Shown here piece after piece: positions 1 to 64,000 of a stretch of DNA of 64,000 nt (position 1 is its first letter; each line of letters begins with the position of its first letter). The position numbers and the translations under genes are program-made. The notes beneath the pieces are model-generated. The model had not been told where the DNA came from and ran no database searches. It was given only the letters and a program-made list of their open reading frames with translations. The stretch is from Terriglobia bacterium (lineage in GTDB: Bacteria > Acidobacteriota > Terriglobia > Terriglobales > Acidobacteriaceae), in contig JAIQFO010000002.1 in the NCBI GenBank assembly GCA_020073215.1, positions 1 through 64,000 of the forward strand. The letters are read 5' to 3'.

Positions 1-167
1 GCGACAAAATTGAAGAAAGCGGCCCAAATCACCGCAAACCTGGGGGTAAGCACGCGAGTGGACACCACCGTGGCGATGGAGTTGGCGGCATCGTGAAAGC
101 CATTGAGGAAGTCGAAAATCAGGGCGACGACAACGGTTATCGCGACCAGCAGGACGGCCGGGTTCAC
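1..167 (-). CDS. pit: PiT-family inorganic phosphate transporter, N-terminal part
   Basis: Only the first ~55 codons are in the window; the gene continues off the left edge. The translation starts VNPAVLLVAITVVVA and contains FDFLNGFHDAANSIAT, the signature of the first repeat of PiT (PF01384) low-affinity phosphate/cation symporters of the inner membrane. I chose the GTG at 167 because AAGGAG lies 9 nt upstream; the frame is open further up to a TTG at 223 that has no good ribosome binding site. It lies downstream of the DUF47/PhoU-like gene on the same strand, the usual pairing for PiT systems. Family assignment is firm despite truncation. Confidence 0.85.
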   Translation of the reverse strand, partial: MNPAVLLVAITVVVALIFDFLNGFHDAANSIATVVSTRVLTPRFAVIWAAFFNFV

Positions 168-218
168 CTGGGTTCGCTCCTTGGGGGCAGTGGCATCGGG
201 TTGGGGCTGTCAGATGTG

Positions 219-286
219 TCCAAGTGAGGTTCGTATCACTAATGTGCAAGTGAGATTCGTCGTATCAGAGTATCGCTTCAGCGATA
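219..286. repeat. Imperfect direct repeat plus small hairpin in the pit leader
   Basis: Two related ~22-nt stretches (CAAGTGAGGTTCG at 221 and CAAGTGAGATTCG at 247, each followed by GTATCA) lie between the DUF47 gene and pit. They are followed by a perfect hairpin TATCGC-TTCA-GCGATA at 271-286. The hairpin resembles the GCATCGCT/AGCGATGC repeat seen at 38.9 kb. Function unknown; it could attenuate or separate the two genes. Confidence 0.4.
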
Positions 287-343
287 CCGCAAACTCCCGG
301 AAAAAGACGCCCCTTCAGGGGCCCGGGCGTCGCGTCTCCCAAC

Positions 344-958
344 CTACGCACTCTTCAGCACGATCGCTTCCAACACGTTGGCCGCATCTTCGGCCTTGTC
401 GGTTGCGGTTTCGAGCACTTCATAGAGTTCTTTCATCTTGATCAACTGGATGGGATCTTTTTCGTATTCGAACAGCTCTCCAATCGCCTTGCGGCTGATT
501 TGATCGGCTTCATCCTCAAGCCGGTTGATCTCGTCGCAGTGCAGCATCACCTTGCCATCCTTCTCCAGCAGCGAGACGCCGCGCGCCAGCTCTTCGCTTT
601 GCAGCACGAGGATGCCCGCCAACTCCGCCGCCGCCGCTGTGGGCTGCGCGATCTTGTACATCACCAGGCGCGTCGCTGCCGTGTTCATGTAGTCCAGAAC
701 GTCGTCCAGCGACGAGGCCAGATGATGAATATCCTCGCGGTCGAAGGGCGTGATAAATGTCTGGTTCAGCTTGGTCATGATGGCGTGGATCGCCTTGTCG
801 CCCCTATGTTCGATGGCTTGCATCTCTTCGACGCGGATTTTCAGGTCGTGGGGATCTTCCAGAATGCTGCGCAACAGGCGCGCACCCTCATTCATGGCGC
901 TGGAAAGCTCGGCAAATAACTCAAAAAATTTGGTCTCGCGCGGAATAAGACGGATCAT
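344..958 (-). CDS. DUF47 / PhoU-like phosphate transport regulator
   Basis: This 204-residue all-helical protein opens MIRLIPRETKFFELF and belongs to the DUF47 family (TIGR00153, PF01865), related to PhoU. These cytosolic proteins are nearly always encoded next to PiT transporters and are thought to modulate them. The order on the minus strand is this gene and then pit, about 180 nt downstream, so a two-gene phosphate-uptake operon is likely. The full length is normal for the family (about 205-215 residues). The start ATG at 958 fits the conserved N-terminus. No enzymatic motif is expected or seen. Confidence 0.9.
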   Translation of the reverse strand: MIRLIPRETKFFELFAELSSAMNEGARLLRSILEDPHDLKIRVEEMQAIEHRGDKAIHAIMTKLNQTFITPFDREDIHHLASSLDDVLDYMNTAATRLVMYKIAQPTAAAAELAGILVLQSEELARGVSLLEKDGKVMLHCDEINRLEDEADQISRKAIGELFEYEKDPIQLIKMKELYEVLETATDKAEDAANVLEAIVLKSA

Positions 959-1057
959 GTCACCATTAGCTGTTCAAAGGTTGGGAACGGGCTACTATCT
1001 CACGTCAGGGAGTCGCCACGCAAGGCAACGGGGCGCGTGGCAGTGAGCTGCTTTGTT

Positions 1058-1079
1058 GAGACGCGGCTTGCCGCGTCTC
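1058..1079. repeat. Palindromic repeat, family A (GACGCGGC type)
   Basis: The arms GAGACGCGGC and GCCGCGTCTC form a near-perfect 10-bp stem with a TT centre. It lies just downstream of the winged-helix gene. A second copy (1617-1638) sits just upstream, so the gene is bracketed. Other copies are at 37.2, 44.0, 52.6 and 52.7 kb. Confidence 0.8.
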
Positions 1080-1109
1080 CGCCGGCCGCGATCAACCTTC
1101 AGACTTCGC

Positions 1110-1565
1110 TCAGTCTTCGGCGGGAGGCTTCGGGGTTCCCCGGGGATTTTCGGGATCCAACCCGGCCGCCGTCATGATGGCGCGTCCCAGTTCTTCGGGG
1201 GTAACGACGAATCCTTCGGCTGGCGGTTGGCTGCCGGCATCTTCTTCGGCCGTAGGCGCGACGAAACGATAGCCCCGGCCGACTACGGTTTGCAGGTACT
1301 GCGGCTCTCCGGCATCGTCGGCCAGGGCGCGGCGGATCTTGCGGATGGCGGTATTGATTCCCTGTTCGACGTCGACGAACACATCTTTGCTCCACAACTC
1401 GCTGGAGATCTGCTCGCGGGTAACCAGTTGTCCCCTCTTTTCAACCAGAAACATCAGCAATTGCAGCGGAAGGCCTTCCAGCCGAACCGGGATGCCACGG
1501 CGGCAGAGCTGAAAACGACCGTAATCCAGCTGGAAATCGTCGAAGCGAACCTTCTTCTCCGGCAC
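1110..1565 (-). CDS. Stand-alone winged-helix (OmpR/PhoB-type) transcriptional regulator
   Basis: This 151-residue protein is essentially one Trans_reg_C winged helix at residues ~7-103. The diagnostic strand LQTVVGRGYRF (91-101) forms the C-terminal beta-hairpin wing. There is no receiver domain in front and no membrane helix or sensor domain behind. The ~45-residue tail is Pro/Glu rich. Such receiver-less DNA-binding proteins (CadC/ToxR-like heads without the membrane part) are very common in Acidobacteria. It is probably a soluble DNA-binding regulator with unknown signal and targets. It is flanked by two copies of palindrome family A, so it is likely transcribed alone. Confidence 0.85.
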   Translation of the reverse strand: MPEKKVRFDDFQLDYGRFQLCRRGIPVRLEGLPLQLLMFLVEKRGQLVTREQISSELWSKDVFVDVEQGINTAIRKIRRALADDAGEPQYLQTVVGRGYRFVAPTAEEDAGSQPPAEGFVVTPEELGRAIMTAAGLDPENPRGTPKPPAED

Positions 1566-1616
1566 AGCACAACTCCTACGGCACTTGACCCACTAGAGCG
1601 GTTTCACTGCATAGGG

Positions 1617-1638
1617 GAGACGCGGCAAGCCGCGTCTC
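1617..1638. repeat. Palindromic repeat, family A
   Basis: GAGACGCGGC-AA-GCCGCGTCTC, the same stem as the copy at 1058 but with AA rather than TT at the centre, i.e. the reverse orientation of the same element. It is followed by TACG, as in several other copies. Confidence 0.8.
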
Positions 1639-1826
1639 TACGGGTTCAGAAATTCTGTTCTGCCGGGCTTGCCATGTCAAGCCCCCAGATCAATCTTCAG
1701 ACTGCTTCATAACAATTCAGACTGTCTCCATGGACGCGTCCGGCGATCGGGTGCAAAATCGCAACCATGATTTCCTCCCGTAGTGATTACAGCGAGTCGA
1801 AGTCAGTTCAAAACGGAGGTGATTCC

Positions 1827-2225
1827 ATGAGAACGAGCGAGTCAAAAGGTAGTGGACGATCTAGAGTCCCGGCATTCATCGCAATGCTGTGTGGCGCGAT
1901 TTTTACGATTTTGCTGCTCCCGGCCTATGGCCAACAGGAAGTTGATCCGACTTGGTATGACCCCTGGGCCGCGCCAACCGCGGCAGCCGTCCATCCCGCT
2001 CAACCACCCGCGGTGGTCCACTCTTCTCAAGCACCCGTAGCGACTCACCGGTATCAACAGACCATCAGGTCTATGTCGCCGGCTCCGGACGTCGTGAAGC
2101 TTCGCGGGAAGGACGCACGACTCGACCAAAGGCGTAAGAACGCTGCCCGCAAGAATGGTGAAGCGGAAATTACCCTCACTTCGCCCGCGGGTGCGTCTGG
2201 TCGTAAACGTTCATCACGTGCTTGA
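1827..2225 (+). CDS. Small secreted protein of unknown function
   Basis: About 132 residues. I chose the ATG at 1827 because AACGGAGGTGATT, a near-perfect Shine-Dalgarno sequence, precedes it by 6 nt; the frame is open 20 codons further up without such a site. Residues ~14-35 form a hydrophobic segment ending LLLPAYGQQ, which looks like a signal peptide with cleavage after AYG. The mature part is Pro/Ala/His-rich, then strongly basic ([19 protein letters not shown]). No family is recognised. Its 3' end overlaps the convergent xerC gene by about 50 bp, so the last ~16 codons are read on both strands. Confidence 0.55.
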
Positions 2226-3108
2226 CCGAGAGCTGGGTGTAGCGTTCGGTGGTCGCCAGGCGCTCATGGCCGAGCAACTCCTGGATGGCGCGCAGATCCG
2301 CTCCCTCTTCCAGCATGTGTGTGCCGAAGGCGTGACGGAGGGTGTGGGGATGAACCTCGGGTGACAGTCCCTTGGCGACGGCGATGCGCTTGATGATGCG
2401 TCCCACGCTGCGCGTGGTCAGGCGTCCGCCGCGCTGGTTGACGAGCAACGCCGGCATGCCTTTCTCCGGTTTCTTTTTGAGCGTCGCGAGCAGTTGTTGC
2501 CGCCAGGGCAGGTAGGTGGCTAGCGCCGCCAGCGCCGAGCCTCCAAATGGTACGTAGCGCTCCTTCTTCCCTTTGCCGCGAATCAGAATAGCTTCGTTGC
2601 TCAGGCTGATGTCGTCGAGATTGATGCCGACCAGTTCCGAGTTGCGAATGCCGCAGCCGTAGAGTAGTTCGAGCATCAGACGATCGCGCTCGGGAAACGA
2701 TGCCACCTCGGGCATCTTGCCGTCGAGCACGAAATTCATCTCCTCAATCGTCGGAACGCGCGGCAGTTTCTTCGGTAGCCGTGGCGTGGAAACGAGCTTC
2801 GCCGGATTTTGCTCAACCACGCCTTCCTGCCCGAGCCACCGGTACAGCGACCGTACCGCGGCCAGGGCGCGGGCGACCGAGGTCTTGCTCAAGCCTTTGT
2901 CGTAGAGATGCGAGAGGAAGCTGCGGATCGCAAAGTGGTCGATCTTCTCCCAACCGCGCGAACCGATATAGGCAGCAAAGTTGTCGAGATCTCCGGTGTA
3001 GGCCTTGATTGTGTGGGCGGAGGCGTTGCGCTCCCGCAGGTGGCGGAGGAAATCGTCAGTGGCGCGTTCGACGATGGTGCGAGGCTGCTCCCTTTTGTCA
3101 GTCTTCAT
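2176..3108 (-). CDS. xerC: Tyrosine site-specific recombinase XerC
   Basis: This 310-residue cytosolic tyrosine recombinase has an N-terminal SAM-like core-binding domain (~15-95) and a C-terminal catalytic domain (~115-305). The catalytic set is visible: R155 (CGIRNSEL), K179 (RGKGKKER), H255 and R258 ([10 protein letters not shown]), H281 (LGHERL) and Y290 (TTERYTQ). The tail [10 protein letters not shown] is typical of XerC. With XerD it would resolve chromosome dimers at dif. A second Xer gene follows at once upstream on the same strand, separated by a palindromic repeat. The 3' end overlaps the convergent small secreted protein gene. No dif-like site was identified by eye. Confidence 0.9.
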
Positions 3109-3117
3109 ACGGATCTG

Positions 3118-3242
3118 GATTCACCACAGAGTCACAGAGGAGTGCGAATTCATGGTTTTCTCTCCGTGGCAGAGACGTTGACTCGCGATTGAACAAACAA
3201 GAAAAGTTCTTCTCTGTGTCTCTGTGACTCTGTGGTGAATTC
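3118..3242. repeat. Long inverted repeat between the two xer genes (CACAGAGTCACAGAG type)
   Basis: The left arm ATTCACCACAGAGTCACAGAG (from ~3119) is matched by the right arm CTCTGTGACTCTGTGGTGAAT (ending ~3241), with about 80 nt between them. The arms could pair over about 20 bp. It fills the whole gap between xerD (stop at 3241) and xerC (start at 3108). It may be a mobile intergenic repeat; it is not an obvious dif site. Confidence 0.75.
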
Positions 3243-4164
3243 ATGACCTAGCCTTGGCTCGCGGATGATGTTTCGCGTACACGCTCTTCAACCGGTCGAG
3301 CGCGACGTGGGTATAAATCTGCGTGGTCGAAATGTCGGAATGGCCGAGGATGCTCTGCACGGTCCTCAGGTCGGCGCCGTTCTCCACCATGTGTGTCGCG
3401 CAGGAGTGCCGCAGCATGTGCGGACTGGCATGGCGTCCTGCCGCGAGACCTGCTTTCCCAACCAACTGCCAGACACGCTGACGGGTGAGGCGGCGGCCTC
3501 CAGTGCCCAAGAATAAGAGCGGAGAAGCTCTTGTTTTAGCAATCACTTCCCTGCTTTCCTTCAAGTATTTCTCTAATGCATGCTGGGCTGGCACTCCGAG
3601 CGGCACCATGCGCTCTTTGTCGCCCTTGCCGCGTACCAGGATATATCCCATCTCCAGCTTCAGGTCTTCGAGACGCGCGTCCGCAACTTCGGAAACGCGC
3701 ACGCCCCCGGCGTAGAGAAGTTCGAGCATGGCGCGATCGCGGAGCCGAAGCGCCTGGCCCCGAGCGGTTTCGTGTCGCGGCGGGGCTTCGGCCAGCATGG
3801 CCCCGACTTCGGCGTGGCTCAGCGCCTTCGGCAGCACCTTCCACTGTTTCGGCAGGTCGATGTTCAGGGTCGGGTCTTTGTCGATCTTTCCGTCGAGCAA
3901 CAAGTGCCGGTATAGATGCCGGATGGCGGAAAGCTTCCGTCCTACGGAACGGCCGTCGAGCCCGTTTGAAAATAATTCCTGGATGTATTCGCGGACGTCT
4001 TCGCGCCTCGCTCCGGTCAAATTCTGCTTGCGGTTTTCCAAGAACCCCGCAAACTGCGCCAGGTCGCAGGTGTAAGCCGCAATCGTCAACTTCGCCGACC
4101 CGCGCTCGACTCGCAGATAGTCCAGGAAAGCGGAGAGCGTGCCGAAATCGGCTGGTGACGCCAT
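3241..4164 (-). CDS. xerD: Tyrosine site-specific recombinase XerD
   Basis: Starting at the ATG at 4164 (MASPADFGTL) the protein has 307 residues, the normal XerD length; the frame runs 58 codons further upstream without similarity. Catalytic residues are R156 (AGGVRVSEV), K180 (RGKGDKER), H249 and R252 (PHMLRHSCATH), H275 (LGHSDIST) and Y284 (TQIYTHV). The tail HHPRAKARS and the ILGHSDISTTQIYTHV block match XerD better than XerC. Its partner xerC lies directly downstream. Together they are expected to form the XerCD dimer-resolution recombinase. Confidence 0.9.
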   Translation of the reverse strand: MASPADFGTLSAFLDYLRVERGSAKLTIAAYTCDLAQFAGFLENRKQNLTGARREDVREYIQELFSNGLDGRSVGRKLSAIRHLYRHLLLDGKIDKDPTLNIDLPKQWKVLPKALSHAEVGAMLAEAPPRHETARGQALRLRDRAMLELLYAGGVRVSEVADARLEDLKLEMGYILVRGKGDKERMVPLGVPAQHALEKYLKESREVIAKTRASPLLFLGTGGRRLTRQRVWQLVGKAGLAAGRHASPHMLRHSCATHMVENGADLRTVQSILGHSDISTTQIYTHVALDRLKSVYAKHHPRAKARS

Positions 4165-4417
4165 GGAACCAGTATGGAATGGGAAGGCAAGTCCGCAAAG
4201 TACCGCGCGGGGTGCTGCAAACTTCTCGCCGTCGAGGCAACCAAACGCAACGTTCACTCTCTGCTTGACTCGCGTGCGACACAGCCCATAAAATCCCTGG
4301 ATTCGTTGTTCCCCCCTGCATTCGAAGGCAACGATCACGGTGATCAGCGACGGGGTCCCAGGGCGGTCGCGCGGTCACGAAGTGGGTCCAGAAACGCCTA
4401 TCTAGGAGGAAATCAGA

Positions 4418-5455
4418 ATGAAGCGAATCGTGTTGTGCCTACTGCTGTTGCCGCTCTGCCTGGCTCTCAGCCCTTCGGCGTGGGCGTCATGGGGGAGCTT
4501 TATCTCCACCGGAACCGGCACCGGAGTTGGAGTTCCGACTTGTGCCCACGTTTCGACGGACCACGTCGTCTGTGCCGTGCGGAGCGGCAAGGCGGCGATG
4601 ATGGTGAACGAGTTCAACGGGACAGCATGGGGAACAACGTGGACGAGCCTGGTAGGGGCCATCAGTTCCGACCCTAGTTGTACGAGCGATGGCGCCGGCA
4701 AAGTGATCTGCGCCGCGACGGCAACCAATGGCAACTTGCTGTGGTCGATTTTCAACGGCACGACCTGGAGCACTCCGGCGTTGGTTAGCGCGGCGCTGTA
4801 TTCGGCTCCGAGTTGTGCGCAGTACACCACGGGTCAGGTGCTCTGCGTCGCACGAAACGTCTCCGGCGGCCTGGCCTGGTCCGTCTACAACGGCACCAGT
4901 TGGAAGGCGTTTGCCAACCTCGCAACTGCAACCGAGTCTGCGCCGAGCTGTACCACTGACAATAATAACGGCGTGATTTGCGGAGTCTTCACCACCGCCA
5001 GTGCCACGTTGGTGAATCGCTACGCGGGGGGCGCATGGAAAGGGTTCCTGAATCTCGCCGGGATCGCCACCAGCGTTCCCGATTGCACGTCTATGAATTC
5101 GGCTGGGAATGTCGTGTGCTTCGCGGAAGGAATCAACAATGGAGTATACGGAACCCGTTTCAACGGAGGAGCCTGGATGCTGAGTAGCTGGAGCCCGTAT
5201 AGCGGGATTGGCGGCAGCGTTATCGCTAACGCCAGTTGCACAAGCCAGTCTGCCGGCCTGCTGGTCTGCGGAGTCATGGGCACCACCGACAATGCCTTTT
5301 GGAGCGACGTGTATAACGGATCGAACTGGTCGGGATGGTCGAAGGTTGGCGGGCTCGGAATGAATTCGCCCGCTTGTGCGCCCTTAGGCACGGGCCAGGT
5401 GGTCTGCGTGGTTCTTGGCATCAACAACAAGCTGACGAGCGTGGTTGGGCCATAA
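4418..5455 (+). CDS. Secreted seven-repeat beta-propeller (PLL-lectin-like)
   Basis: 345 residues with a clear Sec signal peptide (MKRIVLCLLLLPLCLALSPS, cleavage probably after AWA). The rest is seven repeats of about 45-50 residues, each with the pattern S-x-P-[ST]-C-x(7-9)-V-x-C followed by FNG-x-x-W. This suggests a seven-bladed propeller like the PLL/fucose-lectin group, each blade carrying its own cysteine pair, probably a disulfide. AGGAGG lies 8 nt before the ATG, and a strong terminator follows, so the gene is a single unit. Sugar binding is inference from the fold; the surface-binding ligand is unknown. Confidence 0.65.
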   Translation: MKRIVLCLLLLPLCLALSPSAWASWGSFISTGTGTGVGVPTCAHVSTDHVVCAVRSGKAAMMVNEFNGTAWGTTWTSLVGAISSDPSCTSDGAGKVICAATATNGNLLWSIFNGTTWSTPALVSAALYSAPSCAQYTTGQVLCVARNVSGGLAWSVYNGTSWKAFANLATATESAPSCTTDNNNGVICGVFTTASATLVNRYAGGAWKGFLNLAGIATSVPDCTSMNSAGNVVCFAEGINNGVYGTRFNGGAWMLSSWSPYSGIGGSVIANASCTSQSAGLLVCGVMGTTDNAFWSDVYNGSNWSGWSKVGGLGMNSPACAPLGTGQVVCVVLGINNKLTSVVGP

Positions 5456-5483
5456 GCTCGAACCTGCTCCGCTTCTCTGATAG

Positions 5484-5516
5484 CGGCCTTCCCTCAGCGG
5501 AAGGCCGTTGGTCTTT
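5484..5516 (+). terminator. Rho-independent terminator after the propeller gene
   Basis: CGGCCTTCC-CTCAGC-GGAAGGCCG forms a perfect 9-bp stem, followed by TTGGTCTTT. It begins 29 nt after the stop codon at 5455. Confidence 0.75.
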
Positions 5517-5558
5517 AGGACCAGCGGCCGACTGGCTGCCAGGAGCGGCTAATCAACG

Positions 5559-6350
5559 CTACCACCCGGTGACAAACAATCTGCGCGCGCCACGCAGGCC
5601 ACACTTCTGATACTTGTCGTAAGCAACAGCGGTGCGTTCGCGGATGTGCTCATTGGTTTCTCCGGCAATCCAACCATCGAGCGCGCTCTTCAGGGTATAG
5701 GCCTCGGGAGCCATCAGGTTGGTTGTCCACAACAGCGGATACGCTCCCGCGGTACGGAGGGCGTCACCAAAATACTGCTTGCTGGCACACGCCAGAATGA
5801 TCGCGTCACGATGAATATCATTCTTCTTGCGCGGGACGAGGGGCAACTGAAAATCCATGAGGCCATCGTGTCCTACGTACGCCACAAGATTCGAACCACC
5901 TCGCACCGTGAGAGTCCCTGCCGGCGACGCGGGCAGAGCGATTCTTTCCGGACTTGCCCCGGCTGCAGCATCGAAGAAATCGAAGATGGCCTGGCGTATC
6001 TCGTCGCCTCGATAGGCGTCGGCCACAAGATACACCTCGGCCCTGCGATGTTTGAACACGCACCGTTCCAAGATTTCCGGCTTCGGCTTCTGCACACAAC
6101 TTAGCAACGCCCAATCGGAACTGCGAGCAAAGAAAGTCCTCACTCCCGCCGCAGCGCCCCAATACAGGTTGCGAGCTGGATCCAATCCATTCCCCAATCG
6201 TGGGGGAACAGGGACGATGCCCTGGTGTTCATTGTCAGCGAGGGCAACGAACACGTGGACCGTGCGTGCCGGCGGATTCTGCGACACCGCAGAGTTCAGG
6301 TAGAAGCAAAGACATAGAAGCGCCAGCGAACCGTGAGTAAACTTTCTCAC
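5559..6350 (-). CDS. Secreted protein with caspase-like His/Cys motifs, function unknown
   Basis: 263 residues with a signal peptide (hydrophobic ~8-22, cleavage near SAVSQ). No family is recognised with certainty. The pattern resembles clan CD cysteine peptidases (caspase/gingipain fold): a hydrophobic strand ending in LVAYVGHDG, then about 25 residues later a second strand AIILACAS, the usual places of the catalytic His and Cys. It is followed by PLLWTTNLMAPEAYTL. This is inference from the motif layout only; the usual HG is here GHDG. The GTG start overlaps the stop of the upstream DUF72 gene by 4 nt (GTGA), so the two are probably translationally coupled. Confidence 0.6.
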   Translation of the reverse strand: MRKFTHGSLALLCLCFYLNSAVSQNPPARTVHVFVALADNEHQGIVPVPPRLGNGLDPARNLYWGAAAGVRTFFARSSDWALLSCVQKPKPEILERCVFKHRRAEVYLVADAYRGDEIRQAIFDFFDAAAGASPERIALPASPAGTLTVRGGSNLVAYVGHDGLMDFQLPLVPRKKNDIHRDAIILACASKQYFGDALRTAGAYPLLWTTNLMAPEAYTLKSALDGWIAGETNEHIRERTAVAYDKYQKCGLRGARRLFVTGW

Positions 6351-7063
6351 CGATTGCTCACTTCCCGAAAAATCTCCACCGCGTAGAGCACGCCCTCCGG
6401 CGTCTCTTCGTGTTTGAAGTAGGCGAAGACATCGCGCCCGGCGGCCAGATGTTCCTGGATGCGCGCGACCATCGCCTGTCGCTCTTCCCGCGTGTATGTG
6501 GGCTTGCGGTAGCGGTAGTAGGCATAGTCGGCAGTAACGACGTCGGGAGTATCACGCTCTTCGGTCTCGGCCACACAGAGCGCAATGTTTCGCTCGCGCA
6601 GCGCGTTCCAGGTGGCATCAATGAACCACGATTCATGGCGGAACTCGAACGCCGCGCGCACGGTTCGCGGCAAGCTTTTCAGAAACTCCGCAAGCACGGC
6701 CTGATCCGCTTTGAAATTCGGGGGCAGCTGAAATAGCAGCGGGCCCAGTCGCTGGGCGCGCTCCAACGCTTCCAGGGTGCCGAGAAAGCGCTGCAGGAAT
6801 TCTTCCGCACCTTTCAACCGCTTGATGTGCGTGAGCACCTGGTGCGCCTTGATGGCGAAACGAAAATGCGCGGGCGTTTCGGCGATCCAGTTCTGGACGG
6901 TGGTCTCTTTTACCAACTGGCGGAAGGTGTAGTTGACCTCGACGGCATTCAGTTTCGAGGCGTAGAAGTTCAGAAACTTCTTCTGCGCAAGCTTCTCGGG
7001 ATAAAAGGCGGGCTTCCAGGTCGGATACGCCCAACCGGAAGTACCCACGTAGAGATGAGCCAT
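6347..7063 (-). CDS. DUF72 family protein (YecE-like)
   Basis: From the ATG at 7063 (MAHLYVGTSGWAYPTW) the protein is 238 residues, the usual size for DUF72 (PF01904, TIM-barrel fold, biochemical role unproven). Hallmarks are the opening YVGTSGW, the NAVEVNYTF strand, FRFAIKAH and the EFRHESWF block. Upstream sequence open in this frame belongs to a palindromic repeat (7088-7142), so the longer start is unlikely. It sits between the LigD-polymerase gene and the secreted caspase-like gene, all on the minus strand. DUF72 genes are often found near DNA-repair genes, which fits the LigD neighbour. Confidence 0.88.
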   Translation of the reverse strand: MAHLYVGTSGWAYPTWKPAFYPEKLAQKKFLNFYASKLNAVEVNYTFRQLVKETTVQNWIAETPAHFRFAIKAHQVLTHIKRLKGAEEFLQRFLGTLEALERAQRLGPLLFQLPPNFKADQAVLAEFLKSLPRTVRAAFEFRHESWFIDATWNALRERNIALCVAETEERDTPDVVTADYAYYRYRKPTYTREERQAMVARIQEHLAAGRDVFAYFKHEETPEGVLYAVEIFREVSNR

Positions 7064-7087
7064 ATCAGCCGGGATTATAAATCCCCT

Positions 7088-7142
7088 GTGTGGGGACGGG
7101 GCTTTGCCCCGTCCAAGCGGGGCAGAGCCCCGCTTCCACACC
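7088..7142. repeat. Palindromic repeat, family C (GGACGGGGC type), double hairpin
   Basis: Two adjacent hairpins, GGACGGGGC/GCCCCGTCC and GCGGGGC/GCCCCGC, are enclosed by outer arms GTGTGG and CCACAC. The element fills the gap between the LigD-polymerase and DUF72 genes. Related copies are at 14.97, 35.7 and 36.5 kb. Confidence 0.75.
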
Positions 7143-7144
7143 GG

Positions 7145-8176
7145 CTATCTTTTCGTCGTTTTCTTCGTGGTCTTCGGGTGCTTCCGCGGTGCGGCCCGGA
7201 CGGCGATGCTAACGGCTTCCTTCTCTTCGGACTCGGCCGCCAGTCCCGCCAGTTGCGGGAGCTTCTGCGTCAATTTCTGCACGGGCTCGAACAGGTCGCC
7301 CATCTTCTCCACACGCGCGAGCACGTCTTTTGCCTCAAATACCAGCCGCGCAGCATCTTTTTTCTTCAGCGCCTGCTCGACTTCCTCCCAGGTAACCGGC
7401 GTCGACACCGTCGGATGCTCGCGCGCCCGAAGCGAGTACACCGAGATCGTTGTTTTGTGTTCATCGTTCTGGCTCCAGTCGACGAACACTTTGTCGGTGC
7501 GCACCGCCTTTTTCATGTCCGAGACAACCAGTTCGGGATGCTCCTGCTCCAGCAGACGCGCCACCGCGTGGGCAAAGGACTTCGTCTCGTCGTAACTGGT
7601 CTTCGTAGGCAGTGTTGCTGAGTTCAATGGGACATAGATCTGCAGACCCTTGGAGCCGGAGGTTTTCGGAAAACTCCGCAGCCCGAAATGATCGAAAATC
7701 TCGCGCACCCAAAGGCCTACCTGGGCGCACTCGACGATGTTCGCCGGAGGGCCGGGGTCAAGATCAAACACGATCATGGTCGGGGTTGCGATATCGGCGG
7801 CCAGGGAGAGCGAAGGGTGCAGTTCGATGGACGCGAGGTTCGCGATCCACACCAGGCTGGGCAAATCGTCCGCGAGAATGAAGTGGATGGTGCGGCGGTT
7901 GCTCCCGCTCCAGATGGGGGCGGTCTTGACCCAATCGGGGCGATGCATGGGCGCGTTCTTTTCAAAAAAATATTCCTGGTCGCTGCCTACGCCGCCGGGA
8001 TAGCGCTTCATGGTGAGCGGCCGGCCTGCGAGGTGGGGCACGAGCGCGGGCGCGATGCGGGCGTAGAAATCCACCACCTGCCCCTTGGTGAACCCGCTGG
8101 CGGGGTAGAGGACCTTCTCCAGGTTTGTGAGCTTGAGTTTGCGGCCCTGCACTTCGACGATGGTGGGAACGGACAT
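7145..8176 (-). CDS. LigD-type DNA repair polymerase/primase
   Basis: 343 residues matching the polymerase domain of LigD (TIGR02778, archaeo-eukaryotic primase fold). The opening LKLTNLEKVLYP, SIELHPSLS (H120) and the metal-binding FDLDPGP (D138, D140) are conserved, as is KTSGSKGLQIYVPL. The last ~70 residues are a charged, low-complexity tail ending in a Lys/Thr-rich stretch. In non-homologous end joining this polymerase fills or trims ends with a ligase and Ku. Here it is a stand-alone gene, with no ligase domain and no Ku gene in the window. It probably forms an operon with the downstream DUF72 gene. Confidence 0.88.
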   Translation of the reverse strand: MSVPTIVEVQGRKLKLTNLEKVLYPASGFTKGQVVDFYARIAPALVPHLAGRPLTMKRYPGGVGSDQEYFFEKNAPMHRPDWVKTAPIWSGSNRRTIHFILADDLPSLVWIANLASIELHPSLSLAADIATPTMIVFDLDPGPPANIVECAQVGLWVREIFDHFGLRSFPKTSGSKGLQIYVPLNSATLPTKTSYDETKSFAHAVARLLEQEHPELVVSDMKKAVRTDKVFVDWSQNDEHKTTISVYSLRAREHPTVSTPVTWEEVEQALKKKDAARLVFEAKDVLARVEKMGDLFEPVQKLTQKLPQLAGLAAESEEKEAVSIAVRAAPRKHPKTTKKTTKR

Positions 8177-8278
8177 GGCTCGTGGTTGAGGAGAGGTCTA
8201 GTATAGTGTCCCGCGTTCAAGGAAGGGGTTTCCATGCCGGCTTCGCGTCGCGATTTTGTTTATTGTGATGCCATTCCG

Positions 8279-8305
8279 TTATGACTATAATGACCATAAT
8301 GACCA
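8279..8305 (+). promoter_or_regulatory. Three tandem 9-bp repeats before the toxin-antitoxin operon
   Basis: TTATGACTA, TAATGACCA and TAATGACCA follow one another without a gap, ending 20 nt before the antitoxin ATG at 8326. Phd/VapB-type antitoxins repress their own operons by binding repeated sites here, so this is a likely operator. Its AT-richness stands out in this genome. Confidence 0.55.
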
Positions 8306-8325
8306 CTTTACGGGAAGGACTGGTT

Positions 8326-8580
8326 ATGAGTTCGCAAAACTGGACCGTGGCGGAAGCCAAGGCAAAATTCAGTGAGATCATCGAACGGGCAATGACCGAA
8401 GGACCGCAAACCATTACGCGGAACGGACGCACGGCCGCGATGGTGGTGGGCGCGGAGGAATGGCAACGCAAGACAGAGCGCGTCGGCAACCTGGCGGAAT
8501 TCTTTGCAGAATCCCCCTTGCGGGGATCCGGCCTGAAGGTCCGTCGCCTCAAGGGACGGCCCCGGAAGATTAGCCTGTGA
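8326..8580 (+). CDS. Phd/YefM-family antitoxin
   Basis: 84 residues from the ATG at 8326 (MSSQNWTVAEAKAKF), with GGAAGGA 8 nt upstream; an earlier ATG at 8281 lies inside the operator repeats and is rejected. The N-terminal block WTVAEAKAKFSEIIERA with ITRNGRTAAMVV is the Phd/YefM DNA-binding fold (PF02604). The C-terminal part rich in Arg/Lys is the toxin-wrapping region. The stop overlaps the toxin start (GTGA). It should neutralise the VapC-like toxin and repress the operon. Confidence 0.9.
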   Translation: MSSQNWTVAEAKAKFSEIIERAMTEGPQTITRNGRTAAMVVGAEEWQRKTERVGNLAEFFAESPLRGSGLKVRRLKGRPRKISL

Positions 8581-8993
8581 ACTTCCTTCTGGACACCAAT
8601 GCAGTTTCGGAATGGGTCAAGCCGCGCCCTAATCCAGGCCTCATCGGCTGGATGGAATCGGCCGATGAGGATCGCATTTTCCTCAGTGTGGTCTCGTGCG
8701 CAGAGCTACGCTACGGTGTGGAACGCATGGCGGCGGGAAGGCGTCGAACCCGGCTTGAGCAGTGGCTACAACACGAATTGCCATTGAGATTCGAGGGCAG
8801 AATCCTGTCCGTCGACACGACCGTGGCAGAAGCCTGGGGTAGGACGGCGTCACGCAGCGATGCGGCAGGACGTCCGATGGGCGCAATGGATGCTTTCCTG
8901 GCCGCCACCGCGGAGACCCATCAACTGACGCTGGTGACCCGCAACGTTTCAGATTTTCCCCTGCTTAAAGCGGTTCTCAATCCCTGGACTTAG
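8577..8993 (+). CDS. vapC: VapC/FitB-like PIN-domain ribonuclease toxin
   Basis: 138 residues, a single PIN domain. The acidic metal-binding residues are all present: D6 (MNFLLDTNAVSE), E43 (SCAELRYG), D105 (GAMDAFLAA) and D126 (TRNVSDF). These make it a probable active Mg-dependent RNase that cleaves tRNA or mRNA when freed from antitoxin. The GTG start overlaps the antitoxin stop by 4 nt, so production is coupled. The convergent pseudokinase gene ends 10 nt after the toxin stop, so the unit is just these two genes. Confidence 0.92.
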   Translation: MNFLLDTNAVSEWVKPRPNPGLIGWMESADEDRIFLSVVSCAELRYGVERMAAGRRRTRLEQWLQHELPLRFEGRILSVDTTVAEAWGRTASRSDAAGRPMGAMDAFLAATAETHQLTLVTRNVSDFPLLKAVLNPWT

Positions 8994-9003
8994 GGACCAC
9001 CCT

Positions 9004-10320
9004 CTAAGGCGCTGCGCGCACGGCGGACCCTTCCGTGTTGGTTCGGCTGAACGCGAACTGCAGCTTCCATTCCCTGGTGGCGCCCTGCTCACTGGCTGGT
9101 GCCGGAGAAAATTTCCAGTTCCGTGCCGCCTCGAGTGCGACGCGGGAAAAATACTTGCTCGGCCCGGCGGATTCGAGCGTCGCCTTCGCCACGTTGCCCG
9201 CGGCATCCACCTCGACTTTCACGCGAACCTTGATCCTGCCTTGGATGGTGCGGCGCGCGTTCGGCGAAACCTGCGGCATCACCCGCCGCACCACGCCGCT
9301 CTGGTTGCTGGGGGTTGTTGTGCCGGTGGCGGGCTGTGAGTTCTCCGTCGCCGTAGGCTGCGGCGCTGGCGTCGATTGTGCTTCCGGCGGCGGGCTTGAC
9401 GGTTTCTGTCTCGCAAGCAAGAAGAACGCAAGCGCAACGAGCGCCACCAACCCCACCCCGTAGGGCCATTTCGGGGACTCTTTCGGCTTACCCGCGATCG
9501 CTGACGTCTGCGCTGCGGATGGCGCTGGCACCGGCAGCGCCGATTCCACTTTCGCGGATTCCAGCCGATCGCCAATCTCTGCAATCGTCCATCGCCTCGC
9601 CGCATCCCTCTCGAAGCAGTGGCCCGCAATCTCGCGGAATGGCTCCGGAACTGTGAGCGGGATCTCCGGCGCGGTCGTCCCTGCACGATCCCAAACCGGC
9701 AAGTGCTGCGTCAGCACCTCGACCAACGTCATTCCCAACTGCCAAACGTCGGCGGTCGGCGAAGGTGCACCCGTTGCCGCTTCTGGCGGATCGTAGGCGG
9801 TCGTCACGCCCGCGCGGCCATCGCTCTCTCCCGGCACTTCCAGCGCGTCGCTCGACAGCTTGACCTGATCGCCAATGGCCAAGATATTTGAAGGCTGGAT
9901 GCGTCCCTGCACGAAGCCCTTCTCGTGCACAAACTGCAACGCCTTGAGAACCGGCGGAAGGGTCGCTCGCACCTCTTCCGCCGTCAGCGCCCGCTCCGGA
10001 AGAATCTGGGAAAGATTTTCTTCCGCGTACTCCTCCACTACATAAAGCAGATCTTTGCTATCCAGTTCGCAGTGCCCTGCCTCGAAAATACGAATCAAAT
10101 TCGGATGGTTCAGTTCGCCGGCAACCTTCCAGCGAGCCAGTTGCTTCTCCGCATCCGGGCCAGCGGGGATCAACTTGATGGCGGCTTTCTCGGAATCGCC
10201 GGCGGCGCTTTGCCAACGGGTAAGGAACACAGCGCTGTGATCGGAACCGCCCAAGTAGCTCTCTAGCGGAAATCTCCCATCGACGGTGCGACCTTCCCAT
10301 TGCTTCCAAGTCTCGCTCAT
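9004..10320 (-). CDS. Pseudokinase-like membrane protein with TonB C-terminal domain
   Basis: 438 residues: protein-kinase fold (~14-255), Pro/Ala linker, one membrane helix (~286-303), a Pro/Thr-rich periplasmic linker, then a TonB_C-type domain (~350-428). K49 (AAIKLIP) and the late-lobe motifs DPPE and DVWQLG are kept. The catalytic loop that should read HRDLKPxN is VQGRIQPSN, so the catalytic Asp is Arg (R140), and the DFG motif is replaced by SSDAL. It is therefore probably a pseudokinase that senses or scaffolds rather than phosphorylates, linked to a periplasmic TonB-like arm. A TACAAT box precedes the ATG by about 25 nt. Confidence 0.75.
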   Translation of the reverse strand: MSETWKQWEGRTVDGRFPLESYLGGSDHSAVFLTRWQSAAGDSEKAAIKLIPAGPDAEKQLARWKVAGELNHPNLIRIFEAGHCELDSKDLLYVVEEYAEENLSQILPERALTAEEVRATLPPVLKALQFVHEKGFVQGRIQPSNILAIGDQVKLSSDALEVPGESDGRAGVTTAYDPPEAATGAPSPTADVWQLGMTLVEVLTQHLPVWDRAGTTAPEIPLTVPEPFREIAGHCFERDAARRWTIAEIGDRLESAKVESALPVPAPSAAQTSAIAGKPKESPKWPYGVGLVALVALAFFLLARQKPSSPPPEAQSTPAPQPTATENSQPATGTTTPSNQSGVVRRVMPQVSPNARRTIQGRIKVRVKVEVDAAGNVAKATLESAGPSKYFSRVALEAARNWKFSPAPASEQGATREWKLQFAFSRTNTEGSAVRAAP

Positions 10321-10420
10321 ATCCGGAGCCTCAACCGTTCGCTATTGTAAGTGACCTGAGGTCCACCGGATTAGTCATTTGGACTTTTTCTTGCGGTTCT
10401 CGCCTGATTGCGGTTCGTGA

Positions 10421-10448
10421 CCGCGCGGCTGCGCTTGAAGCCGCGCGG
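10421..10448. repeat. Hairpin CCGCGCGGCT/AGCCGCGCGG
   Basis: A perfect 10-bp stem with an 8-nt loop in the divergent gap between the pseudokinase gene and the PPOX gene. It lies just upstream of the PPOX -10 box, so it may be a repeat or an operator-like element. Confidence 0.45.
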
Positions 10449-10468
10449 GAAAACGGTCGGTCGCCGTT

Positions 10469-10474
10469 TACAAT
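10469..10474 (+). promoter_or_regulatory. Probable -10 box (TACAAT) of a leaderless gene
   Basis: TACAAT ends 6 nt before the ATG at 10481, which would place the transcription start at or next to the A of ATG. No Shine-Dalgarno sequence is present. Confidence 0.5.
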
Positions 10475-10480
10475 ATTCCC

Positions 10481-10840
10481 ATGGCTACGGTCCCTGCCGA
10501 AATCCACGGCCAGCGTTACCTCAGCCTCGCTACCTTTCGGAAGAGTGGCGTTGCCGTGTATACGCCCATCTGGTTTGCCGAAGACAATCACAAACTCTAC
10601 TTCATGACCAGCAGCAAATTGGGAAAGTACAAGCGGATTCGCAACCAACCGCAAGTCAAGATCGCCCCCTGCACCATGCGTGGAAAGATCACCGGCCCGG
10701 AATTCCCGGCTACGGTTCGTATTCTCCCAACGGAGGAGTTTGTCCGCGTTCGGCGGTTGATCAACGCAAAATATTGGCTCGCTCGTGTGCCCTTTCTCTG
10801 GCGCAACACCGACGCTTACCTGGAAATCACGCCCGCATGA
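10481..10840 (+). CDS. PPOX-class flavin/F420-dependent oxidoreductase
   Basis: 119 residues with the split beta-barrel fold of the pyridoxamine-phosphate-oxidase-like superfamily, of the small 'PPOX class F420-dependent' type (TIGR03666-like). Recognisable blocks are YLSLATFRKSGVAVYTPIWFA, the KLYFMTSS strand, and the KYKRIRNQPQVKIAP cofactor-phosphate region. The substrate is unknown; F420 versus FMN cannot be decided from sequence. The gene has no Shine-Dalgarno sequence; a TACAAT box 6 nt before the ATG suggests a leaderless transcript. It is divergent from the pseudokinase gene. Confidence 0.8.
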   Translation: MATVPAEIHGQRYLSLATFRKSGVAVYTPIWFAEDNHKLYFMTSSKLGKYKRIRNQPQVKIAPCTMRGKITGPEFPATVRILPTEEFVRVRRLINAKYWLARVPFLWRNTDAYLEITPA

Positions 10841-10869
10841 ACGAGGTGAGCTGAATTGCAATTCGCTGC

Positions 10870-10926
10870 CCGCTGTTTCGCGGCGGGCGAGATACCTGCC
10901 GGACAGCCGCCGAGACGGCGGCGCTA
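10870..10926. repeat. Two adjacent hairpins upstream of gap
   Basis: CCCGC-TGTTTCG-CGGCGGG and GCCGCCG-AGA-CGGCGGC (10906-10922, perfect 7-bp stem) lie in the 248-nt gap before gap. The second is followed by GCTAC, as in the other palindromic repeats. Between the repeats and the gene I see no certain promoter. Confidence 0.5.
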
Positions 10927-11088
10927 CAGTCGGGGTACGATCACGGCACTCGTTGTCCGGAGTCGGGAAATCGGGACAGCACCGATGGACGCATGGCGTT
11001 TACGCTAACTCTACCATCCTGTTAACATCGAAAGTTGTCTTAGGCTCCTGGGTATTCTTTAGGCAATCAAAATTCTTTTGGAGGCACC

Positions 11089-12099
11089 ATGGCCGTAAAA
11101 GTTGGCATTAATGGATTTGGACGTATCGGACGGAACATTCTCCGCACCGCGCTGGCGGACAAGAACCTCGACTTCGTTGCCGTCAACGATCTCACCGATC
11201 CCAAGACGCTGGCCCATCTGCTTAAGTACGACTCGATCCTCGGCAACCTGCCGAACGAAATTACCGCCGGCCCCGACAGCATTTCCGTCGACGGCAAGGT
11301 CATCAAAGTCTTCAAAGAGAAAGATCCCGCTGCCCTGTCCTGGGATTCAGTCGGAGCGCAGCTGGTCATCGAGTCTACGGGAAAGTTCACCGACGCCAAC
11401 GAAGCCAAGAAACATCTGCGCGGTTCAGTGAAAAAGGTCGTCATCACGGCCCCCGCAAAAAACGAGGACATCACGATTGTGCTCGGCGTCAACGACGAAA
11501 AATACGATCCTGCCAAGCACCACATCGTTTCGAACGCGTCCTGCACCACGAATTGTCTGGCTCCCATCGCCAAGGTCATCCACGACAACTTCAAGATCGT
11601 CACCGGCACCATGACCACCATCCACTCCTATACGAACGATCAGGTGATTCTCGACTTCCCGCACAAGGATTTGCGACGGGCGCGGGCGGCGGCGCTCTCC
11701 ATGATTCCGACCACCACCGGCGCAGCCAAAGCGCTCAAACTCGTCATTCCCGATCTGGCGGGCAAGATCGACGGCTTCTCCATGCGTGTGCCTACGCCCA
11801 ACGTTTCCGTCGTCGACCTGGTTGCCTTCGTCGAAAAGAAAACGACCAAAGAAGAAGTGAATGCCGCGCTGAAGAAGGCTTCCGAATCCGGTCCGCTGAA
11901 GGGCTACCTCGGATACGAGACGAACGAACTGGTGTCGTCCGATTTCAAAGGGGACTCCCGCTCCTCCATCGTCGATGCTCCCATGACGCTGGTGGTCGGC
12001 GGCAATTGCGTGAAGTTGATCTCCTGGTACGACAACGAGTGGGGATATTCCTGCCGTGTGCGCGATCTGATCAACCTGATGGCGGCCAGGGGCCTGTGA
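11089..12099 (+). CDS. gap: Glyceraldehyde-3-phosphate dehydrogenase, type I
   Basis: 336 residues, complete. It converts glyceraldehyde-3-phosphate, phosphate and NAD+ to 1,3-bisphosphoglycerate in glycolysis. The NAD Rossmann motif [10 protein letters not shown] is at 6-15. The active-site SNASCTTNC has the catalytic C152, and WYDNEWGYS closes the protein. D34 (VNDL) favours NAD over NADP. TTTGGAGG lies 6 nt before the ATG. It is first in the run gap-pgk-macro-tpiA, all on the plus strand, so it probably drives the operon. Confidence 0.97.
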
Positions 12100-12118
12100 T
12101 TCGCAGCCGCCGCCCGGT

Positions 12119-12155
12119 CCCACTCATCGCAACGTGCGCGATGAGTGGGGCACCC
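12119..12155. repeat. Palindromic repeat, family B (CCCACTC...GAGTGGG)
   Basis: CCCACTCATCGC and GCGATGAGTGGG pair perfectly, followed by the constant tail GCACCC. It lies between gap and pgk. Other members at 17870 (inside a gene) and 24570 have the same ends but a different, still self-complementary, core. Confidence 0.8.
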
Positions 12156-12232
12156 AGCGATTGCTTGTTACGCAACGTGATCTGAACGACTCACGAGGGA
12201 GAAAACCAACGTCGAACGACGGAGCGCTTCCC

Positions 12233-13444
12233 ATGTCAAAACTTTCGATTCGCGATCTTCCTCTCAACGATCACCGCATCTTCATGCGGGTGGACTTCAA
12301 CGTCCCGCTGGACGACGGCCGCGTCATGGACGACACGCGCATTCGCGAAACCCTGCCCAGCATCGAGTACGCGCTGCGCCACGGCGCGCGCCTTATCCTG
12401 GCGTCTCACCTGGGGCGGCCCAAAGGCAAGGTGAATTCCAAATTGAGCCTCAAGCCGGTGGCCGAGCGTTTGCGCATGCTGCTCGATAAGGAACTGGCGC
12501 GCGGAGAAAACGTTGGCTTCTGCCCGGACTGTGTTGGGCCGGAGGCCGAAGAAGTGGCGCTCAAACTGGAGAAAGGCCAGGCGCTGCTGCTCGAAAACCT
12601 GCGCTTCCACGCCGAAGAAGAAAAGAACGACGAGAATTTTTCCAAGCAGCTCGCCAAGCTTGCCGAATATTACGTCAACGATGCCTTCGGCACCGCCCAT
12701 CGCGCCCACGCGTCCACGGCCGGCATCACGAAGTTCGTGCAGAAATCCGCCGCCGGTTTGCTCATGGAGAAGGAGCTGAAATATCTGGGGCGGGCGCTGC
12801 AGAACCCCGAGCGTCCTTTCGTCGCCATCCTTGGAGGCGCCAAGGTCAGCGACAAAATTGGAGTCATCCAGAACCTGCTCGGCAAGGTGGACTCGTTCAT
12901 CATCGGCGGCGGCATGGCGTATACGTTTTTGAAGGCGCAAGGTGAATCCGTGGGCAAGAGCCTGGTGGAAGAAGACAAGATCGAGCTCGCCCGCGACCTT
13001 CTGCAGCAGGCGAAAACGCGTAAGATCAAGTTCCTGTTGCCCACCGATCACGTTGTCGCCGACCGCGTCGAAGCGGGCGCCATGGTTAAGTTCGCCGGAG
13101 CCGGCGAACCCATCCCCGCCAACATGATGGCACTTGATATCGGACCGCAATCAATCGAAGCGTTTTCCGATGAAATCGCGGGCGCCCGTACCGTTGTCTG
13201 GAACGGCCCCATGGGCGTTTTTGAATTGTCGCCCTTTGCGCGAGGCACGTTCAAGATTGCCCAGGCGGTGGCGGAAAATGCGGGAGCGATCACGATCGTG
13301 GGCGGCGGAGATTCTGTCGCCGCGGTCAAGGCCGCCGGTGTGGCCGACAAGATCACTCATATTTCAACCGGCGGAGGCGCGTCTTTGGAATTTCTGGAAG
13401 GCAAGAAGTTGCCCGGGGTCGAGGCGCTGACGGAGAAGAGATAA
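12233..13444 (+). CDS. pgk: Phosphoglycerate kinase
   Basis: 403 residues from the ATG at 12233 ([11 protein letters not shown]); the 33 codons upstream in frame run through a palindromic repeat and are not conserved. The N-lobe shows [11 protein letters not shown] and [12 protein letters not shown]. The middle has [11 protein letters not shown] and the C-lobe [10 protein letters not shown] and GGGDSVAA, the nucleotide-binding part. It makes ATP and 3-phosphoglycerate from 1,3-bisphosphoglycerate. It lies ~130 nt after gap and 78 nt before the macro-domain gene. Confidence 0.97.
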
Positions 13445-13522
13445 GTGTCAGGTGCCATGTGTTAGGTGGCGGAAACTCTGGGTCCTGAGACCTGAAACCT
13501 GAAACCTTTTGAGGGGCCGCTA

Positions 13523-14137
13523 ATGTCTGACTTCGCAGCCCGACTGACTTTCTCGAACGGCAAGACGCTCGAATTCCACGGGCCCGACGACATCACGAAG
13601 GAGACCACCGAGGCCATCGTGAACGCCGCCAACTCCTCTCTGCTCGGCGGCGGAGGCGTCGATGGCGCGATTCATCGGGCGGGCGGCCCATCCATCCTTC
13701 AGGAGTGCAGGCGCATCGTCGCCAAGACTGGCACCCTCCCGGCCGGCAAGGCCGTCATCACGACCGGCGGACGATTGGCGGCCAAGTATGTCATTCACAC
13801 GGTCGGGCCCGTGTATCGGGGAGGCGGGCAGGGCGAGGCCGAAACCCTCGCCAGTTGCTATCGTGCGTCGGTCCAGATCGCCGATGACCACGGAATACGA
13901 TCGTTGGCCTTTCCTTCGATATCGACCGGGGCCTTTGGCTATCCGGTGGACGAGGCCGCGGAAATCGCGGTTCGCACCATCGCCGGAACTCTGCCGCCCT
14001 GTGCCCATGTCGTGCACGTCCGTTTCGTGCTCTTCGACGTTGTCACCTGCACAACCTACGTCCGCGCCGCCGAAAAATTGTCGCAGCAGCCGCTCGCAAA
14101 TTCCGCTATCGTCAGCATCGAGAGGGGTCCTTCATGA
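13523..14137 (+). CDS. Macro-domain protein (ADP-ribose/O-acetyl-ADP-ribose binding)
   Basis: 204 residues with one macro domain (A1pp, PF01661) covering ~20-180. The ligand-binding blocks are VNAANSSLLGGGGVDGAIH (from ~33) and SISTGAFGYP. This resembles YmdB/MacroD-type deacylases that remove acetyl from O-acetyl-ADP-ribose or ADP-ribose from proteins. GAGGGG precedes the ATG, and the last 4 nt overlap the tpiA start (ATGA), so it is translationally coupled to a glycolytic enzyme. The operon position is unusual and may point to control of NAD-dependent steps; that is inference. Confidence 0.92.
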   Translation: MSDFAARLTFSNGKTLEFHGPDDITKETTEAIVNAANSSLLGGGGVDGAIHRAGGPSILQECRRIVAKTGTLPAGKAVITTGGRLAAKYVIHTVGPVYRGGGQGEAETLASCYRASVQIADDHGIRSLAFPSISTGAFGYPVDEAAEIAVRTIAGTLPPCAHVVHVRFVLFDVVTCTTYVRAAEKLSQQPLANSAIVSIERGPS

Positions 14138-14883
14138 GAAAGAAACTCATCGCCGCCAACTGGAAGATGTACAAAACGCCCGACCAGGCCCGGGACTTCT
14201 TCCGCGATATTTTGCCTCTGGTCCACGGCCACGACCGCGACGAAATCGTCGTCTGCCCCACTTATCTCTGCCTCGATGCCGCCGTCGCCGCCGCCAAAGG
14301 GTCGAATGTCGCCATCGGCGCGCAGAATCTTCATTGGGAAAAAGAAGGCGCATTCACGGGAGAAGTCAACGCCGCCATGTTGCTGGCCGCGGGTGTGACT
14401 CACGTTATCATCGGGCACTCCGAACGCCGGCAGTATTTTGGCGAAACCGATGACACGGTCAACCTGAAGCTCAAGTCGGCGCTCGAAGCTGGACTCGTCC
14501 CCATCGTCTGCGTCGGAGAAGTGCTCGAGGAACGCGAGGCCGGACTCACCGACGACGTGCTGCGCCGCCAGTGTTTGCGCGCCTTCCACAAGGTTTCAGC
14601 CAAGAAAGCCGTTCGCCTGGTGGTCGCCTACGAACCGGTCTGGGCCATTGGCACCGGAAAAACCGCAACGCCGCAGATGGCCGCCGATGCGCACGCCATC
14701 ATCCGCGCCCAAGCCGCGGAGTCGTTCGGCCAGGAATTCGCTGACAAACTGCGTATCCTCTACGGGGGCTCCGTAAAACCAGAGAATGCGCACGCCCTGA
14801 TGTCGGAAGAAGAAATTGACGGGGCGCTGGTGGGGGGAGCGTCGCTCGATCCCAAATCATTCGCGGCCATTGTGAAGTATTAG
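14134..14883 (+). CDS. tpiA: Triosephosphate isomerase
   Basis: 249 residues, complete TIM barrel. Catalytic residues are visible: K11 (AANWKMYK), H95 (IIGHSERRQ) and E167 (VAYEPVWAIGTG), with the phosphate loop LYGGSVKPEN near the end. It interconverts dihydroxyacetone phosphate and glyceraldehyde-3-phosphate. It is last in the gap-pgk-macro-tpiA run and its start overlaps the macro gene. secG, which often follows tpiA in bacteria, is absent here. Confidence 0.97.
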   Translation: MRKKLIAANWKMYKTPDQARDFFRDILPLVHGHDRDEIVVCPTYLCLDAAVAAAKGSNVAIGAQNLHWEKEGAFTGEVNAAMLLAAGVTHVIIGHSERRQYFGETDDTVNLKLKSALEAGLVPIVCVGEVLEEREAGLTDDVLRRQCLRAFHKVSAKKAVRLVVAYEPVWAIGTGKTATPQMAADAHAIIRAQAAESFGQEFADKLRILYGGSVKPENAHALMSEEEIDGALVGGASLDPKSFAAIVKY

Positions 14884-14965
14884 AGCGCATTGATGCATCA
14901 ATGGGCGCGTGGCGAATTCCAGAAATTGCTGTGACCACAGGCTGCTGTCGCGCTACGCGCGGCTT

Positions 14966-14994
14966 GGACGGGCGAGGGCGCCCGTCCCCACACC
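14966..14994. repeat. Palindromic repeat, family C
   Basis: GGACGGGCG-AGGG-CGCCCGTCC followed by CCACACC, in the gap after tpiA. The same element occurs at 36501-36528 with one centre base changed. Confidence 0.7.
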
Positions 14995-15079
14995 AACCAT
15001 TAAGTCCGGCGGCGATTGGTGCTACGACTTTTGGTGCGGATAGCCGGTCCGATAACTGCTAGACTTCGCTCAGAGCCCC

Positions 15080-15928
15080 ATGCCACGCTTCTTTTATTTC
15101 GGAGCCCTGCTGGGCATCGCGGCGATCTTGTGTTCGCCGATTTGTGCGCAGACACCGGCCGCGGGTAACGCTCGCGTTCAGCACGTCATGGTGCGCGGAA
15201 CGAGCGATGCCATGGAAGTGGAGATTCAGACTTCCGGAGCACTGGTCGAGCCCGATACCCAGGCCATCACCGGACCGGACCGCATCATCGTGGATTTTCC
15301 CGGCGCGCTTCCGGATGCCGAGTTGCGCGCGCTGAAAGTGAATCGCGGCGCACTTAGGGGAATTCGCGCGGGACTGTTCTTCAACAACCCTCCGATCACT
15401 CGCGTCGTGCTCGATCTGGCGGAGCCGCAGTCGTACCGGATTGCGGCGAGCCAGAATGCGATTGTCGTGAAGCTGGGTCCGGTGAAACCGGGTCGAGTTA
15501 CGACTGCTGGAGCGACGGCTCCCGGCTTGGCCCGCGCAACCCTGCAGAACGCGTCGATGGCGACGAGTGCGAATGTGGCGGTCTCGGCCGCAGTTTCGAG
15601 CACGCCGGTTCCCGCCGTCAGCGAAGCTCCGCCACCACCACCGAAGCCGGCGGTGACCGTGACTTTTGAAAACGGAATGTTGCGTATCCACGCCGAGAAA
15701 GCGACGCTGGCGCAGGTGTTGTTCGAAGTGCAGCGCGAGACGCGGGCGGAGATTGCGATTCCGGCTGGCGCCGAGCAGGAACAAGTCGTCGCCGATCTGG
15801 GTCCGGCTCCGGCGCGCGATGTGCTCGCGGCGCTGCTGAACGGCTCGGCCTATAACTTCATTTTTGTCGGCGAGGAACTTACGCTGGAGCGCGTCATTCT
15901 GACGCGCCGCGATCCCAACAGCTTCTAG
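15080..15928 (+). CDS. Secreted AMIN-domain and STN-domain protein
   Basis: 282 residues with a signal peptide (MPRFFYFGALLGIAAILCSPICAQ). An AMIN domain (~32-125) shows the pattern VEIQTSGAL...DRIIVDFPGALP...TRVVLDLAEPQSYRI; AMIN domains anchor envelope proteins to peptidoglycan or secretins. After a Pro-rich linker (~165-190) comes a short STN/secretin N0-like domain (~195-275). The layout resembles the N-terminal half of PilQ-type secretins without the pore. It may help assemble a pilus or secretion system in the envelope, which would fit the Tad genes that follow on the other strand. Confidence 0.75.
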   Translation: MPRFFYFGALLGIAAILCSPICAQTPAAGNARVQHVMVRGTSDAMEVEIQTSGALVEPDTQAITGPDRIIVDFPGALPDAELRALKVNRGALRGIRAGLFFNNPPITRVVLDLAEPQSYRIAASQNAIVVKLGPVKPGRVTTAGATAPGLARATLQNASMATSANVAVSAAVSSTPVPAVSEAPPPPPKPAVTVTFENGMLRIHAEKATLAQVLFEVQRETRAEIAIPAGAEQEQVVADLGPAPARDVLAALLNGSAYNFIFVGEELTLERVILTRRDPNSF

Positions 15929-15961
15929 CGCCGCCCTCCAACAAACCACACGATGGAGCGA

Positions 15962-16011
15962 CGGACGTCTCGCCCGCCCAGCCGGGCGGGGGACGCCCGG
16001 CGCTCCACCAG
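15962..16011. repeat. Hairpin in a convergent gap (CCCGCCC/GGGCGGG)
   Basis: GCCCGCCCAGCCGGGCGGG lies within GGACGTCTC...GGACGCCCGGCG, between the convergent AMIN and TadG genes. It may act as a two-way terminator or be another intergenic repeat. Confidence 0.5.
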
Positions 16012-16013
16012 AA

Positions 16014-17333
16014 CTAGGGCGGAGAGATCAGCCGTACGATCACGGGAGATGCACCGTTGCCGAGAAGCGGCGGCGTACCTGTGGCGCCGGTCCCGCAACC
16101 GGCCATGTTGACGACCGTCGCTGGAATCTGAGGGCCGGGCATAGGGTTTCCGGCAGAGTTCAGGAACACCTGCAGGAAGCCGATCACGTCGACGGTGGTG
16201 CCCGGGGGGGGTGGGCCGGCGTTGGTATTAATTACTGGAATCGTCACGAGTGAATCGCTTACCAGAACATCTCTCCCAACCGCGCCTGCAACGGGGTTCT
16301 GGTTGCCTGCGAGGAATTGGAAGGGGTTGGGGGGAGTCAGGCCCGCGCTGTCGATGCTGTCGCTGTCTCCCGCTGCGCCGGTATCGTGGATGAGGCATCT
16401 TGCCGCTTGGGCTGTATCAGCATCACGACTGGTCGTGTAGGGATTTACATCGATGTCAATGGCTGCTGCTGGAAGCGGGCCGCATCGAATGGGACGGGGA
16501 ACGCAGCCCGCGACGGCGAGTTGATACGAATTGAAACCAGCGCTGCAAGCGGGCAGGGCCGTGGGGACGGGGAAGTCGTCCGCCTCGATGGCTCCGGGAT
16601 AGTATTGTCCGAAAGATGCCGGGGGGATACCACCTACGCCGCTGCAGTCTGAGCACTTGGCTTGGAGGCTCCAGGATTGACCGAGCCAACCACCAGGCCG
16701 GGACACAATAGCTCCAGTCGCTGAATTGAAGATCTGTATCGCGAATGCTCCGGTGGGGTCAATGTTCGGCAGGAGCCACGGTTTCACGCAAGTGGGGGCG
16801 ATTTGGGGGGGCGGATCCAGATCCAAGGCTTCTGCGCCCGAAGGATTGTAGGCTTCGGCGGTGGCCGATGCGGATACCGCAAGCTGCTTACTTCCCCAAA
16901 TGCGCGCGAAGAAAGTGGGCAGGTCGGTTCTCTTCACCTGTACGGTGACGTGCGGGTTTGTCCCGAACGCAGGCGAGGCGGAATTGGGGAAACTGACAAT
17001 GACCTCCCCGTTACTGGCGACCAGATTCCTTCCTCCGACCACGTTGCCTTGTGCCACCTGGATGGCGACGGCAGAAGCCAGAGTTTCGGCATTGGAGGTG
17101 AGTGCTGCATTCGTGACAGCGGAAGTCATCCCGGAGTTGGCCAGCACGCGCGCGCCGGCGAGGGCGGCGCCATCGGCCGCCAGTTGCGCCTCGCTGCGCG
17201 CGGTATAGAGCGTCACCACGTCGATGGAGAGGGCGGCCATGGCTCCGACCACTGCCAGCATGAACACGGCGACGAGGGTGAGGATGATTCCCTGCTCCTG
17301 CTTCCGTCCCGAGATTTTCTTTTTTCGTTTCAT
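16014..17333 (-). CDS. TadG-like protein (Flp pilus assembly)
   Basis: 439 residues. The N-terminus has a basic stretch (MKRKKKISGRKQ) and then a TadE/TadG-type membrane helix: EQGIILTLVAVF...GAMAALSIDV. It is followed by the typical SEAQLAADGAALAGAR helix of Tad domains (PF13400). The rest (~110-439) is a Pro/Gly/Ser-rich exported region without a recognised domain. It probably acts at the inner membrane as a minor pseudopilin-like part of a Tad/Flp apparatus. It is the last gene of a minus-strand set: prepilin peptidase, TadE, TadE, TadG. Confidence 0.8.
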   Translation of the reverse strand: MKRKKKISGRKQEQGIILTLVAVFMLAVVGAMAALSIDVVTLYTARSEAQLAADGAALAGARVLANSGMTSAVTNAALTSNAETLASAVAIQVAQGNVVGGRNLVASNGEVIVSFPNSASPAFGTNPHVTVQVKRTDLPTFFARIWGSKQLAVSASATAEAYNPSGAEALDLDPPPQIAPTCVKPWLLPNIDPTGAFAIQIFNSATGAIVSRPGGWLGQSWSLQAKCSDCSGVGGIPPASFGQYYPGAIEADDFPVPTALPACSAGFNSYQLAVAGCVPRPIRCGPLPAAAIDIDVNPYTTSRDADTAQAARCLIHDTGAAGDSDSIDSAGLTPPNPFQFLAGNQNPVAGAVGRDVLVSDSLVTIPVINTNAGPPPPGTTVDVIGFLQVFLNSAGNPMPGPQIPATVVNMAGCGTGATGTPPLLGNGASPVIVRLISPP

Positions 17334-17339
17334 GCACTC

Positions 17340-17948
17340 TCACATCTGGTTATGGACGGTGGCGCTCTCGGTCACCTGGGTGATGGCCGCATAGTTCGCA
17401 CCCGGCATTAACAACTGAATCACCCGATTGAAGCGCCAATGATAGGGATAGGTAACGGTGACGGCAGTGCCAACTGCTACCGGTGGCCCGGGCGAAGATA
17501 CCCATCCGCGATCGATGGTGACGACCAGATTGTCAGGACACCCGGAAATGGTGTACGTCCACGCCAGGCCTGCCGGTCCGGATGGCGTGCCGGGTGGGGT
17601 GCAGGCTCCGTTCGGCACGACTCCGCTCGCGACCAGCGAGTTGAAAATAGCGGTCACCACCGGCTGCAGAGACGAGGGCGAGGTGGGCGATGCAATGTCG
17701 CTCATGGGCTGAGCGCCGGCAATGATGGCGCCTTCCTGCGCGGCTTGCTCGATCTTCTGCTTCTGACTGAACGCGCCGCTGAAATCGTAGATGCCCACGA
17801 CGAAAACCACCAGAAGGGGCAGGATGATGGCGAACTCGAGCAGGGCCGAACCCTGCGCTTCCCTAGGGACCCACTTCTCGAAAAGCGCGAGAAGTGGGGC
17901 ACCCGGCTGTCTGCTCAAATCCGCTCTTCGATGCAGCCAGCGAAGCAT
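17340..17948 (-). CDS. TadE-like protein with an in-frame repeat insertion
   Basis: 202 residues. The core EAQGSALLEFAIILPLLVVFVVGIYDF is a TadE motif (PF07811): a prepilin-like E in a membrane helix. It is followed by SQKQKIEQAAQEGA. Codons ~16-27 (17870-17904) are a copy of palindromic repeat family B, translated as the stretch around PLLALFEKWVP, just before the TadE helix. The insertion keeps the frame. The ATG at 17948 is 1 nt after the upstream TadE stop, so the genes are coupled. Probable role is a minor pilin of the Tad apparatus. Confidence 0.8.
   Translation of the reverse strand: MLRWLHRRADLSRQPGAPLLALFEKWVPREAQGSALLEFAIILPLLVVFVVGIYDFSGAFSQKQKIEQAAQEGAIIAGAQPMSDIASPTSPSSLQPVVTAIFNSLVASGVVPNGACTPPGTPSGPAGLAWTYTISGCPDNLVVTIDRGWVSSPGPPVAVGTAVTVTYPYHWRFNRVIQLLMPGANYAAITQVTESATVHNQM
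17870..17904. repeat. Palindromic repeat, family B, inside a tadE gene
   Basis: CCCACTTCTCG and CGAGAAGTGGG form a perfect 11-bp stem with an AAAAGCG loop, followed by the constant GCACCC. The ends match the copies at 12119 and 24570, but the core is different and still pairs. Confidence 0.8.
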
Positions 17949-17949
17949 G

Positions 17950-18483
17950 CTAGTTCTCCATTCGGCTTTGCGCCTGGGCCGACAGTACGACCTGCTGCAG
18001 GTTGAGGGACGTGAACGGCAGGTAGAACTGGAATGGATATTGAAAGCTCACGATGCTTCCACATTGTAAGGGCGGGGTGGTATTCAGTTGCACGGTGCGG
18101 CAGACCCAGATATTGTTCGTCGTCTTCGTACACCCGCCAGCTGGTGCCGGCGGCGGACACGAAGTCACGACTGGACTTGCCGAGGCCTTGATTTGGTTGA
18201 GCGAGAGATTTGAGGATTGCAGCACCGCAGCCACCGCGGTTTGCACCTCGGCTTTGCTGGGGAATTGATTGCCGGGAGTGCACGTAACGCAGGTGGCGCG
18301 AGCGGCGGTGATCGCTCCCTGCTGCGCCGCCTGCTGGATGGTCGAGTAAATGTTGAAGGCTCGTCCAAACCAGATGATGCCCAGCAGCAGCGTGAATACC
18401 AGGGGCAGGACGAGCGCGGCCTCGGCGATTTCGGCGCCGGCGGCGCTTCCGAATTGACGTGCACTTCGTTTAAAGTTCAGCAA
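17950..18483 (-). CDS. TadE-like protein
   Basis: 177 residues. The N-terminal motif AEIAEAALVLPLVFTLLLGIIWFGRAFNIY is a TadE helix (PF07811), followed by STIQQAAQQGAITAARA. A cysteine-bearing middle (ATCVTCTPG; SCPPP) and a beta-rich C-terminal part follow, ending QVVLSAQAQSRMEN. The start codon (TTG, 18483) borders repeat family D and has no good ribosome binding site, so translation may depend on coupling or another start. It lies upstream of a second tadE gene with a 1-nt gap. Together these are probably minor pilins of a Flp/Tad system. Confidence 0.78.
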   Translation of the reverse strand: MLNFKRSARQFGSAAGAEIAEAALVLPLVFTLLLGIIWFGRAFNIYSTIQQAAQQGAITAARATCVTCTPGNQFPSKAEVQTAVAAVLQSSNLSLNQIKASASPVVTSCPPPAPAGGCTKTTNNIWVCRTVQLNTTPPLQCGSIVSFQYPFQFYLPFTSLNLQQVVLSAQAQSRMEN

Positions 18484-18486
18484 ACA

Positions 18487-18515
18487 GCAGGTCCTTCGCT
18501 TCGCTCAGGATGACA
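18487..18515. repeat. Repeat family D (AGGTCCTTCGCTTCGCTC)
   Basis: AGCAGGTCCTTCGCTTCGCT, then CAGGATGACAA, immediately upstream of the tadE start. It is followed by three degenerate GGATGACAAATCATAA-like units to ~18600. Full inverted pairs of this element occur at 53.6 and 63.4 kb. Confidence 0.75.
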
Positions 18516-18651
18516 AATCATAAATAAGCCCGGATGACAAATCATAAGAAACGGGATGACGAATGATAGTAAATGGGACGACAAGATCATAAGTGGCCTA
18601 ACGATCCATAAAGTTGGCGGCAATCACTAATCGCCCATCGCAAATTACCCA

Positions 18652-19152
18652 TCACCGGCTACCCATCGCTCCCCCTATTCCGAACAACACAACCGTGAGC
18701 GCCATGGCCACGCCGAAGGGAATTTTTGTGGACTGCGGATCGTCGAGCGATAGCTCGGACCCCGGCATCCGCAGGCTGAACAACGCTGCCAACAAATGGG
18801 CGATGTTCAGGAGCGTCCGTTTCAGCCGCCCTTTCCAGATCACTACGGCCAGCGCCATGACTCCCGCAACCAAAATCGTGCCCATGAGCACGGAGAGCAA
18901 CTGCCGCGGGCCGAGACAGGCTCCTAATGCGCCAGCCAGTTTCCAGTCCCCTGCCCCCAGGCTGCGGATCCAAACGAACGGGAGCAGCAGGCCCAGGCCC
19001 AGCGCCGTCCCCAGCAACGCGGCCTTCAGTCCTGGCCAGCGGTAGAGAATCGTGTTGAGGGCTACGCCCGCGGCAAAGCCCGATACTGTGAGCCAGTTCG
19101 GAATCCGCCGGAAGCGCCAGTCGAGAACCCCCGCGACGATCGCCACCAACAC
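18652..19152 (-). CDS. Prepilin peptidase (A24 type, TadV/CpaA-like)
   Basis: 166 residues as listed, nearly all membrane helices. The two catalytic aspartates of A24 prepilin peptidases are present: D11 in VLDWRFRRIPN and D69 in GAGDWK. It should cleave Flp/TadE-type leaders at the inner membrane, which fits the TadE and TadG genes downstream. The GTG at 19152 leaves only ~10 residues before the first Asp. The frame is open to ~19255, and a CTG at 19230 has GGAGG 7 nt upstream; starting there would add the expected first membrane helix. The true start is therefore uncertain. Confidence 0.82.
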   Translation of the reverse strand: MLVAIVAGVLDWRFRRIPNWLTVSGFAAGVALNTILYRWPGLKAALLGTALGLGLLLPFVWIRSLGAGDWKLAGALGACLGPRQLLSVLMGTILVAGVMALAVVIWKGRLKRTLLNIAHLLAALFSLRMPGSELSLDDPQSTKIPFGVAMALTVVLFGIGGAMGSR

Positions 19153-19285
19153 CGCAGGAATCCAAAGTAGCGAAACCCAGATGCTCGATTGAATCCAAAG
19201 ACTCGATTGAACAATGATCGCCGCTGGCAGACGGGCGCCTCCGCGCGTTTCGCTTCCTGTACTTTAGGGCTTTCGGAGGCGGCGC

Positions 19286-19372
19286 TCAAGAGAAAGTTCT
19301 CGGTTCCCGGTTCTCAGTTGCCAGTTCTCATGAATTGCCACTGAGAACTGAGAACCGGGAACTGAGAACTCC
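19286..19372. repeat. Inverted GTTCTCAG/CTGAGAAC repeat cluster
   Basis: Several alternating units of GGTTCTCAGTT and its complement AACTGAGAACC can pair around ATGAATTGCC. It lies between the prepilin peptidase and ctpA. A similar cluster follows sat-cysC at 51.75-51.85 kb. Confidence 0.6.
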
Positions 19373-19385
19373 TGCCTTGAGCAAT

Positions 19386-19410
19386 ACAAAAGGCCCGGTT
19401 GCCCGGGCCT
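19386..19410 (-). terminator. Rho-independent terminator of ctpA
   Basis: On the minus strand AGGCCCGG-GCA-CCGGGCCT is followed by TTTGTATTGC, 27 nt after the ctpA stop. Confidence 0.8.
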
Positions 19411-19436
19411 GGAATCGGAAATGAAACGGGGCCAAT

Positions 19437-21032
19437 CTAGCGGGTGGCCGGAGCGGCGTTTCTCTGCGCAATCACTTTCTTGGCATTGTCGGCCAGAGCG
19501 CGCGCTTGCGGCATCAGATCCAGAGCCTTGATCACGTCCGGATCGGTTTCGGCGCGGACTTTCAAGCCTTCTTCCTGGCCAAAGGTATCGACGAAGAGTT
19601 CGCTCTTGATGTTGGAACGCAACCACTCGTCGTTCTCGATCATCTCGGGTTCGGTATGGGGTATTTTTTCTTCGTCGAGGAATTTGCGGAAGTCGAGCAG
19701 CACGACATCGTCCACTTGAAAGTTCTGCGTAATTTTGTGTGCGATGGCGTAGCGCTTGGCGAAATTAAACAGCGCGTAGTGCTGCAGCAACGACTCCTGG
19801 AACTTGTTGGATTTGTAAGGCGCGAGCTTCACGTCGGGAGTGATGCCGCCACCGCCATAGACGGTGCGTCCACCATCGGTGAGCTTCACTTCGTGGTTGG
19901 CGTTATTCTCGTCAGCCTCGCGGTTGTAGTAGTAATCGTAGAGAGAGAGGTTCGAGTAATCGCGCTGGATGAGGCGTCCGCTGGGGGTGTAGTACTTGGC
20001 AGTCGTGAGGGCGAGGCCGGTATTTTCGGCCAGGGGATAGACGGTTTGCACCAGGCCCTTGCCGAAGGTTACTTCACCGACGATGAGGCCGCGATCATGA
20101 TCTTGAATGGCTCCGGCGACGATTTCTGCGGCGGATGCGGTGCCGCGATTCACCAGCACCACGAGCGGATAGTCTTTGCCACCGTTGCCGTGGGCTGCTA
20201 CATACCGCTTTTCAGGAGACGACCGGCCGTGGTGGGAGACGATTAACTGTCCCTTCTTCAGGAATTTGTCGGCTACGCCTACGCCTTCGCTGAGCAGGCC
20301 TCCGGGATTTTGCCGCAGATCGAGGACTAAGCCTTTCAGATCGCCCATCTGATCTAGCGCTTCGGCGACTTCGTGCTCAGTGGTTTCCTGGAATCCGGAA
20401 ACGTGCATGTAACCGATACCGGGCTTGATCATGAAGTGGAGGTCAACGCTGTAGCGCGGAATTTCGTCGCGGACTACAGCGAATTCGAGAGGATGATCGG
20501 AACCTTCGCGCAACATGGTGATGCGGACGGTGGTGCCTTTCGGTCCCTTGAGCAGATCGGCCACGTCGGAGGTGCTCATGTTGTCGGTGGGCTTGCCGTC
20601 GATGGCGGCGATGATGTCGCCCGGGCGGATGCCGGCGCGATACGCGGGGGTGCCGACGAAGGGAGCGATGACGATGACCTTGTTATTGCGGGGGCCGACC
20701 GTCATGCCGACGCCGTAATACTTGCCGCGCTGCTCTTCGCGCAGGGAGGAGTAGGATTTGGGATCGAAAAAGTTCGAGTGGGGATCGAGCTGGTGCAGCA
20801 TGCTCGGGATGGCGCCATTATAAATCGCCTTATCGGGATTCACCGGATCGGCGTAGTTTTCCTCGACCTTTTCGTACACTTCGGTGAACTGCTTCAGGCT
20901 GTCGCGGACGTCGGAGTCGCTGCTGGGGGTGTTTGCGGGGTTGATGCGCTGCGCAAATAACATCCCCAGCAGACCAAACAGACCCAGCACGAAAACTATC
21001 AGGAAGAGAGAACGACGAGAACTACCGGCCAT
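19437..21032 (-). CDS. ctpA: C-terminal processing protease (S41, CtpA)
   Basis: 531 residues with an N-terminal signal anchor (SLFLIVFVLGLFGLLGMLF, ~8-26) that places the enzyme in the periplasm. Then come a PDZ domain (~105-180) and the S41 catalytic core. The Ser/Lys dyad is S300 (NRGTASAAEIVAGA) and K325 (TFGKGLVQTV), with DLRQNPGG at 238-245. It would cut substrate C-termini during envelope maintenance. The length fits the family, with a ~130-residue C-terminal extension. It appears to be a single gene: an open ~300-nt upstream region and its own terminator. Confidence 0.95.
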   Translation of the reverse strand: MAGSSRRSLFLIVFVLGLFGLLGMLFAQRINPANTPSSDSDVRDSLKQFTEVYEKVEENYADPVNPDKAIYNGAIPSMLHQLDPHSNFFDPKSYSSLREEQRGKYYGVGMTVGPRNNKVIVIAPFVGTPAYRAGIRPGDIIAAIDGKPTDNMSTSDVADLLKGPKGTTVRITMLREGSDHPLEFAVVRDEIPRYSVDLHFMIKPGIGYMHVSGFQETTEHEVAEALDQMGDLKGLVLDLRQNPGGLLSEGVGVADKFLKKGQLIVSHHGRSSPEKRYVAAHGNGGKDYPLVVLVNRGTASAAEIVAGAIQDHDRGLIVGEVTFGKGLVQTVYPLAENTGLALTTAKYYTPSGRLIQRDYSNLSLYDYYYNREADENNANHEVKLTDGGRTVYGGGGITPDVKLAPYKSNKFQESLLQHYALFNFAKRYAIAHKITQNFQVDDVVLLDFRKFLDEEKIPHTEPEMIENDEWLRSNIKSELFVDTFGQEEGLKVRAETDPDVIKALDLMPQARALADNAKKVIAQRNAAPATR

Positions 21033-21330
21033 GTTTCAAAATCCTCGGGCAGGGACGTCGAGAGTCCCGGTGACCCCATCTGAGCGCAGTATAACATGCG
21101 AAAGCGCGTCTTTAGTTGGATGCTGGAATCGGCCGGGGGTTACCGTGGAGTGACGGCTTTGGGGGTGAAAACCGTCCTTTCCTGGGACTGGTTATCTGGG
21201 CCAGAGACGGTGATACGGGTCACAGTTCCGGGCGTCGCCCGGTGGGAGACTATATAGTGGCGACCCGGTGCGATGGAATGCGGGTTCATGATTTTCGCTT
21301 CGGGCGCCGGCAGGAAAAGGGGAAGGATTT

Positions 21331-23634
21331 ATGCCCATCACCAAACAGCAAGCACTCGACTACCACAGCGGCGCACGTCCGGGAAAAATTGAAGTCACCC
21401 CCACGAAACCTTGCCGGACGCAGCGCGACTTGAGCCTGGCCTACACCCCTGGGGTGGCGGATCCATGCCTGGAGATCCAAAAGAACCCGCACGATGCTTT
21501 CAAGTACACGGCGCGCGGCAACCTGGTCGCGGTGGTCAGCAACGGAACCGCGGTCCTGGGGTTGGGAGACATAGGCGCTCTTGCCGGCAAGCCCGTCATG
21601 GAAGGCAAAGGTGTCCTCTTCAAACGTTTTGCCGATGTGGACGTCTTCGACATCGAAGTCGACACCCACAATCCCGACGAGATCATCAAGCTTTGCCAAC
21701 TGCTGGAACCCACATTCGGGGGCATCAACTTAGAGGACATCAAGGCACCGGAATGCTTCTACATTGAAGAGACCCTGAAAAAGACCATGCAGATTCCTGT
21801 TTTCCACGATGACCAGCACGGCACCGCCATTATCTCGGGAGCAGCGCTGTTGAACGCGCTGGAGGTTGTGGACAAGCCGATTGGCGAGGTTCGCCTGGTG
21901 GTCAATGGCGCCGGGGCGGCGGGTATCGCCTGTGCGGAGCACTATGTGCGGCTGGGCGTGAAGCGCGAAAACATCACCCTGTGCGATACCAAGGGGGTGG
22001 TCTACAAGGGCCGCACCGCGGGAATGAATCCTTACAAGGAACGTTTCGCCAAGGATACCAAGCTGCGCACGCTGGCGGAGGCCATGGAAGGTGCGGATGT
22101 GTTCCTCGGTCTCTCGGTGAAGGGCGCGGTGACGCAGGACATGGTACGCTCCATGGCTCCGCGTCCCATCGTATTTGCCATGGCCAACCCCGATCCGGAG
22201 ATCAGCTATCCGGAGGCGAAGGCTTGCCGTGACGATGTCATTATGGCCACGGGGCGCTCGGATTATCCCAACCAGGTTAACAACGTGCTGGGATTCCCTT
22301 TCATCTTCCGCGGCGCGCTGGACGTGCACGCGACCGCCATTAATGAAGAGATGAAGCTGGCGGCGACGCGCGCCTTGGCGGCGCTGGCCAAGGAAGACGT
22401 TCCGGAATCCGTCTGCCGGGCCTACGGGGTCGAGCGGATGAAGTTCGGTCCTGAGTACCTGATTCCAAAACCGTTTGATTCCCGCGTGCTGATCTGGGAG
22501 GCTTCCGCGGTCGCTGAAGCCGCGATGCGCACCGGAGTCGCGCGCGAACCGATCGACCTCGACGTGTACCGGGAGCAACTGGAGCGGCGGCTGGGCAAAG
22601 CCTACGAGCTCTCGCGCATGATGATCCACAAAGCGCAACTCAAGCCCAAGCAGGTGGTCTTTCCCGAGGGCGAAAACGAGAAAATTCTGCGCGCCTGCCA
22701 TAGCCTGCTGGAGGAGAAGATTGCGTCACCCGTGCTCTTGGGGAACCCGGCAGTGATCCAAGCCAAAACCAGTGAGCTTGGTCTGGATCTCGAAGGCGTG
22801 CGAATCGTTGATCCGGCACAGTCGCAGCTGCGGGAGAGCTACATCCAGGAACTGTTCGCGCTCCGGCAGCGTCGCGGAATGACTTTGGCGGAAGCCAGAA
22901 CCCTGATCGACAACCCCAACATTTTCGGCTCGATGATGGTGCGCATGGGAGACGCGGACGCGTTGGTCTCCGGCGTGGCGCATCATTTCCCGGATGTGTT
23001 ACGTCCCGCGCTGCAGATCGTACGCATGCGCGAAGGACTGCACAAGGTCTCAGGCTGCTATGCCATGATCACCGGCAAGGGAGACCTGTATTTCCTGGCC
23101 GACACCAGCGTCAACATCGAGCCCACGGCGGAAGACTTGGTTGAAATTGCGCTGTGCACGGCGGAGGCTGCCCGGCGCTTTGAGGTGGTGCCGCGGGTTG
23201 CCATGCTTTCCTTTTCGAGCTTTGGTAGTACAACGCATCCGCAGTGCGCGAAGGTGCGCAAGGCCGTGGACCTGTTGCACAAGGCGGACCCTACCCTGAT
23301 TGTGGATGGAGAGATCATGGCCGATGCCGCGGTGTCTCCGGACATGCTGGAGGAAATCTATCCTTTCAGCACCTTGAAGGGCGGCGCCAATGTCCTGATC
23401 TTCCCCGATCTCGGCTCCGCCAACATCGCTTTCAAGCTGCTGGCGAAGCTGGGCGGAACCGAGACGCTGGGCCCGATCCTGATGGGGATGGCACGACCAG
23501 TGCACTTGCTGCCCCTGGGTGCGGAAGTGGAGTTGATCGTCAAGGTTGCCGCCATTGCCGTGGTGGACGCCCAGGAAACCGAGCATCGCGGGGGAAGTCT
23601 GGAGCGTACCAGGGCGATGGTGCCGGCTGACTGA
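21331..23634 (+). CDS. maeB: NADP-dependent malic enzyme, phosphotransacetylase fusion
   Basis: 767 residues, the full MaeB layout. The malic enzyme part (~1-430) shows [33 protein letters not shown] and [13 protein letters not shown]. The C-terminal half (~440-760) is a phosphate acetyl/butyryltransferase-like domain ([30 protein letters not shown]) that regulates the enzyme in MaeB proteins rather than being a proven catalyst. It decarboxylates malate to pyruvate with NADP. A GGGGAAGG site precedes the ATG. The ~300-nt upstream gap shows no clear feature beyond short GC palindromes. Confidence 0.95.
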
Positions 23635-23872
23635 TCCATCATCCGCGGTGAAGCCAGCCGGTTGCGGGGGTCTCCCGGCCTTGCAAAACCCTGCGCAAGC
23701 AGTACAATTCGGGCGAATCAGAAATGCAGAAGAAGATTCCTGTCTAAAACAAGACCAGATCGCGACGGATCTGATCCTGCCTGCTGGCATAGCGCTGTGA
23801 TGGAGCAGCGGAGTTGTCGATATCAGTATCGGTCGAGGTTAAGTCCAAAAACACTTTTGAAAGGAACGAAAA

Positions 23873-24517
23873 ATGAAATCATATCGTCTCGCATTTGCGC
23901 TGAGCGTGATCGGCGCTGTAATCCTGGCAGTGGGGTGTAGCTCCAACGAGAATAAGACGGCCCCAGCAACGCCGGCCGCCGCACCAAAAAAAGCGGAACC
24001 CTCGCTTTACTCCGGCCAGGAAGCATTCAATCGAATGCTCGGTCTGGCGTTGAAATGGGCTCCGGATGCCGAACCGGCGCGGGTGGAATCGGTTCTCAAC
24101 ACGGAAGGCACCGGCCAGGGCGGGAAATCGACCGTCTGGCGGGGTTACTTTGTCTCGCCCAGCCGCCGCTCCACCAAGAGCTTCGTTTGCTCGGGAAGCC
24201 GTCTTCCCGATGCGCCGCCATACGGAGTTTCTCCGGTGGGAGAAGAAGGCGCCTACAACGCCCAATCCGCCGGTCTTGTCTTTTCCCACTACCTGCTGAA
24301 GACCGACACGGATAAGGCCTTCGAGGTCGCGCAGCAACACGGGGGCGATGCCCTCCTCAAGAAGGATGCACAGCAGGTCGTCACCTACGTGCTGCTCAAG
24401 GACCGAAACCTGAACGTGCCCGTCTGGTACGTCATTTACGGCGCGAGCGAAAAGGACAGGAAGGGCATCGGAGTGATTAACGCCACCACCGGCGGTTTCG
24501 TAAGCGCGGGTAAGTGA
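23873..24517 (+). CDS. Lipoprotein of unknown function
   Basis: 214 residues. The N-terminus MKSYRLAFALSVIGAVILAVGC has a lipobox (LAVGC) with C22 as the lipidated residue, followed by an Ala/Pro/Lys linker. The mature part (~45-214) shows alternating strands with SGSRLPDAPPYGVSP and VWYVIYG and one cysteine outside the lipobox. No family is recognised. AAAGGAACG precedes the ATG by 5 nt. It stands alone between maeB and the CoA-transferase gene, and the gap behind it carries palindrome family B. Confidence 0.65.
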   Translation: MKSYRLAFALSVIGAVILAVGCSSNENKTAPATPAAAPKKAEPSLYSGQEAFNRMLGLALKWAPDAEPARVESVLNTEGTGQGGKSTVWRGYFVSPSRRSTKSFVCSGSRLPDAPPYGVSPVGEEGAYNAQSAGLVFSHYLLKTDTDKAFEVAQQHGGDALLKKDAQQVVTYVLLKDRNLNVPVWYVIYGASEKDRKGIGVINATTGGFVSAGK

Positions 24518-24569
24518 GAACGGGAGTTGTAGTCTGAGGTTGCCCCACCCGTGGGCATTTTGTTCGCCT

Positions 24570-24600
24570 CCCACTCAATCGCGCGATTGAGTGGGGCGCC
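24570..24600. repeat. Palindromic repeat, family B
   Basis: CCACTCAATCGC and GCGATTGAGTGG form a perfect 12-bp palindrome, followed by GGCGCCC. The ends match the copies at 12119 and 17870 with a changed core. Confidence 0.8.
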
Positions 24601-24710
24601 CGCCCTGGTTTACTCATCACGAATTCCAGTGACCTGAATCACTGGCCGGAGCGCCCGCCAGTGACATGATTACGAGTTTCCGCCATCCTGTGGCAATCAT
24701 AAGGAACTCT

Positions 24711-26249
24711 ATGTCTAGCTCTACCTCTGCCAGCTCTCGTGTTCTCAATTCCAGCCTGGCATCTCGCATCATGAGCGCCGACGAAGCAGCGGCGCTGATT
24801 GGATTTGGCACCCGCATCGGCATGAGTGGATTCACTGGCTCCGGTTATGCGAAGGCCGTGCCGCTGGCCTTGGCTCGCCGCATCTCCGATGCTAACCTGC
24901 GTGGTCAGAAGGCTCAGGTCAGCATCTTCACCGGCGCTTCCACCGGGCCCGAGTTGGACGGCGCGCTCGCCATGGCCGGAGGCATTCAGTTGCGGCTGCC
25001 CTACCAGTCGGATCCGGAGACGCGCAAAAGAATCAATGCCGGCGAGATGGACTACATGGACATCCACCTCGGCCACGTCGCCCAATACGTGGAATATGGG
25101 TTTCTGGGCAAGATGGATTGGGCGCTGATCGAGGTCACGGCGATTCTTGAAGATGGGCGGCTGGTTCCCAGTTCGTCGGTGGGCAACAACCGGACTTGGA
25201 TCGATCAGGCGGAGAAGGTGATTCTGGAAGTGAACGCCCGGCAACCGGCGGAACTGGAGGGCATGCACGACATTTATTACGGCTTGCAACCGCCACCGAA
25301 CCGCCAGCCCATTCCGCTCGTGCATACCGGGCACAGGATTGGCAGTCCGTATCTTCACGTTGCGCCGGAGAAGGTCGCGGCGGTGGTGCTCACCGATTCT
25401 CCCGACCGCAACAGCTCATTCAAAGCGCCGGACATTACGTCACGCCTGATTGCTGGCCATCTTTTGGACTTTCTCGGGTGGGAAGTGCAGAAAGGAAGAA
25501 TTCCCGCCTCGCTGCTGCCGCTGCAATCGGGCGTGGGTAATATTGCCAACGCGGTTCTGTTCGGGCTGCTGGAAGCGAATTTTGAAAATTTGACGTCCTA
25601 CACCGAGGTGATTCAGGACGGCATGATCGCACTCTTGCGCAGTGGCAAGCTCACCTGCGCATCGGCCACGGCGTTTTCCCTCAGTCCGGAAGTGATGGAG
25701 AAGGTCAACGCAGAGATGGGAACGTATCGCGAGAGTATTGTTCTTCGCCCGCAGGAAATCTCCAACCATCCGGAAATTATCCGCCGCCTGGGCGTCATCG
25801 GCATGAATGGAATGATTGAAGCCGATATCTACGGCAACGTGAATTCCACCCACGTCATGGGATCGCGAATTCAGAACGGCATTGGCGGGTCGGGCGATTT
25901 TGCGCGCAACGGGTACCTGGCCATCTTCATGGCTCCCTCCACGGCGCAGCTCGGAGCCATCACGACCATCGTGCCCATGGTGTCGCACGTGGACCATACC
26001 GAACACGACGTCGACGTGATCGTGACCGAACAGGGGCTCGCCGACTTGAGGGGCCTGTCGCCGCGGCAAAGGTCGAAGGTCATCATCGAACGGTGCGCGC
26101 ACCCGGACTATCGTTCTCTGCTGCGCGATTACCAGTCACGCGCGGAGCGCTTGTCCTTCGGCAAACACACTCCACACCTGCTCCATGAGAGCCTGAGCTG
26201 GCATGAGCGTTACGTGCGCAGCGGACGCATGCGGCCGTCAGAATCGTGA
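24711..26249 (+). CDS. Succinyl-CoA:acetate CoA-transferase
   Basis: 512 residues from the ATG at 24711, which has AAGGAAC upstream; an ATG at 24666 would add 15 unconserved residues. It belongs to the class I CoA-transferases of the acetyl-CoA hydrolase/transferase family (Cat1/AarC/YgfH-like, TIGR03458). The catalytic glutamate is probably E299 in SYTEVIQDG; GVGNIANAV and GMNGMIEADIYGNVNSTHV are conserved. It would exchange CoA between succinate and acetate, in an acetate-handling or TCA bypass route. The nearby maeB fits overflow or C4-acid metabolism. Confidence 0.9.
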   Translation: MSSSTSASSRVLNSSLASRIMSADEAAALIGFGTRIGMSGFTGSGYAKAVPLALARRISDANLRGQKAQVSIFTGASTGPELDGALAMAGGIQLRLPYQSDPETRKRINAGEMDYMDIHLGHVAQYVEYGFLGKMDWALIEVTAILEDGRLVPSSSVGNNRTWIDQAEKVILEVNARQPAELEGMHDIYYGLQPPPNRQPIPLVHTGHRIGSPYLHVAPEKVAAVVLTDSPDRNSSFKAPDITSRLIAGHLLDFLGWEVQKGRIPASLLPLQSGVGNIANAVLFGLLEANFENLTSYTEVIQDGMIALLRSGKLTCASATAFSLSPEVMEKVNAEMGTYRESIVLRPQEISNHPEIIRRLGVIGMNGMIEADIYGNVNSTHVMGSRIQNGIGGSGDFARNGYLAIFMAPSTAQLGAITTIVPMVSHVDHTEHDVDVIVTEQGLADLRGLSPRQRSKVIIERCAHPDYRSLLRDYQSRAERLSFGKHTPHLLHESLSWHERYVRSGRMRPSES

Positions 26250-26379
26250 AGGCGACGGGGGCACTCAGCCTAACTTCCGCTCGCACCACCCGGAATCTGA
26301 AGCGCTACCACGGCGCTGGAGACTTGCATTTCATCACTTGCGGTGGTTATCGGCAGCGGCCATCTGAGTAACATGAGCG

Positions 26380-26414
26380 CCTTCCCATCCTAAAAAACGC
26401 AAGGGTGGGGAAGG
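26380..26414. terminator. Hairpin between convergent genes
   Basis: CCTTCCCATCC and GGGTGGGGAAGG pair around TAAAAAACGCAA between the CoA-transferase and the PEP-CTERM gene. It could stop transcription from both sides, though it lacks a proper T-tract. Confidence 0.4.
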
Positions 26415-26447
26415 CCTCAGTGGTTCGAAACGGCTGGCGCCGGGCAG

Positions 26448-27356
26448 TTACGCCGCGACGGATCGGGCAGTTTTTCTGTAGCGCCACAGGACCAGTGCCA
26501 GACCGGACGCGATCAGCACCATGGACGAGGGCTCGGGAACCGGTGGCGGCTTATGATGACGGCAGCGTTTAGAAACAACGCCGTCGACGACGGGGCAACC
26601 TCCGGTAAGCGGCAGCCCGGTGGACACATACGGGAAGAAGAAGCTATTGGCGAATAGCTTGGGCGGAGTCGGCTGGCCGCCGGGCAAGTCGGCCGGGGCG
26701 AGCAGGGGCCGGACGGGAAACGACGGTCCTGGTTCAAGCTGGGAGACGGGCCGGTCCATAACATCTTCCTCAGGCTCTTCGTTCGAAACTTCGGGCTTGG
26801 CCGTGTCGGAAATCTGGTTGCCACAACGCGCACGCGCCGTGATTTTGCCGTCGGTCAGCAGTAACTCGCCGGGGTGGAGGCGAATTTTTCTGCGCGTCCA
26901 GAAAACGGTGTTGCGGATGCGATAGGAAAGATAAACCTCGCGGGCCTCGCGGGCGCGCACCAGACGGGCTTGGCTGAAGTCGAAGCGGGCGTAATGCCGG
27001 CGAACGACGTAGTCGCGCGCCGCGGCGTAGCGGAGGTCGTCCGCATCCTTCACGCCCCCGGGTACCACCGAGTACGGATAGACGTTGGGAATCCGGCCAA
27101 GAAATCTGGGCCGGGCGGAGCGCGCCGCCATCAATGCGAGATCTTTGCGGATGTTCTGGCGCGACCAGAAGGAGTCGGGCAGAATCTGAGAAGCATGCCA
27201 GGTGGGGAGCGCGAAATGGCGAGCTGCACTCTGCCAGCAGGCGCCGGCGATGAGCGTGCATGCAACCACCGCGACCAAGGTCCGCTGGATGCGCAGACGC
27301 CGTCGATACCAGCTCCGCCTTCGCCGCGCGGTCTTTCCAATCATGCCGTCGTTCAA
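26448..27356 (-). CDS. PEP-CTERM sorted exported protein
   Basis: 302 residues. The N-terminus is highly basic (RRRRSWYRRRLRIQR) followed by a hydrophobic segment (~28-42) that should export it. The C-terminus has a PEP-CTERM signal: VPEPSSMVLIASGLALVLW then RYRKTARS. Such proteins are processed by exosortase and usually go to the surface or the exopolysaccharide matrix; no exosortase gene is in this window. The central part has no recognised domain, but has an extended basic/aromatic region and a Pro-rich stretch before the tail. It points to a surface-polysaccharide lifestyle like the 41-64 kb locus. Confidence 0.72.
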   Translation of the reverse strand: MNDGMIGKTARRRRSWYRRRLRIQRTLVAVVACTLIAGACWQSAARHFALPTWHASQILPDSFWSRQNIRKDLALMAARSARPRFLGRIPNVYPYSVVPGGVKDADDLRYAAARDYVVRRHYARFDFSQARLVRAREAREVYLSYRIRNTVFWTRRKIRLHPGELLLTDGKITARARCGNQISDTAKPEVSNEEPEEDVMDRPVSQLEPGPSFPVRPLLAPADLPGGQPTPPKLFANSFFFPYVSTGLPLTGGCPVVDGVVSKRCRHHKPPPVPEPSSMVLIASGLALVLWRYRKTARSVAA

Positions 27357-27686
27357 AACCTTACTCCTACCTGGCTTTTGAGCCAGGGGCGGCTGAGGGA
27401 GAGCTATTTATAAGAGCATTCCGGCATCCAAAGGCAAGGTGTAGAACCTGCCCAGATCCAAGAACTTACGGTACAACACGGGCCAGTTTAGCAGAATTGT
27501 GCAAGGAGTTTTCCTCAAAATGAAAGTTTGTCCGCTGGGGGTTCCCAATCCGGAAACACCCTGGAAACCGAGGGGACACCAGGCCACATCCCGCACCTGG
27601 AGCGGGTTTTGGTCGACGGGCGGCCCGGCTTCGGTCTACGAAATCACGGAACGGCGGGCGGGAACAGCCGGAAACTGAGGAGAACT

Positions 27687-27736
27687 TGGTGGAGCTAGTC
27701 GGGCTCGAACCGACGACCTCATCGTTGCGAACGATG
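27687..27736 (-). tRNA. tRNA-Ala 3' fragment (att-site duplicate)
   Basis: 50 nt identical to the 3' part of the intact tRNA-Ala at 35542-35617, from the anticodon stem-loop through CCA, in the same orientation. The 5' half (acceptor strand, D arm) is missing, so it is not a functional tRNA. It marks the distal end of the putative island. Confidence 0.85.
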
Positions 27737-27800
27737 GAGTCCTCCAAGAAACCTCAATTTGGCGTGCACTTGGCAGCCAATTACGGTCCAAAACGGTCCA

Positions 27801-27851
27801 ATTCAAACAGGCTCGCCGGGGTTGCCTCACAACTTCATTGGCACGGAGAGG
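27801..27851 (+). repeat. Inner inverted repeat, left copy
   Basis: A ~50-nt stretch centred on GGCTCGCCGGGGTTGCCTCA that reappears, inverted, at 35429-35481 with roughly 80% identity by eye. Both lie ~60-110 nt inside the tRNA-derived ends. Confidence 0.55.
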
Positions 27852-27989
27852 TCGCAAAGGGTTTTTCAGCCGGAACGCAATGCCTCAGGGCGCAGGTGCT
27901 CGAATAGTGCCTACCGTTTATCGTGCTCTTGATGCCAAGCAATTAACCGTGTCGCAAGTTCCGTGTTTTGTTCGTCCCGCAGGTTCTGC

Positions 27990-28218
27990 GTAGCGGGGAT
28001 GGGGGCATGGGGCAAGGGGCCGGCTCTGGTGGAGAACGACATCCCTCCCGATGTGCCAGCGGCCGTCTGCCGCGGCATCGTGATTGCAAAATCGCTGTAC
28101 GCGTTCGGCGCCTTGCTTTGCGTCGTCAGCACTTTTTTGGAGCATCACGTTCATCGTGCTGGTGCAGTTCTACTACGCTCTCGGACCGCGCCTGCCCGGC
28201 AGAGCAGCGAACTGATGT
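27990..28218 (+). pseudogene. TMEM175-like channel, frameshifted 3' remnant
   Basis: In one frame the sequence reads DIPPDVPAAVCRG then IVIAKSLYAFGALLCVVST. After a run of six T (28132-28137) the +1 frame continues FWSITFIVLVQFYY then ALGPRLPGRAAN and stops. Joined, this matches the C-terminal helices of TMEM175-type (DUF1211) potassium channels. One extra T and the lack of any 5' part make it a remnant. Family recognition is from the helix motif only. Confidence 0.55.
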
Positions 28219-28244
28219 AACGTAAATAGCGAGACCAACGCCAC

Positions 28245-29549
28245 CTAATCATTGAGCTCGAAATCTCTCCTCATTTTGCCGGTGCCGCTGGCGGCGACTT
28301 GCGGAAATCGATCGCGTCCTGAAATCACCGCCGCGTAAAGTAAGACCGCACTCAACGCAAACAGAACCCAGATGAAGTACGGGGCGATAACAAGGTTCCA
28401 CCACCACGACTGCATCACCCGCAGTGCCAAATATAGCTGCAATCGGGTCAAGACCCCTTGACCAGGGACGAGCAACAGCAGCAGCAGGAAAAGAACGGCG
28501 CGGCGTGTCCATCGCAGCTGCTGGTCGACGCTCCCCAATGCCCAGCAGAGTGCCAGAGTAAGGATGCCAGCGTCGTTGACACGGTGATAGACCGAAAGAA
28601 AACTCAAGGCGAGTAGCGAGCTGATGGCGAGAGGTTCGGACCGCACACCGCCGCGGAACACGACGTACGCCCAGACCACCATCCCCAAAATGAAGATTGC
28701 GTGGGCCAAAAGATTTGCAGAAATTGCGCTATGCACCAATGGGTATAAAACCACCTGGAGATTCACCAAGTGCAGCCGAGACGGATTGGCGGTCGTAAAG
28801 TCGTTTTGACCGCCGGGTCCAAACCAGTAGTTCAAATCCTCTCGGTAGTTAGCGACGAGTGCGGTAAGAGAGAGAGGAATGCGAACGACGGCCGTTCCGA
28901 TGAGGGCGACACCGCCCAACAAACAGACCTCTACCAGTCGCCATCGTCGACGCAGCAGGTAGAAAACGAAGATCCATAGACCAAGCTGGGGTTTGAGACC
29001 GGCAGCCAGAGCGATCATGATTCCCGCGGCGGCATCATGTCCCTGGCGGGCAAGATAGACCGCAAGAAAACAGCATGCGATAGCGATAGGCGCCGCGTTG
29101 CCCACATGGATCGCCGTGTGGAAAGAAGCAAATGCGAATACAAAAGTGGCGATGAACCACGTCTTATCGGAGCCCGGAGGCGACTCCCCTATTCTGACCA
29201 GAGTCCACGTCGTGATTCCGACTGCGATGACACTGAGCAAGACCCACGCAGCGTCGGCCCATCCCCAAGGCAGGAAGCTGAACGGGACAACCAGCACATA
29301 GGCGGTAGGCGGATAAATAGGCACGACCACAAGCGAGGAGTGTGTCAACTGCCTGGCCGTGGCATTGACCAAAGCAACATCGTACGGATTCTTGCCGTGC
29401 CGCCAAAGCCAGGCGCCAACGTAAGGATCGGAGAAATCGTTACGGCTGCTAGTGAAAGCGGGAACGACACCGCGAAAGACAAAATCGGCGAGCATCAGCA
29501 AAATCACAACTGCGAGCAGCACTCGAATCGGTCTTATCTTCCGTGTCAT
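28245..29549 (-). CDS. GT87-like (DUF2029) membrane glycosyltransferase
   Basis: 434 residues with about ten membrane helices. It fits the DUF2029/GT87 family of polyprenol-phosphate-sugar dependent transferases (mannosyltransferase-like GT-C fold). Family-like features are NDFSDPYVGAWLWRHGKNPYD after the first helix (acidic D in the first periplasmic loop), the IYPPTAYVLVVPFSFLPW block and AAGLKPQLGLW. It would add a sugar on the periplasmic side of the inner membrane. It is the first cargo gene at the left of the putative island, oriented away from the rest. Donor and acceptor are unknown. Confidence 0.75.
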   Translation of the reverse strand: MTRKIRPIRVLLAVVILLMLADFVFRGVVPAFTSSRNDFSDPYVGAWLWRHGKNPYDVALVNATARQLTHSSLVVVPIYPPTAYVLVVPFSFLPWGWADAAWVLLSVIAVGITTWTLVRIGESPPGSDKTWFIATFVFAFASFHTAIHVGNAAPIAIACCFLAVYLARQGHDAAAGIMIALAAGLKPQLGLWIFVFYLLRRRWRLVEVCLLGGVALIGTAVVRIPLSLTALVANYREDLNYWFGPGGQNDFTTANPSRLHLVNLQVVLYPLVHSAISANLLAHAIFILGMVVWAYVVFRGGVRSEPLAISSLLALSFLSVYHRVNDAGILTLALCWALGSVDQQLRWTRRAVLFLLLLLLVPGQGVLTRLQLYLALRVMQSWWWNLVIAPYFIWVLFALSAVLLYAAVISGRDRFPQVAASGTGKMRRDFELND

Positions 29550-29848
29550 TGGGCAGGCCGCGCCAACCCTGGGGCGCCATTCGGTTCAAATGGCCTGGCC
29601 GATGGATGACTGTGCTCTACCTGCATTCAAGCAACGTTATCACACCATCTTCCGGGGGCTCCGCAGATCCACGGGGTCCATCAGTGTCATGCGTCCAGAG
29701 ACCCCGCACTGCGAGCTTTGTTCCCGGTACAATATCGTCCATCGTAATGCGATTGATTCCTTAGCATTGTGCTACTCTAACCTGCCTGCCTGTTGTAATA
29801 TTCTCTGCCTGCCGGATGAATTAAGAACGAAATCGAGGGAGGTTGCCT

Positions 29849-31393
29849 ATGAACAGTTGCCGCTTGGCCACAGTCCAAAAGAGAGTCGCTGGGGGAATTC
29901 TCACAGCCGCGTTAACCTTTGCTGCCGTTGCTTGCGGCACTTCCAGTTCGCAGCCGTCCTTGCGCGGGGAGGTCGCCGCCACCGCGAATCCTCTCGTCGC
30001 GCAGTACATGATTTCACCTTCAAGAGATGCCCAGGTGGCCGTGGAATTCGGACTCGACACTTCCTACGGCTTCCAGACCTCGCCTCAACCCACGCCCTCG
30101 GGAGGCGGCAGCACCACCGTGTTGGTGGCCGGGATGCAACAGAACTCCACCTATCACATGCGTGCGGTCGTTACCTTCACTAACGGCGGGCAGGTGGTTG
30201 ACAGCGATCACACCTTCATCACCGGACCCGCGCCCGCCGGCCGCATCCCTACCCTCACAGTAACTACTCCGGCCGGAATCAGCCCGGCACCCGGAGTCGA
30301 ACTGGTGGGACTCAACCCCGGCACCTCGAATCAGCTTCGCATCGTGGCCGTCGACCCAGCCGGCAACCTTATTTGGTACTACGACTACGACACGACCCTG
30401 GGAACCGCGACGCCCATAAAGCTTCTGCCCAATGGTCATTTCCTTGTGCTTTTGTCCCCGGGGCTCGAAAAGGCTGGAGCCGTCCGCGAGATTGATCTTG
30501 CCGGAAACACGATCAATCAATTCACCAATGATGACCTCAATCAATGGCTAACGACCGCTGGCGTCAACTTCCAGGCATTCGGGATCCATCATGATTTTAT
30601 TGCCATGGACAACGGACATCTTCTGCTGTTGGTGTCGGTGAACAAGTCCTTCACCGACCTTCCCGGCTATCCCGGCACGACCGTCGTACAAGGCGACGCA
30701 ATCGTGGACCTCGATCCCAGCCTCAAACCGGTGTGGGTCTGGTCTGCTTTTGACCACCTTGATGTAAACCGGCATCCCATGAACTTTCCTGACTGGACCC
30801 ACTGCAACGCTCTCCTCTACCTTGACGACGGCAACCTCCTGCTGTCCGTACGCCATCAGTCCTGGCTGCTCAAGATCGACTATGCCAACGGGCAAGGCTC
30901 CGGGGACATTCTCTGGAAGCTCGGCTACGAGGGCGACTTCACCCTCGCCTCCGGCGCTCCCGCCGACTGGTTCTATGCCCAGCACTATCCCGATATCATC
31001 AGCCCCAACAGTACGGGAGACTTCCTTCTGGCGGTCTTCGATAACGGAGACAATCGCGTCCTCGACACCAGCGGGACGACCTGCGGCTCTGCCGGCGCCC
31101 CTGCGTGCTACAGCCGGCCGGCGGTCTTTGAGGTCAACGAAGCCGCCCACACGGCCCAGCTCAATTGGGCATACCCTACGGTCTACTCGTTCTGGGGAGG
31201 GGTGGCCCAGGAACTTCCCAATACCAACATCTTTTTCAACATGTCAACTCCGGCCAATGACAGCACCGGAGCGCGTGCCATGGAACTCACCCAGGAGGCG
31301 ATACCCCAGGTGATCTGGCAGCTCGAGGTGACCGGCCAGAACTCATATCGCACCATTCATCTCCCCAGCCTGTACCCGGAGGTCCAATGGTGA
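29849..31393 (+). CDS. Arylsulfate sulfotransferase (AssT)-like lipoprotein
   Basis: 514 residues from the ATG at 29849 (GAGGGAGGT upstream). The N-terminus carries a lipobox (FAAVAC, C29), so it is probably a periplasmic lipoprotein. A fibronectin-like region (~45-125) precedes a six-bladed propeller of the ASST family (PF05935). The expected residues are all there: H247/H248 (FGIHHDF), H318 (WTHCN), R335 (SVRHQ) and H379 (YAQHYP). H379 matches the E. coli AssT histidine that carries the sulfuryl group. Such enzymes move sulfate between phenolic esters without PAPS. The substrate is unknown. Confidence 0.82.
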   Translation: MNSCRLATVQKRVAGGILTAALTFAAVACGTSSSQPSLRGEVAATANPLVAQYMISPSRDAQVAVEFGLDTSYGFQTSPQPTPSGGGSTTVLVAGMQQNSTYHMRAVVTFTNGGQVVDSDHTFITGPAPAGRIPTLTVTTPAGISPAPGVELVGLNPGTSNQLRIVAVDPAGNLIWYYDYDTTLGTATPIKLLPNGHFLVLLSPGLEKAGAVREIDLAGNTINQFTNDDLNQWLTTAGVNFQAFGIHHDFIAMDNGHLLLLVSVNKSFTDLPGYPGTTVVQGDAIVDLDPSLKPVWVWSAFDHLDVNRHPMNFPDWTHCNALLYLDDGNLLLSVRHQSWLLKIDYANGQGSGDILWKLGYEGDFTLASGAPADWFYAQHYPDIISPNSTGDFLLAVFDNGDNRVLDTSGTTCGSAGAPACYSRPAVFEVNEAAHTAQLNWAYPTVYSFWGGVAQELPNTNIFFNMSTPANDSTGARAMELTQEAIPQVIWQLEVTGQNSYRTIHLPSLYPEVQW

Positions 31394-31530
31394 TCTGCGC
31401 CGCGATCCTACGTCCGCTCAGTGGATCAGTGGAGGCTCGCCCGTGAACCTCACCGATCGCGGATTAGACTGTATTTGCACCGGAGGGTGACGGCGCTTTT
31501 CCCTTGATTCCTCCGGACGCTCGCGCCTCT

Positions 31531-31536
31531 TAGGAT
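31531..31536 (+). promoter_or_regulatory. Probable -10 box (TAGGAT) of a leaderless gene
   Basis: TAGGAT ends 6 nt before the TTG at 31543 and no Shine-Dalgarno is present. The assignment is weaker than the other leaderless cases because the start codon is TTG. Confidence 0.3.
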
Positions 31537-31542
31537 CCGTTC

Positions 31543-32175
31543 TTGGCGACTCTGCCCTCCAATACCGTTGGGATTCTGCATGAGCGGTTGGTGTTTGGCC
31601 GCAGGGTCGGCATCCTGTCCGATTGGTTTGCCAAGCTTGTTCCGAAGGGCGCGCGCGTTCTTGACGTTGGTTGCGGAGACGGCCTGATCTCGGCTGTTCT
31701 CCAGTCCAAGCGGCCCGACCTCCTGGTGCGGGGAATTGACGTACTGGCTCGCGCTCAGACCCACATCCCCGTCGAACTTTTCGACGGATCGCGGATCCCT
31801 TTCGACGATCGGTCTTTCGATGTGGTCCTCTTCTCCGACGTCTTGCATCATACCGACGACCCGACGATCCTGCTCCGTGAGGCGTGGAGGGTAACGAAGC
31901 ACAGCGTACTCATTAAGGATCACAACCGGAACGGAATCGCTGCGGGTCTGCGCTTGCGTTTCATGGATTGGGTGGGAAATGCAAGGTTTGGGGTAGCTCT
32001 CCCTTACAACTACTGGAGCCGGAGCCAGTGGCAGAGTGCGTGGAGCCGCGTCGGACTTCAACCCCGACAGTTGATCACCACAGTTGGTCTCTATTCTGTC
32101 CCAGCCGGCTGGGTATTCGATGCACAGCTCCAATTCATCGCGTGGTTGGCGAAGATCGAGCCCCGGCAAACATGA
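31543..32175 (+). CDS. Class I SAM-dependent methyltransferase
   Basis: 210 residues. Motif I VLDVGCGDGLIS (~39-50), an acidic residue after strand 2 (GIDVL), and FDVVLFSDVLHHTDD define a Methyltransf_11-type enzyme. LLREAWRVTKHSVLIKDH is the usual post-motif region. The substrate is unknown, but the neighbours (glycosyltransferases, sulfotransferase) suggest modification of a sugar or lipid carrier. The start is a TTG with no ribosome binding site and a TAGGAT 6 nt upstream. It is convergent with the glycosyltransferase gene, the two stop codons touching. Confidence 0.85.
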   Translation: MATLPSNTVGILHERLVFGRRVGILSDWFAKLVPKGARVLDVGCGDGLISAVLQSKRPDLLVRGIDVLARAQTHIPVELFDGSRIPFDDRSFDVVLFSDVLHHTDDPTILLREAWRVTKHSVLIKDHNRNGIAAGLRLRFMDWVGNARFGVALPYNYWSRSQWQSAWSRVGLQPRQLITTVGLYSVPAGWVFDAQLQFIAWLAKIEPRQT

Positions 32176-33396
32176 TCATCGACGCCGCAGTCCCAGCACG
32201 CTCAAGAAGAAGCTGGCGAACACCGTCTGCACGCCGAGCGTGAGAAACAATGACGCCGGGATTACCCATCGCATGGTCTGGGCATAGTCCAGCGCACCGA
32301 AATGCTGGGATCGCCAAAAGCCCACGGCATAGATCGACACCCCAAGGCCCGCCGAAATCAGCAACGCGCCCAAAAGCAGTCCGACCTCGAGCGTGATGTA
32401 GCGGAAGGCCTTGTCGAGTGTCGGGTCTGGCGGGAGCAAGCCCTCCGAAATCGCGAATAGTTTTGTGAAAACAGCAAAAGCGATCGCCTGAAACCCCAGC
32501 AACACGAAAACGGCGGCATAGAGAAGTGTGTGCACATCGAAGGTCACGCCGGCCACGGTCCGGGACGCAGGCAACAGCCACGCGCCCAGCAATGTACCGA
32601 GCAGCATCAGCCCAAGGCCAGGGTATAGAAACAGCCAGCGCGGACTGTAAAGGAGCAGAAAGCGCAAATGCCGCCAGCCATCGCGCCACGTGCGCAGATG
32701 CGGGGGACGGCTGCGTCCGTCTGGAGAAAGCGTGGTGGGCACCTCAGCAATCCGCATCTTGAAAAGAGCGGCTTTTACCACCATTTCTGAGGCAAACTCC
32801 ATGCCCGTCGTGCGCAGCCCCATACGCTCGTATGCATCCTTGCGAAAAGCCCGAAGACCGCAGTGAAAATCACCCGCGCTGCTGCGGAACAGCACCCGGC
32901 CAACCTTAGTAAGAATCGGATTTCCAAGGTACCGGTGCAGCGCGGGCATCGCGCCCTTCTGAATACCTCCGCGGAAGCGGTTGCCCATGACCAGGTCCGA
33001 GCCCCGGCGCAGTTGCTCAACGAAGCGCGGGATGTGGCCAAAGTCATAGCTGTCGTCTGCATCTCCCATGACGATGAACTTGCCACGGGAGGCCGCAATC
33101 CCGCCCATCAGGGCATTGCCGTATCCCTTGGCGCTAACATGCACAACGCGGGCGCCCAATTGTTCGGCGATCTCGATGGAACGGTCGGTGCTGCCATTGT
33201 CGGCCACGATGACCTCGCCCGCGATGCTGGCGTCCGCGATCGCGCGCTGCGCCTTGCCAATGCAGGCGGCCAGCGTTTCTTCCTCATTCAAGCAGGGCAT
33301 GACCACCGACAATTCGAGCGGTTCTTCCTGACGCAAAGGCACAACGGCGTGCTGTGCTTCGACGGCTTTCACTTCCGACCGGGAGACCAGGGCCAC
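32176..33396 (-). CDS. DPM1-like family 2 glycosyltransferase with membrane helices
   Basis: 406 residues from the GTG at 33396, which has AAGGAG 7 nt upstream; the longer frame to 33669 would overlap the divergent neighbour and is not conserved. The GT-A domain (~25-255) shows LSVVMPCLNEEETL, VADNGSTDRS and the metal-binding GDADDSYDF. Four membrane helices follow (~275-400). This is the dolichyl/polyprenyl-phosphate mannose or glucose synthase type, which charges the lipid-linked sugar used by GT-C enzymes. That matches the GT87- and GT39-like proteins beside it: donor maker plus users. Confidence 0.85.
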   Translation of the reverse strand: MALVSRSEVKAVEAQHAVVPLRQEEPLELSVVMPCLNEEETLAACIGKAQRAIADASIAGEVIVADNGSTDRSIEIAEQLGARVVHVSAKGYGNALMGGIAASRGKFIVMGDADDSYDFGHIPRFVEQLRRGSDLVMGNRFRGGIQKGAMPALHRYLGNPILTKVGRVLFRSSAGDFHCGLRAFRKDAYERMGLRTTGMEFASEMVVKAALFKMRIAEVPTTLSPDGRSRPPHLRTWRDGWRHLRFLLLYSPRWLFLYPGLGLMLLGTLLGAWLLPASRTVAGVTFDVHTLLYAAVFVLLGFQAIAFAVFTKLFAISEGLLPPDPTLDKAFRYITLEVGLLLGALLISAGLGVSIYAVGFWRSQHFGALDYAQTMRWVIPASLFLTLGVQTVFASFFLSVLGLRRR

Positions 33397-33612
33397 GGTT
33401 GCTCTCCTTGAGTCCAAACCATTACCAGCTGTGCAAGGAGTGTATCCGAGGCACGCGAGAACTTGAAGAGGCTCCGCCCAGAGGACGGCGGTCATGGCAG
33501 ATTCGGGTTCCGTCGGATTTTCGCTGCATGGTAGGATCATCGAGAATCCTGCGGGGTTTTGGTTCGGAGGGCGGCATCGCACTCTCCCGCAATCATCTGA
33601 CAAAAAGAGCTC

Positions 33613-35256
33613 GTGGACGCCTCCCGCATCACCGTGACAGCCTTGGGTCTCCTGACGGCGTTCGCGCAACGTTTTGCCGATCCCTGGCTCAAGAGAATCG
33701 AAGACACAGGCGCACGGTTAGCGCAGAGAAAAGGCGCCGTCATCTTCGGCGCTGCATTGGTATCCATCGTGGCGCGCCTGCTGTTGCTCCCATGGGCTCC
33801 TGTACCGATCCCGAATGTCCATGACGAGTTCAGTTACCTGCTGGCTGCCGACACCTTTGTCCACGGAAGACTAACCAACTTACCCCATCAATTATGGGTC
33901 TTCTTCGACACCTTCCATGTGCTCCAGCACCCCACCTATGCCTCGGCTTACCCCCCGGCGCAGGGCATGGTGCTGGCCCTGGGGCAACTGCTGGGAAATC
34001 CGTGGATCGGAGTTCTGCTCAGCATGGCGGCGATGTGCGCCGCCGTGGCCTGGGCGCTGCAGGGTTGGTTGCCGGCTCGTTGGGCGTTGCTCGGCACCTT
34101 GATCGCCCTTCTGCGTGTCGATCTCATGAGCTATTGGGTCGATGGCTACTGGGGCGGCGCGGTCGCCGCCACCGGCGGAGCGCTGGTGATCGGGGCGCTC
34201 CCACGAATCCTCCGACGTCATAGGCTCCGGGATTCTGCGCTCATGGGAGTAGGTGCAGCCCTGCTCGCCAATAGCCGGCCGGTTGAGGGCCTGCTCTTCT
34301 GCCTTCCGGTTGCGGTAGTTATTTGCCTACGGCTGTTCCGACCGGGAAGGGGAGACTTCAGATTGAAATTAGCAAGGGCTCTGTTGCCGCCGATCCTCAT
34401 TCTCGCGTTTACCGTCGTATTCATGGGCTATTACAACTGGCGCGTAACGGGCAACGTCCTTCTGTTCCCTCATGTGCTTGAGAATCGGCAGTACGGGGAT
34501 TTCCCGATATTCGTCTGGCAACCCGCAAAACCCGCGCTTACGTATACGAACCCCCAGTTCACCGTTTTTTTTTCGGGCTGGGTCCGACATGAATTCCTTG
34601 GGCGATCCTGGGCTCGACAAAGCCTAACCAAGTGCCATGAGGGCTGGAGCTTCTTCCTGGGACCAGCGCTCTCGATTCCGTTTCTGACATTGCCCTGGCT
34701 GGTCTTTGACCGCAGGGTTCGTTTCTTGATGATTCAGGCTCTCTGGTGCGGGATTTGGCTGCTACTGGTCATTTGGTTTGAGCCGCACTACGCGGCTCCT
34801 CTGACCGCTACAATTTTCATCATCATCACTCAGGCGATCAGGCACCTTCGCCAGTGGAAGCTGAAAACTTATCGCGTAGGAATCTTCGTCTCGCGCCTGA
34901 TCGTAGTCCTGCTGGTTGCGAGAATATTTTTGCCCGGCGCAGAAATCGTGAACACCCCACGGCGTGGCTGGAATCTGTCGCGCGCGCAAATCATCGGCCA
35001 ATTGCAGGCCACGTCCCAGAAGCATCTCGTGATAGTTCACTATGCTCCAGATCATGACGTGAACCAGGAGTGGGTGTATAACGCCGCGGACATCGACGCC
35101 GCGAAAATCGTTTGGGCGCGCGAGATTCCAGGCCGCGACCTCAAACCGCTGCTCGATTACTACCGCGACCGGAGGATCTGGCTGCTCGATGCCGATACCC
35201 ATCCTCCTCAATTCAAGCCCTATCCCAGTGACGCAACCGCTCAGAGTTCGCACTGA
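33613..35256 (+). CDS. GT39/ArnT-like polytopic membrane transferase
   Basis: 547 residues with about 10-11 membrane helices. After the first helix comes PNVHDEFSYLLAADTFVHG; the acidic DE pair (D71, E72) in the first periplasmic loop is the hallmark of GT-C transferases that use lipid-phosphate sugars. The C-terminal ~90 residues form a soluble domain ending HPPQFKPYPSD. No exact family is certain. The start is a GTG with AAAGAG upstream. It probably takes sugar from the lipid donor made by the divergent DPM1-like enzyme. A T8 run at ~34565 and lower GC in places hint at foreign origin. Confidence 0.7.
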   Translation: MDASRITVTALGLLTAFAQRFADPWLKRIEDTGARLAQRKGAVIFGAALVSIVARLLLLPWAPVPIPNVHDEFSYLLAADTFVHGRLTNLPHQLWVFFDTFHVLQHPTYASAYPPAQGMVLALGQLLGNPWIGVLLSMAAMCAAVAWALQGWLPARWALLGTLIALLRVDLMSYWVDGYWGGAVAATGGALVIGALPRILRRHRLRDSALMGVGAALLANSRPVEGLLFCLPVAVVICLRLFRPGRGDFRLKLARALLPPILILAFTVVFMGYYNWRVTGNVLLFPHVLENRQYGDFPIFVWQPAKPALTYTNPQFTVFFSGWVRHEFLGRSWARQSLTKCHEGWSFFLGPALSIPFLTLPWLVFDRRVRFLMIQALWCGIWLLLVIWFEPHYAAPLTATIFIIITQAIRHLRQWKLKTYRVGIFVSRLIVVLLVARIFLPGAEIVNTPRRGWNLSRAQIIGQLQATSQKHLVIVHYAPDHDVNQEWVYNAADIDAAKIVWAREIPGRDLKPLLDYYRDRRIWLLDADTHPPQFKPYPSDATAQSSH

Positions 35257-35257
35257 G

Positions 35258-35391
35258 GTGGGCTATATCGAGGGTTGGTACGTTGCTGAGAGCCACCGAC
35301 ACAAGGGGATAGGTAGGAAACTTTTAGTCGTGGCAGAGGACTGGGCACGCAGCCAAGGGTACGTTGAGATGGCGTCGGAACCGCGAAAGGC
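35258..35391 (+). pseudogene. AAC(6')-like GNAT acetyltransferase fragment
   Basis: The reading VGYIEGWYVAESHRHKGIG then RKLLVVAEDWARSQGYVEMAS matches the acetyl-CoA loop and following helix of aminoglycoside 6'-acetyltransferase-type GNAT proteins. The N-terminal third and the C-terminal part are missing, and the previous gene's stop codon overlaps the left edge. It is a scrap, not an active resistance gene. Confidence 0.55.
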
Positions 35392-35428
35392 TGCCCTGAC
35401 CCGGTTCTGGGTGCTTCTAAGGACCTAA

Positions 35429-35481
35429 CCTCTCCCGCGCAGTGAACGTGTGAGGCAAACCCCCGGCGAGCCGATTTGAAT
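35429..35481 (-). repeat. Inner inverted repeat, right copy
   Basis: On the minus strand this reads ATTCAAATCGGCTCGCCGG and continues with GTTTGCCTCACA, matching 27801-27851 on the plus strand. It lies ~60 nt inside the tRNA-Ala gene. Confidence 0.55.
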
Positions 35482-35541
35482 GTTTGTGTGACAAAGTGTG
35501 ACAAGATTGGCTAGCGGAGCGTTTGCAAGTTGTTGAAAACA

Positions 35542-35617
35542 TGGTGGAGCTAGTCGGGCTCGAACCGACGACCTCATCGTTGCGAACGATGCGCTCTCCC
35601 AGCTGAGCTATAGCCCC
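35542..35617 (-). tRNA. tRNA-Ala (anticodon CGC)
   Basis: 76 nt with CCA encoded. The acceptor stem GGGGCTA/TAGCTCC, D arm GCTC-AGCTGGGA-GAGC, anticodon stem CATCG/CGATG with loop TTCGCAA (anticodon CGC), and T arm GTCGG-TTCGAGC-CCGAC all pair. It reads alanine GCG codons. Its 3' 50 nt are duplicated at 27687. Confidence 0.95.
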
Positions 35618-35780
35618 ACATGGCGGCGGGTTGGCTTTTTGATTTTAGCAGCCGGCCGTCGATTTCGCCTAGACAGGCGATCGTGAAGCGTTCACCTGTG
35701 CTCGCGGGGCTTTGCCTCGTCTGGCGGGCATAGCCCCGCCACCACACCGTACGCGGCGGTGAGTCCGCGAAATCGAAGGC

Positions 35781-35786
35781 TATAAT
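35781..35786 (+). promoter_or_regulatory. -10 box (TATAAT) of leaderless ribA
   Basis: A perfect TATAAT ends 6 nt before the GTG at 35793; there is no Shine-Dalgarno. Transcription would start at the start codon itself. Confidence 0.55.
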
Positions 35787-35792
35787 TTAATT

Positions 35793-36422
35793 GTGAGTTC
35801 TTCGAAAGTAAAACAAGTGGCGTCGGCGGACTTCCCTACGCGTTGGGGACGTTTCCTGATTCACGGGTTTGCCACCCGGGCGTCGGCGTCCGACGGCGCC
35901 AAGACCGAGGAGGCCGTAGCGCTCGTGATGGGCGAAGTGCATTCGGGGTCGCCGCTGGTGCGCATCCACTCCCAGTGCTTGACGGGCGACGTGTTTGGGT
36001 CGCTGCGCTGCGATTGCCGCCAGCAACTGGAACTGTCGCTCTCGCTGATTGCGCAGGAAGGGGCGGGCATCCTGATCTATGAACAGCAGGAGGGGCGCGG
36101 CATTGGGTTGATGGCGAAACTGCAGGCCTATGCTCTCCAGGACAGCGGACTTGACACGGTGGAAGCCAACGAACGCCTTGGATTTAAAGCCGACCAGCGC
36201 GAATTCCTTATGCCGGTCGAGATCTTGAAGGCGATGGACATCCGGCGGGTGCGGCTGCTCTCGAATAATCCCGACAAAGTCGCCGCGCTCGAACGCGCCG
36301 GGATTAAAGTGAGCGAGCGCGTGCCTTGCGAAGTTGCACCCACGGAACATACTAAAGAATATTTGAAGACCAAACGAGAGAAGCTGGGGCACTTGTTCAG
36401 CGATCGCAGAAGACAGCATTAA
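35793..36422 (+). CDS. ribA: GTP cyclohydrolase II
   Basis: 209 residues, stand-alone RibA (not fused to RibB). It opens GTP and releases formate to start riboflavin synthesis. The zinc ligands C62, C73 and C75 lie in SQCLTGDVFGSLRCDC, followed by YEQQEGRGIGL and the substrate-binding LLSNNPDKVAAL. The length is normal. The GTG start is fixed by the N-terminus; TATAAT only 6 nt upstream points to a leaderless mRNA. Next to it are a tRNA and repeat family C, so it is probably monocistronic. Confidence 0.95.
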   Translation: MSSSKVKQVASADFPTRWGRFLIHGFATRASASDGAKTEEAVALVMGEVHSGSPLVRIHSQCLTGDVFGSLRCDCRQQLELSLSLIAQEGAGILIYEQQEGRGIGLMAKLQAYALQDSGLDTVEANERLGFKADQREFLMPVEILKAMDIRRVRLLSNNPDKVAALERAGIKVSERVPCEVAPTEHTKEYLKTKREKLGHLFSDRRRQH

Positions 36423-36500
36423 GGCGCTGTGGTAAAGCGAATCCTTCGTTGCTGCGAGCGCTGGCAATTGCCGAGGTACTCCGCCCCGGTGCGCTCGGCT

Positions 36501-36528
36501 GGACGGGCGAGGTCGCCCGTCCCCACAC
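36501..36528. repeat. Palindromic repeat, family C
   Basis: GGACGGGCG-AGGT-CGCCCGTCC then CCACAC, in the convergent gap between ribA and the DUF2520 gene. Confidence 0.7.
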
Positions 36529-36557
36529 TTTCCATGCACTGTCCCCACACCTACGGC

Positions 36558-37517
36558 TCACTTCTGCAACATGCGCTTTAGTTCATTCTGGTTCTTCACC
36601 GGCAGGTCTCGCAGGGCGGCTCGTGCCAGCGCGACGTAGACTTCGCGCGGCCTGGGATGCTTCTTCAGCGCGGCCAGGTGCTTTGCCACCGTCTCCGCGT
36701 CTCCGCGAACCATGGGCCCGCTAAAGGATCGCGCGGGGCCGAGGCGCGAGTAGTTGGCCAAGGTTTGGCGGATGATGGGCAGGCTGGCGCGGCGGGCGTC
36801 GTGGCGGCTGAGTCCGGCGCCACGCGCCGCTTCTTCCAGCGTGACCAGGTAGGCCAGCAACAGCGGCGACGTCATAGTGGCCCACGCGTGGTATGCGGCT
36901 TTGCGCGCGGCGGGTAAGGAAAAACTCTCGCCTCCCAACCGGTGGACGATCCGCTCGGCAACTCGCGTCGCCTTGCGATCACCTTCGATCGCAAAGGGCA
37001 CACCCTGTAAAGAAGGATGCGCACCGGCGACGAAGGTCATCAGCGGATGTACCGACGCGAGCGCGGTTCCAGCTGGGCAGAGAGAATCGAGTTCACGGCT
37101 GACGAGGGCTCCGCTGGAGTGGAAGGCGAATCGAACCTGGTAATAAGGTTTGCCTTGAGGCCGGGCCGGCTTGTGAGTAGAGACGCGGCTTGCGGCGGCT
37201 GGAGACGGGGCAAGCCCCGTCTCTACCCGTGAGGTGCGAACCGCGAGGTGAGCCGCCAGGGCCGAAGCCGCAGTGCGGATTTCACGGTCGGGAACGCAGA
37301 ACCACAGCAAGTCGGCGTCGAGCGCGGCGGAATGTGCGGTGACCGAGTGTGCGCCCACCTTGGCAGCGAGCTTGCTTGCCTTGCGTCGCGAGTGCGGCGA
37401 ATCGCGCGCCACGATTTCCGTGATCGTGAAACCGGCATCGTCGAGCGCCACAGCGAGAAAAGTTGCCAGGCTTCCCGCTCCGACGATGGCGATAGTGGGC
37501 TTTCTGGCGGTCGACAT
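36558..37517 (-). CDS. Rossmann/DUF2520 dehydrogenase-like protein with in-frame repeat insertion
   Basis: From the ATG at 37517 (MSTARKPTIAIVGAG) it has 319 residues; a TTG at 37598 would add 27 low-complexity residues. The N-terminal Rossmann domain starts PTIAIVGAGSLATFLAVAL. The C-terminal DUF2520 domain covers VHPLMTFVAGAHPSL to the end. These NADP-binding proteins resemble F420-dependent/pantoate-type reductases and often lie near panBC; the reaction is unproven. Between LAVR and the FHSSGAL strand ~25 residues are encoded by palindrome family A (37177-37226), which has kept the frame. It is divergent from the NUDIX gene. Confidence 0.82.
   Translation of the reverse strand: MSTARKPTIAIVGAGSLATFLAVALDDAGFTITEIVARDSPHSRRKASKLAAKVGAHSVTAHSAALDADLLWFCVPDREIRTAASALAAHLAVRTSRVETGLAPSPAAASRVSTHKPARPQGKPYYQVRFAFHSSGALVSRELDSLCPAGTALASVHPLMTFVAGAHPSLQGVPFAIEGDRKATRVAERIVHRLGGESFSLPAARKAAYHAWATMTSPLLLAYLVTLEEAARGAGLSRHDARRASLPIIRQTLANYSRLGPARSFSGPMVRGDAETVAKHLAALKKHPRPREVYVALARAALRDLPVKNQNELKRMLQK
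37177..37226. repeat. Double palindrome, family A, inside the DUF2520 gene
   Basis: It begins GTAGAGACGCGGCTTGC and ends GACGGGGCAAGCCCCGTC then TCTAC. The outer arms GTAGAGAC/GTCTCTAC also pair. The second hairpin has GGGG/CCCC where most copies have GCGG/CCGC, a compensated change. Confidence 0.8.
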
Positions 37518-37613
37518 TTCGTTCGGTTTCCCGGCCATCGTTTTTCCAGCCTGCGTCTTGCCGGACATCGGTTTTGTGGTAATCGGTCTTCGGCTCAACC
37601 GCGCAGCATACCT

Positions 37614-37619
37614 TATATT
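37614..37619 (+). promoter_or_regulatory. -10 box (TATATT) of a leaderless gene
   Basis: TATATT ends 6 nt before the ATG at 37626, with no Shine-Dalgarno. Confidence 0.5.
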
Positions 37620-37625
37620 GTTGTC

Positions 37626-38243
37626 ATGGCGAAAGCAGCAGGAACGAAGTCAGAAGGTGCGAAATTAACTACCGCCCGTGTCCTCTCTTCCCGGGTCAGT
37701 TACCGGGGCCCGGTGTTCAGCGTCACGACCGATGAGGTGGACGAGCCTGGGGGCGTGCGGGCACGGCGCGATGTCGTGCGGCATTCTGGTTCGGTCGTCG
37801 TTCTGGCGGTCGATCTTCCGGCCGGCGATGACCCGGTGAAAGCGAGCCGCACAGGCGAGCCCCGCATATTGCTGGAACGCCAGTATCGTCATGCCGCGCA
37901 GTCGATGATGTGGGAACTGCCCGCCGGACGCATTGACGATGGCGAAACGCCGCTCACCGCCGCCAAGCGCGAGTTGGTGGAGGAAACCGGTTACCGCGCC
38001 CGGCAGTGGAAACGAATCCTGCATTTCTACGTAAGCCCCGGCTTTCTCGACGAAACCATGACCATCTACCTGGCAAGCGGCCTCAAGGCAGGTCCCGCCC
38101 AGCCCGAGGCAGATGAGAAGATCGCAAACCGGTTTTTTGCCCTATCGGAGGCGAAAGCGATGCTGTTCCAGGGGCGCATTCGCGACGCGAAGACGATCAC
38201 CGGCATACTGTGGCTGGCGCAGATGCCGCGAGCGGCCCGGTAA
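37626..38243 (+). CDS. NUDIX hydrolase (ADP-ribose pyrophosphatase-like)
   Basis: 205 residues from the ATG at 37626; the frame is open far upstream but overlaps the divergent gene. The NUDIX box is at 101-123, with G101, E107, R115, E116, E119 and E120 in place (GRIDDGET...AAKRELVEETGY). Preceding strands ILLERQYRHA and MMWELPAG match ADP-ribose/sugar-nucleotide pyrophosphatases (NudF-like). It would hydrolyse ADP-ribose to AMP and ribose-5-phosphate, which could link with the macro-domain protein at 13.5 kb. No ribosome binding site; probable leaderless transcript. Confidence 0.9.
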   Translation: MAKAAGTKSEGAKLTTARVLSSRVSYRGPVFSVTTDEVDEPGGVRARRDVVRHSGSVVVLAVDLPAGDDPVKASRTGEPRILLERQYRHAAQSMMWELPAGRIDDGETPLTAAKRELVEETGYRARQWKRILHFYVSPGFLDETMTIYLASGLKAGPAQPEADEKIANRFFALSEAKAMLFQGRIRDAKTITGILWLAQMPRAAR

Positions 38244-38518
38244 GAAGCCGATGGGCGCTATGTCCACCCTGAAGGGGGCCGGATTTCGAAGCCTGCGGCG
38301 CCGTGAAAGCGATGCCCTGATCGGAAGGCCGAGTTTTCCGGGCGCGGACCCGCCACCCCGTAACTATCTTGTTACCCCTGGCCATGCCGTCCAAACCGGG
38401 ATGTGTGACGCCAATCCTTGACAGTTCCCCCAGTGAGCAGCACAATGCCTGCACATTTCCTGCGGCCCCTGGGAATTGCGCCTTTTCTGGGGAATCCGCA
38501 AGAAATAGGGGGGCGCAC
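38244..38518 (+). promoter_or_regulatory. Long leader region of the cold-shock gene
   Basis: 275 nt without a gene. It carries a GCGATGCCCTGATCGG copy related to the 38.93 kb repeat. Cold-shock genes commonly have long structured 5' leaders. I see no certain promoter, and a specific RNA structure is not claimed. Confidence 0.35.
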
Positions 38519-38731
38519 GTGGCGGAACGTTTGAAGGGCACCGTGAAGTGGTTCAACAACGCCAAGGGTTACGGCTTCCTCGGCCGTGACGATGGACCCG
38601 ATGTATTCATTCATTACAGCTCAATCACCACCGAAGGCTATAAGAGCCTGCAGGAGGGCGACAAGGTGGAGTTTGAGATTGTCCAGGGACAGAAAGGGCC
38701 GCAGGCGGCCAATGTGACCAAGTCCTCCTGA
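38519..38731 (+). CDS. Cold-shock domain protein (CspA family)
   Basis: 70 residues from the GTG at 38519, preceded by AGGGGGG. A single cold-shock domain with RNP1 ([10 protein letters not shown]) and RNP2 (VFIHYSSI) is present, starting [17 protein letters not shown]. It binds single-stranded RNA/DNA and acts as an RNA chaperone. The frame extends 50 codons upstream but is not conserved. Monocistronic. Confidence 0.95.
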
Positions 38732-39038
38732 TTGTGGGTCGCCTGACCTAGGCCAGTTTTCCGGACCAAGATGTATATGTCAATGACGCCCGCGCTGGCG
38801 GTGTCCCCGGGCGCCTGTCAATTCCCTGCAGTAGCGTTTTCTTCCGTTACAATCATCCCCTTGGGCTGAAAATTCTAGAAAGCGGCGGGGACAGCCCCAA
38901 AAGGGGCATCTGCTTGCGAGATTGCGGCATCGCTATAGCGATGCCCTGATACGAAACCGGTATCGCGGGCGCCGCGTCTTCGAAGCGGGAGCGAGGAGAC
39001 GGGGCAAAGCCCAGTCCCTACGGACGGAAGAACTCTAA
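38732..39038. repeat. Intergenic repeats before polX
   Basis: 307 nt without a gene. It holds GCATCGCTATAGCGATGC (38931-38948, perfect palindrome) followed by CCTGATACGAAACCGGTATC, and a degraded family A copy GGAGACGGGGCAAAGCCC near 38995. TTACAATC at 38848 could be a -10 box, well upstream of polX. Confidence 0.6.
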
Positions 39039-40781
39039 ATGGACAACAAAACCATCGCCGGACTCCTTTACGAGACTGCCGATCTGCTGGAGATCGACGG
39101 GCAGGATTCGTTTCGCGTGCGCTCCTACCGCAACGCGGCGGCGGCCATTGAATCGCTGCCCCAGCGCGTGGCTGACCTGATTCAGGAGCCGAAGAAACTG
39201 CTGGAAGTGCCGGGCATTGGCAAAGGGATGCTGGCGAATCTGCAGATGCTTTTCAAGGACGGAAGCATCGAGGCGCACACGGAGTTGTTGAAGAAATACC
39301 GGCCTTCGATGCTTGAATTGCTCAAGATTCAGGGGCTGGGGCCGAAGACGATTGCTTTGATCTGGAGCGCCTATCAGGTCAGCGATCTTGAGGGCGTGGA
39401 AAAGCTGGCGCGGGAAGGCAAGATTCGCACCTTGCCGCGCATGGGCGAAAAGCACGAACTGAAGCTGCTCAAAGCGATCGAGGACTATCGCCGGATCGCC
39501 GGACGATTCCTGCTGGATACGGCCGAAGAGTTGGCGGAGAAACTGGTCGAACATCTGTTGGCCGCTCCAGGCGTCGAAAAAGTCACGCCCGCGGGATCGC
39601 TGCGGCGCGGACGCGAAACCGTTGGCGACCTTGACATCCTGGTCACAGGCAAGGGCTGCATTGCGGACGAAGCGCGGCAGAAACTCATCGAACATCTGCT
39701 GCGCTTCCCTGGCCTGATGGACGTTATCGCGCAAGGAGAGAACAAGGTCAGCTTCCGGCACCGCAATAACATGCAGGTGGACGTACGGCTGCTGCCTCCG
39801 GAATCGTTCGGGGCGGCCATGCAATATTTCACCGGGTCGAAGGCGCACAACGTTGCGCTGCGGCAGCGCGCGCTCAAGATGGGCTTCACGCTCAACGAAT
39901 ACAGCCTGGCGAAGGTGGACGACGGAAAGCCGGTCGCGCGCAAGACGGAAGAGGAAATTTACGCCAAGCTGAAGCTTGATTTTATCCCTCCCGAACTGCG
40001 CGAGAATCTGGGAGAGATTGAAGCCGCCGCCGCGCACACGCTGCCCGCGCTCCTTGAACTCTCCGACATCCGCGGTGATGTGCACATGCACACCGTCGAA
40101 ACCGACGGGCGCTGCACGATTGAAGAGATGGCCGAAGCAGCGCGGGAACGCGGCTATGAGTACATGGCCATCACCGATCACTCGAAGAATCTTGCCTTCG
40201 CCAACGGGCTCACCGACGAACGCGCGCTCGTGCACATCGAAAGAATTCGGGCCGTCGAGAAGAAGATGAAGGGCATCCGCATTTTTGCGGGAATCGAAGT
40301 CGACATTCTGAGCGATGGCGAGCTGGATCTGTCGGACTCGGTGCTCGAACAAATGGATATCGTGATTGCCAGCGTGCACTCACAGTTCAACCAGGATCGC
40401 GCCACCATGACCGAGCGACTGCTCAAGGCTGTCGCGAATCCCAATACCTCGCTGATCGGGCATCCCACCGGACGGCTGCTATTGCGCCGCGACGCCTACC
40501 AGTTCGATCTGGACGCGGTTCTCAAAGCAGCGGCTGAGCACAAAGTGGCGATGGAACTGAACGCTTATCCCGATCGGCTCGACCTCAGCGACGTTCACCT
40601 GCGGCTGGCCAAACAGCATGGGGTGAAAATCGTCATCAATACCGATTCCCACCACACTTCGCACATGGAAAAACTGCGGTACGGCGTCACTCAGGCGCGG
40701 CGGGCATGGCTAAGAAAGGACGATGTGCTGAACACCTTGCCGGCGGCGAGATTTGCCCGGGCCATGAAACACGCTTGGTGA
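39039..40781 (+). CDS. polX: Family X DNA polymerase with PHP exonuclease domain
   Basis: 580 residues, the bacterial PolX layout. An 8-kDa domain with helix-hairpin-helix (VPGIGKG, 57-63) is followed by the polymerase palm with metal-binding D197 and D199 (GDLDILV) and D248 (MQVDVRLL). A C-terminal PHP domain (~345-575) shows H349 and H351 (DVHMHT), ITDHSKN and NTDSHHT. It fills short gaps in base-excision or end-joining repair, and the PHP part removes 3' ends with Mn. It could work with the LigD-type polymerase at 7-8 kb, but they are not linked. GGAAGAA precedes the ATG. Confidence 0.95.
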   Translation: MDNKTIAGLLYETADLLEIDGQDSFRVRSYRNAAAAIESLPQRVADLIQEPKKLLEVPGIGKGMLANLQMLFKDGSIEAHTELLKKYRPSMLELLKIQGLGPKTIALIWSAYQVSDLEGVEKLAREGKIRTLPRMGEKHELKLLKAIEDYRRIAGRFLLDTAEELAEKLVEHLLAAPGVEKVTPAGSLRRGRETVGDLDILVTGKGCIADEARQKLIEHLLRFPGLMDVIAQGENKVSFRHRNNMQVDVRLLPPESFGAAMQYFTGSKAHNVALRQRALKMGFTLNEYSLAKVDDGKPVARKTEEEIYAKLKLDFIPPELRENLGEIEAAAAHTLPALLELSDIRGDVHMHTVETDGRCTIEEMAEAARERGYEYMAITDHSKNLAFANGLTDERALVHIERIRAVEKKMKGIRIFAGIEVDILSDGELDLSDSVLEQMDIVIASVHSQFNQDRATMTERLLKAVANPNTSLIGHPTGRLLLRRDAYQFDLDAVLKAAAEHKVAMELNAYPDRLDLSDVHLRLAKQHGVKIVINTDSHHTSHMEKLRYGVTQARRAWLRKDDVLNTLPAARFARAMKHAW

Positions 40782-41133
40782 ATGGCTGGGGCAAAACAGG
40801 GAAACAAGTTACCAACGTTTAACCAGCCACCGGTCACTCCGCGTTACAATCGTCCGAACCACTAAGGACAACGTCCATTGTAATCAACAGCTTACAGCAG
40901 GTCATTGGGAAGCGTTTTGGACCGTGGCTTGCTAGCGAGAGCGAGGGGAGTTTCTTTCGTCGTACGAGAATTCCACAAACCTCTGCTAGCATTTGGAAGC
41001 GGTCGGGGACGGCCCATTCAGAATCAATCTCCTCAGGAGTGGGGAGAAACGGGGAACGAAATCCAGGGTTTCGAGGAGCCAGGGGCGGCAACCCATGCGG
41101 TCAAAGGATGGGCTGCGGGCAGCCGGAAAGCGC
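40782..41133 (+). other. Intergenic region upstream of the glycan locus
   Basis: 352 nt between polX and the flavoprotein gene. No gene is seen; the frame leading into the next gene is open but not conserved. TTACAAT at ~40844 followed by CCACTAAGG could be a promoter -10 box for the plus-strand run that follows. No strong terminator for polX is evident. Confidence 0.35.
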
Positions 41134-42495
41134 ATGGCTAACAAGAAAGTCGTCATCATTGGAGGCGGGCCCACGGGGCTGGGCGCAGCCTATCGTCTGC
41201 ACGAACTCGGTTACGACAATTGGGTGCTCTACGAAAAGTCGGAGGACGTTGGGGGACACTCCACTTCGCACCTGGACCCGCGGGGATTCGTGTGGGATGA
41301 GGGCGGGCACGTTATTTTTTCGCATTATCCCTATTTCGACAAACTGGTCGACGACATGCTCGGCAAGGAAGTGCACGAGCGGGTGCGCGAGAGCTGGGTG
41401 TACCTGCAAGATGTCTCGGTGCCGTATCCATTCCAGAACAACCTGCGGTACCTGCCGAAGCCGCTGCAGGTAAGTTGCCTGATGGGAGCGGCCAAAGCGA
41501 CCGCCAGCCGGAACGGCGAAGCGAAGAACTTCCGGGAGTGGACGCTCAACACCTTCGGCGAGGGCATCGCCGAGACCTTCATGTTCCCTTACAACTCCAA
41601 GGTCTGGACCACGCCGCTGGAGCGGATGTCGAAGGGATGGATTGCGGAACGCGTGTCGGTGGTGGACTTCAAGCGCCTGCTGGAAAATGTGCTCTACGAA
41701 AAAGACGACGTGGCCTGGGGCCCGAACAATAAATTCCGCTTCCCGCTGCACGGAGGAACGGGCGAAATCTACCGCCGCATGGCGCGGCGTTTCCCCGATA
41801 AGGTGCGGACCGGCAAGCAACTGGCCGAGGTCGACGCGGCGCAGCGAAAGGTATCGTTTGCCGACGGCAGCGGCGACAGCTACGACGTGCTGATTTCAAC
41901 CGCGCCGCTCGATTTGTTGGCTGGCATGATCAAGCCAGCCGACTCGAGACTGCGCGAGGCAGCGGTGTTGCTTGAACACAACGATCTGCTGGTGCTGGGA
42001 ATCGGATTGAAGAAGAAGATCGACACCGGTAAATGCTGGGTGTATTTTGCAGACCCCGAAATGCCTTGCTATCGGGCCACGTTTTTCTCCCATTATTCGC
42101 CCTTCAACGTTCCGAATGGCGATACCGAGCAGTACAGTTCGCTGATGTGCGAGATGTCGGTTCCGCTGGGGCAAACGGTGGATATCGAGCGTACGTATGA
42201 ACAGATGCTCGCCGGGTTGATCCGCTCGAAAATACTGGACGAATCGGACCGCGCGCGCATCATTTCGCGTTACCACCGCCTAGTGAGGTATTCCTATCCG
42301 ATTCCGACCATCGATCGCGATCGGGCGCTGGGCATTCTGCAGCCGGCGTTGATGGAGCGCGGGATCTACTCCCGGGGACGCTTTGGCGCTTGGCGCTACG
42401 AGATCGGAAACATGGATCATTCGGTCCTGATGGGCGTGGAAGCGGCCAATCACATCGTGAGTGGAGAAAAGGAACTGGTGTTTTACAGTTCTTAG
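41134..42495 (+). CDS. FAD-dependent oxidoreductase, UDP-galactopyranose mutase-like
   Basis: 453 residues from the ATG at 41134 (MANKKVVIIGGGPTGLG). The FAD-binding GxGxxG is at 9-14, with LYEKSEDVGGHSTSH next and GMDHSVLMGVEAANHIV-like sequence at the C-terminus (GNMDHSVLMG). This is the NAD(P)-binding_8/amine-oxidase fold shared by UGM-type mutases and glycan-associated flavoproteins (protoporphyrinogen-oxidase-like). In surface-sugar loci such enzymes convert a nucleotide sugar. A glycosyltransferase follows 27 nt later. Exact substrate unknown; an oxidase role is possible. Confidence 0.8.
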   Translation: MANKKVVIIGGGPTGLGAAYRLHELGYDNWVLYEKSEDVGGHSTSHLDPRGFVWDEGGHVIFSHYPYFDKLVDDMLGKEVHERVRESWVYLQDVSVPYPFQNNLRYLPKPLQVSCLMGAAKATASRNGEAKNFREWTLNTFGEGIAETFMFPYNSKVWTTPLERMSKGWIAERVSVVDFKRLLENVLYEKDDVAWGPNNKFRFPLHGGTGEIYRRMARRFPDKVRTGKQLAEVDAAQRKVSFADGSGDSYDVLISTAPLDLLAGMIKPADSRLREAAVLLEHNDLLVLGIGLKKKIDTGKCWVYFADPEMPCYRATFFSHYSPFNVPNGDTEQYSSLMCEMSVPLGQTVDIERTYEQMLAGLIRSKILDESDRARIISRYHRLVRYSYPIPTIDRDRALGILQPALMERGIYSRGRFGAWRYEIGNMDHSVLMGVEAANHIVSGEKELVFYSS

Positions 42496-42522
42496 AGGAA
42501 CAACTTTCTTATTCGAACGACT

Positions 42523-43527
42523 ATGGGAAACGAGCAAGCACAAGCGGCGCCACGGGTCAGCATCATCATCCCGTCGTATAACACCGCGAATATGATCGCG
42601 GCGTGTCTGGATTCGATCTTTGCCCAGACCTTCCAGGATTTCGAGGCCATCGTGGTCAACGATGGTTCGCCGGATACGGCGGAACTGGAGCGGGTGCTGC
42701 AGCCTTACCTTGATCGCAACCTCAATGATCGCAATCCGGATCGCATCGTGTATATCAAGCAGGCCAACAAGCGGGCGGCGGGCGCGAGAAACACGGCGAT
42801 CGCCCGAGCGCGGGGCGAGTTTCTCGCGTTCCTCGACAGCGACGATACCTGGTTTCCGAACCATCTGGAATCGCAGATGAAGCAGTTCGAGGCGGATCCT
42901 TCGCTCAGCCTGGTCTACGCCAACGCGGACGCGACCAGCGACCCGGCTCATCCGCTTACATTCATGGAGAAGAACCCCTCGAACGGCGAGGCGACCTTTG
43001 AAGCTTTGGTGATGGAACGTTGTGTGGTATCGATCGCCACCGTGGTTGCGCGCAAGGCGGCAATCATGAAAGCGGGAGGATTTGACGAAAGCCTGGCGCG
43101 TTGCGACGACTACGACATGTGGCTGCGGACCGTGTTTTACGGCGGGAAAATCGGCTACAGCCGCCAGATCCAGGCGCGCATGAACGAGGGCCGCCCCGGA
43201 TCGCTGGGTGCGGCGCGGGCTAAAATGGCGGAGGGGTATTGGTTGATCCTCGAAAAAGCCGATCAGAAACTGCCATTGAGCCCGGCGCAGCGGAAACTGG
43301 TACGGGAGCGGGCCGCCGAGATTCGCGCACGCTACCTGGTGGAAGAAGGTAAGAACCATCTCTCCGCGCGAGATTTTCCCAAGGCTCGGGAACGTTTTTC
43401 GGAAGCGAACCAGTACTTCCGCAGAACGAAATTGAGCCTGGTGCTGTTCGGACTGAAGGTGGCGCCGAATGCGACCAGCCGGCTGTTCACCTTTTGGACC
43501 CGGCGGAATCACGGGGCCCCGGCATGA
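42523..43527 (+). CDS. Family 2 glycosyltransferase
   Basis: 334 residues, cytosolic GT-A fold. VSIIIPSYNTANMI, VVNDGSPDT and the metal-binding FLDSDDTWFPNH are diagnostic. The C-terminal ~120 residues are helical with no membrane segment; there is a TPR-like stretch (EEGKNHLSARDFPKARERF). It transfers a sugar from a nucleotide donor to a lipid-linked glycan. It is 27 nt after the UGM-like flavoprotein and 64 nt before the first sulfotransferase, so all may be on one transcript. Confidence 0.9.
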   Translation: MGNEQAQAAPRVSIIIPSYNTANMIAACLDSIFAQTFQDFEAIVVNDGSPDTAELERVLQPYLDRNLNDRNPDRIVYIKQANKRAAGARNTAIARARGEFLAFLDSDDTWFPNHLESQMKQFEADPSLSLVYANADATSDPAHPLTFMEKNPSNGEATFEALVMERCVVSIATVVARKAAIMKAGGFDESLARCDDYDMWLRTVFYGGKIGYSRQIQARMNEGRPGSLGAARAKMAEGYWLILEKADQKLPLSPAQRKLVRERAAEIRARYLVEEGKNHLSARDFPKARERFSEANQYFRRTKLSLVLFGLKVAPNATSRLFTFWTRRNHGAPA

Positions 43528-43591
43528 GGCGATTCGTTGCGACGTGTGACTCTGGCGGGCCGACCTGGCAGCGGGTAATTGAAGGGTGCGA

Positions 43592-44509
43592 ATGATTCGG
43601 GATCTGGTGGCGGGTGTGAAGCAAGCGTTCGGGCTCGGTCGTCCGGGGCGAAGGGTTCCGGTGCGCCCCGACGACATTTTGCTGGCTTCCTATCCGAAGT
43701 CGGGAAGCACGTGGCTGCGATTGCTCATTGCAAACCTCCGGCATCCCGATCGAGAAGTCGACTACGCAAATCTGCACCAACTGGTCCTCGATCTCGAAGT
43801 GAGCGGGAAGCGCGATTTCGACCGGGCGTCGCGGCCGCGCATCATCAAGACGCACGGCAGTTTCGATCCCCGCTATCGGAGGGTCATCTATGTGGTTCGC
43901 GATCCCCGCGACGTGGCTCTTTCGCACTGCGAGCACCTGCGCCAGGCGCGGAGATCCGACGATGAGCTCGCCATAGAGGACTTTATCGAGCGATTTCTCA
44001 CCGGAAAAAGCGCGGCAAGCCGCGTCTCTACAGCGCACACGGGATCGTGGGGAGAGAACGTCGGCAGTTGGCTGGCTACACGGTCCCGCCATTCGGACTT
44101 TCTCTTAGTGCGCTTTGAAGATCTGCTCGACGGCACGGCGCGCGAATTGACGCGGGTGGCTGATTTCGCGGGATTGCCCACGACTGCCGAGAGAATCTCG
44201 CAGGCGGTCGAGCGCAGCGTTATTGAGCGCAGTTCTGGCGCGAAGATGCGGAAGACGGCGAAGCCCGGCGGCTGGCGCAGCCATTTGCCCGAGGCGCAGG
44301 TAGCGCGCATCGAAGACGCGTGGGGCGGTATCATGGCGTGCCTGGGATATGAGCTCGTGACCCGCGATCCGCGCAGCGCGCTCAAATCCAGCCTGATTGG
44401 GTTGCTGATGAGGGGAGCGGCAGGGAACTCCGAGGAGTGTCGGGAGGTTTTTGCCGGAGATCCTTCCTCCGTGCCCGGTACGCTCCCAAAGCCGGCTGCG
44501 ATTCGATAA
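43592..44509 (+). CDS. PAPS-dependent sulfotransferase 1
   Basis: 305 residues. The PAPS-binding motifs are the 5' loop SYPKSGSTWLR (34-43; K36) and the 3'-phosphate motif VVRDPRDVALS (101-111). H88 (IKTHGSF) is the catalytic base. Residues ~138-149 (GKSAASRVSTA) are encoded by a truncated copy of palindrome family A, in frame, in a loop before TGSWGENV. The C-terminal PFVR block of its two neighbours is lost here (KMRKTAKPGGWRSHLPE). It should sulfate a glycan or other cytosolic acceptor. Reads GT-ST1-ST2-ST3-flippase. Confidence 0.88.
   Translation: MIRDLVAGVKQAFGLGRPGRRVPVRPDDILLASYPKSGSTWLRLLIANLRHPDREVDYANLHQLVLDLEVSGKRDFDRASRPRIIKTHGSFDPRYRRVIYVVRDPRDVALSHCEHLRQARRSDDELAIEDFIERFLTGKSAASRVSTAHTGSWGENVGSWLATRSRHSDFLLVRFEDLLDGTARELTRVADFAGLPTTAERISQAVERSVIERSSGAKMRKTAKPGGWRSHLPEAQVARIEDAWGGIMACLGYELVTRDPRSALKSSLIGLLMRGAAGNSEECREVFAGDPSSVPGTLPKPAAIR
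44012..44031. repeat. Half-copy of palindrome family A inside sulfotransferase 1
   Basis: GCGGCAAGCCGCGTCTCTAC, lacking the GAGAC of the left arm. It lies within the coding sequence without breaking the frame. Confidence 0.7.
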
Positions 44510-44547
44510 TCAAACCGCGATGCTCAAACTTTGATGATCAGACTGCG

Positions 44548-45414
44548 ATGATTGAGCGCCTTATCAATACGACCAAACGAGCGTTGGGATATACCAATCC
44601 GGGACGCGAGTTTGAAGTGTTTGACGACGACACCTTCATCGTGTCGTTCCCAAAGTCCGGAAACACCTGGACGCGATTTCTGATTGCGAACCTGCTGCAT
44701 CCGGAAGAGCCCGCCGACTTCGGCAATATCGACCGGCTGGTTCCGGAATCGGAGGGTCTGACGAGAAACCAGCTGGCACGAGTGCCGCGGCCCCGCATTC
44801 TGAAGAGCCACGACTATTTCGATGCGCGTTTCCGGAAGGTCGTCTACATTGTGCGGGACCCGCGCGACGTGGTTGTTTCGCAGTTCCACTTTTTCAGAAA
44901 ACGGCGGCGACTCGCTGACGACGATTCGATCGAGCAGTTCGTCACGCGCTTTGTGGCGGGGGAAACCTGCGACTACGGCTCTTGGGGGACCAATGTTGCG
45001 AGCTGGCTGGCCACGCGGCAGAACTCTCCCGGGTTCTTGCTGCTGCGCTACGAAGACATGATGGCACGGACGAGTGCGGAATTGAATCGGATTGCTATAT
45101 TTCTGGGAATGAGAGCGACGTCCGAGATGATAGCGCAAGCAGTGGAGCGCAGTTCCGCCGACCAGATGCGGAAGCTGGAAGGCACGAACGCAACCGCATT
45201 GGTGACCAAGAACTCGCGTCCGGATGTTCCCTTCGTCCGCTCGGCCAAGGCCGGAGGCTGGAGAACCGGTCTGCCGGAACCGGCGGTGAAGCAACTGGAA
45301 ACCGCATGGGAACCCCTGATGGTTTATCTAGGATATGAGCCGATGTTTCCCAGCGCAGCGGCGAACTCGGAATTGCGGGTTTCCGCAACCCCATGGAACG
45401 GACCTTCGCGATGA
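44548..45414 (+). CDS. PAPS-dependent sulfotransferase 2
   Basis: 288 residues from the ATG at 44548 (MIERLINTTKRALGY); the longer frame would overlap sulfotransferase 1. Motifs are SFPKSGNTWTRFL (33-45), the base H88 (LKSHDYF), IVRDPRDVVVS (101-111) and the C-terminal PFVRSAKAGGWRTGLPE. The three tandem proteins align without gaps through residue ~110, so they are a recent duplication series. Its stop overlaps the next ATG (ATGA). Cytosolic; acceptor unknown. Confidence 0.9.
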   Translation: MIERLINTTKRALGYTNPGREFEVFDDDTFIVSFPKSGNTWTRFLIANLLHPEEPADFGNIDRLVPESEGLTRNQLARVPRPRILKSHDYFDARFRKVVYIVRDPRDVVVSQFHFFRKRRRLADDDSIEQFVTRFVAGETCDYGSWGTNVASWLATRQNSPGFLLLRYEDMMARTSAELNRIAIFLGMRATSEMIAQAVERSSADQMRKLEGTNATALVTKNSRPDVPFVRSAKAGGWRTGLPEPAVKQLETAWEPLMVYLGYEPMFPSAAANSELRVSATPWNGPSR

Positions 45415-46286
45415 TGTACAGCCTCAAGAAGCTCTGGAAGAACGCGTTAGGGACGGATATTGCCGGGCGCACGCTGGCGGTCCGCGCCGACGACACGTTC
45501 ATCATTTCTTATCCCCGATCGGGCAACACCTGGACCCGCTTCCTGATCGCGAACCTGATGCATCCACACGAGCCGGTAACGTTCGCCAATATCGAGCGGC
45601 TCATACCGGATGCGGAAGCGCAGTCGAGCCGCTACATGCGCCGCACGCCAAGCCCGCGCATGATCAAGAGCCATTCGTATTTCGATCCGCGCTATCCGCG
45701 GGTAATTTACATCGTGCGCGATCCGCGGGATGTGGTGCTTTCTTACTACGATTTTTCGCGCAAGTACCGGCAGATTGAAGACAGTTATCCGCTGCAGCGT
45801 TACATCGAGGATTTCACGACGGGGCATTTGCTTTCGGCGGGCTGGGGCACCTGGGGAGAAAACGTGGCCAGTTGGGTCTACGCGCGCGGCGCGCGCCCGG
45901 GATTCCTGCTGCTGCGATACGAGGACATGAAAGCGCGTCCGGAACAGGAACTGACGCGCATCGCGGAGTTCCTGGGCATTCCAGCATCCCCCGAACTGCT
46001 GCGAACGGCGGTCGAGCGCAGTGCGGCCGACCGCATGCGCGAGATGGAGAAGGCGCAGGGCAAAGACTGGGTTACCACCAAGGACAAGCGCAGCGATATC
46101 CCATTTGTCCGCACGGCATCGGCCGGCGGTTGGAAGACGAATCTGCCGAGCGAAGCGGTGGCGAAGATCGAAGCGCGGTGGGGGAACATCATGGCGCAGT
46201 TGGGGTACGAACTGGTGACGCGTAAGGCGGAGTGGGTAGAGACTCCATCGGCAGATACAGCGGTCCTTGGGGAAAGCCGGAAATGA
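45411..46286 (+). CDS. PAPS-dependent sulfotransferase 3
   Basis: 291 residues from the ATG at 45411, which overlaps the stop of sulfotransferase 2 (ATGA); an ATG at 45393 is possible but would break the alignment with its paralogues. Motifs are SYPRSGNTWTRFL (33-45; Arg replaces the usual Lys), the base H88 (IKSHSYF), IVRDPRDVVLS and PFVRTASAGGWKTNLPSE. The K-to-R change in the PAPS loop is conservative, so it is probably active. It leads directly into the flippase gene. Confidence 0.9.
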   Translation: MMYSLKKLWKNALGTDIAGRTLAVRADDTFIISYPRSGNTWTRFLIANLMHPHEPVTFANIERLIPDAEAQSSRYMRRTPSPRMIKSHSYFDPRYPRVIYIVRDPRDVVLSYYDFSRKYRQIEDSYPLQRYIEDFTTGHLLSAGWGTWGENVASWVYARGARPGFLLLRYEDMKARPEQELTRIAEFLGIPASPELLRTAVERSAADRMREMEKAQGKDWVTTKDKRSDIPFVRTASAGGWKTNLPSEAVAKIEARWGNIMAQLGYELVTRKAEWVETPSADTAVLGESRK

Positions 46287-46305
46287 CGGGAGCGGATCGG
46301 AGCGG

Positions 46306-47877
46306 ATGCGGAAGCACGAAAAAAGACAAATCCTGAAGAACGTTGGCTCCAGTTGGTCGGCGCTTGGCGTGAACGTCGCGGTTGGAATTTTTCTTTCTCC
46401 CTTCATTCTGCACCGACTGGGGGACGCGGCTTTCGGGGTTTGGGTGCTGATCTTCTCGGTGACCGGTTACTACGGTTTGTTCGATCTCGGCATTCGCTCC
46501 TCCATCATTCGATACATCTCCAAGTACACCGCCACGGACGACCGCGAGAAGCTCACCTCGTTCGTCAACACGGCTTTGTTCAGCTACACCAGCGTTGGCC
46601 TGGTAAGCATGATATTGACCGTGCTGCTGAGTTCCTCGGTGGAGCGCGTATTCAAGATTCCGCCCGAAATGCATTCGCAGGCGCGCCTGTTGCTGTTAAT
46701 GGTCGGCACCTCGGTCAGCCTGGGATTTCCGATGGGCGTGTTTGGAGGCATGCTCGAAGGTTTGAGCCGATTCTATATTCTGAACTGGACCAGCATCGGC
46801 TCCTCGCTTGCTCGCGCCGCTTTGATCGTCTATTTTCTGAATCGTGGATACGGTCTGCTCACCGTCGCCCTGATCACGGTTGCGCTGCCGGTGCTTTCTT
46901 CGATTGTTCGCGGCATGATCGTCCTCCGCTTGTGCCCGGTGGCGCTTGGTCTGAAGTATGTGGACCGCGCCTCATTCCGCGACATGGCCAATTACGGCAG
47001 CACCACCTTCCTGGTGCTGGTGGCGGCGCGCCTGCGCTTCCGCACCGACGCCCTGGTGCTCGGCACCATGATGTCGACCGTCGCCGTGACCTACTTCAAC
47101 ATCGGCTCCCGCATCGTGGACTACGCCCAGGAATCGGTCTCGAGCTTAGCCCAGATCTTTGTGCCCATGGTGAGCCAGTCGGAGGCCACCGGCAATCTTG
47201 ACCGGGTGCGCAAGATCTATATCGCCGGCAATCGCGCGTGCGCGTTCCTGATTTTTCCCCTCGCCGCTACCCTGATCATCCTGGGCAAGCACATCATCCG
47301 GGTTTGGGTGGGCGCGCGTTATATACCTCACAGCTACCCGGTGCTGGTGGTGCTGATCGTTCCTTACACGCTCATGCTGTCGCAAGCGGCTTCGGGGCGC
47401 GTTTTGTTCGGCGTCAGCAAACATCAGACGTTGGCGACGATCACGGTGATCGAGGGCGTGGCCAACCTTATTCTCAGCATCGCGCTCGTCCGTCCGCTGG
47501 GAATTATCGGCAGCGCGCTCGGAACCGCCATCCCGCTCTCGTTCACCTTTCTTGTGTTTATGCCGCGCCAATTGAAGAAGCGGATCGGCGTTCCCGTCGG
47601 GGTCTTCGTGCGCCAGGCCTACACGCTGCCCATTCTTCTGACTCTCCCGCTGGTCGCAGTGCTGTGGCTGGCCAACCGATTCATTTATCCCCGCAACCTG
47701 TTCCAGTTGGCGCTCGAAATCGTCGCGGCCGGCTCCTTCTACGCAATCGGTCCGCTGTGGGCCTACCGTACGAACCGCGCATTTCACGTTGCCGCGATCG
47801 CGGGCTTAACACCTGCTCCTCCTCCCGAACAGCCGCCGCAGGCAGTGGTCGCGGTGGAATATCAGGGCGAGCAGTGA
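46306..47877 (+). CDS. Wzx-type polysaccharide flippase (MATE/MVF superfamily)
   Basis: 523 residues from the ATG at 46306. There are 12-14 hydrophobic helices, starting after ILKNVGSSWSALGVNVAVGIFLSP. The helix 1-2 pattern FILHRLGDAAFGVWVL and SIIRYISKY is typical of Wzx/RfbX-like exporters (PF13440/PF01943). It would flip the lipid-linked, possibly sulfated, repeat unit to the periplasm. No Wzy polymerase or Wzz chain-length regulator is seen in this window. It lies downstream of the three sulfotransferases, so sulfation may precede export. Confidence 0.88.
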   Translation: MRKHEKRQILKNVGSSWSALGVNVAVGIFLSPFILHRLGDAAFGVWVLIFSVTGYYGLFDLGIRSSIIRYISKYTATDDREKLTSFVNTALFSYTSVGLVSMILTVLLSSSVERVFKIPPEMHSQARLLLLMVGTSVSLGFPMGVFGGMLEGLSRFYILNWTSIGSSLARAALIVYFLNRGYGLLTVALITVALPVLSSIVRGMIVLRLCPVALGLKYVDRASFRDMANYGSTTFLVLVAARLRFRTDALVLGTMMSTVAVTYFNIGSRIVDYAQESVSSLAQIFVPMVSQSEATGNLDRVRKIYIAGNRACAFLIFPLAATLIILGKHIIRVWVGARYIPHSYPVLVVLIVPYTLMLSQAASGRVLFGVSKHQTLATITVIEGVANLILSIALVRPLGIIGSALGTAIPLSFTFLVFMPRQLKKRIGVPVGVFVRQAYTLPILLTLPLVAVLWLANRFIYPRNLFQLALEIVAAGSFYAIGPLWAYRTNRAFHVAAIAGLTPAPPPEQPPQAVVAVEYQGEQ

Positions 47878-47888
47878 GCCGGGACGGA

Positions 47889-49598
47889 ATGGCCAGGAAT
47901 CCGCTAAAGGTCGTGATCTTCTCTTCGGTTCCGCCGCAGCGGGTGGCGCGCATTATGGCGCGCATTCGACGGGACGCTCCGGAAGCGCAAGTGGCGGGCG
48001 TGCTTTACGAACGCCGTCCTCCGAAGACTTGGCCCCAGCGGATGAGGATATGGCGCAAGAAGATGAAGCGCCTGGTGTACTGGCAGTATGGTTTGCACCG
48101 CATCTCGGCCGCCGCCGGCCGCAAGCTCACCCGGTTGCTGGACGCGGTCATCCGGTTCATTCATGCGGCCCCGAAGTGGCCGAACGGCAAACCGGGCTAC
48201 GGGCTGGACGATTTGGAAGCGACCTGCAATGGTCAGGGCGTCGAACTTCTCATTACGCCCGATATTCATTCGGACGCGGCGCTCGACTTTGTGCGGCGCC
48301 TCGACGCTGACCTTGGATTGGTATTCGGCACCGGCATTCTGAAGCCGGCACTGTTCGAGATTCCGACGCAGGGCTCAATCAACATTCACAAGCGCAAAGT
48401 GCCCGACTACCGCGGAGGCGGCGCGGTCGGACTCTGGGAGTTACTCGACGGGCAAAAAGAAATCGGAGTCACGGTTCATCGTGTCGAGACCAAGGTGGAT
48501 GTGGGAGCTGTAGTTCGTTCGACGCTGATCCCCATCGACCCCTTCGATGATCTGGAAAGCCTGGCGCTGAAGGCCGATGTGGTGGGCGCGGACCTGATCG
48601 TGGCTGCGATTCGCGACTTCGCCAATGGGATGGTGGCGGAAACTCCGCAGAACGGCCCCAGTAAACTGTTTCGCAGTCCGGCGGCCGAAGACCTGCTGCA
48701 GATGAAGAGGAAACTGGCGGCGCGGCGTGCGAAGACCGGCGACACTTTCCGGTGGCCGGTGTGGAAGCTGCTGGTTAAGTCCGTGGTGTATGCCGTACCG
48801 GTCACGCTCCGCAGTTGGCAGCATCGGCGCCGGGGGGATTATCCGGTGATGATCCTCTATCACCATCTGGTATCCGATCGTCCGCATCGCTTCGGAGCTT
48901 CGACTGCCTACTTCCTGCGGCAGGTGAATTACCTGCTGCGACACTATCGCGTCGTAAGTCTGAGCGAGGCGGTCGAGTTGGTGCGGAAAGGCGGGGTCAA
49001 GGCACCTACCGTCGCCGTCACCTTCGATGATGGCTACGCCGACAATTTTGTCAACCTGCGCGCCGTGACCGAAGAAACCGGTGTGCCCATTGGATACTTC
49101 ATCTCGACCGAACACATCTCGAACGGGCGCGAATTTGCTCACGACCAGTTGGAAGGCGAACACGGGTTTCCGCCGAACACCTGGGAGCAGATCGAGTTGT
49201 TGAAGCGTTGCGGCTATGAAATCGGCAGCCACACCCGCAATCACGTCGATTGCGGCTCGACTGATGAGGAGTTCCTACGCCGCGAGATCGTTGGTTCCGG
49301 CGAGGACGTTCGGCAGAAGCTGGGGCCGACAGCGCACTTTTCTTTTCCGTTCGGGCTGCCCGAGAATATTTCCGCTCCCGCTGCCGCCATCGCCTGCGCC
49401 AGCTATGAGAATGTTTTCTCCGCCTACCGAGGCGGCAACTTCCACACCGAAGCGAGGCGAATTTTGAAGCGCGGAAGTTTTCCCCACACGGTATGGGAGC
49501 TTGAGCTGCAATTGCAGTCGGTATTGACCGTGGAGGCAAAAGAGCCAGCGCACCTGAAGCTTCGGATCGACGAGGTTTTGCCAGGCAAGCCGTCGTAA
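47889..49598 (+). CDS. Bifunctional formyltransferase-NodB deacetylase
   Basis: 569 residues from the ATG at 47889; a GTG at 47874 that overlaps the flippase stop is also possible. The N-terminal half is a Formyl_trans_N domain with the catalytic trio N165, H167 (INIHKRKVPDYRGG) and D204 (TKVDVGAVV), expected to use 10-formyl-tetrahydrofolate. The C-terminal half is a NodB polysaccharide deacetylase with the metal/catalytic TFDDGYADN (378-386) and H448, H452 (GSHTRNH). Together they could remove acetyl from an N-acetyl sugar and replace it with formyl. The fusion is unusual; soluble, with no signal peptide. Confidence 0.85.
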   Translation: MARNPLKVVIFSSVPPQRVARIMARIRRDAPEAQVAGVLYERRPPKTWPQRMRIWRKKMKRLVYWQYGLHRISAAAGRKLTRLLDAVIRFIHAAPKWPNGKPGYGLDDLEATCNGQGVELLITPDIHSDAALDFVRRLDADLGLVFGTGILKPALFEIPTQGSINIHKRKVPDYRGGGAVGLWELLDGQKEIGVTVHRVETKVDVGAVVRSTLIPIDPFDDLESLALKADVVGADLIVAAIRDFANGMVAETPQNGPSKLFRSPAAEDLLQMKRKLAARRAKTGDTFRWPVWKLLVKSVVYAVPVTLRSWQHRRRGDYPVMILYHHLVSDRPHRFGASTAYFLRQVNYLLRHYRVVSLSEAVELVRKGGVKAPTVAVTFDDGYADNFVNLRAVTEETGVPIGYFISTEHISNGREFAHDQLEGEHGFPPNTWEQIELLKRCGYEIGSHTRNHVDCGSTDEEFLRREIVGSGEDVRQKLGPTAHFSFPFGLPENISAPAAAIACASYENVFSAYRGGNFHTEARRILKRGSFPHTVWELELQLQSVLTVEAKEPAHLKLRIDEVLPGKPS

Positions 49599-49818
49599 TT
49601 TGGCGGGCGCAGGGCATCGTCGTCCGACGGCATAAATGCAGTTTCACTCCTACCTTTTGAGGGTAAGGCTGCAAGCTGTTTCACACCCGTGCAGCGCTCC
49701 TGGGTGTTTTAGAATAGGATGGTGCTGGGCCATTGTTTAGAATAGTTTACGAGTTGACTGTCGGAGGCTTTCGGAAGGTGGATTGCTCATTCCCTATGTT
49801 CCATATGATTTTGGTAGG

Positions 49819-49920
49819 GTTTCAAGAACCGGCGTACCGGATTCTGGCGGCTCCCCGGACACTCCGGCGGTTACCTGTAGCCCCAACAGGTAGCTTGACG
49901 AGCCACCGCAAAGCGGGCGA
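49819..49920 (+). ncRNA. Candidate structured leader of sat-cysC
   Basis: The gap 49599-49998 holds no gene. At 49825-49845 is a hairpin with AGAA/TTCT and CCGG/CCGG arms. At 49849-49904, GGCTC pairs with GAGCC and encloses CCGG-ACACT-CCGG and TACCTGT/ACAGGTA, a three-way junction. CCGC-AAA-GCGG follows. It resembles a riboswitch-like leader but matches no class I know. Confidence 0.35.
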
Positions 49921-49998
49921 ACTTGGATAAATCGGACCCCTCTTGTGATTCTAATTTCAACATAAATTTTGCTTAGAGACCCTGGGAGGAATATTGCA

Positions 49999-51741
49999 GT
50001 GAACGCAACAACCAGTCATCTTATCGCCCCACACGGTGGAGAACTTGTTCGGCTGCAGGTGCCGGAAGCGCGCGCCGCGGAGTTGAAAGCGCAGTCGAAG
50101 GATTGGCCTTCGTGGGACCTGACACCCCGGCAGCTTTGCGATCTGGAACTGCTGATGAGTGGTGGTTTCTCGCCGCTCGGTGGGTTCATGAACCGCGCCG
50201 ATTACGAAGGCGTCTGCCACAACATGCGATTGGCGTGCGGCATCCTCTGGCCTATGCCGATCACGCTTGATGTCACCGCGGAGTTCGCCAAGAAACTGAC
50301 GGCGGGCTCGAGCAAGATCGCGCTGCGCGATCCCGAAGGCGTGATGCTGGCCGTGCTCCAGGTGGAAGATGTCTGGCAGCCGGATCGCAAGGCCGAAGCG
50401 CAGGCCGTTTTCAATTCCACGAGTTCCGCGCACCCAGGCGCTGACTATGCCATCAACAAAGCGAACCCGTGGTACGTAGGCGGAAAGATTGAAGAACTGC
50501 AACCGCACGCCCACTATGATTTCCGGTCGTTGCGCCTGACTCCCGCCGACCTGCGCGCCCAATTCAGCCGCCTCGGCTGGACGCGGGTCGTGGCCTTCCA
50601 AACGCGCAATCCCATGCATCGCGCCCACGTCGAACTGACCATGCGCGCCGCCAAGCAAGTCGAGGCGAACTTACTGATTCATCCTTCCGTCGGCATGACC
50701 AAACCGGGCGACGTGGATTATTTCGTCCGCACCCGCTGCTACCAGTTGCTGCTCTCGAAGTACCCGCACGGCACCGTCGAACTAGCCATGCTGCCGCTCG
50801 CCATGCGTTTGGGCGGACCGAGGGAAGCCATTTGGCACGGCCTGATTCGCAAGAACCACGGTTGCACCCACTTCATCGTTGGTCGCGATCATGCCGGTCC
50901 GGGAAAGGACACCGACGGCAAGCGTTTTTATGGTCCCTACGAAGCCCAGGAACTGTTCAAGAAACACGAGAAGGAAATGGGCGTGACCATGGTTCCCTTC
51001 CAGATGATGGTGTATCTGCAGAATGAAGACCGTTACGTCCCGGAGGATGAAGTACCGGAGGGCGCCAAAGTACTCAACATCTCGGGCACGGAATTGCGCC
51101 AGCGTCTCAACGAAGGCCGCGACATTCCGTCGTGGTTCACGTATCCCGAAGTCGTGCAGGAATTGCGCCGCAGCTATCCGCCACGGCACAAGCAGGGCTT
51201 GACGATTTTCTTCACTGGGCTTTCGGGATCGGGTAAATCGACCATCGCCAATGCGCTGATCACCAAATTCCTGGAGATAGGCGGGAGGCCGGTCACACTA
51301 CTGGATGGCGACCTGGTGCGCAAGCACCTGTCGAGCGAGCTCGGATTCTCGAAGGAACATCGCGACATCAACATCCGGCGCATCGGTTATGTTGCTTCGG
51401 AGATTACCAAGAACGGCGGCATTGCCATTTGCGCTCCGATCGCGCCCTATAATGCGACACGCCAGGCGGTGCGGCAGATGATTGAGCCGTTCGGAGGATT
51501 TGTTCTCGTCTACGCCTCCACCGCGATCGAAGTGTGCGAACAGAGGGACCGCAAAGGACTGTACGCCAAGGCGCGCGCCGGCATCGTGAAGGAGTTCACC
51601 GGCATCTCGGATCCCTACGAGGCGCCCACGGATGCCGAAGTGGTGATTGACACCGCCCAGTTGAGCCCAGAGGAGGCGGCGCAGGCCATCCTTCTGCATC
51701 TCGAGCGCGAGGGCTTTGTGGGCGCCAACGGTAACGGGTAG
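49999..51741 (+). CDS. sat-cysC: Bifunctional ATP sulfurylase / APS kinase
   Basis: 580 residues from the GTG at 49999 (GGGAGGA 8 nt upstream). It makes APS from sulfate and ATP, then PAPS, the sulfate donor. There is a PUA-like N-terminal domain (~1-170) and an ATP sulfurylase domain with QTRNPMHRAH (201-210) and FIVGRDHAGPG (292-302). An APS kinase domain (~398-575) follows with P-loop GLSGSGKS (407-414) and DGDLVRKHL. Both active sites look intact. Order matches fungal/aquificales Sat-CysC enzymes. The neighbours are sulfotransferases and CysQ, so the product most likely feeds sulfation. Confidence 0.95.
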   Translation: MNATTSHLIAPHGGELVRLQVPEARAAELKAQSKDWPSWDLTPRQLCDLELLMSGGFSPLGGFMNRADYEGVCHNMRLACGILWPMPITLDVTAEFAKKLTAGSSKIALRDPEGVMLAVLQVEDVWQPDRKAEAQAVFNSTSSAHPGADYAINKANPWYVGGKIEELQPHAHYDFRSLRLTPADLRAQFSRLGWTRVVAFQTRNPMHRAHVELTMRAAKQVEANLLIHPSVGMTKPGDVDYFVRTRCYQLLLSKYPHGTVELAMLPLAMRLGGPREAIWHGLIRKNHGCTHFIVGRDHAGPGKDTDGKRFYGPYEAQELFKKHEKEMGVTMVPFQMMVYLQNEDRYVPEDEVPEGAKVLNISGTELRQRLNEGRDIPSWFTYPEVVQELRRSYPPRHKQGLTIFFTGLSGSGKSTIANALITKFLEIGGRPVTLLDGDLVRKHLSSELGFSKEHRDINIRRIGYVASEITKNGGIAICAPIAPYNATRQAVRQMIEPFGGFVLVYASTAIEVCEQRDRKGLYAKARAGIVKEFTGISDPYEAPTDAEVVIDTAQLSPEEAAQAILLHLEREGFVGANGNG

Positions 51742-51746
51742 AGAGG

Positions 51747-51848
51747 CAGTTGTCAGTTGTCAGTTGTCAGTTGTCAGTTTGCGATTCTCAAGGGTCTTGC
51801 CTCGGTTCTGTTGTTACTGAGAACTGACGACTGACAACTGAGAACCAG
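51747..51848. repeat. CAGTTGT heptad array and inverted partner
   Basis: Four tandem CAGTTGT units (51747-51774), then ACTGAGAACTGACGACTGAC further on as their imperfect complement. It lies between sat-cysC and the TauE-like gene and is similar to the cluster at 19286. Confidence 0.65.
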
Positions 51849-51858
51849 TAATAACGGT

Positions 51859-52629
51859 ATGGAATTCTTGCTCCTCAAAGTGCTGATCGGCTTCACGGTG
51901 GGAACGCTGATCGGGTTGACGGGTCTGGGCGGCGGCGTACTGCTGCTGCCCATGCTCATCTTTGGGCTGCGCGTGCCCGCCATTATGGCCGTGGGCAGCG
52001 ACGCGCTGTTCAACTTTTTCACCAAGATTCCCGCCAGCCTCGTGCACTTGAATAAAGGCACGGTGCGACGAAAAGTCGTGTTGGCGATGGCGCTGGGCAG
52101 TATTCCCGGTTCTTTCCTCGGTGTGAGTTTTCTGGTGCACCTGCGCCACGTTTATGGCGCCGGGGTGAACGACTTCATCAAATCCGCCGTGGGCTTGCTA
52201 CTGGTGTTGATTCCCATGCTGCTTCTGTTTCAGGGACGGATTGAAGAACGTCTCGCCCACCGCCAGCCCACGCTGAAGTCGTTCGCCGGCATGAGTGTCA
52301 TCGGATTGGCCGGCGGATTCCTGGTTGGGATCACTTCGGTCGGGTCGGGCAGCATCATCATGATGTTGCTGCTGTTGTTCTATTCGTTCGCGCCCAAGAT
52401 CATGGTTGGCACCGACATTACCCATGCCGTGATTCTGACCGGAATGACCGGCCTGTTGCACTGGAGGGCGGGGAACGTCGACCCCAATCTGGTCGTCTCC
52501 CTGCTAATCGGCTCGATCCCCGGCGGAATACTGGGCTCGCATTTGAGCACGCGCGTTCCCGTACTCTGGTTGAGAAGAATCCTATGCACAGTTTTGCTGG
52601 TGACGGGCGCGCGTATGCTGTGGGCTTGA
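51859..52629 (+). CDS. TauE/SafE-family sulfite/organosulfur exporter
   Basis: 256 residues, about eight membrane helices in two related halves (PF01925). The repeat signature GLTGLGGGVLLLPMLI near the N-terminus and AGGFLVGITSVGSGSIIMMLL in the second half are diagnostic. Family members export sulfite, sulfoacetate or related anions, or take up sulfate. Here, between PAPS synthesis and PAP removal genes, it may relieve sulfite or supply sulfate; direction cannot be told. Full length. Confidence 0.88.
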   Translation: MEFLLLKVLIGFTVGTLIGLTGLGGGVLLLPMLIFGLRVPAIMAVGSDALFNFFTKIPASLVHLNKGTVRRKVVLAMALGSIPGSFLGVSFLVHLRHVYGAGVNDFIKSAVGLLLVLIPMLLLFQGRIEERLAHRQPTLKSFAGMSVIGLAGGFLVGITSVGSGSIIMMLLLLFYSFAPKIMVGTDITHAVILTGMTGLLHWRAGNVDPNLVVSLLIGSIPGGILGSHLSTRVPVLWLRRILCTVLLVTGARMLWA

Positions 52630-52636
52630 ATCTCGT

Positions 52637-52719
52637 GTAGAGACGGGGCTTGCCCCGTCTCCCGCTAGTAACCAGAGACTTGGCGGTGCGAGCGGAGACG
52701 CGGCGAGCCGCGTCTCTAC
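52637..52719. repeat. Paired palindromes, family A
   Basis: GTAGAGACGGGGC and GCCCCGTCTC (52637-52661), then GAGACGCGGC-GA-GCCGCGTCTC and TAC (52695-52719). The two units have GGGG and GCGG cores, each matched in its own partner arm. Confidence 0.8.
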
Positions 52720-52750
52720 GGAGAGGCCGACTATTATCAACGGAGCATTG

Positions 52751-53569
52751 ATGTCTTCGCCTAATTCCAAAGAAATTCTCGAACGCATTCACGCCGCGCT
52801 TGAAGCGGCTCGGGCGGTGCTGAACCGGTTCACTCCCGGCGCCATTGAAACCGAATACAAAGTTGGCCACGATCCGGTCACCGAGGCCGATCGCGCCGTC
52901 GACGACATTTTGCGCAAGACTCTGCTTCGTCCTGGCGAAGGCTGGCTCTCGGAAGAAACGGTTGACGATTTCACCCGCCTCGATAAACCGCGCGTCTGGG
53001 TGGTCGATCCGCTGGACGGGACACGCGAGTTCGTACAAGGGATTCCCGAGTTCTGTGTTTCGATCGCCATGGTGGAGAATGGAATTCCGATCGCTGGCGG
53101 GATCTGCAATCCCGCGACCGACGAACTCATTCTTGGATCGCGCGATACGGGCGTGACTTACAACGGCAAGCTCGCGCAACCGAGCCAGCGCAAGGATCTA
53201 CATGGCGCGCTCGTGCTCGCGAGCCGCAGCGAAGTGAAGCGCGGGGAGTGGAAGCAGTTCGAGCGAGCCGAGTTCAATATTCGTCCCATGGGATCGGTTG
53301 CCTACAAACTCGGATTGGTCGCCGCCGGCCGCGCCGACCTGACCTTCACGCTGGTTCCGAAGAACGAGTGGGACGTTGCCGCCGGGGCGGCGCTGGTCGA
53401 AAGCGCGGGAGGCTGGGTGTTGAAGCTGGATCATTCAGCGCTGCGCTGCAACCAGAAAAATCCGCTGATCTCCGGCCTGTTGGCGGGGGCGCCGTTTCTG
53501 CGCGATCCTTTGCTGAATATACTCGACCGGCACTCGCAGAAGATCGGCGGCAGCAAGAATGCTGGCTGA
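52751..53569 (+). CDS. cysQ: CysQ-type 3'(2'),5'-bisphosphate nucleotidase
   Basis: 272 residues, of the inositol-monophosphatase fold. The Mg-binding motifs are HDPVTEADRAVD, LSEETVDD and WVVDPLDGTREF; WDVAAGAALVESAGG is the second signature. In a sulfation setting the natural role is removal of PAP, the product of sulfotransferases, which would otherwise inhibit them. An inositol-phosphatase role cannot be excluded from sequence. The ATG at 52751 has CGGAGC upstream. Confidence 0.85.
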   Translation: MSSPNSKEILERIHAALEAARAVLNRFTPGAIETEYKVGHDPVTEADRAVDDILRKTLLRPGEGWLSEETVDDFTRLDKPRVWVVDPLDGTREFVQGIPEFCVSIAMVENGIPIAGGICNPATDELILGSRDTGVTYNGKLAQPSQRKDLHGALVLASRSEVKRGEWKQFERAEFNIRPMGSVAYKLGLVAAGRADLTFTLVPKNEWDVAAGAALVESAGGWVLKLDHSALRCNQKNPLISGLLAGAPFLRDPLLNILDRHSQKIGGSKNAG

Positions 53570-53599
53570 TAAATGAATTGTCACCTTCAATAAATTGCC

Positions 53600-53675
53600 C
53601 TCCTGAGCGAAGCGAAGGCTCTCTTGTGCGTTGAGAAGAAACAAGCAGGTCCTTCGCTTCGCTCAGGATGACAAT
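53600..53675. repeat. Repeat family D, inverted pair
   Basis: CCTGAGCGAAGCGAAGG and, after ~30 nt, CCTTCGCTTCGCTCAGG, a perfect inverted repeat of 17 bp. It ends just before the start of the deacetylase gene. Confidence 0.8.
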
Positions 53676-53683
53676 TCGTTAAG

Positions 53684-54490
53684 ATGTCACGTCTGACGAG
53701 AAGCATCATGGCTGGGTCGCATATTGTATTCCTGATGTACCACGAGCTGGAGCTCGCTGGCCGCAAGTTGTGCCAGTCCGAACCGGGCTACGTGCGCTAC
53801 ATTCTGCCGCTCGAAACTTTCCGCCGCCAGATGACGTGGATGAAACAATCCGGCTGGCGGGGTTTGAGCGTCAGCGAGGCTCTTCGCTATCCGGCCGAGC
53901 CCGGCGTTTGCATCACTTTCGACGATGCCTGTGAGACTGACCTTATCGCGGCTGCGCCCGTGCTGCGTGAGTTCGGCTTCCATGCCACCTTCTACCTCAC
54001 GGCTGGATTTCTGGACACTCCCGGGTACCTCAATGCCAGCCAGGTGCGCGAACTCGATGGGCAGGGTTTCGAGATCGGCTGCCATTCGATGACTCACTCT
54101 TATCTCTCCGATCTTCGAGAGCCGGAACTGAAACGCGAAGTTGTGGACGCGAAACTCCAGATCGAAACGATTGCCGGACACGCCATCGAACACTTTTCCT
54201 GTCCGGGAGGACGCTACGACGAGCGCACCCTGCAGATGGCGCGCCACGCCGGATTCCGAACGGTTGCCAACAGCCAGTTTCATGCGAACTCGGCCGGCAC
54301 CAACCCCTATGAACTCGGCCGCGTAGCCATGCTGCGAAACCTTACCCTTGAGGAGTTCGACGCCACCTGCCAAGGCCGCGGGTTGTGGCGAAAACGCGTT
54401 CAGCATCAGGCTCGCCAGGGCGTGCAGCGCCTGCTCGGGAACCACGCGTACGACTACCTGCGCGCGATCTTACTCGGGGAATCCCGTTAG
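53684..54490 (+). CDS. NodB-type polysaccharide deacetylase
   Basis: 268 residues, one NodB domain. VFLMYHELE at the start, the metal/catalytic CITFDDACETD, and the second metal motif IGCHSMTHSYLS are conserved, followed by FSCPGGRYDERT. It removes N- or O-acetyl groups from a glycan. No signal peptide; likely cytosolic, or the ATG at 53708 is used. It could serve the same polysaccharide as the formyltransferase-NodB fusion. No clear ribosome binding site at 53684. Confidence 0.85.
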   Translation: MSRLTRSIMAGSHIVFLMYHELELAGRKLCQSEPGYVRYILPLETFRRQMTWMKQSGWRGLSVSEALRYPAEPGVCITFDDACETDLIAAAPVLREFGFHATFYLTAGFLDTPGYLNASQVRELDGQGFEIGCHSMTHSYLSDLREPELKREVVDAKLQIETIAGHAIEHFSCPGGRYDERTLQMARHAGFRTVANSQFHANSAGTNPYELGRVAMLRNLTLEEFDATCQGRGLWRKRVQHQARQGVQRLLGNHAYDYLRAILLGESR

Positions 54491-54766
54491 TAACCTTACT
54501 TTAGTTACCAAAGCTATTGGCGTCATTTATTTTCCTGCTGGGCCGGAAAAAACAGATCGCCCAATACTGCCCGTCTCACGCCGGTTTTCGCTCATTCGCT
54601 CAAAAACACCAGCGGACAACTACTTAGACGAATCGGTACATGCCGCTGTGGGTTGCACTAACGAGTCCTCGATGCACCTCTGTTATCTGGGAACCCTCGG
54701 CTCATGCCGCTACATTCAGCCTGAGGACAATCGACTAGTCCCCCACTTCGTAAGGTCGAGGGCTCC

Positions 54767-57436
54767 ATGTTTGATAGCGACGTTGCACTCTTAAACCGTC
54801 ATTCGGCATCCGCACGAACGCTAGCGCAGCGCCTGAGCGTTTTGATACTCCTGTTGGCAGCGGCGCTGCTGACCACCTCCTGCGGTTTACTGACACAACC
54901 AGTGGACGCGGCGAGCACGAACCATTTAGCGCTGCCGGCAACGATTCCGGCAGGTACGGTCAATGAGTCTTACAACGCTGTGCTGACGGTCGGAGGCGGA
55001 AGGGCTCCCTACCATTTCTCGGTGGCTACCGGTGTCCTGCCCCCGGGTATCAGTTTGAACCCCACGACAGGGAGGCTCTCGGGCACGCCCACAACGACCG
55101 GCACATATTCGTTCGAGGTGATGGTAATCGACTCTTCGCTCCGAAATGACAAGGGGAGCCAAACGTTCCACGTTGGCATCGGGAAAGGCTCCGGCAGAAA
55201 TATCAAGATTGGTCTGTCGCCGGCGAGCGTAACGCTGACCTCGAATCAGAAGCATCAGTTCACGGCCACTGTCAGCGGAACTTCCAACACTGGAGTGACG
55301 TGGTCCGCGGCGACAGGCTCGATTGATGTCAACGGCCTCTACACGGCTCCGACAGTCAGCACTCAGACCAACGTGATGGTCACTGCGACCAGCAATGCGG
55401 ACTCCTCGAAGTCCGCCACTTCCACCATCACGGTCAACCCGGCGAGCACCCAGGCGCTGGCCATCACGACCACGAACCTGCCCCAAGGGCAGCAGGGAGA
55501 CCTGTATAACGAAGTGTTCACGGCAACAGGCGGAACCACGCCTTACAGTTGGACAATTTCCGCCGGCACTCCTCCGGCCGGAGTCGCGATGAATGCGAGC
55601 GGCGATCTTGCGGGCACGCCAGCCGCTGCCGGAACTTTCAACTTCACGGTCACGGTTACTGATGCGACCAGCCAGACGGCAAGCGGGAATTTCAGCACGA
55701 CCATCCTTGCCGACAGCAATTTCGATGGTCCGGCGGAACTGCCGCGCGTAACCGTAGCCACTGCGATGAGCGACACACCCGCGCCGGGATCGGTGATCAC
55801 CGTGAACGCGGGCGGCAATCTGCAAACCGCCTTGAACAACGCACGCTGCGGCGACGTGATCGAACTGCAGGCGGGGGCAACCTTTTCGGGCAAGTTCATC
55901 GTGCCGGCCAAGAGTTGCGACAGCAGCCATTGGATCATTGTCCGAACCAGCGCTCCCGACAGCGCTCTGCCCGCCGAAGGGCAGCGCGCGACGCCTTGCT
56001 ACGCCGGGGTCGCTTCGCTCCCGGGCCGCCCGCAATATAGCTGCGCCAATCCCAGCAAGGTGATGGCGAAAGTGCAGATGACTCCAACCGTGGGCGACGG
56101 CCCATTCCAGTTTGCCAGCGGCGCCAATTATTACCGCTTCATTGGACTGGAAATCACTCGGCCCGCCGGAAGCCCGGGTTCCCCGCGGCTGATCTCGATC
56201 TCGGGCAGCGGCGGCACCGCCGATCACATCGTGGTGGACCGCTCGTGGCTGCATGGAAATCCCCAGGATGAAGTTCGCAATGGCGTGGGTCTGAATGGCA
56301 TGACCTACGCGGCGGTCGTAGACTCCTACTTCAACGATTTCCATTGCATCTCAGGGACGGGGACTTGCACTGACGCTCATGCGATTGGCGGGGGTCTCGG
56401 CGACACTCAGGATGGTCCCTTCAAGATTCAGAACAATTTCCTCGAGGCTTCGGGCGAATCCATCTTGTTTGGCGGGGGAAAAGCGATCTCGAGCCCGACT
56501 GACATCCAAATCTTGAACAATCACTTCTGGAAGCCGTGGCAGTGGATGCCGGGCAATCCGAATTTCATCGGCGGACCGGACGGCCATCCCTTCATCGTCA
56601 AGAATCATTTTGAACTGAAGAACGCGGTTCGGGTTCTAGTCGACGGGAACCTCATGGAAAACACATGGGGTGGCTTCAGCCAGAGCGGGTACGGCATTCT
56701 GCTCACGCCCAGAAACCAATACTCCGTTCGGACGGGTACTTTCCTTTGTCCGGCGTGTCAGGTGACCGACGTTACGATCCGCTACGTCCGCATCTCGCAT
56801 GGCGGGGGCGGGATCCAGATGGCAACCCTGGACGACACCCCAACCGGACCGGGACAACCGGCGCTGGCTGGCACTCGCTGGAGCATTCATGACGTGGTGA
56901 TCGACGACCTCAGCAAACAATACGTGGGCGGCGGCATTGTGTTCGAGATCATGAACGGGTGGCCGACGAACCCGCTGAACACGGTCACCATCAATCACGT
57001 CACCGGTTTCCCGGATCCCAGCAGCCACATGATCATCACGGGAAACTCGACCACGAAAGCACCCATGTATGGACTGGTCTTCACCAACAACCTGGTGGTC
57101 ACCGGCCGATACCCGGTTTGGGACGCGCTAGGCGGCACTGACAGTTGCGCCAAATCCGACGTGCCCGTCACCGTGGTTAACACCTGTTTCGCCACCCGGA
57201 CATTCAGCAACAACGCTCTGGTGGGGAATCCGGCGGCATTTCCCCCGTCAACCTGGCCGTTGAACAATCTGTTTCCGGCAACCATCGGTGACGCCGGATT
57301 CGTCAACTTCAACAACGGCAATGGGGGAAACTACGAGCTTCAGTCGGGCAGTCCTTACAAGAACAAGGGCACGGACGGCAAAGATCTTGGGGCCGACATT
57401 GTTGGGCTCAACGCAGCACTGGCCAACGTCGAATAG
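54767..57436 (+). CDS. Secreted Ig-like and beta-helix protein 1
   Basis: 889 residues. It has a lipoprotein-type signal (LLTTSCGLL, C39). Three Ig-like domains follow: He_PIG-type (~50-135, ~232-315; LPPGISLNPTTGRLSGTP) and a BIG2-like one between (~140-230). A right-handed parallel beta-helix occupies ~340-885: repeated NNF/NNH turns, with WGGFSQSGYGILL. Such proteins are often polysaccharide lyases or glycan-binding surface proteins. No catalytic site is assigned. The paralogue at 57675 shares the helix part. It ends in a strong terminator. Confidence 0.7.
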   Translation: MFDSDVALLNRHSASARTLAQRLSVLILLLAAALLTTSCGLLTQPVDAASTNHLALPATIPAGTVNESYNAVLTVGGGRAPYHFSVATGVLPPGISLNPTTGRLSGTPTTTGTYSFEVMVIDSSLRNDKGSQTFHVGIGKGSGRNIKIGLSPASVTLTSNQKHQFTATVSGTSNTGVTWSAATGSIDVNGLYTAPTVSTQTNVMVTATSNADSSKSATSTITVNPASTQALAITTTNLPQGQQGDLYNEVFTATGGTTPYSWTISAGTPPAGVAMNASGDLAGTPAAAGTFNFTVTVTDATSQTASGNFSTTILADSNFDGPAELPRVTVATAMSDTPAPGSVITVNAGGNLQTALNNARCGDVIELQAGATFSGKFIVPAKSCDSSHWIIVRTSAPDSALPAEGQRATPCYAGVASLPGRPQYSCANPSKVMAKVQMTPTVGDGPFQFASGANYYRFIGLEITRPAGSPGSPRLISISGSGGTADHIVVDRSWLHGNPQDEVRNGVGLNGMTYAAVVDSYFNDFHCISGTGTCTDAHAIGGGLGDTQDGPFKIQNNFLEASGESILFGGGKAISSPTDIQILNNHFWKPWQWMPGNPNFIGGPDGHPFIVKNHFELKNAVRVLVDGNLMENTWGGFSQSGYGILLTPRNQYSVRTGTFLCPACQVTDVTIRYVRISHGGGGIQMATLDDTPTGPGQPALAGTRWSIHDVVIDDLSKQYVGGGIVFEIMNGWPTNPLNTVTINHVTGFPDPSSHMIITGNSTTKAPMYGLVFTNNLVVTGRYPVWDALGGTDSCAKSDVPVTVVNTCFATRTFSNNALVGNPAAFPPSTWPLNNLFPATIGDAGFVNFNNGNGGNYELQSGSPYKNKGTDGKDLGADIVGLNAALANVE

Positions 57437-57473
57437 GTTCCTGGCTCGAGGGATTTCAGCTTGCAGGCAATTG

Positions 57474-57505
57474 AGGTCCGCGGTACGTCGCGGACCTTTT
57501 CTTTT
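57474..57505 (+). terminator. Rho-independent terminator
   Basis: AGGTCCGCG-GTACGT-CGCGGACCT, a perfect 9-bp stem followed by TTTCTTTTCCTC, 38 nt after the stop of beta-helix protein 1. Confidence 0.9.
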
Positions 57506-57674
57506 CCTCTTTCCATAATCACGACCACGAAGGAAATCGATTCGACCCGACCCGTGCTGTTATCATTTACACATTGCAATACGCTGTGGAAGGGTGGTTT
57601 CTCCGCGGCGATTCCAGGCGCATGCGCGGGGCGTGCGATAGAGATAGTTCGGTAGAGAAAGGAAATCCTGCAAC

Positions 57675-59528
57675 ATGACTCGATTCCCATTGCAATGCTC
57701 TCGCCCCGCTCCCGTGGTAAAGAGTTCCGGTCAGAAATTCTCTTATGTTCTTGGCTTGGTTTTCTTTTTTTTCGCCTGGTCCGCACTGCCGGCGCGAGCG
57801 ACTACGCCTCCGACCGGCGAAAATGGCTATTGCGCTAAGGGCAATGTTGCGCAGTTTGGCGCCAAGGATGGCGTCGCCGAACTCCCCAGGACCTGTTACT
57901 ACACGGCAGTTGACGGCACACCGTCGCCGGGGAAATCGATTCGGGTTGGCGCCGGAGCCGACCTGGCTGGCGCCTTCGACCACGCCAAGTGCGGTGACAC
58001 GCTGCTTCTGCCCGCCGGAGCCTCTTTCGACGTCAAAGTGCTGCCCTCGAAACGATGCGACGACCAGCACTACATCACCGTGCGCACCGACACGCCCGAC
58101 TCCAAACTCCCGCCTGAAGGAACACGCATCTCTCCTGCCTGGGCCGGAGTCGCCAGCCTTCCCGGCCGGCCGCCCTTTGCGCAGCCTTCCGGAGGACCGG
58201 CCAAGTTGCTTGCGACTATCCAGGTGCGGCGTCCGGAAGGCGTTGTCGTGGGAGATCACATCCGCTTCATTGGAATTGAATGGACTACGCCTCCCCGCGG
58301 CAACATTTATCGCATGGTGACCGTCGAGCACTCCGACCATGTCATCTTCGATCGCAACTGGGTCCACCCCGCCGAGGGCGATGAAGTAGCCCACGGCATT
58401 GGCGTCAACCTTGGTGCGCACACGGTTGCGGTCATCAACTCCTACATTAACGGCCTGAATTGCATCGCCATTGCCGGAAGGTGCACCGATGCAACCGCCC
58501 TTGGCGGCGGCCGGGGCGACGAACCGGTCCATACCCTCAAGTTCTACAACAACTTTCTGGAGGCGGCTGGAGAGGACATTCTGTTCGGCGGCGGGCCCTC
58601 CACCGTGAATCCAACCGACATCGAGATCCGGCGCAATCATTTGTTTCGGCCGATGCTTTGGAAGGAGGGGGAACCGGGCTATGTTCCGACCGCTTCCGGG
58701 CACCCCTATATCGTGAAGAACAACTTTGAGCTCAAGAGCGCGGTCCGTGTTTTGTTCGAGGCCAACCTACTCGAGAACAGTTGGGGCGGCTTCAGCCAGA
58801 CCGGATATTCCATCCTGCTGACGGCGGTCAATCAGGCCGACAAGTGCCCGTTGTGCCGCGTCAACGACGTCACTATCCGTTTCAACCGGATTCGAAATGT
58901 TGCCGGAGTCGTGCAGATTGCCAACGCCCGGGCCAAGACGGGCGGCGTAGCCGCTGACGGCGGGCGCTACAGCATTCACGACCTGTTCGCCGACCATCTG
59001 CACGACAAGGATTTCAAAGGCGGCGGCGCCTTCATGATTCTGGTCTCGGTGTTGCCGGTGCATGACGTCCAGGTTGATCACGTAACCGCGTTTGTCACGG
59101 GTGTCCTGCTCGCCGTTGATAACTCCGGAGCCAAGCTGGCCAACCTCACGGTGACCAATAGCGTGTTTTCCGTCGGAGATCGGCGGCCGCCGGTGGCCAC
59201 GGCCGGGGCGGCCGGCAGTTGCGCAACCAAGACGCAGGCGCAAGGAGCGGAAGCCGTACTGCAAGCGTGCTTTGACCCCTATAAATTCGAGAACAACTTG
59301 ATCATCAGCGGCCGCGGCTCTTTCCCCAAGGGAAACATCATCGTCGGGTCCGCCGAGGCGGCCGGCATTCGCAACCTCAAAGGCACGATCAGCGAAGATC
59401 CCAGGCTTTGCCACGCCAAGGGACCAGGCTGCCCCAAGGCTTCTCCCGGAGCACGCGCTGCTTCCGATGGCCGCGATCTGGGGGCGGACATCGACGCGGT
59501 CGAGGCTGCCGTTGCCGGGGTGGAGTAG
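57675..59528 (+). CDS. Secreted beta-helix protein 2
   Basis: 617 residues with a signal peptide (~25-43, LGLVFFFFAWSALPARA). The mature part corresponds to the beta-helix of protein 1 without the Ig-like front: GASFDVKVLPSKRCDDQHY, WGGFSQTGYSILL and ending DLGADIDAVEAAVAGVE like its neighbour's DLGADIVGLNAALANVE. Two cysteine-rich spots (CPLCRVND) are shared. It is probably a pectate-lyase-fold protein acting on or attached to the surface glycan. Its own promoter is likely, because of the terminator upstream. AAAGGAAA precedes the ATG. Confidence 0.7.
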   Translation: MTRFPLQCSRPAPVVKSSGQKFSYVLGLVFFFFAWSALPARATTPPTGENGYCAKGNVAQFGAKDGVAELPRTCYYTAVDGTPSPGKSIRVGAGADLAGAFDHAKCGDTLLLPAGASFDVKVLPSKRCDDQHYITVRTDTPDSKLPPEGTRISPAWAGVASLPGRPPFAQPSGGPAKLLATIQVRRPEGVVVGDHIRFIGIEWTTPPRGNIYRMVTVEHSDHVIFDRNWVHPAEGDEVAHGIGVNLGAHTVAVINSYINGLNCIAIAGRCTDATALGGGRGDEPVHTLKFYNNFLEAAGEDILFGGGPSTVNPTDIEIRRNHLFRPMLWKEGEPGYVPTASGHPYIVKNNFELKSAVRVLFEANLLENSWGGFSQTGYSILLTAVNQADKCPLCRVNDVTIRFNRIRNVAGVVQIANARAKTGGVAADGGRYSIHDLFADHLHDKDFKGGGAFMILVSVLPVHDVQVDHVTAFVTGVLLAVDNSGAKLANLTVTNSVFSVGDRRPPVATAGAAGSCATKTQAQGAEAVLQACFDPYKFENNLIISGRGSFPKGNIIVGSAEAAGIRNLKGTISEDPRLCHAKGPGCPKASPGARAASDGRDLGADIDAVEAAVAGVE

Positions 59529-59637
59529 AGCCTCGGCAATTCTCTGGAGAAGCGTGCTCCGTATTAGAGACCCTCGCATGACTTCCGTAACTCCAATTTT
59601 AACAAGGGTTTCAAACGGTCCAGGCCGCTTCGCGTGA

Positions 59638-59643
59638 TAAGAT
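59638..59643 (+). promoter_or_regulatory. Probable -10 box (TAAGAT) of a leaderless gene
   Basis: TAAGAT ends 7 nt before the GTG at 59651, and no Shine-Dalgarno is present. Confidence 0.4.
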
Positions 59644-59650
59644 TTTTGCG

Positions 59651-60694
59651 GTGGCCACAGCAAGCTCAAGCGACCGCAACCTGGCTCCTGTCTTCGTGAT
59701 GGGCTGCCACCGCTCCGGAACGAACCTGCTTTACGACATGCTATTATCCTCCGGCGGGTTTGCCATCTATCGCGGTTATCTGCCGATCTACAAGATTCTG
59801 ATTCCCCGCTTTGGCTCGATGAGCAGCCGTTCGCACCGGGAAAAGATCCTAGGGACGTTTCTCCGGAGCAAGGGTTTCCGGCGTACCGGGCTCGACGCCG
59901 AACCGCTGTCGACGCGCATTCTGAACGAATGCCGCAACGGGGGAGATTTTATTCGCGTCGTCATGGATTCGGTGGCCAGGAGCCAGGGTGCGCCGCGCTG
60001 GGCCGTGTACGATCCGGACAATGTGGTGCGCGTGGCGCGGGTAAAGCGTGATCTGCCCAACGCGCTCTTTGTCCACATTATTCGCGACGGACGCGACATT
60101 GCGCTCTCGCTCAAGAAAATGGGCGGCTTCGCTCCCTTGCCCTGGGACCGGAACCGGACCGAAAGCCTGGTCGCTACCGCGCTCTATTGGCAGTGGATGG
60201 TTCGCAAAGGCCGCGCTGGTGGCCGCAAGTTCCCCGCCGACTACATCGAGGTCCGCTACGAAGACCTGATCACCAATCCGCGGGAAGTGCTGGGAAAGCT
60301 TGGCGGATTTATCGATCACGATCTGGACTACGATCGGATTCAGCGCGCCAGCCTAGGCCGCCTTTCGGAAACGAACTCTTCGTTTCGCGAAGAGGGCAGA
60401 GGAGAAACACTCAACCCGCTCGGCCGCTGGAAAGAGCGCCTGGCGCACGCCGATGTCGCTGCCATCGAAGCGACCGTGGGCGACTGCCTGCGGGAAAATG
60501 GCTACGAACTGTCGCTGCCCGACGCCGAGCGACGCCTCCGCTTGCGGCATCTGTGGATGCGCGGAGTGTACCGCACGCTTCTCGACAGCAAGATGTGGCT
60601 GAGGCTAAATACGCCGGTCGGCCGCCTTGCCAACATGTCTGCGCTCGAACTGGAAGAAGAACCGGCGCGGCTGGCGGAGTCGCTCCGCTCCTGA
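59651..60694 (+). CDS. Sulfotransferase family protein 4
   Basis: 347 residues from the GTG at 59651. The 5' loop FVMGCHRSGTNLLYDML and the 3'-phosphate motif IIRDGRDIALSLKKM are those of the Sulfotransfer_3/PF13469 group, more distant from the three tandem copies. VRYEDLITNPREVLGKLGGFI is conserved. The C-terminal ~80 residues are helical. It may sulfate a different position or acceptor than the tandem set. A TAAGAT 7 nt upstream and no ribosome binding site suggest a leaderless message. It is the first gene of a tight run: ST4-VOC-FkbH-ACP. Confidence 0.85.
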   Translation: MATASSSDRNLAPVFVMGCHRSGTNLLYDMLLSSGGFAIYRGYLPIYKILIPRFGSMSSRSHREKILGTFLRSKGFRRTGLDAEPLSTRILNECRNGGDFIRVVMDSVARSQGAPRWAVYDPDNVVRVARVKRDLPNALFVHIIRDGRDIALSLKKMGGFAPLPWDRNRTESLVATALYWQWMVRKGRAGGRKFPADYIEVRYEDLITNPREVLGKLGGFIDHDLDYDRIQRASLGRLSETNSSFREEGRGETLNPLGRWKERLAHADVAAIEATVGDCLRENGYELSLPDAERRLRLRHLWMRGVYRTLLDSKMWLRLNTPVGRLANMSALELEEEPARLAESLRS

Positions 60695-60731
60695 ATTTCT
60701 CGAGAAGGAGAGCTTCACACGGCTCCTAACC

Positions 60732-61163
60732 ATGAACGCGATTTCCATAACCTGGCAGCCTCAAGGCGCGTTTCACCACGTGGGCTTCGTCGTGGCTTCG
60801 ATTCAGAGTTCTGTGCAGGGCTTTGCCGACCTGCTGCAGGCGGATTGGGACGAGCAGGTGTTTCACGATCCCAACCAGGGCGTTCGCGTCACGTTTTTGA
60901 AGAGCCGTCGCGCCGGTGACCCGCTCTGGGAACTGGTGGAACCCGCCGGCGAACAGTCGCCCGTGCAGTCGTTCGCCGCCAAGGGCGGAGGCCTGCACCA
61001 CGTTTGTTACGTCGTGGATGATTTGGAGAAGGCCCTGGCCGAGGCGCGGTTGTTGAAAGCGATTGTCACCCGGCAACCGATGCCAGCCGTCGCATTCGGC
61101 GGACGGCGTATCGCCTGGATCTATACGAGAAACCGTCTGTTGATCGAGTATCTGGAACGCTGA
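60732..61163 (+). CDS. VOC-family (glyoxalase/epimerase-like) protein
   Basis: 143 residues from the ATG at 60732. One VOC module of two beta-alpha-beta halves, FHHVGFVVASIQSS at the front and LHHVCYVVDDLEKALAEA in the middle, looks like methylmalonyl-CoA epimerase. Metal-binding positions H16 and H90 are plausible. In FkbH/ACP cassettes such proteins may act on the acyl-ACP. Activity is unknown. It lies between sulfotransferase 4 and FkbH with 1-40 nt gaps. Confidence 0.78.
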   Translation: MNAISITWQPQGAFHHVGFVVASIQSSVQGFADLLQADWDEQVFHDPNQGVRVTFLKSRRAGDPLWELVEPAGEQSPVQSFAAKGGGLHHVCYVVDDLEKALAEARLLKAIVTRQPMPAVAFGGRRIAWIYTRNRLLIEYLER

Positions 61164-61179
61164 CTTGATTTTTAACTCG

Positions 61180-63132
61180 ATGTCCAATCCGATGTCTAAT
61201 TCGGCTTCTCATTCGACCCCCGCCGAGCGCGATCGATCAAACTTGCGAGCAGAAATCGATGCGCTAATCGCCCAAGGCGGTTTGGATCGTGCCGGGCACA
61301 GCCTGGCCGAACTTTGGAGGCGCGATCCCGGGTCGAGTACGGCGAGCTTTGTGACCTCGCGACTCGACCAGTTACGCGACCCGACGCGCGGCAACCTTGG
61401 TCTCACAAAGTTTAAACTGGCTATTCTGCGCTCCTTCACGGTCGAGCCCATTGTGCCTCTGTTGCGGGCGGAGGCATTCGCATACGGCATCGATCTCGAG
61501 GTCCATGTCGGCGATTTCAATACCTACGCGCAGGATATGCTTGACGGTCAGAGTTCGCTCTACCGCTTCGCACCGAACGCGGTCGTGCTCGCGGTGCGCG
61601 CGGATCAGGCGGCGCCGGAGTTGTGGCGCGACTTCGCCGAACTGGTACCAGAAGCGGCGCAACACGCTGTTGAGCGCGTGGTTCGCGGTTATGAACAGTG
61701 GATCGGAGCGTTTCGAAAACACAGCCAGGCGGCCCTGATTGTTCATACCCTGGAGCGCCCGACACATCCAAGTCTTGGAGTTCTTGACCATCAGTCCGAG
61801 GCCGGGCAGTCCGGACTGATCCGGCAAGTCAATCGCGAGTTGCGGCGCTTGGCTGTGGAATTTCACGGAGTGTACACGCTCGATTATGATGCGCTGGTGG
61901 CGCGCCACGGCAGCGAACATTGGCACGACGAGCGCAAGTGGCTGACGGCGCGGCTTCCCATCGCCGCCGGTTATCTTCTCCCAATGGCGCGCGAGTGGAT
62001 GCGTTTCATCGTGCCGCTCAGCGGACGCACGGCCAAGGTTCTGGTCGTCGACCTCGACAACACGCTGTGGGGCGGCGTGATCGGCGAAGACGGTATGGCC
62101 GGGATCAAAATCAGCGGCGAATATCCGGGCGCGGCCTATCAGGCCCTGCAACGCACCCTGCTCGATCTGACGCGCAAGGGAATTCTGCTCGCCGTCTGCA
62201 GCAAAAACAATCTCGACGATGCCATGGAGGCGCTGGAGAAACATCCCGGAATGCTGGTACGCAAAAAGCATTTTGCGGCGATGCGAATTAACTGGACCGA
62301 CAAGGCGCAGAATCTCCGCGAAATCGCACAGGAACTGAATGTCGGCGTCGATGCGCTCGCCTTCCTCGACGATAATCGTTTCGAGCGTGAGCAAGTTCGC
62401 GCTGCGCTTCCCGAAGTTACGGTCATTGATCTTCCGCAGAATCCGCTTGAGTATGCGGCTGCCGTCAGAAATTGTGCGACCTTCGAGCGCCTCACCCTTT
62501 CGGCCGAAGACCAGCAGCGCACTGAAATGTATGCGGCACAGAAGCAACGGGCCGGCGCCGAACAGAACTTCCAATCGAAAGAAGATTTCTTTGGTTTTCT
62601 CGAGCAGGAAGCCGAACTCGAGCCCGTGTCGGAGCTGACGCTGGCGCGAGTCGCGCAACTGACACAGAAAACCAATCAGTTCAACCTGACCACCCGGCGT
62701 TACACCGAGCCGCAGATCGCAGACATGGCAAAACAGCCCGAGTGGCACGTATATTCGATTCGGGTGCGGGATCGTTTCGGTGATCACGGGCTGGTCGGGG
62801 TCGCAATCACGCACGACGAAGGCGAGCAGTGCGAAGTGGATACCTTTCTACTGAGTTGCCGCGTCATCGGAAGAACGATCGAAACGGCGCTTCTTGCGCA
62901 TCTCGCCGAAAGCGCCGCCCAGCGGGGCTGCAAGCGCCTGGTGGGCTGGTTCCTGCCGACGAAGAAGAACGCTCCGGCGCGCGATTTCTACCAGCAGCAC
63001 GGCTTCACGCGGCAGCAAACCAACGGCACCGGTTCACTGTGGACGCTCAGCCTGAACCGTTCCACGCTGCGCTGCCCCGATTGGATTAAGGTAAACAGGA
63101 CCGTGGACGCTATCTCCGGAGGAAAGAATTGA
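61180..63132 (+). CDS. FkbH-like HAD (IIIC) acyl-activating protein
   Basis: 650 residues (a TTG at 61165 and an ATG at 61192 are other possible starts). An N-terminal SGNH-like region (~70-275) is followed by a HAD-IIIC domain with LVVDLDNTLWGGVIGEDG (~290) and FLDDNRFE. A C-terminal GNAT-like domain (~500-640) ends the protein. FkbH-type proteins load glyceryl from 1,3-bisphosphoglycerate onto an ACP, giving glyceryl-ACP for polyketides or glycan decoration. An ACP gene overlaps its stop. The substrate could come from the gap/pgk step. Confidence 0.88.
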   Translation: MSNPMSNSASHSTPAERDRSNLRAEIDALIAQGGLDRAGHSLAELWRRDPGSSTASFVTSRLDQLRDPTRGNLGLTKFKLAILRSFTVEPIVPLLRAEAFAYGIDLEVHVGDFNTYAQDMLDGQSSLYRFAPNAVVLAVRADQAAPELWRDFAELVPEAAQHAVERVVRGYEQWIGAFRKHSQAALIVHTLERPTHPSLGVLDHQSEAGQSGLIRQVNRELRRLAVEFHGVYTLDYDALVARHGSEHWHDERKWLTARLPIAAGYLLPMAREWMRFIVPLSGRTAKVLVVDLDNTLWGGVIGEDGMAGIKISGEYPGAAYQALQRTLLDLTRKGILLAVCSKNNLDDAMEALEKHPGMLVRKKHFAAMRINWTDKAQNLREIAQELNVGVDALAFLDDNRFEREQVRAALPEVTVIDLPQNPLEYAAAVRNCATFERLTLSAEDQQRTEMYAAQKQRAGAEQNFQSKEDFFGFLEQEAELEPVSELTLARVAQLTQKTNQFNLTTRRYTEPQIADMAKQPEWHVYSIRVRDRFGDHGLVGVAITHDEGEQCEVDTFLLSCRVIGRTIETALLAHLAESAAQRGCKRLVGWFLPTKKNAPARDFYQQHGFTRQQTNGTGSLWTLSLNRSTLRCPDWIKVNRTVDAISGGKN

Positions 63133-63377
63133 CAGCCAGCACGTTTGAGCGGGTGCGCAACATCGCCAGCGATATTTTCGGCGTTCGAGCCGATAGCATC
63201 ACGGCGGAGTCTTCGCCGGAAACGATCGAGACTTGGGATTCCATGCAGCATCTGAACCTGGTTCTCGCCATCGAAGAAACGTTCGGAGTACAGCTCGAGC
63301 CTGAAGACATCGAGCAGATGAAGAACATCGGCGCGGTTGCGGCGCTGGTCGAGAAGCTGCAATCGGCGGCGCGCTGA
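63129..63377 (+). CDS. Acyl carrier protein
   Basis: 82 residues. The 4'-phosphopantetheine site is S38 in ETWDSMQHLNLV, in a typical four-helix ACP (PF00550). The TTG start overlaps the FkbH stop by 4 nt (TTGA), so the two are coupled. It probably carries the glyceryl or other short acyl group handled by FkbH. Confidence 0.9.
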   Translation: MTASTFERVRNIASDIFGVRADSITAESSPETIETWDSMQHLNLVLAIEETFGVQLEPEDIEQMKNIGAVAALVEKLQSAAR

Positions 63378-63404
63378 TGCATTGAAATTGTCATTCTGAT
63401 TCAA

Positions 63405-63483
63405 TTGTCATTCTGAGCGAAGCAAAGGACCTGCTGCTTGCCGACGCAGAAAAGCAGGTCCTTCGCTTCGCTCAGGATGACAA
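63405..63483. repeat. Repeat family D, inverted pair
   Basis: TTGTCATTCTGAGCGAAGC, then AAAGGACCTGCT, a short loop and the inverted copy AGCAGGTCCTTCGCTTCGCT ending CAGGATGACAA. The arms pair over ~30 nt with few mismatches. It separates the ACP from the next gene. Confidence 0.8.
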
Positions 63484-63511
63484 AGTTCGGGGAAGTTTCC
63501 ACCCTTCATAC

Positions 63512-64000
63512 ATGGCCATCGTCATTCAGCCCTATCGTGCCGAGCACGAGCCCGCGGTTGCGGAGTTCAATGAGCGCCTCCGGCAAGGGGGCGAAGACGA
63601 GAACATGGTGTTCTACCGCTGGTCCGAGCCGCGCTGGCTGCCGCGTCTGGCGGATTCGCGAAGCTACAACGAATTTTTCGTCGCCGTCGATGACCGAATC
63701 GTGCGCGGCGGCTACGCGCTCAAAACCCAGGAATTCTTTTTCCCCGACGGCCAGATTCGCACCATCGGTTACTATCACCATCCCCTCTCGGAGGGCATCG
63801 TCAACAAGGCTCACGCCATCGTGGGCACGCTGCTGCTGCGCGACGCGATGCAGCGCGCCCCGCTCCTCTACTGTCTCGGCATGGGCGGATACGAAAATCC
63901 GTTGCCGCAGATGCTGGTTCGTCTGGGATGGACGCATTGCCTGGTGCCGTTCTTCTTTCGGGTCGTAAATCCTTCGCGCTTTCTCAGAAACATGCAGACG
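63512..64000 (+). CDS. Acyltransferase-like protein (partial, GNAT fold)
   Basis: 163 codons from the ATG at 63512 to the window end with no stop; the gene runs on. It reads MAIVIQPYRAEHEPAVAEFN and later GGYALKTQEFFF, GYYHHPLSEG and LGMGGYENPLPQMLVRLGW. This looks like the GNAT-like acyltransferases found in exopolysaccharide and FkbH/ACP loci. It could pass the acyl group from the ACP to a sugar. Family identification is moderate because the end is missing. Confidence 0.6.
   Translation, partial: MAIVIQPYRAEHEPAVAEFNERLRQGGEDENMVFYRWSEPRWLPRLADSRSYNEFFVAVDDRIVRGGYALKTQEFFFPDGQIRTIGYYHHPLSEGIVNKAHAIVGTLLLRDAMQRAPLLYCLGMGGYENPLPQMLVRLGWTHCLVPFFFRVVNPSRFLRNMQT

Follow-up and report, generated by a model that had tools for sequence, protein, structure and literature searches.

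A probable surface-glycan sulfation locus with its own PAPS supply in an acidobacterial genome

The locus occupies positions 41134-63377 of the window, the 64-kb stretch of DNA analysed here, and continues beyond it on the same contig (C4) up to C4:72915. Profile searches detected all the gene families named in an earlier, sequence-only reading and bore out its description of a one-strand set, with the UGM-like, GT2, three Sulfotransfer_1, Wzx-like and formyl-NodB genes, and those from Sat-CysC onward, all encoded on the + strand:

41134-42495, + strand: UDP-galactopyranose mutase (UGM)-like flavoprotein, UDP-Galf supply likely (Pfam Amino_oxidase, 67.1 bits; PDB 4dsg)
42523-43527, + strand: family 2 glycosyltransferase, GT2 (PF00535, 106 bits)
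43592-44509 (ORF opens at 43586), + strand: PAPS sulfotransferase 1 (PF00685, 107 bits; YPKSGSTW, VRDPRDVALS)
44548-45414, + strand: PAPS sulfotransferase 2 (PF00685, 135 bits; motifs present)
45411-46286, + strand: PAPS sulfotransferase 3 (PF00685, 133 bits; motifs present)
46267-47877, + strand: Wzx-like flippase (PF01943, 64.9 bits; MurJ, 30.5 bits)
47889-49598, + strand: formyltransferase-NodB deacetylase fusion (PF00551, 47 bits; PF01522, 52 bits)
49999-51741 (ORF opens at 49969, start uncertain), + strand: bifunctional ATP sulfurylase-APS kinase, Sat-CysC (PRK05537, 919 bits)
51859-52629, + strand: TauE/SafE (TSUP) anion transporter (PF01925, 153 bits)
52748-53569, + strand: IMPase-family phosphatase, candidate CysQ (PAP phosphatase) (PF00459, 163 bits)
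53684-54490, + strand: NodB-type polysaccharide deacetylase (PF01522, 84 bits)
54767-57436, + strand: secreted lipoprotein-like protein with Ig-like repeats, then a part resembling the next protein (He_PIG, 76.7 bits)
57675-59528, + strand: secreted right-handed beta-helix protein (predicted model, pLDDT 73.5, pTM 0.80)
59651-60694, + strand: sulfotransferase 4, Sulfotransfer_3 (PF13469, 85 bits)
60732-61163 (ORF opens at 60627), + strand: VOC/glyoxalase-fold protein (PF13669, 64 bits)
61165-63132, + strand: FkbH-family protein, HAD-IIIC plus GNAT (TIGR01686, 312.8 bits, cut-off 146.65; DLDNTLW)
63129-63377, + strand: acyl carrier protein, ACP (PF00550, 33 bits; DSM serine)
63512-64000 in the window, ending at C4:64642, + strand: candidate tandem-GNAT acyltransferase, 376 aa (low-confidence model)
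C4:64662-65528, - strand: fifth sulfotransferase, just outside the window, over the Pfam cut-off

A Pfam scan of the flank beyond the window also revealed GNAT, UDP-sugar dehydrogenase, heparinase-II/III-like and AsnB-like genes. Positions 40700-54800 were also scanned for promoters and terminators, with results close to those for shuffled sequence.

Five sulfotransferases score over the Pfam cut-off, four within the window and one just beyond it, and the five clear sulfotransferases that PF00685 and PF13469 searches find in the genome all lie at C4:43.6-65.5 kb. The best PDB sequence match of sulfotransferase 2 is SULT1A1 (91.6 bits). Sat-CysC scores well above its cut-off (919 against 669 bits for PRK05537), contains the motifs of both halves and matches 1i2d (679 bits) and 2gks (Bifunctional SAT/APS kinase, 592 bits) in the PDB; it is the sole APS kinase found in the genome. 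A second Sat, of the PRK04149 type, is located elsewhere in the genome near a QmoC-like gene. The Sat half of Sat-CysC could also feed APS to CysH, a point that we counted against a dedicated PAPS supply.

In relatives, all 17 fetched loci contain Sat-CysC together with TauE and the CysQ candidate. TauE/SafE probably serves sulfate supply or sulfite export. The CysQ model is the best-scoring one for the phosphatase, yet the score stays under the cut-off (133.7 versus 228.8 bits), and the closest PDB sequences are mostly SuhB/IMPases; the genome search found one other Inositol_P protein, outside the locus, which scores best as an IMPase. The proposal that PAPS is made and used, and its by-product PAP removed, within one locus is thus sustained for synthesis and use by Sat-CysC and the sulfotransferases, whereas removal would depend on a phosphatase under the CysQ cut-off.

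The formyltransferase-NodB fusion contains the motifs NIH, DVGA, TFDDG and HTRNH. Its ORF as listed opens at 47238 and overlaps wzx in a different frame; translation likely begins at the ATG at position 47889, 11 bases past wzx. Of 199 other genomes, six encode full-length relatives at 58% or more, one of these relatives containing an internal stop, and no paper on such a fusion was among the matches listed in open-licence PMC texts. The two secreted proteins had both been read as beta-helices. This agrees with the predicted model of the 57675-59528 protein, for which the best Foldseek match is the lacto-N-biosidase 7v6i (E 2.2e-7, TM 0.40), with PL6 lyases and chondroitinase B also matched. 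The 54767-57436 protein has Ig-like repeats, and a beta-helix is suggested there by sequence resemblance: its C-terminal likeness to the next protein comes from reading both sequences and the homologues in relatives, which are 35-40% identical to the 57675-59528 protein. The VOC, FkbH and ACP members of a proposed VOC-FkbH-ACP-GNAT set are present, whereas the GNAT domain of FkbH belongs to the FkbH model itself (TIGR01686, residues 289-617) and the separate GNAT is a low-confidence candidate (pLDDT 49.3; weak matches to NMT, FemX and GNAT folds; no Pfam match and no meaningful PDB sequence match), which comes after ACP in three relatives' loci. The probable role of FkbH is to charge the ACP with a small hydroxyacyl or glyceryl unit. 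From these genes we infer that the product may bear formyl and acyl decorations.

Although Pfam gives only Amino_oxidase for the first protein of the locus, a PDB sequence search gave UDP-galactopyranose mutases as its best solved structures (4dsg, 381.7 bits, E 5.7e-113, residues 48-490), and the region RFGAWRYE.GN.DHS is common to it and 4dsg. We take 4dsg and similar UGM entries to be of the eukaryotic type. The UGM-like label is therefore upheld, and a misnaming, considered in view of the Pfam result, is ruled out. A genome search for the PF02397 priming transferase gave no match on C4, and matches only on C81, C41 and C5, so that the term polysaccharide rests on one GT2, the Wzx-like flippase and the glycan enzymes encoded nearby. 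A sulfated polysaccharide had been claimed; the sulfation locus with its own PAPS stands, and the polymer status is less secure. The acceptor might instead be a glycolipid, a lipo-oligosaccharide or another small secreted molecule, as with Nod factors and mycobacterial lipids, a reading that the single GT2 and the lack of PF02397 on C4 would suit. The combination of NodB with sulfotransferases, a PAPS supply and genes for acyl transfer is reminiscent of nod gene sets, and FkbH with ACP turns up in natural-product pathways in a literature listing. We nevertheless find such an acceptor unlikely. A longer glycan is indicated by a gene set that includes a Wzx-like flippase, a UDP-sugar dehydrogenase and both heparinase-II-like and beta-helix proteins, and the GT2 is not a NodC (37.9 bits against a cut-off of 550), a score that also rules out a Nod factor pathway.

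The apparent lack of sulfite-reducing genes holds for the locus and not for the genome. One CysH was found, on contig C6, which also encodes a NirA-family reductase, and a NIR_SIR match on C4 corresponds to dsrAB (C4:153.8-156.1 kb), about 100 kb from the locus; an assimilatory sulfate reduction operon was ruled out on these grounds. On C4 up to 72.9 kb, no cysH or cysJI adjoins the locus, and the sulfotransferase motifs are present. The cysteines of the genome's CysH follow the pattern CC..CxxC, which is shared by 18 of 18 CysH-like proteins within 30 relatives' loci. From knowledge of the family, we take the CC and CxxC pairs, for a 4Fe-4S cluster, to be the APS-reductase pattern. Assimilation should therefore not need PAPS, and PAPS in this genome looks dedicated to sulfation. 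Among curated models, CysH reaches 230.8 bits for TIGR02055 (APS; cut-off 235.3) and 193.5 for TIGR02057 (PAPS; cut-off 254.2); a broader NCBIfam model, PRK02090, named phosphoadenylyl-sulfate reductase, gives 274.1 bits against a cut-off of 154.

These data bear on whether Sat-CysC, TauE and the CysQ candidate are ordinary assimilation genes merely located beside a glycan cluster. In favour of this, sulfate assimilation is the classic role of Sat, APS kinase and CysQ, the CysH on C6 could receive APS from the Sat domain, and the general CysH model carries the PAPS name. We regard this explanation as improbable, given the APS-reductase cysteines of CysH, the placement of CysH and the reductase on a different contig, the largely conserved order with glycan genes, and the distribution across the 72 genomes of the family, 15 of them with CysH but no strong APS kinase match and 11 with APS kinase but no CysH.

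Across those 72 genomes, APS kinase and Sulfotransfer_1 are strongly associated (38 with both, 4 with each alone, 26 with neither; p 1.9e-11). The association holds in the other genera of the family (n=48: 19 both, 4 APS kinase alone, 0 Sulfotransfer_1 alone, 25 neither; p 7.7e-10), where APS kinase and CysH give 18 both, 5 APS kinase alone, 11 CysH alone and 14 neither (p 0.02). It is not significant within the genus (19 both, 0 APS kinase alone, 4 Sulfotransfer_1 alone, 1 neither; p 0.21) and fades outside the family (n=48: 5 both, 18 APS kinase alone, 1 Sulfotransfer_1 alone, 24 neither; p 0.09). At least 24 of the 43 genomes having both encode them within 23 kb on the same contig. APS kinase counts comprise the 65 genomes with strong matches, from a full tally of 71/120; re-including the weak-match genomes (G025, G040, G057, G127, G129 and G149) gives p 7.1e-9 for the family and 7.4e-8 for its other genera. 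All 48 Sulfotransfer_1 genomes were kept, weak matches included, and for CysH, 77 of 83 remain after the removal of three weak matches and of those with the length of CysD (about 680 bases). In four genomes of the same genus (G003, G008, G019 and G023), Sulfotransfer_1 was present and APS kinase was not found, with 28 of 60 first-look candidates scored for G003; this weighs against our reading.

Gene order largely recurs in relatives' loci, as the check run on other genomes revealed, which argues that the set is more than chance. Sulfotransferases occur in 14 of 17 relatives' loci, a count biased by the choice of the 20 stretches partly for sulfotransferases nearby. Among ten named loci with the closest Sat-CysC, our own HMMs applied to fetched DNA detected a sulfotransferase in two; in the same loci, a scan covered 51 of 92 ORFs, and neither the first 25 of its 58 matched families nor the results for ten of these ORFs scanned singly included a sulfotransferase. 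The G033 locus (L180) and a named locus (L056) do not differ in gene content, and the two probably represent a single record. For L020, another fetched locus, the analysis covered a list of its ORFs. Active-site motifs were found in Sat, CysC, the five sulfotransferases, the formyltransferase, both NodB domains, the CysQ candidate and ACP, and one of two patterns tried matched in FkbH; we take these patterns to represent the active sites. A decayed or silent cluster with non-working sulfotransferases is highly improbable: the genome is a draft with an estimated contamination of 5.65%, but every gene is an open frame, the motifs are present and Sat-CysC is 87-92% identical across 11 fetched loci of the genus. 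Gene order is largely conserved within the genus.

Read from the sequence, the gene set, its active-site motifs, the single APS kinase found and the largely conserved order support the core of the earlier reading, a real sulfation locus with its own PAPS supply, and we consider surface-glycan sulfation to be the probable full explanation. In the mechanism that we infer, including its substrates, the polymer, the PAP step, all decorations and the sulfate itself, Sat-CysC would convert sulfate to APS and then PAPS, with TauE/SafE probably bringing sulfate in or sulfite out. The UGM-like protein would provide UDP-Galf and GT2 would add a sugar. In the cytoplasm, a lipid-linked oligosaccharide would receive sulfuryl groups from PAPS through the action of up to five sulfotransferases, and the PAP by-product would probably be cleared by the IMPase-family protein. 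The fusion would probably replace N-acetyl by N-formyl on an amino sugar, and FkbH, ACP and the tandem-GNAT candidate would probably add a small acyl group. The unit would then be exported by the Wzx-like flippase and trimmed by the secreted beta-helix and heparinase-like enzymes. A more ambitious version, tentative and rather doubtful, is that soil acidobacteria make a glycosaminoglycan-like sulfated polymer, with uronic acid from the UDP-sugar dehydrogenase, a de-N-acetylated, N-formylated amino sugar, Galf, up to five sulfation positions and heparinase-like and beta-helix tailoring, that PAPS serves it alone, and that the fusion is a one-chain N-acetyl/N-formyl exchange enzyme.

Sulfate activation and attachment to a sugar chain is a modification known from only some bacteria. 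The APS kinase looks dedicated to sulfation, and one gene could thus serve as the trait's marker and as the target of a knockout. Sulfated anionic polymers might, speculatively, bind metals and water.

Locus-borne PAPS supply has precedents, compared here on the basis of excerpts of the respective reports. The capsule cluster of Cobetia marina KMM 1449, with a determined sulfated polysaccharide structure, likewise combines PAPS-forming genes with sulfotransferase and glycosyltransferase genes, and it includes CysQ, for which our locus has a candidate (PMC11766843). This marine bacterium, however, has cysN/cysC and cysD instead of a one-chain Sat-CysC, a sulfate permease in the place of TauE, and ABC export, and the excerpts of the report contain no UGM, formyl-NodB or FkbH set (PMC11766843). 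Vibrio sp. KMM 8419, with a demonstrated sulfated capsule glycan, also has PAPS genes inside its capsule cluster, but its cysN, cysD and cysC are second copies, whereas our genome search found no APS kinase other than Sat-CysC, and it uses ABC export rather than a Wzx-like flippase (PMC11641403). In rhizobia, nodPQ/nodH link the supply of PAPS to the sulfation of both Nod factors and polysaccharides of the cell surface, with a sulfated glycan shown for nodPQ in M. loti and a CysH that prefers APS, as we propose here (PMC6192434). The rhizobial Nod pathway has NodC, of which this locus has none. NodPQ is of the CysDN/C kind, unlike Sat-CysC. Xanthomonas raxP/raxQ similarly provide ATP sulfurylase and APS kinase for the sulfotransferase RaxST, but the proposed substrate is a secreted peptide and not a glycan (PMC4216712). 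The synechan (xss) cluster of the cyanobacterium Synechocystis, a Wzx/Wzy-type sulfated exopolysaccharide cluster, also has two sulfotransferases; it has eight glycosyltransferases and a Wzy polymerase, compared with one GT2 here, and 'PAPS' has 0 matches in the text of its report (PMC8205485). That report calls sulfated extracellular polysaccharides unique to cyanobacteria among bacteria (PMC8205485), against which stand the rhizobial and recent marine cases (PMC6192434, PMC11641403). No paper on a sulfated polysaccharide from Acidobacteria was among the matches listed in open-licence PMC texts; neither this nor the like result for the formyl-NodB fusion is proof of absence. Rhizobial nodPQ and the capsule clusters of Cobetia and Vibrio thus already exemplify a PAPS supply borne by the locus. 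The Sat-CysC/TauE/CysQ cassette and the formyl-NodB fusion appear to be new, as does the phylum, to which a conserved locus in this acidobacterial group would carry the trait.

The source genome is a 5.6-Mb draft of 111 contigs, 98% complete with an estimated contamination of 5.65%, and the window covers bases 1–64000 of its 198,920-base contig C4. As annotated from gene calls and Pfam and NCBIfam scans, the locus runs on the + strand from 41134 and opens with a UGM-like flavoprotein, a GT2, three Sulfotransfer_1 proteins, a Wzx-like protein, a formyltransferase–NodB fusion and Sat-CysC. TauE/SafE, an IMPase-family protein, NodB, two secreted proteins, Sulfotransfer_3, VOC, FkbH and ACP follow. 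Neighbours among the first seven genes (UGM-like to formyltransferase–NodB) overlap or lie at most 58 bases apart. Past the window end, the locus extends to C4:72915:

First gene after the ACP: tandem-GNAT candidate, 376 aa
Opposite strand to the main locus genes: fifth sulfotransferase
After the fifth sulfotransferase: further GNAT, then UDP-sugar dehydrogenase
L007:8515-12915: heparinase-II/III-like protein adjoining an AsnB-like amidotransferase

The AsnB-like protein comes near TIGR03108 but stays below its cut-off (591.5 versus 816.9 bits); this nearest model is a family named for XrtA/PEP-CTERM systems. Roughly 10 kb ahead of the locus, at 29843-31393 (+), sits an arylsulfotransferase (ASST, PF05935, 151.5 bits). 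ASST enzymes are the PAPS-independent type.

On paper, the parts of the locus look functional. Sat-CysC scores 919 bits against PRK05537 (cut-off 669), with QTRNPMHRAH and GRDHAG motifs in its Sat half and GLSGSGKS, DGDLVR and FSKEHRDINIRR in its APS kinase half, which we take to mark the two activities. Both PAPS-binding motifs are kept in all five locus sulfotransferases, and residues 48–490 of the UGM-like flavoprotein can be aligned to solved UGMs. The second secreted protein has a predicted right-handed beta-helix fold, its closest structural matches being lacto-N-biosidases and PL6 lyases, with TM-scores that are modest (~0.3–0.4). The formyltransferase–NodB fusion recurs full-length at ≥58% identity in 6 of 199 other genomes, once with an internal stop.

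PAPS made by Sat-CysC apparently goes to sulfation, the APS kinase being reserved for it, because this is the sole APS kinase found in the genome and because the CysH carries the APS-reductase cysteine pattern. That pattern, presumably diagnostic of the type, occurs in 18 of 18 CysH-like proteins from 30 relatives' loci (L134–L163); APS reductases have no need of PAPS. Counting against this reading, CysH exceeds the cut-off of a broad NCBIfam model that bears the name phosphoadenylyl-sulfate reductase, whereas its score on the APS-reductase model is slightly too low. This CysH, the only one above cut-off, lies on contig C6 (8433-11717, L018) with a CysG-type uroporphyrinogen-III methyltransferase and a NirA-family reductase; the latter, below both nitrite and sulfite equivalog cut-offs, is probably an assimilatory sulfite reductase of unusual type. 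The two ATP sulfurylases found in the genome are Sat-CysC and a PRK04149-type protein at C4:136 kb.

Reservation for sulfation is also argued by clustering, since all five PF00685 and PF13469 sulfotransferases lie within C4:43.6–65.5 kb; otherwise the genome holds one weak Sulfotransfer_1 match, on C21 (L006:1504-2067; E 9.8e-4), which is interrupted by a single stop and matches nothing in NCBIfam. A third argument is co-occurrence within the family, examined in 120 genomes (72 of them in the family) with p-values that ignore descent. Among the 72, 38 have both APS kinase and Sulfotransfer_1, 4 only the former, 4 only the latter and 26 neither (p 1.9e-11); one genome from each of 48 other genera of the family gives 19 with both, 4 with APS kinase alone, 0 with Sulfotransfer_1 alone and 25 with neither (p 7.7e-10). 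In those 48, APS kinase and CysH associate weakly (18/5/11/14 in the same order, p 0.02). No significant association of APS kinase with Sulfotransfer_1 appears within the genus (19/0/4/1, p 0.21) or in the order- and class-level genomes (5/18/1/24, p 0.09). Also counting against the sulfation reading, four genomes of the genus (G003, G008, G019 and G023), two of them 99–100% complete, have Sulfotransfer_1 and no APS kinase that we could find.

The two genes lie ≤23 kb apart on one contig in at least 24 of 43 genomes having both, and in at least 14 of 19 in the genus. With gaps and inversions, genus loci keep the order UGM, GT2, sulfotransferases, Wzx, Sat-CysC, TauE, CysQ candidate, NodB, two secreted proteins, then FkbH–ACP–GNAT–sulfotransferase 5–GNAT–dehydrogenase. 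Sat-CysC, TauE and the CysQ candidate stand together in 17 of 17 relatives' loci (11 from the genus, 6 from other genera), with sulfotransferases within reach in 14 of this biased choice of 17. A search on Sat-CysC alone covered the best 80 of 592 loci. The ten closest named relatives of the locus Sat-CysC (79–84% identity, best segment) are all labelled acidobacteria, three being Candidatus Sulfotelmatobacter. At ≥79% identity, TauE is present in 9 of 10 loci and the CysQ candidate in 10 of 10; the other 70 have TauE in none and the CysQ candidate (≥56%) in four. Within the sequence examined, a sulfotransferase lies near Sat-CysC in just 2 of the 10, so the cassette is conserved more widely than its sulfotransferase neighbours. 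The flanks of Sat-CysC loci L054, L055, L057, L058, L060, L061, L087 and L114 hold one Sulfatase-family (PF00884) protein among 51 ORFs.

The IMPase-family protein (52748-53569, +) is a candidate PAP phosphatase; a second Inositol_P protein in the genome gets its top score as an inositol monophosphatase, which makes the locus protein the likelier CysQ. Against the presumed polymeric product, C4 carries no PF02397 priming transferase; three are present on other contigs.

Dissimilatory sulfur metabolism appears, from gene content, to be encoded on C4 as well: dsrA (583 bits) and dsrB (520 bits), both over cut-offs, lie in C4:145001-165000 (L019:8755-11099 and on) near a DsrM gene. The second ATP sulfurylase adjoins QmoC-like and HdrA-like genes (C4:120001-140000, L021:16252-19987). 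Consecutive Fe–S, NAD-binding, Oxidored_q6 and NiFe large-subunit genes at L008:10564-15123 form a NiFe-hydrogenase-like set. For peat acidobacteria, PMC6018796 describes such dissimilatory sulfur genes; as a whole word, 'sulfotransferase' does not occur in its text.

Sulfotransferases whose PAPS supply is encoded in the locus or dedicated to them are already known, as passages of the respective sources describe for rhizobia (PMC6192434), Xanthomonas raxPQ/raxST (PMC4216712) and the capsules of Cobetia and Vibrio (PMC11766843, PMC11641403). We therefore take the locus as a variant rather than a new kind of system. It differs from these in its phylum, in the cassette of one-chain Sat-CysC, TauE and CysQ candidate, and in its formyltransferase–NodB fusion, and its APS kinase seems to be set aside for sulfation; phylum, cassette and fusion are what is apparently new here.
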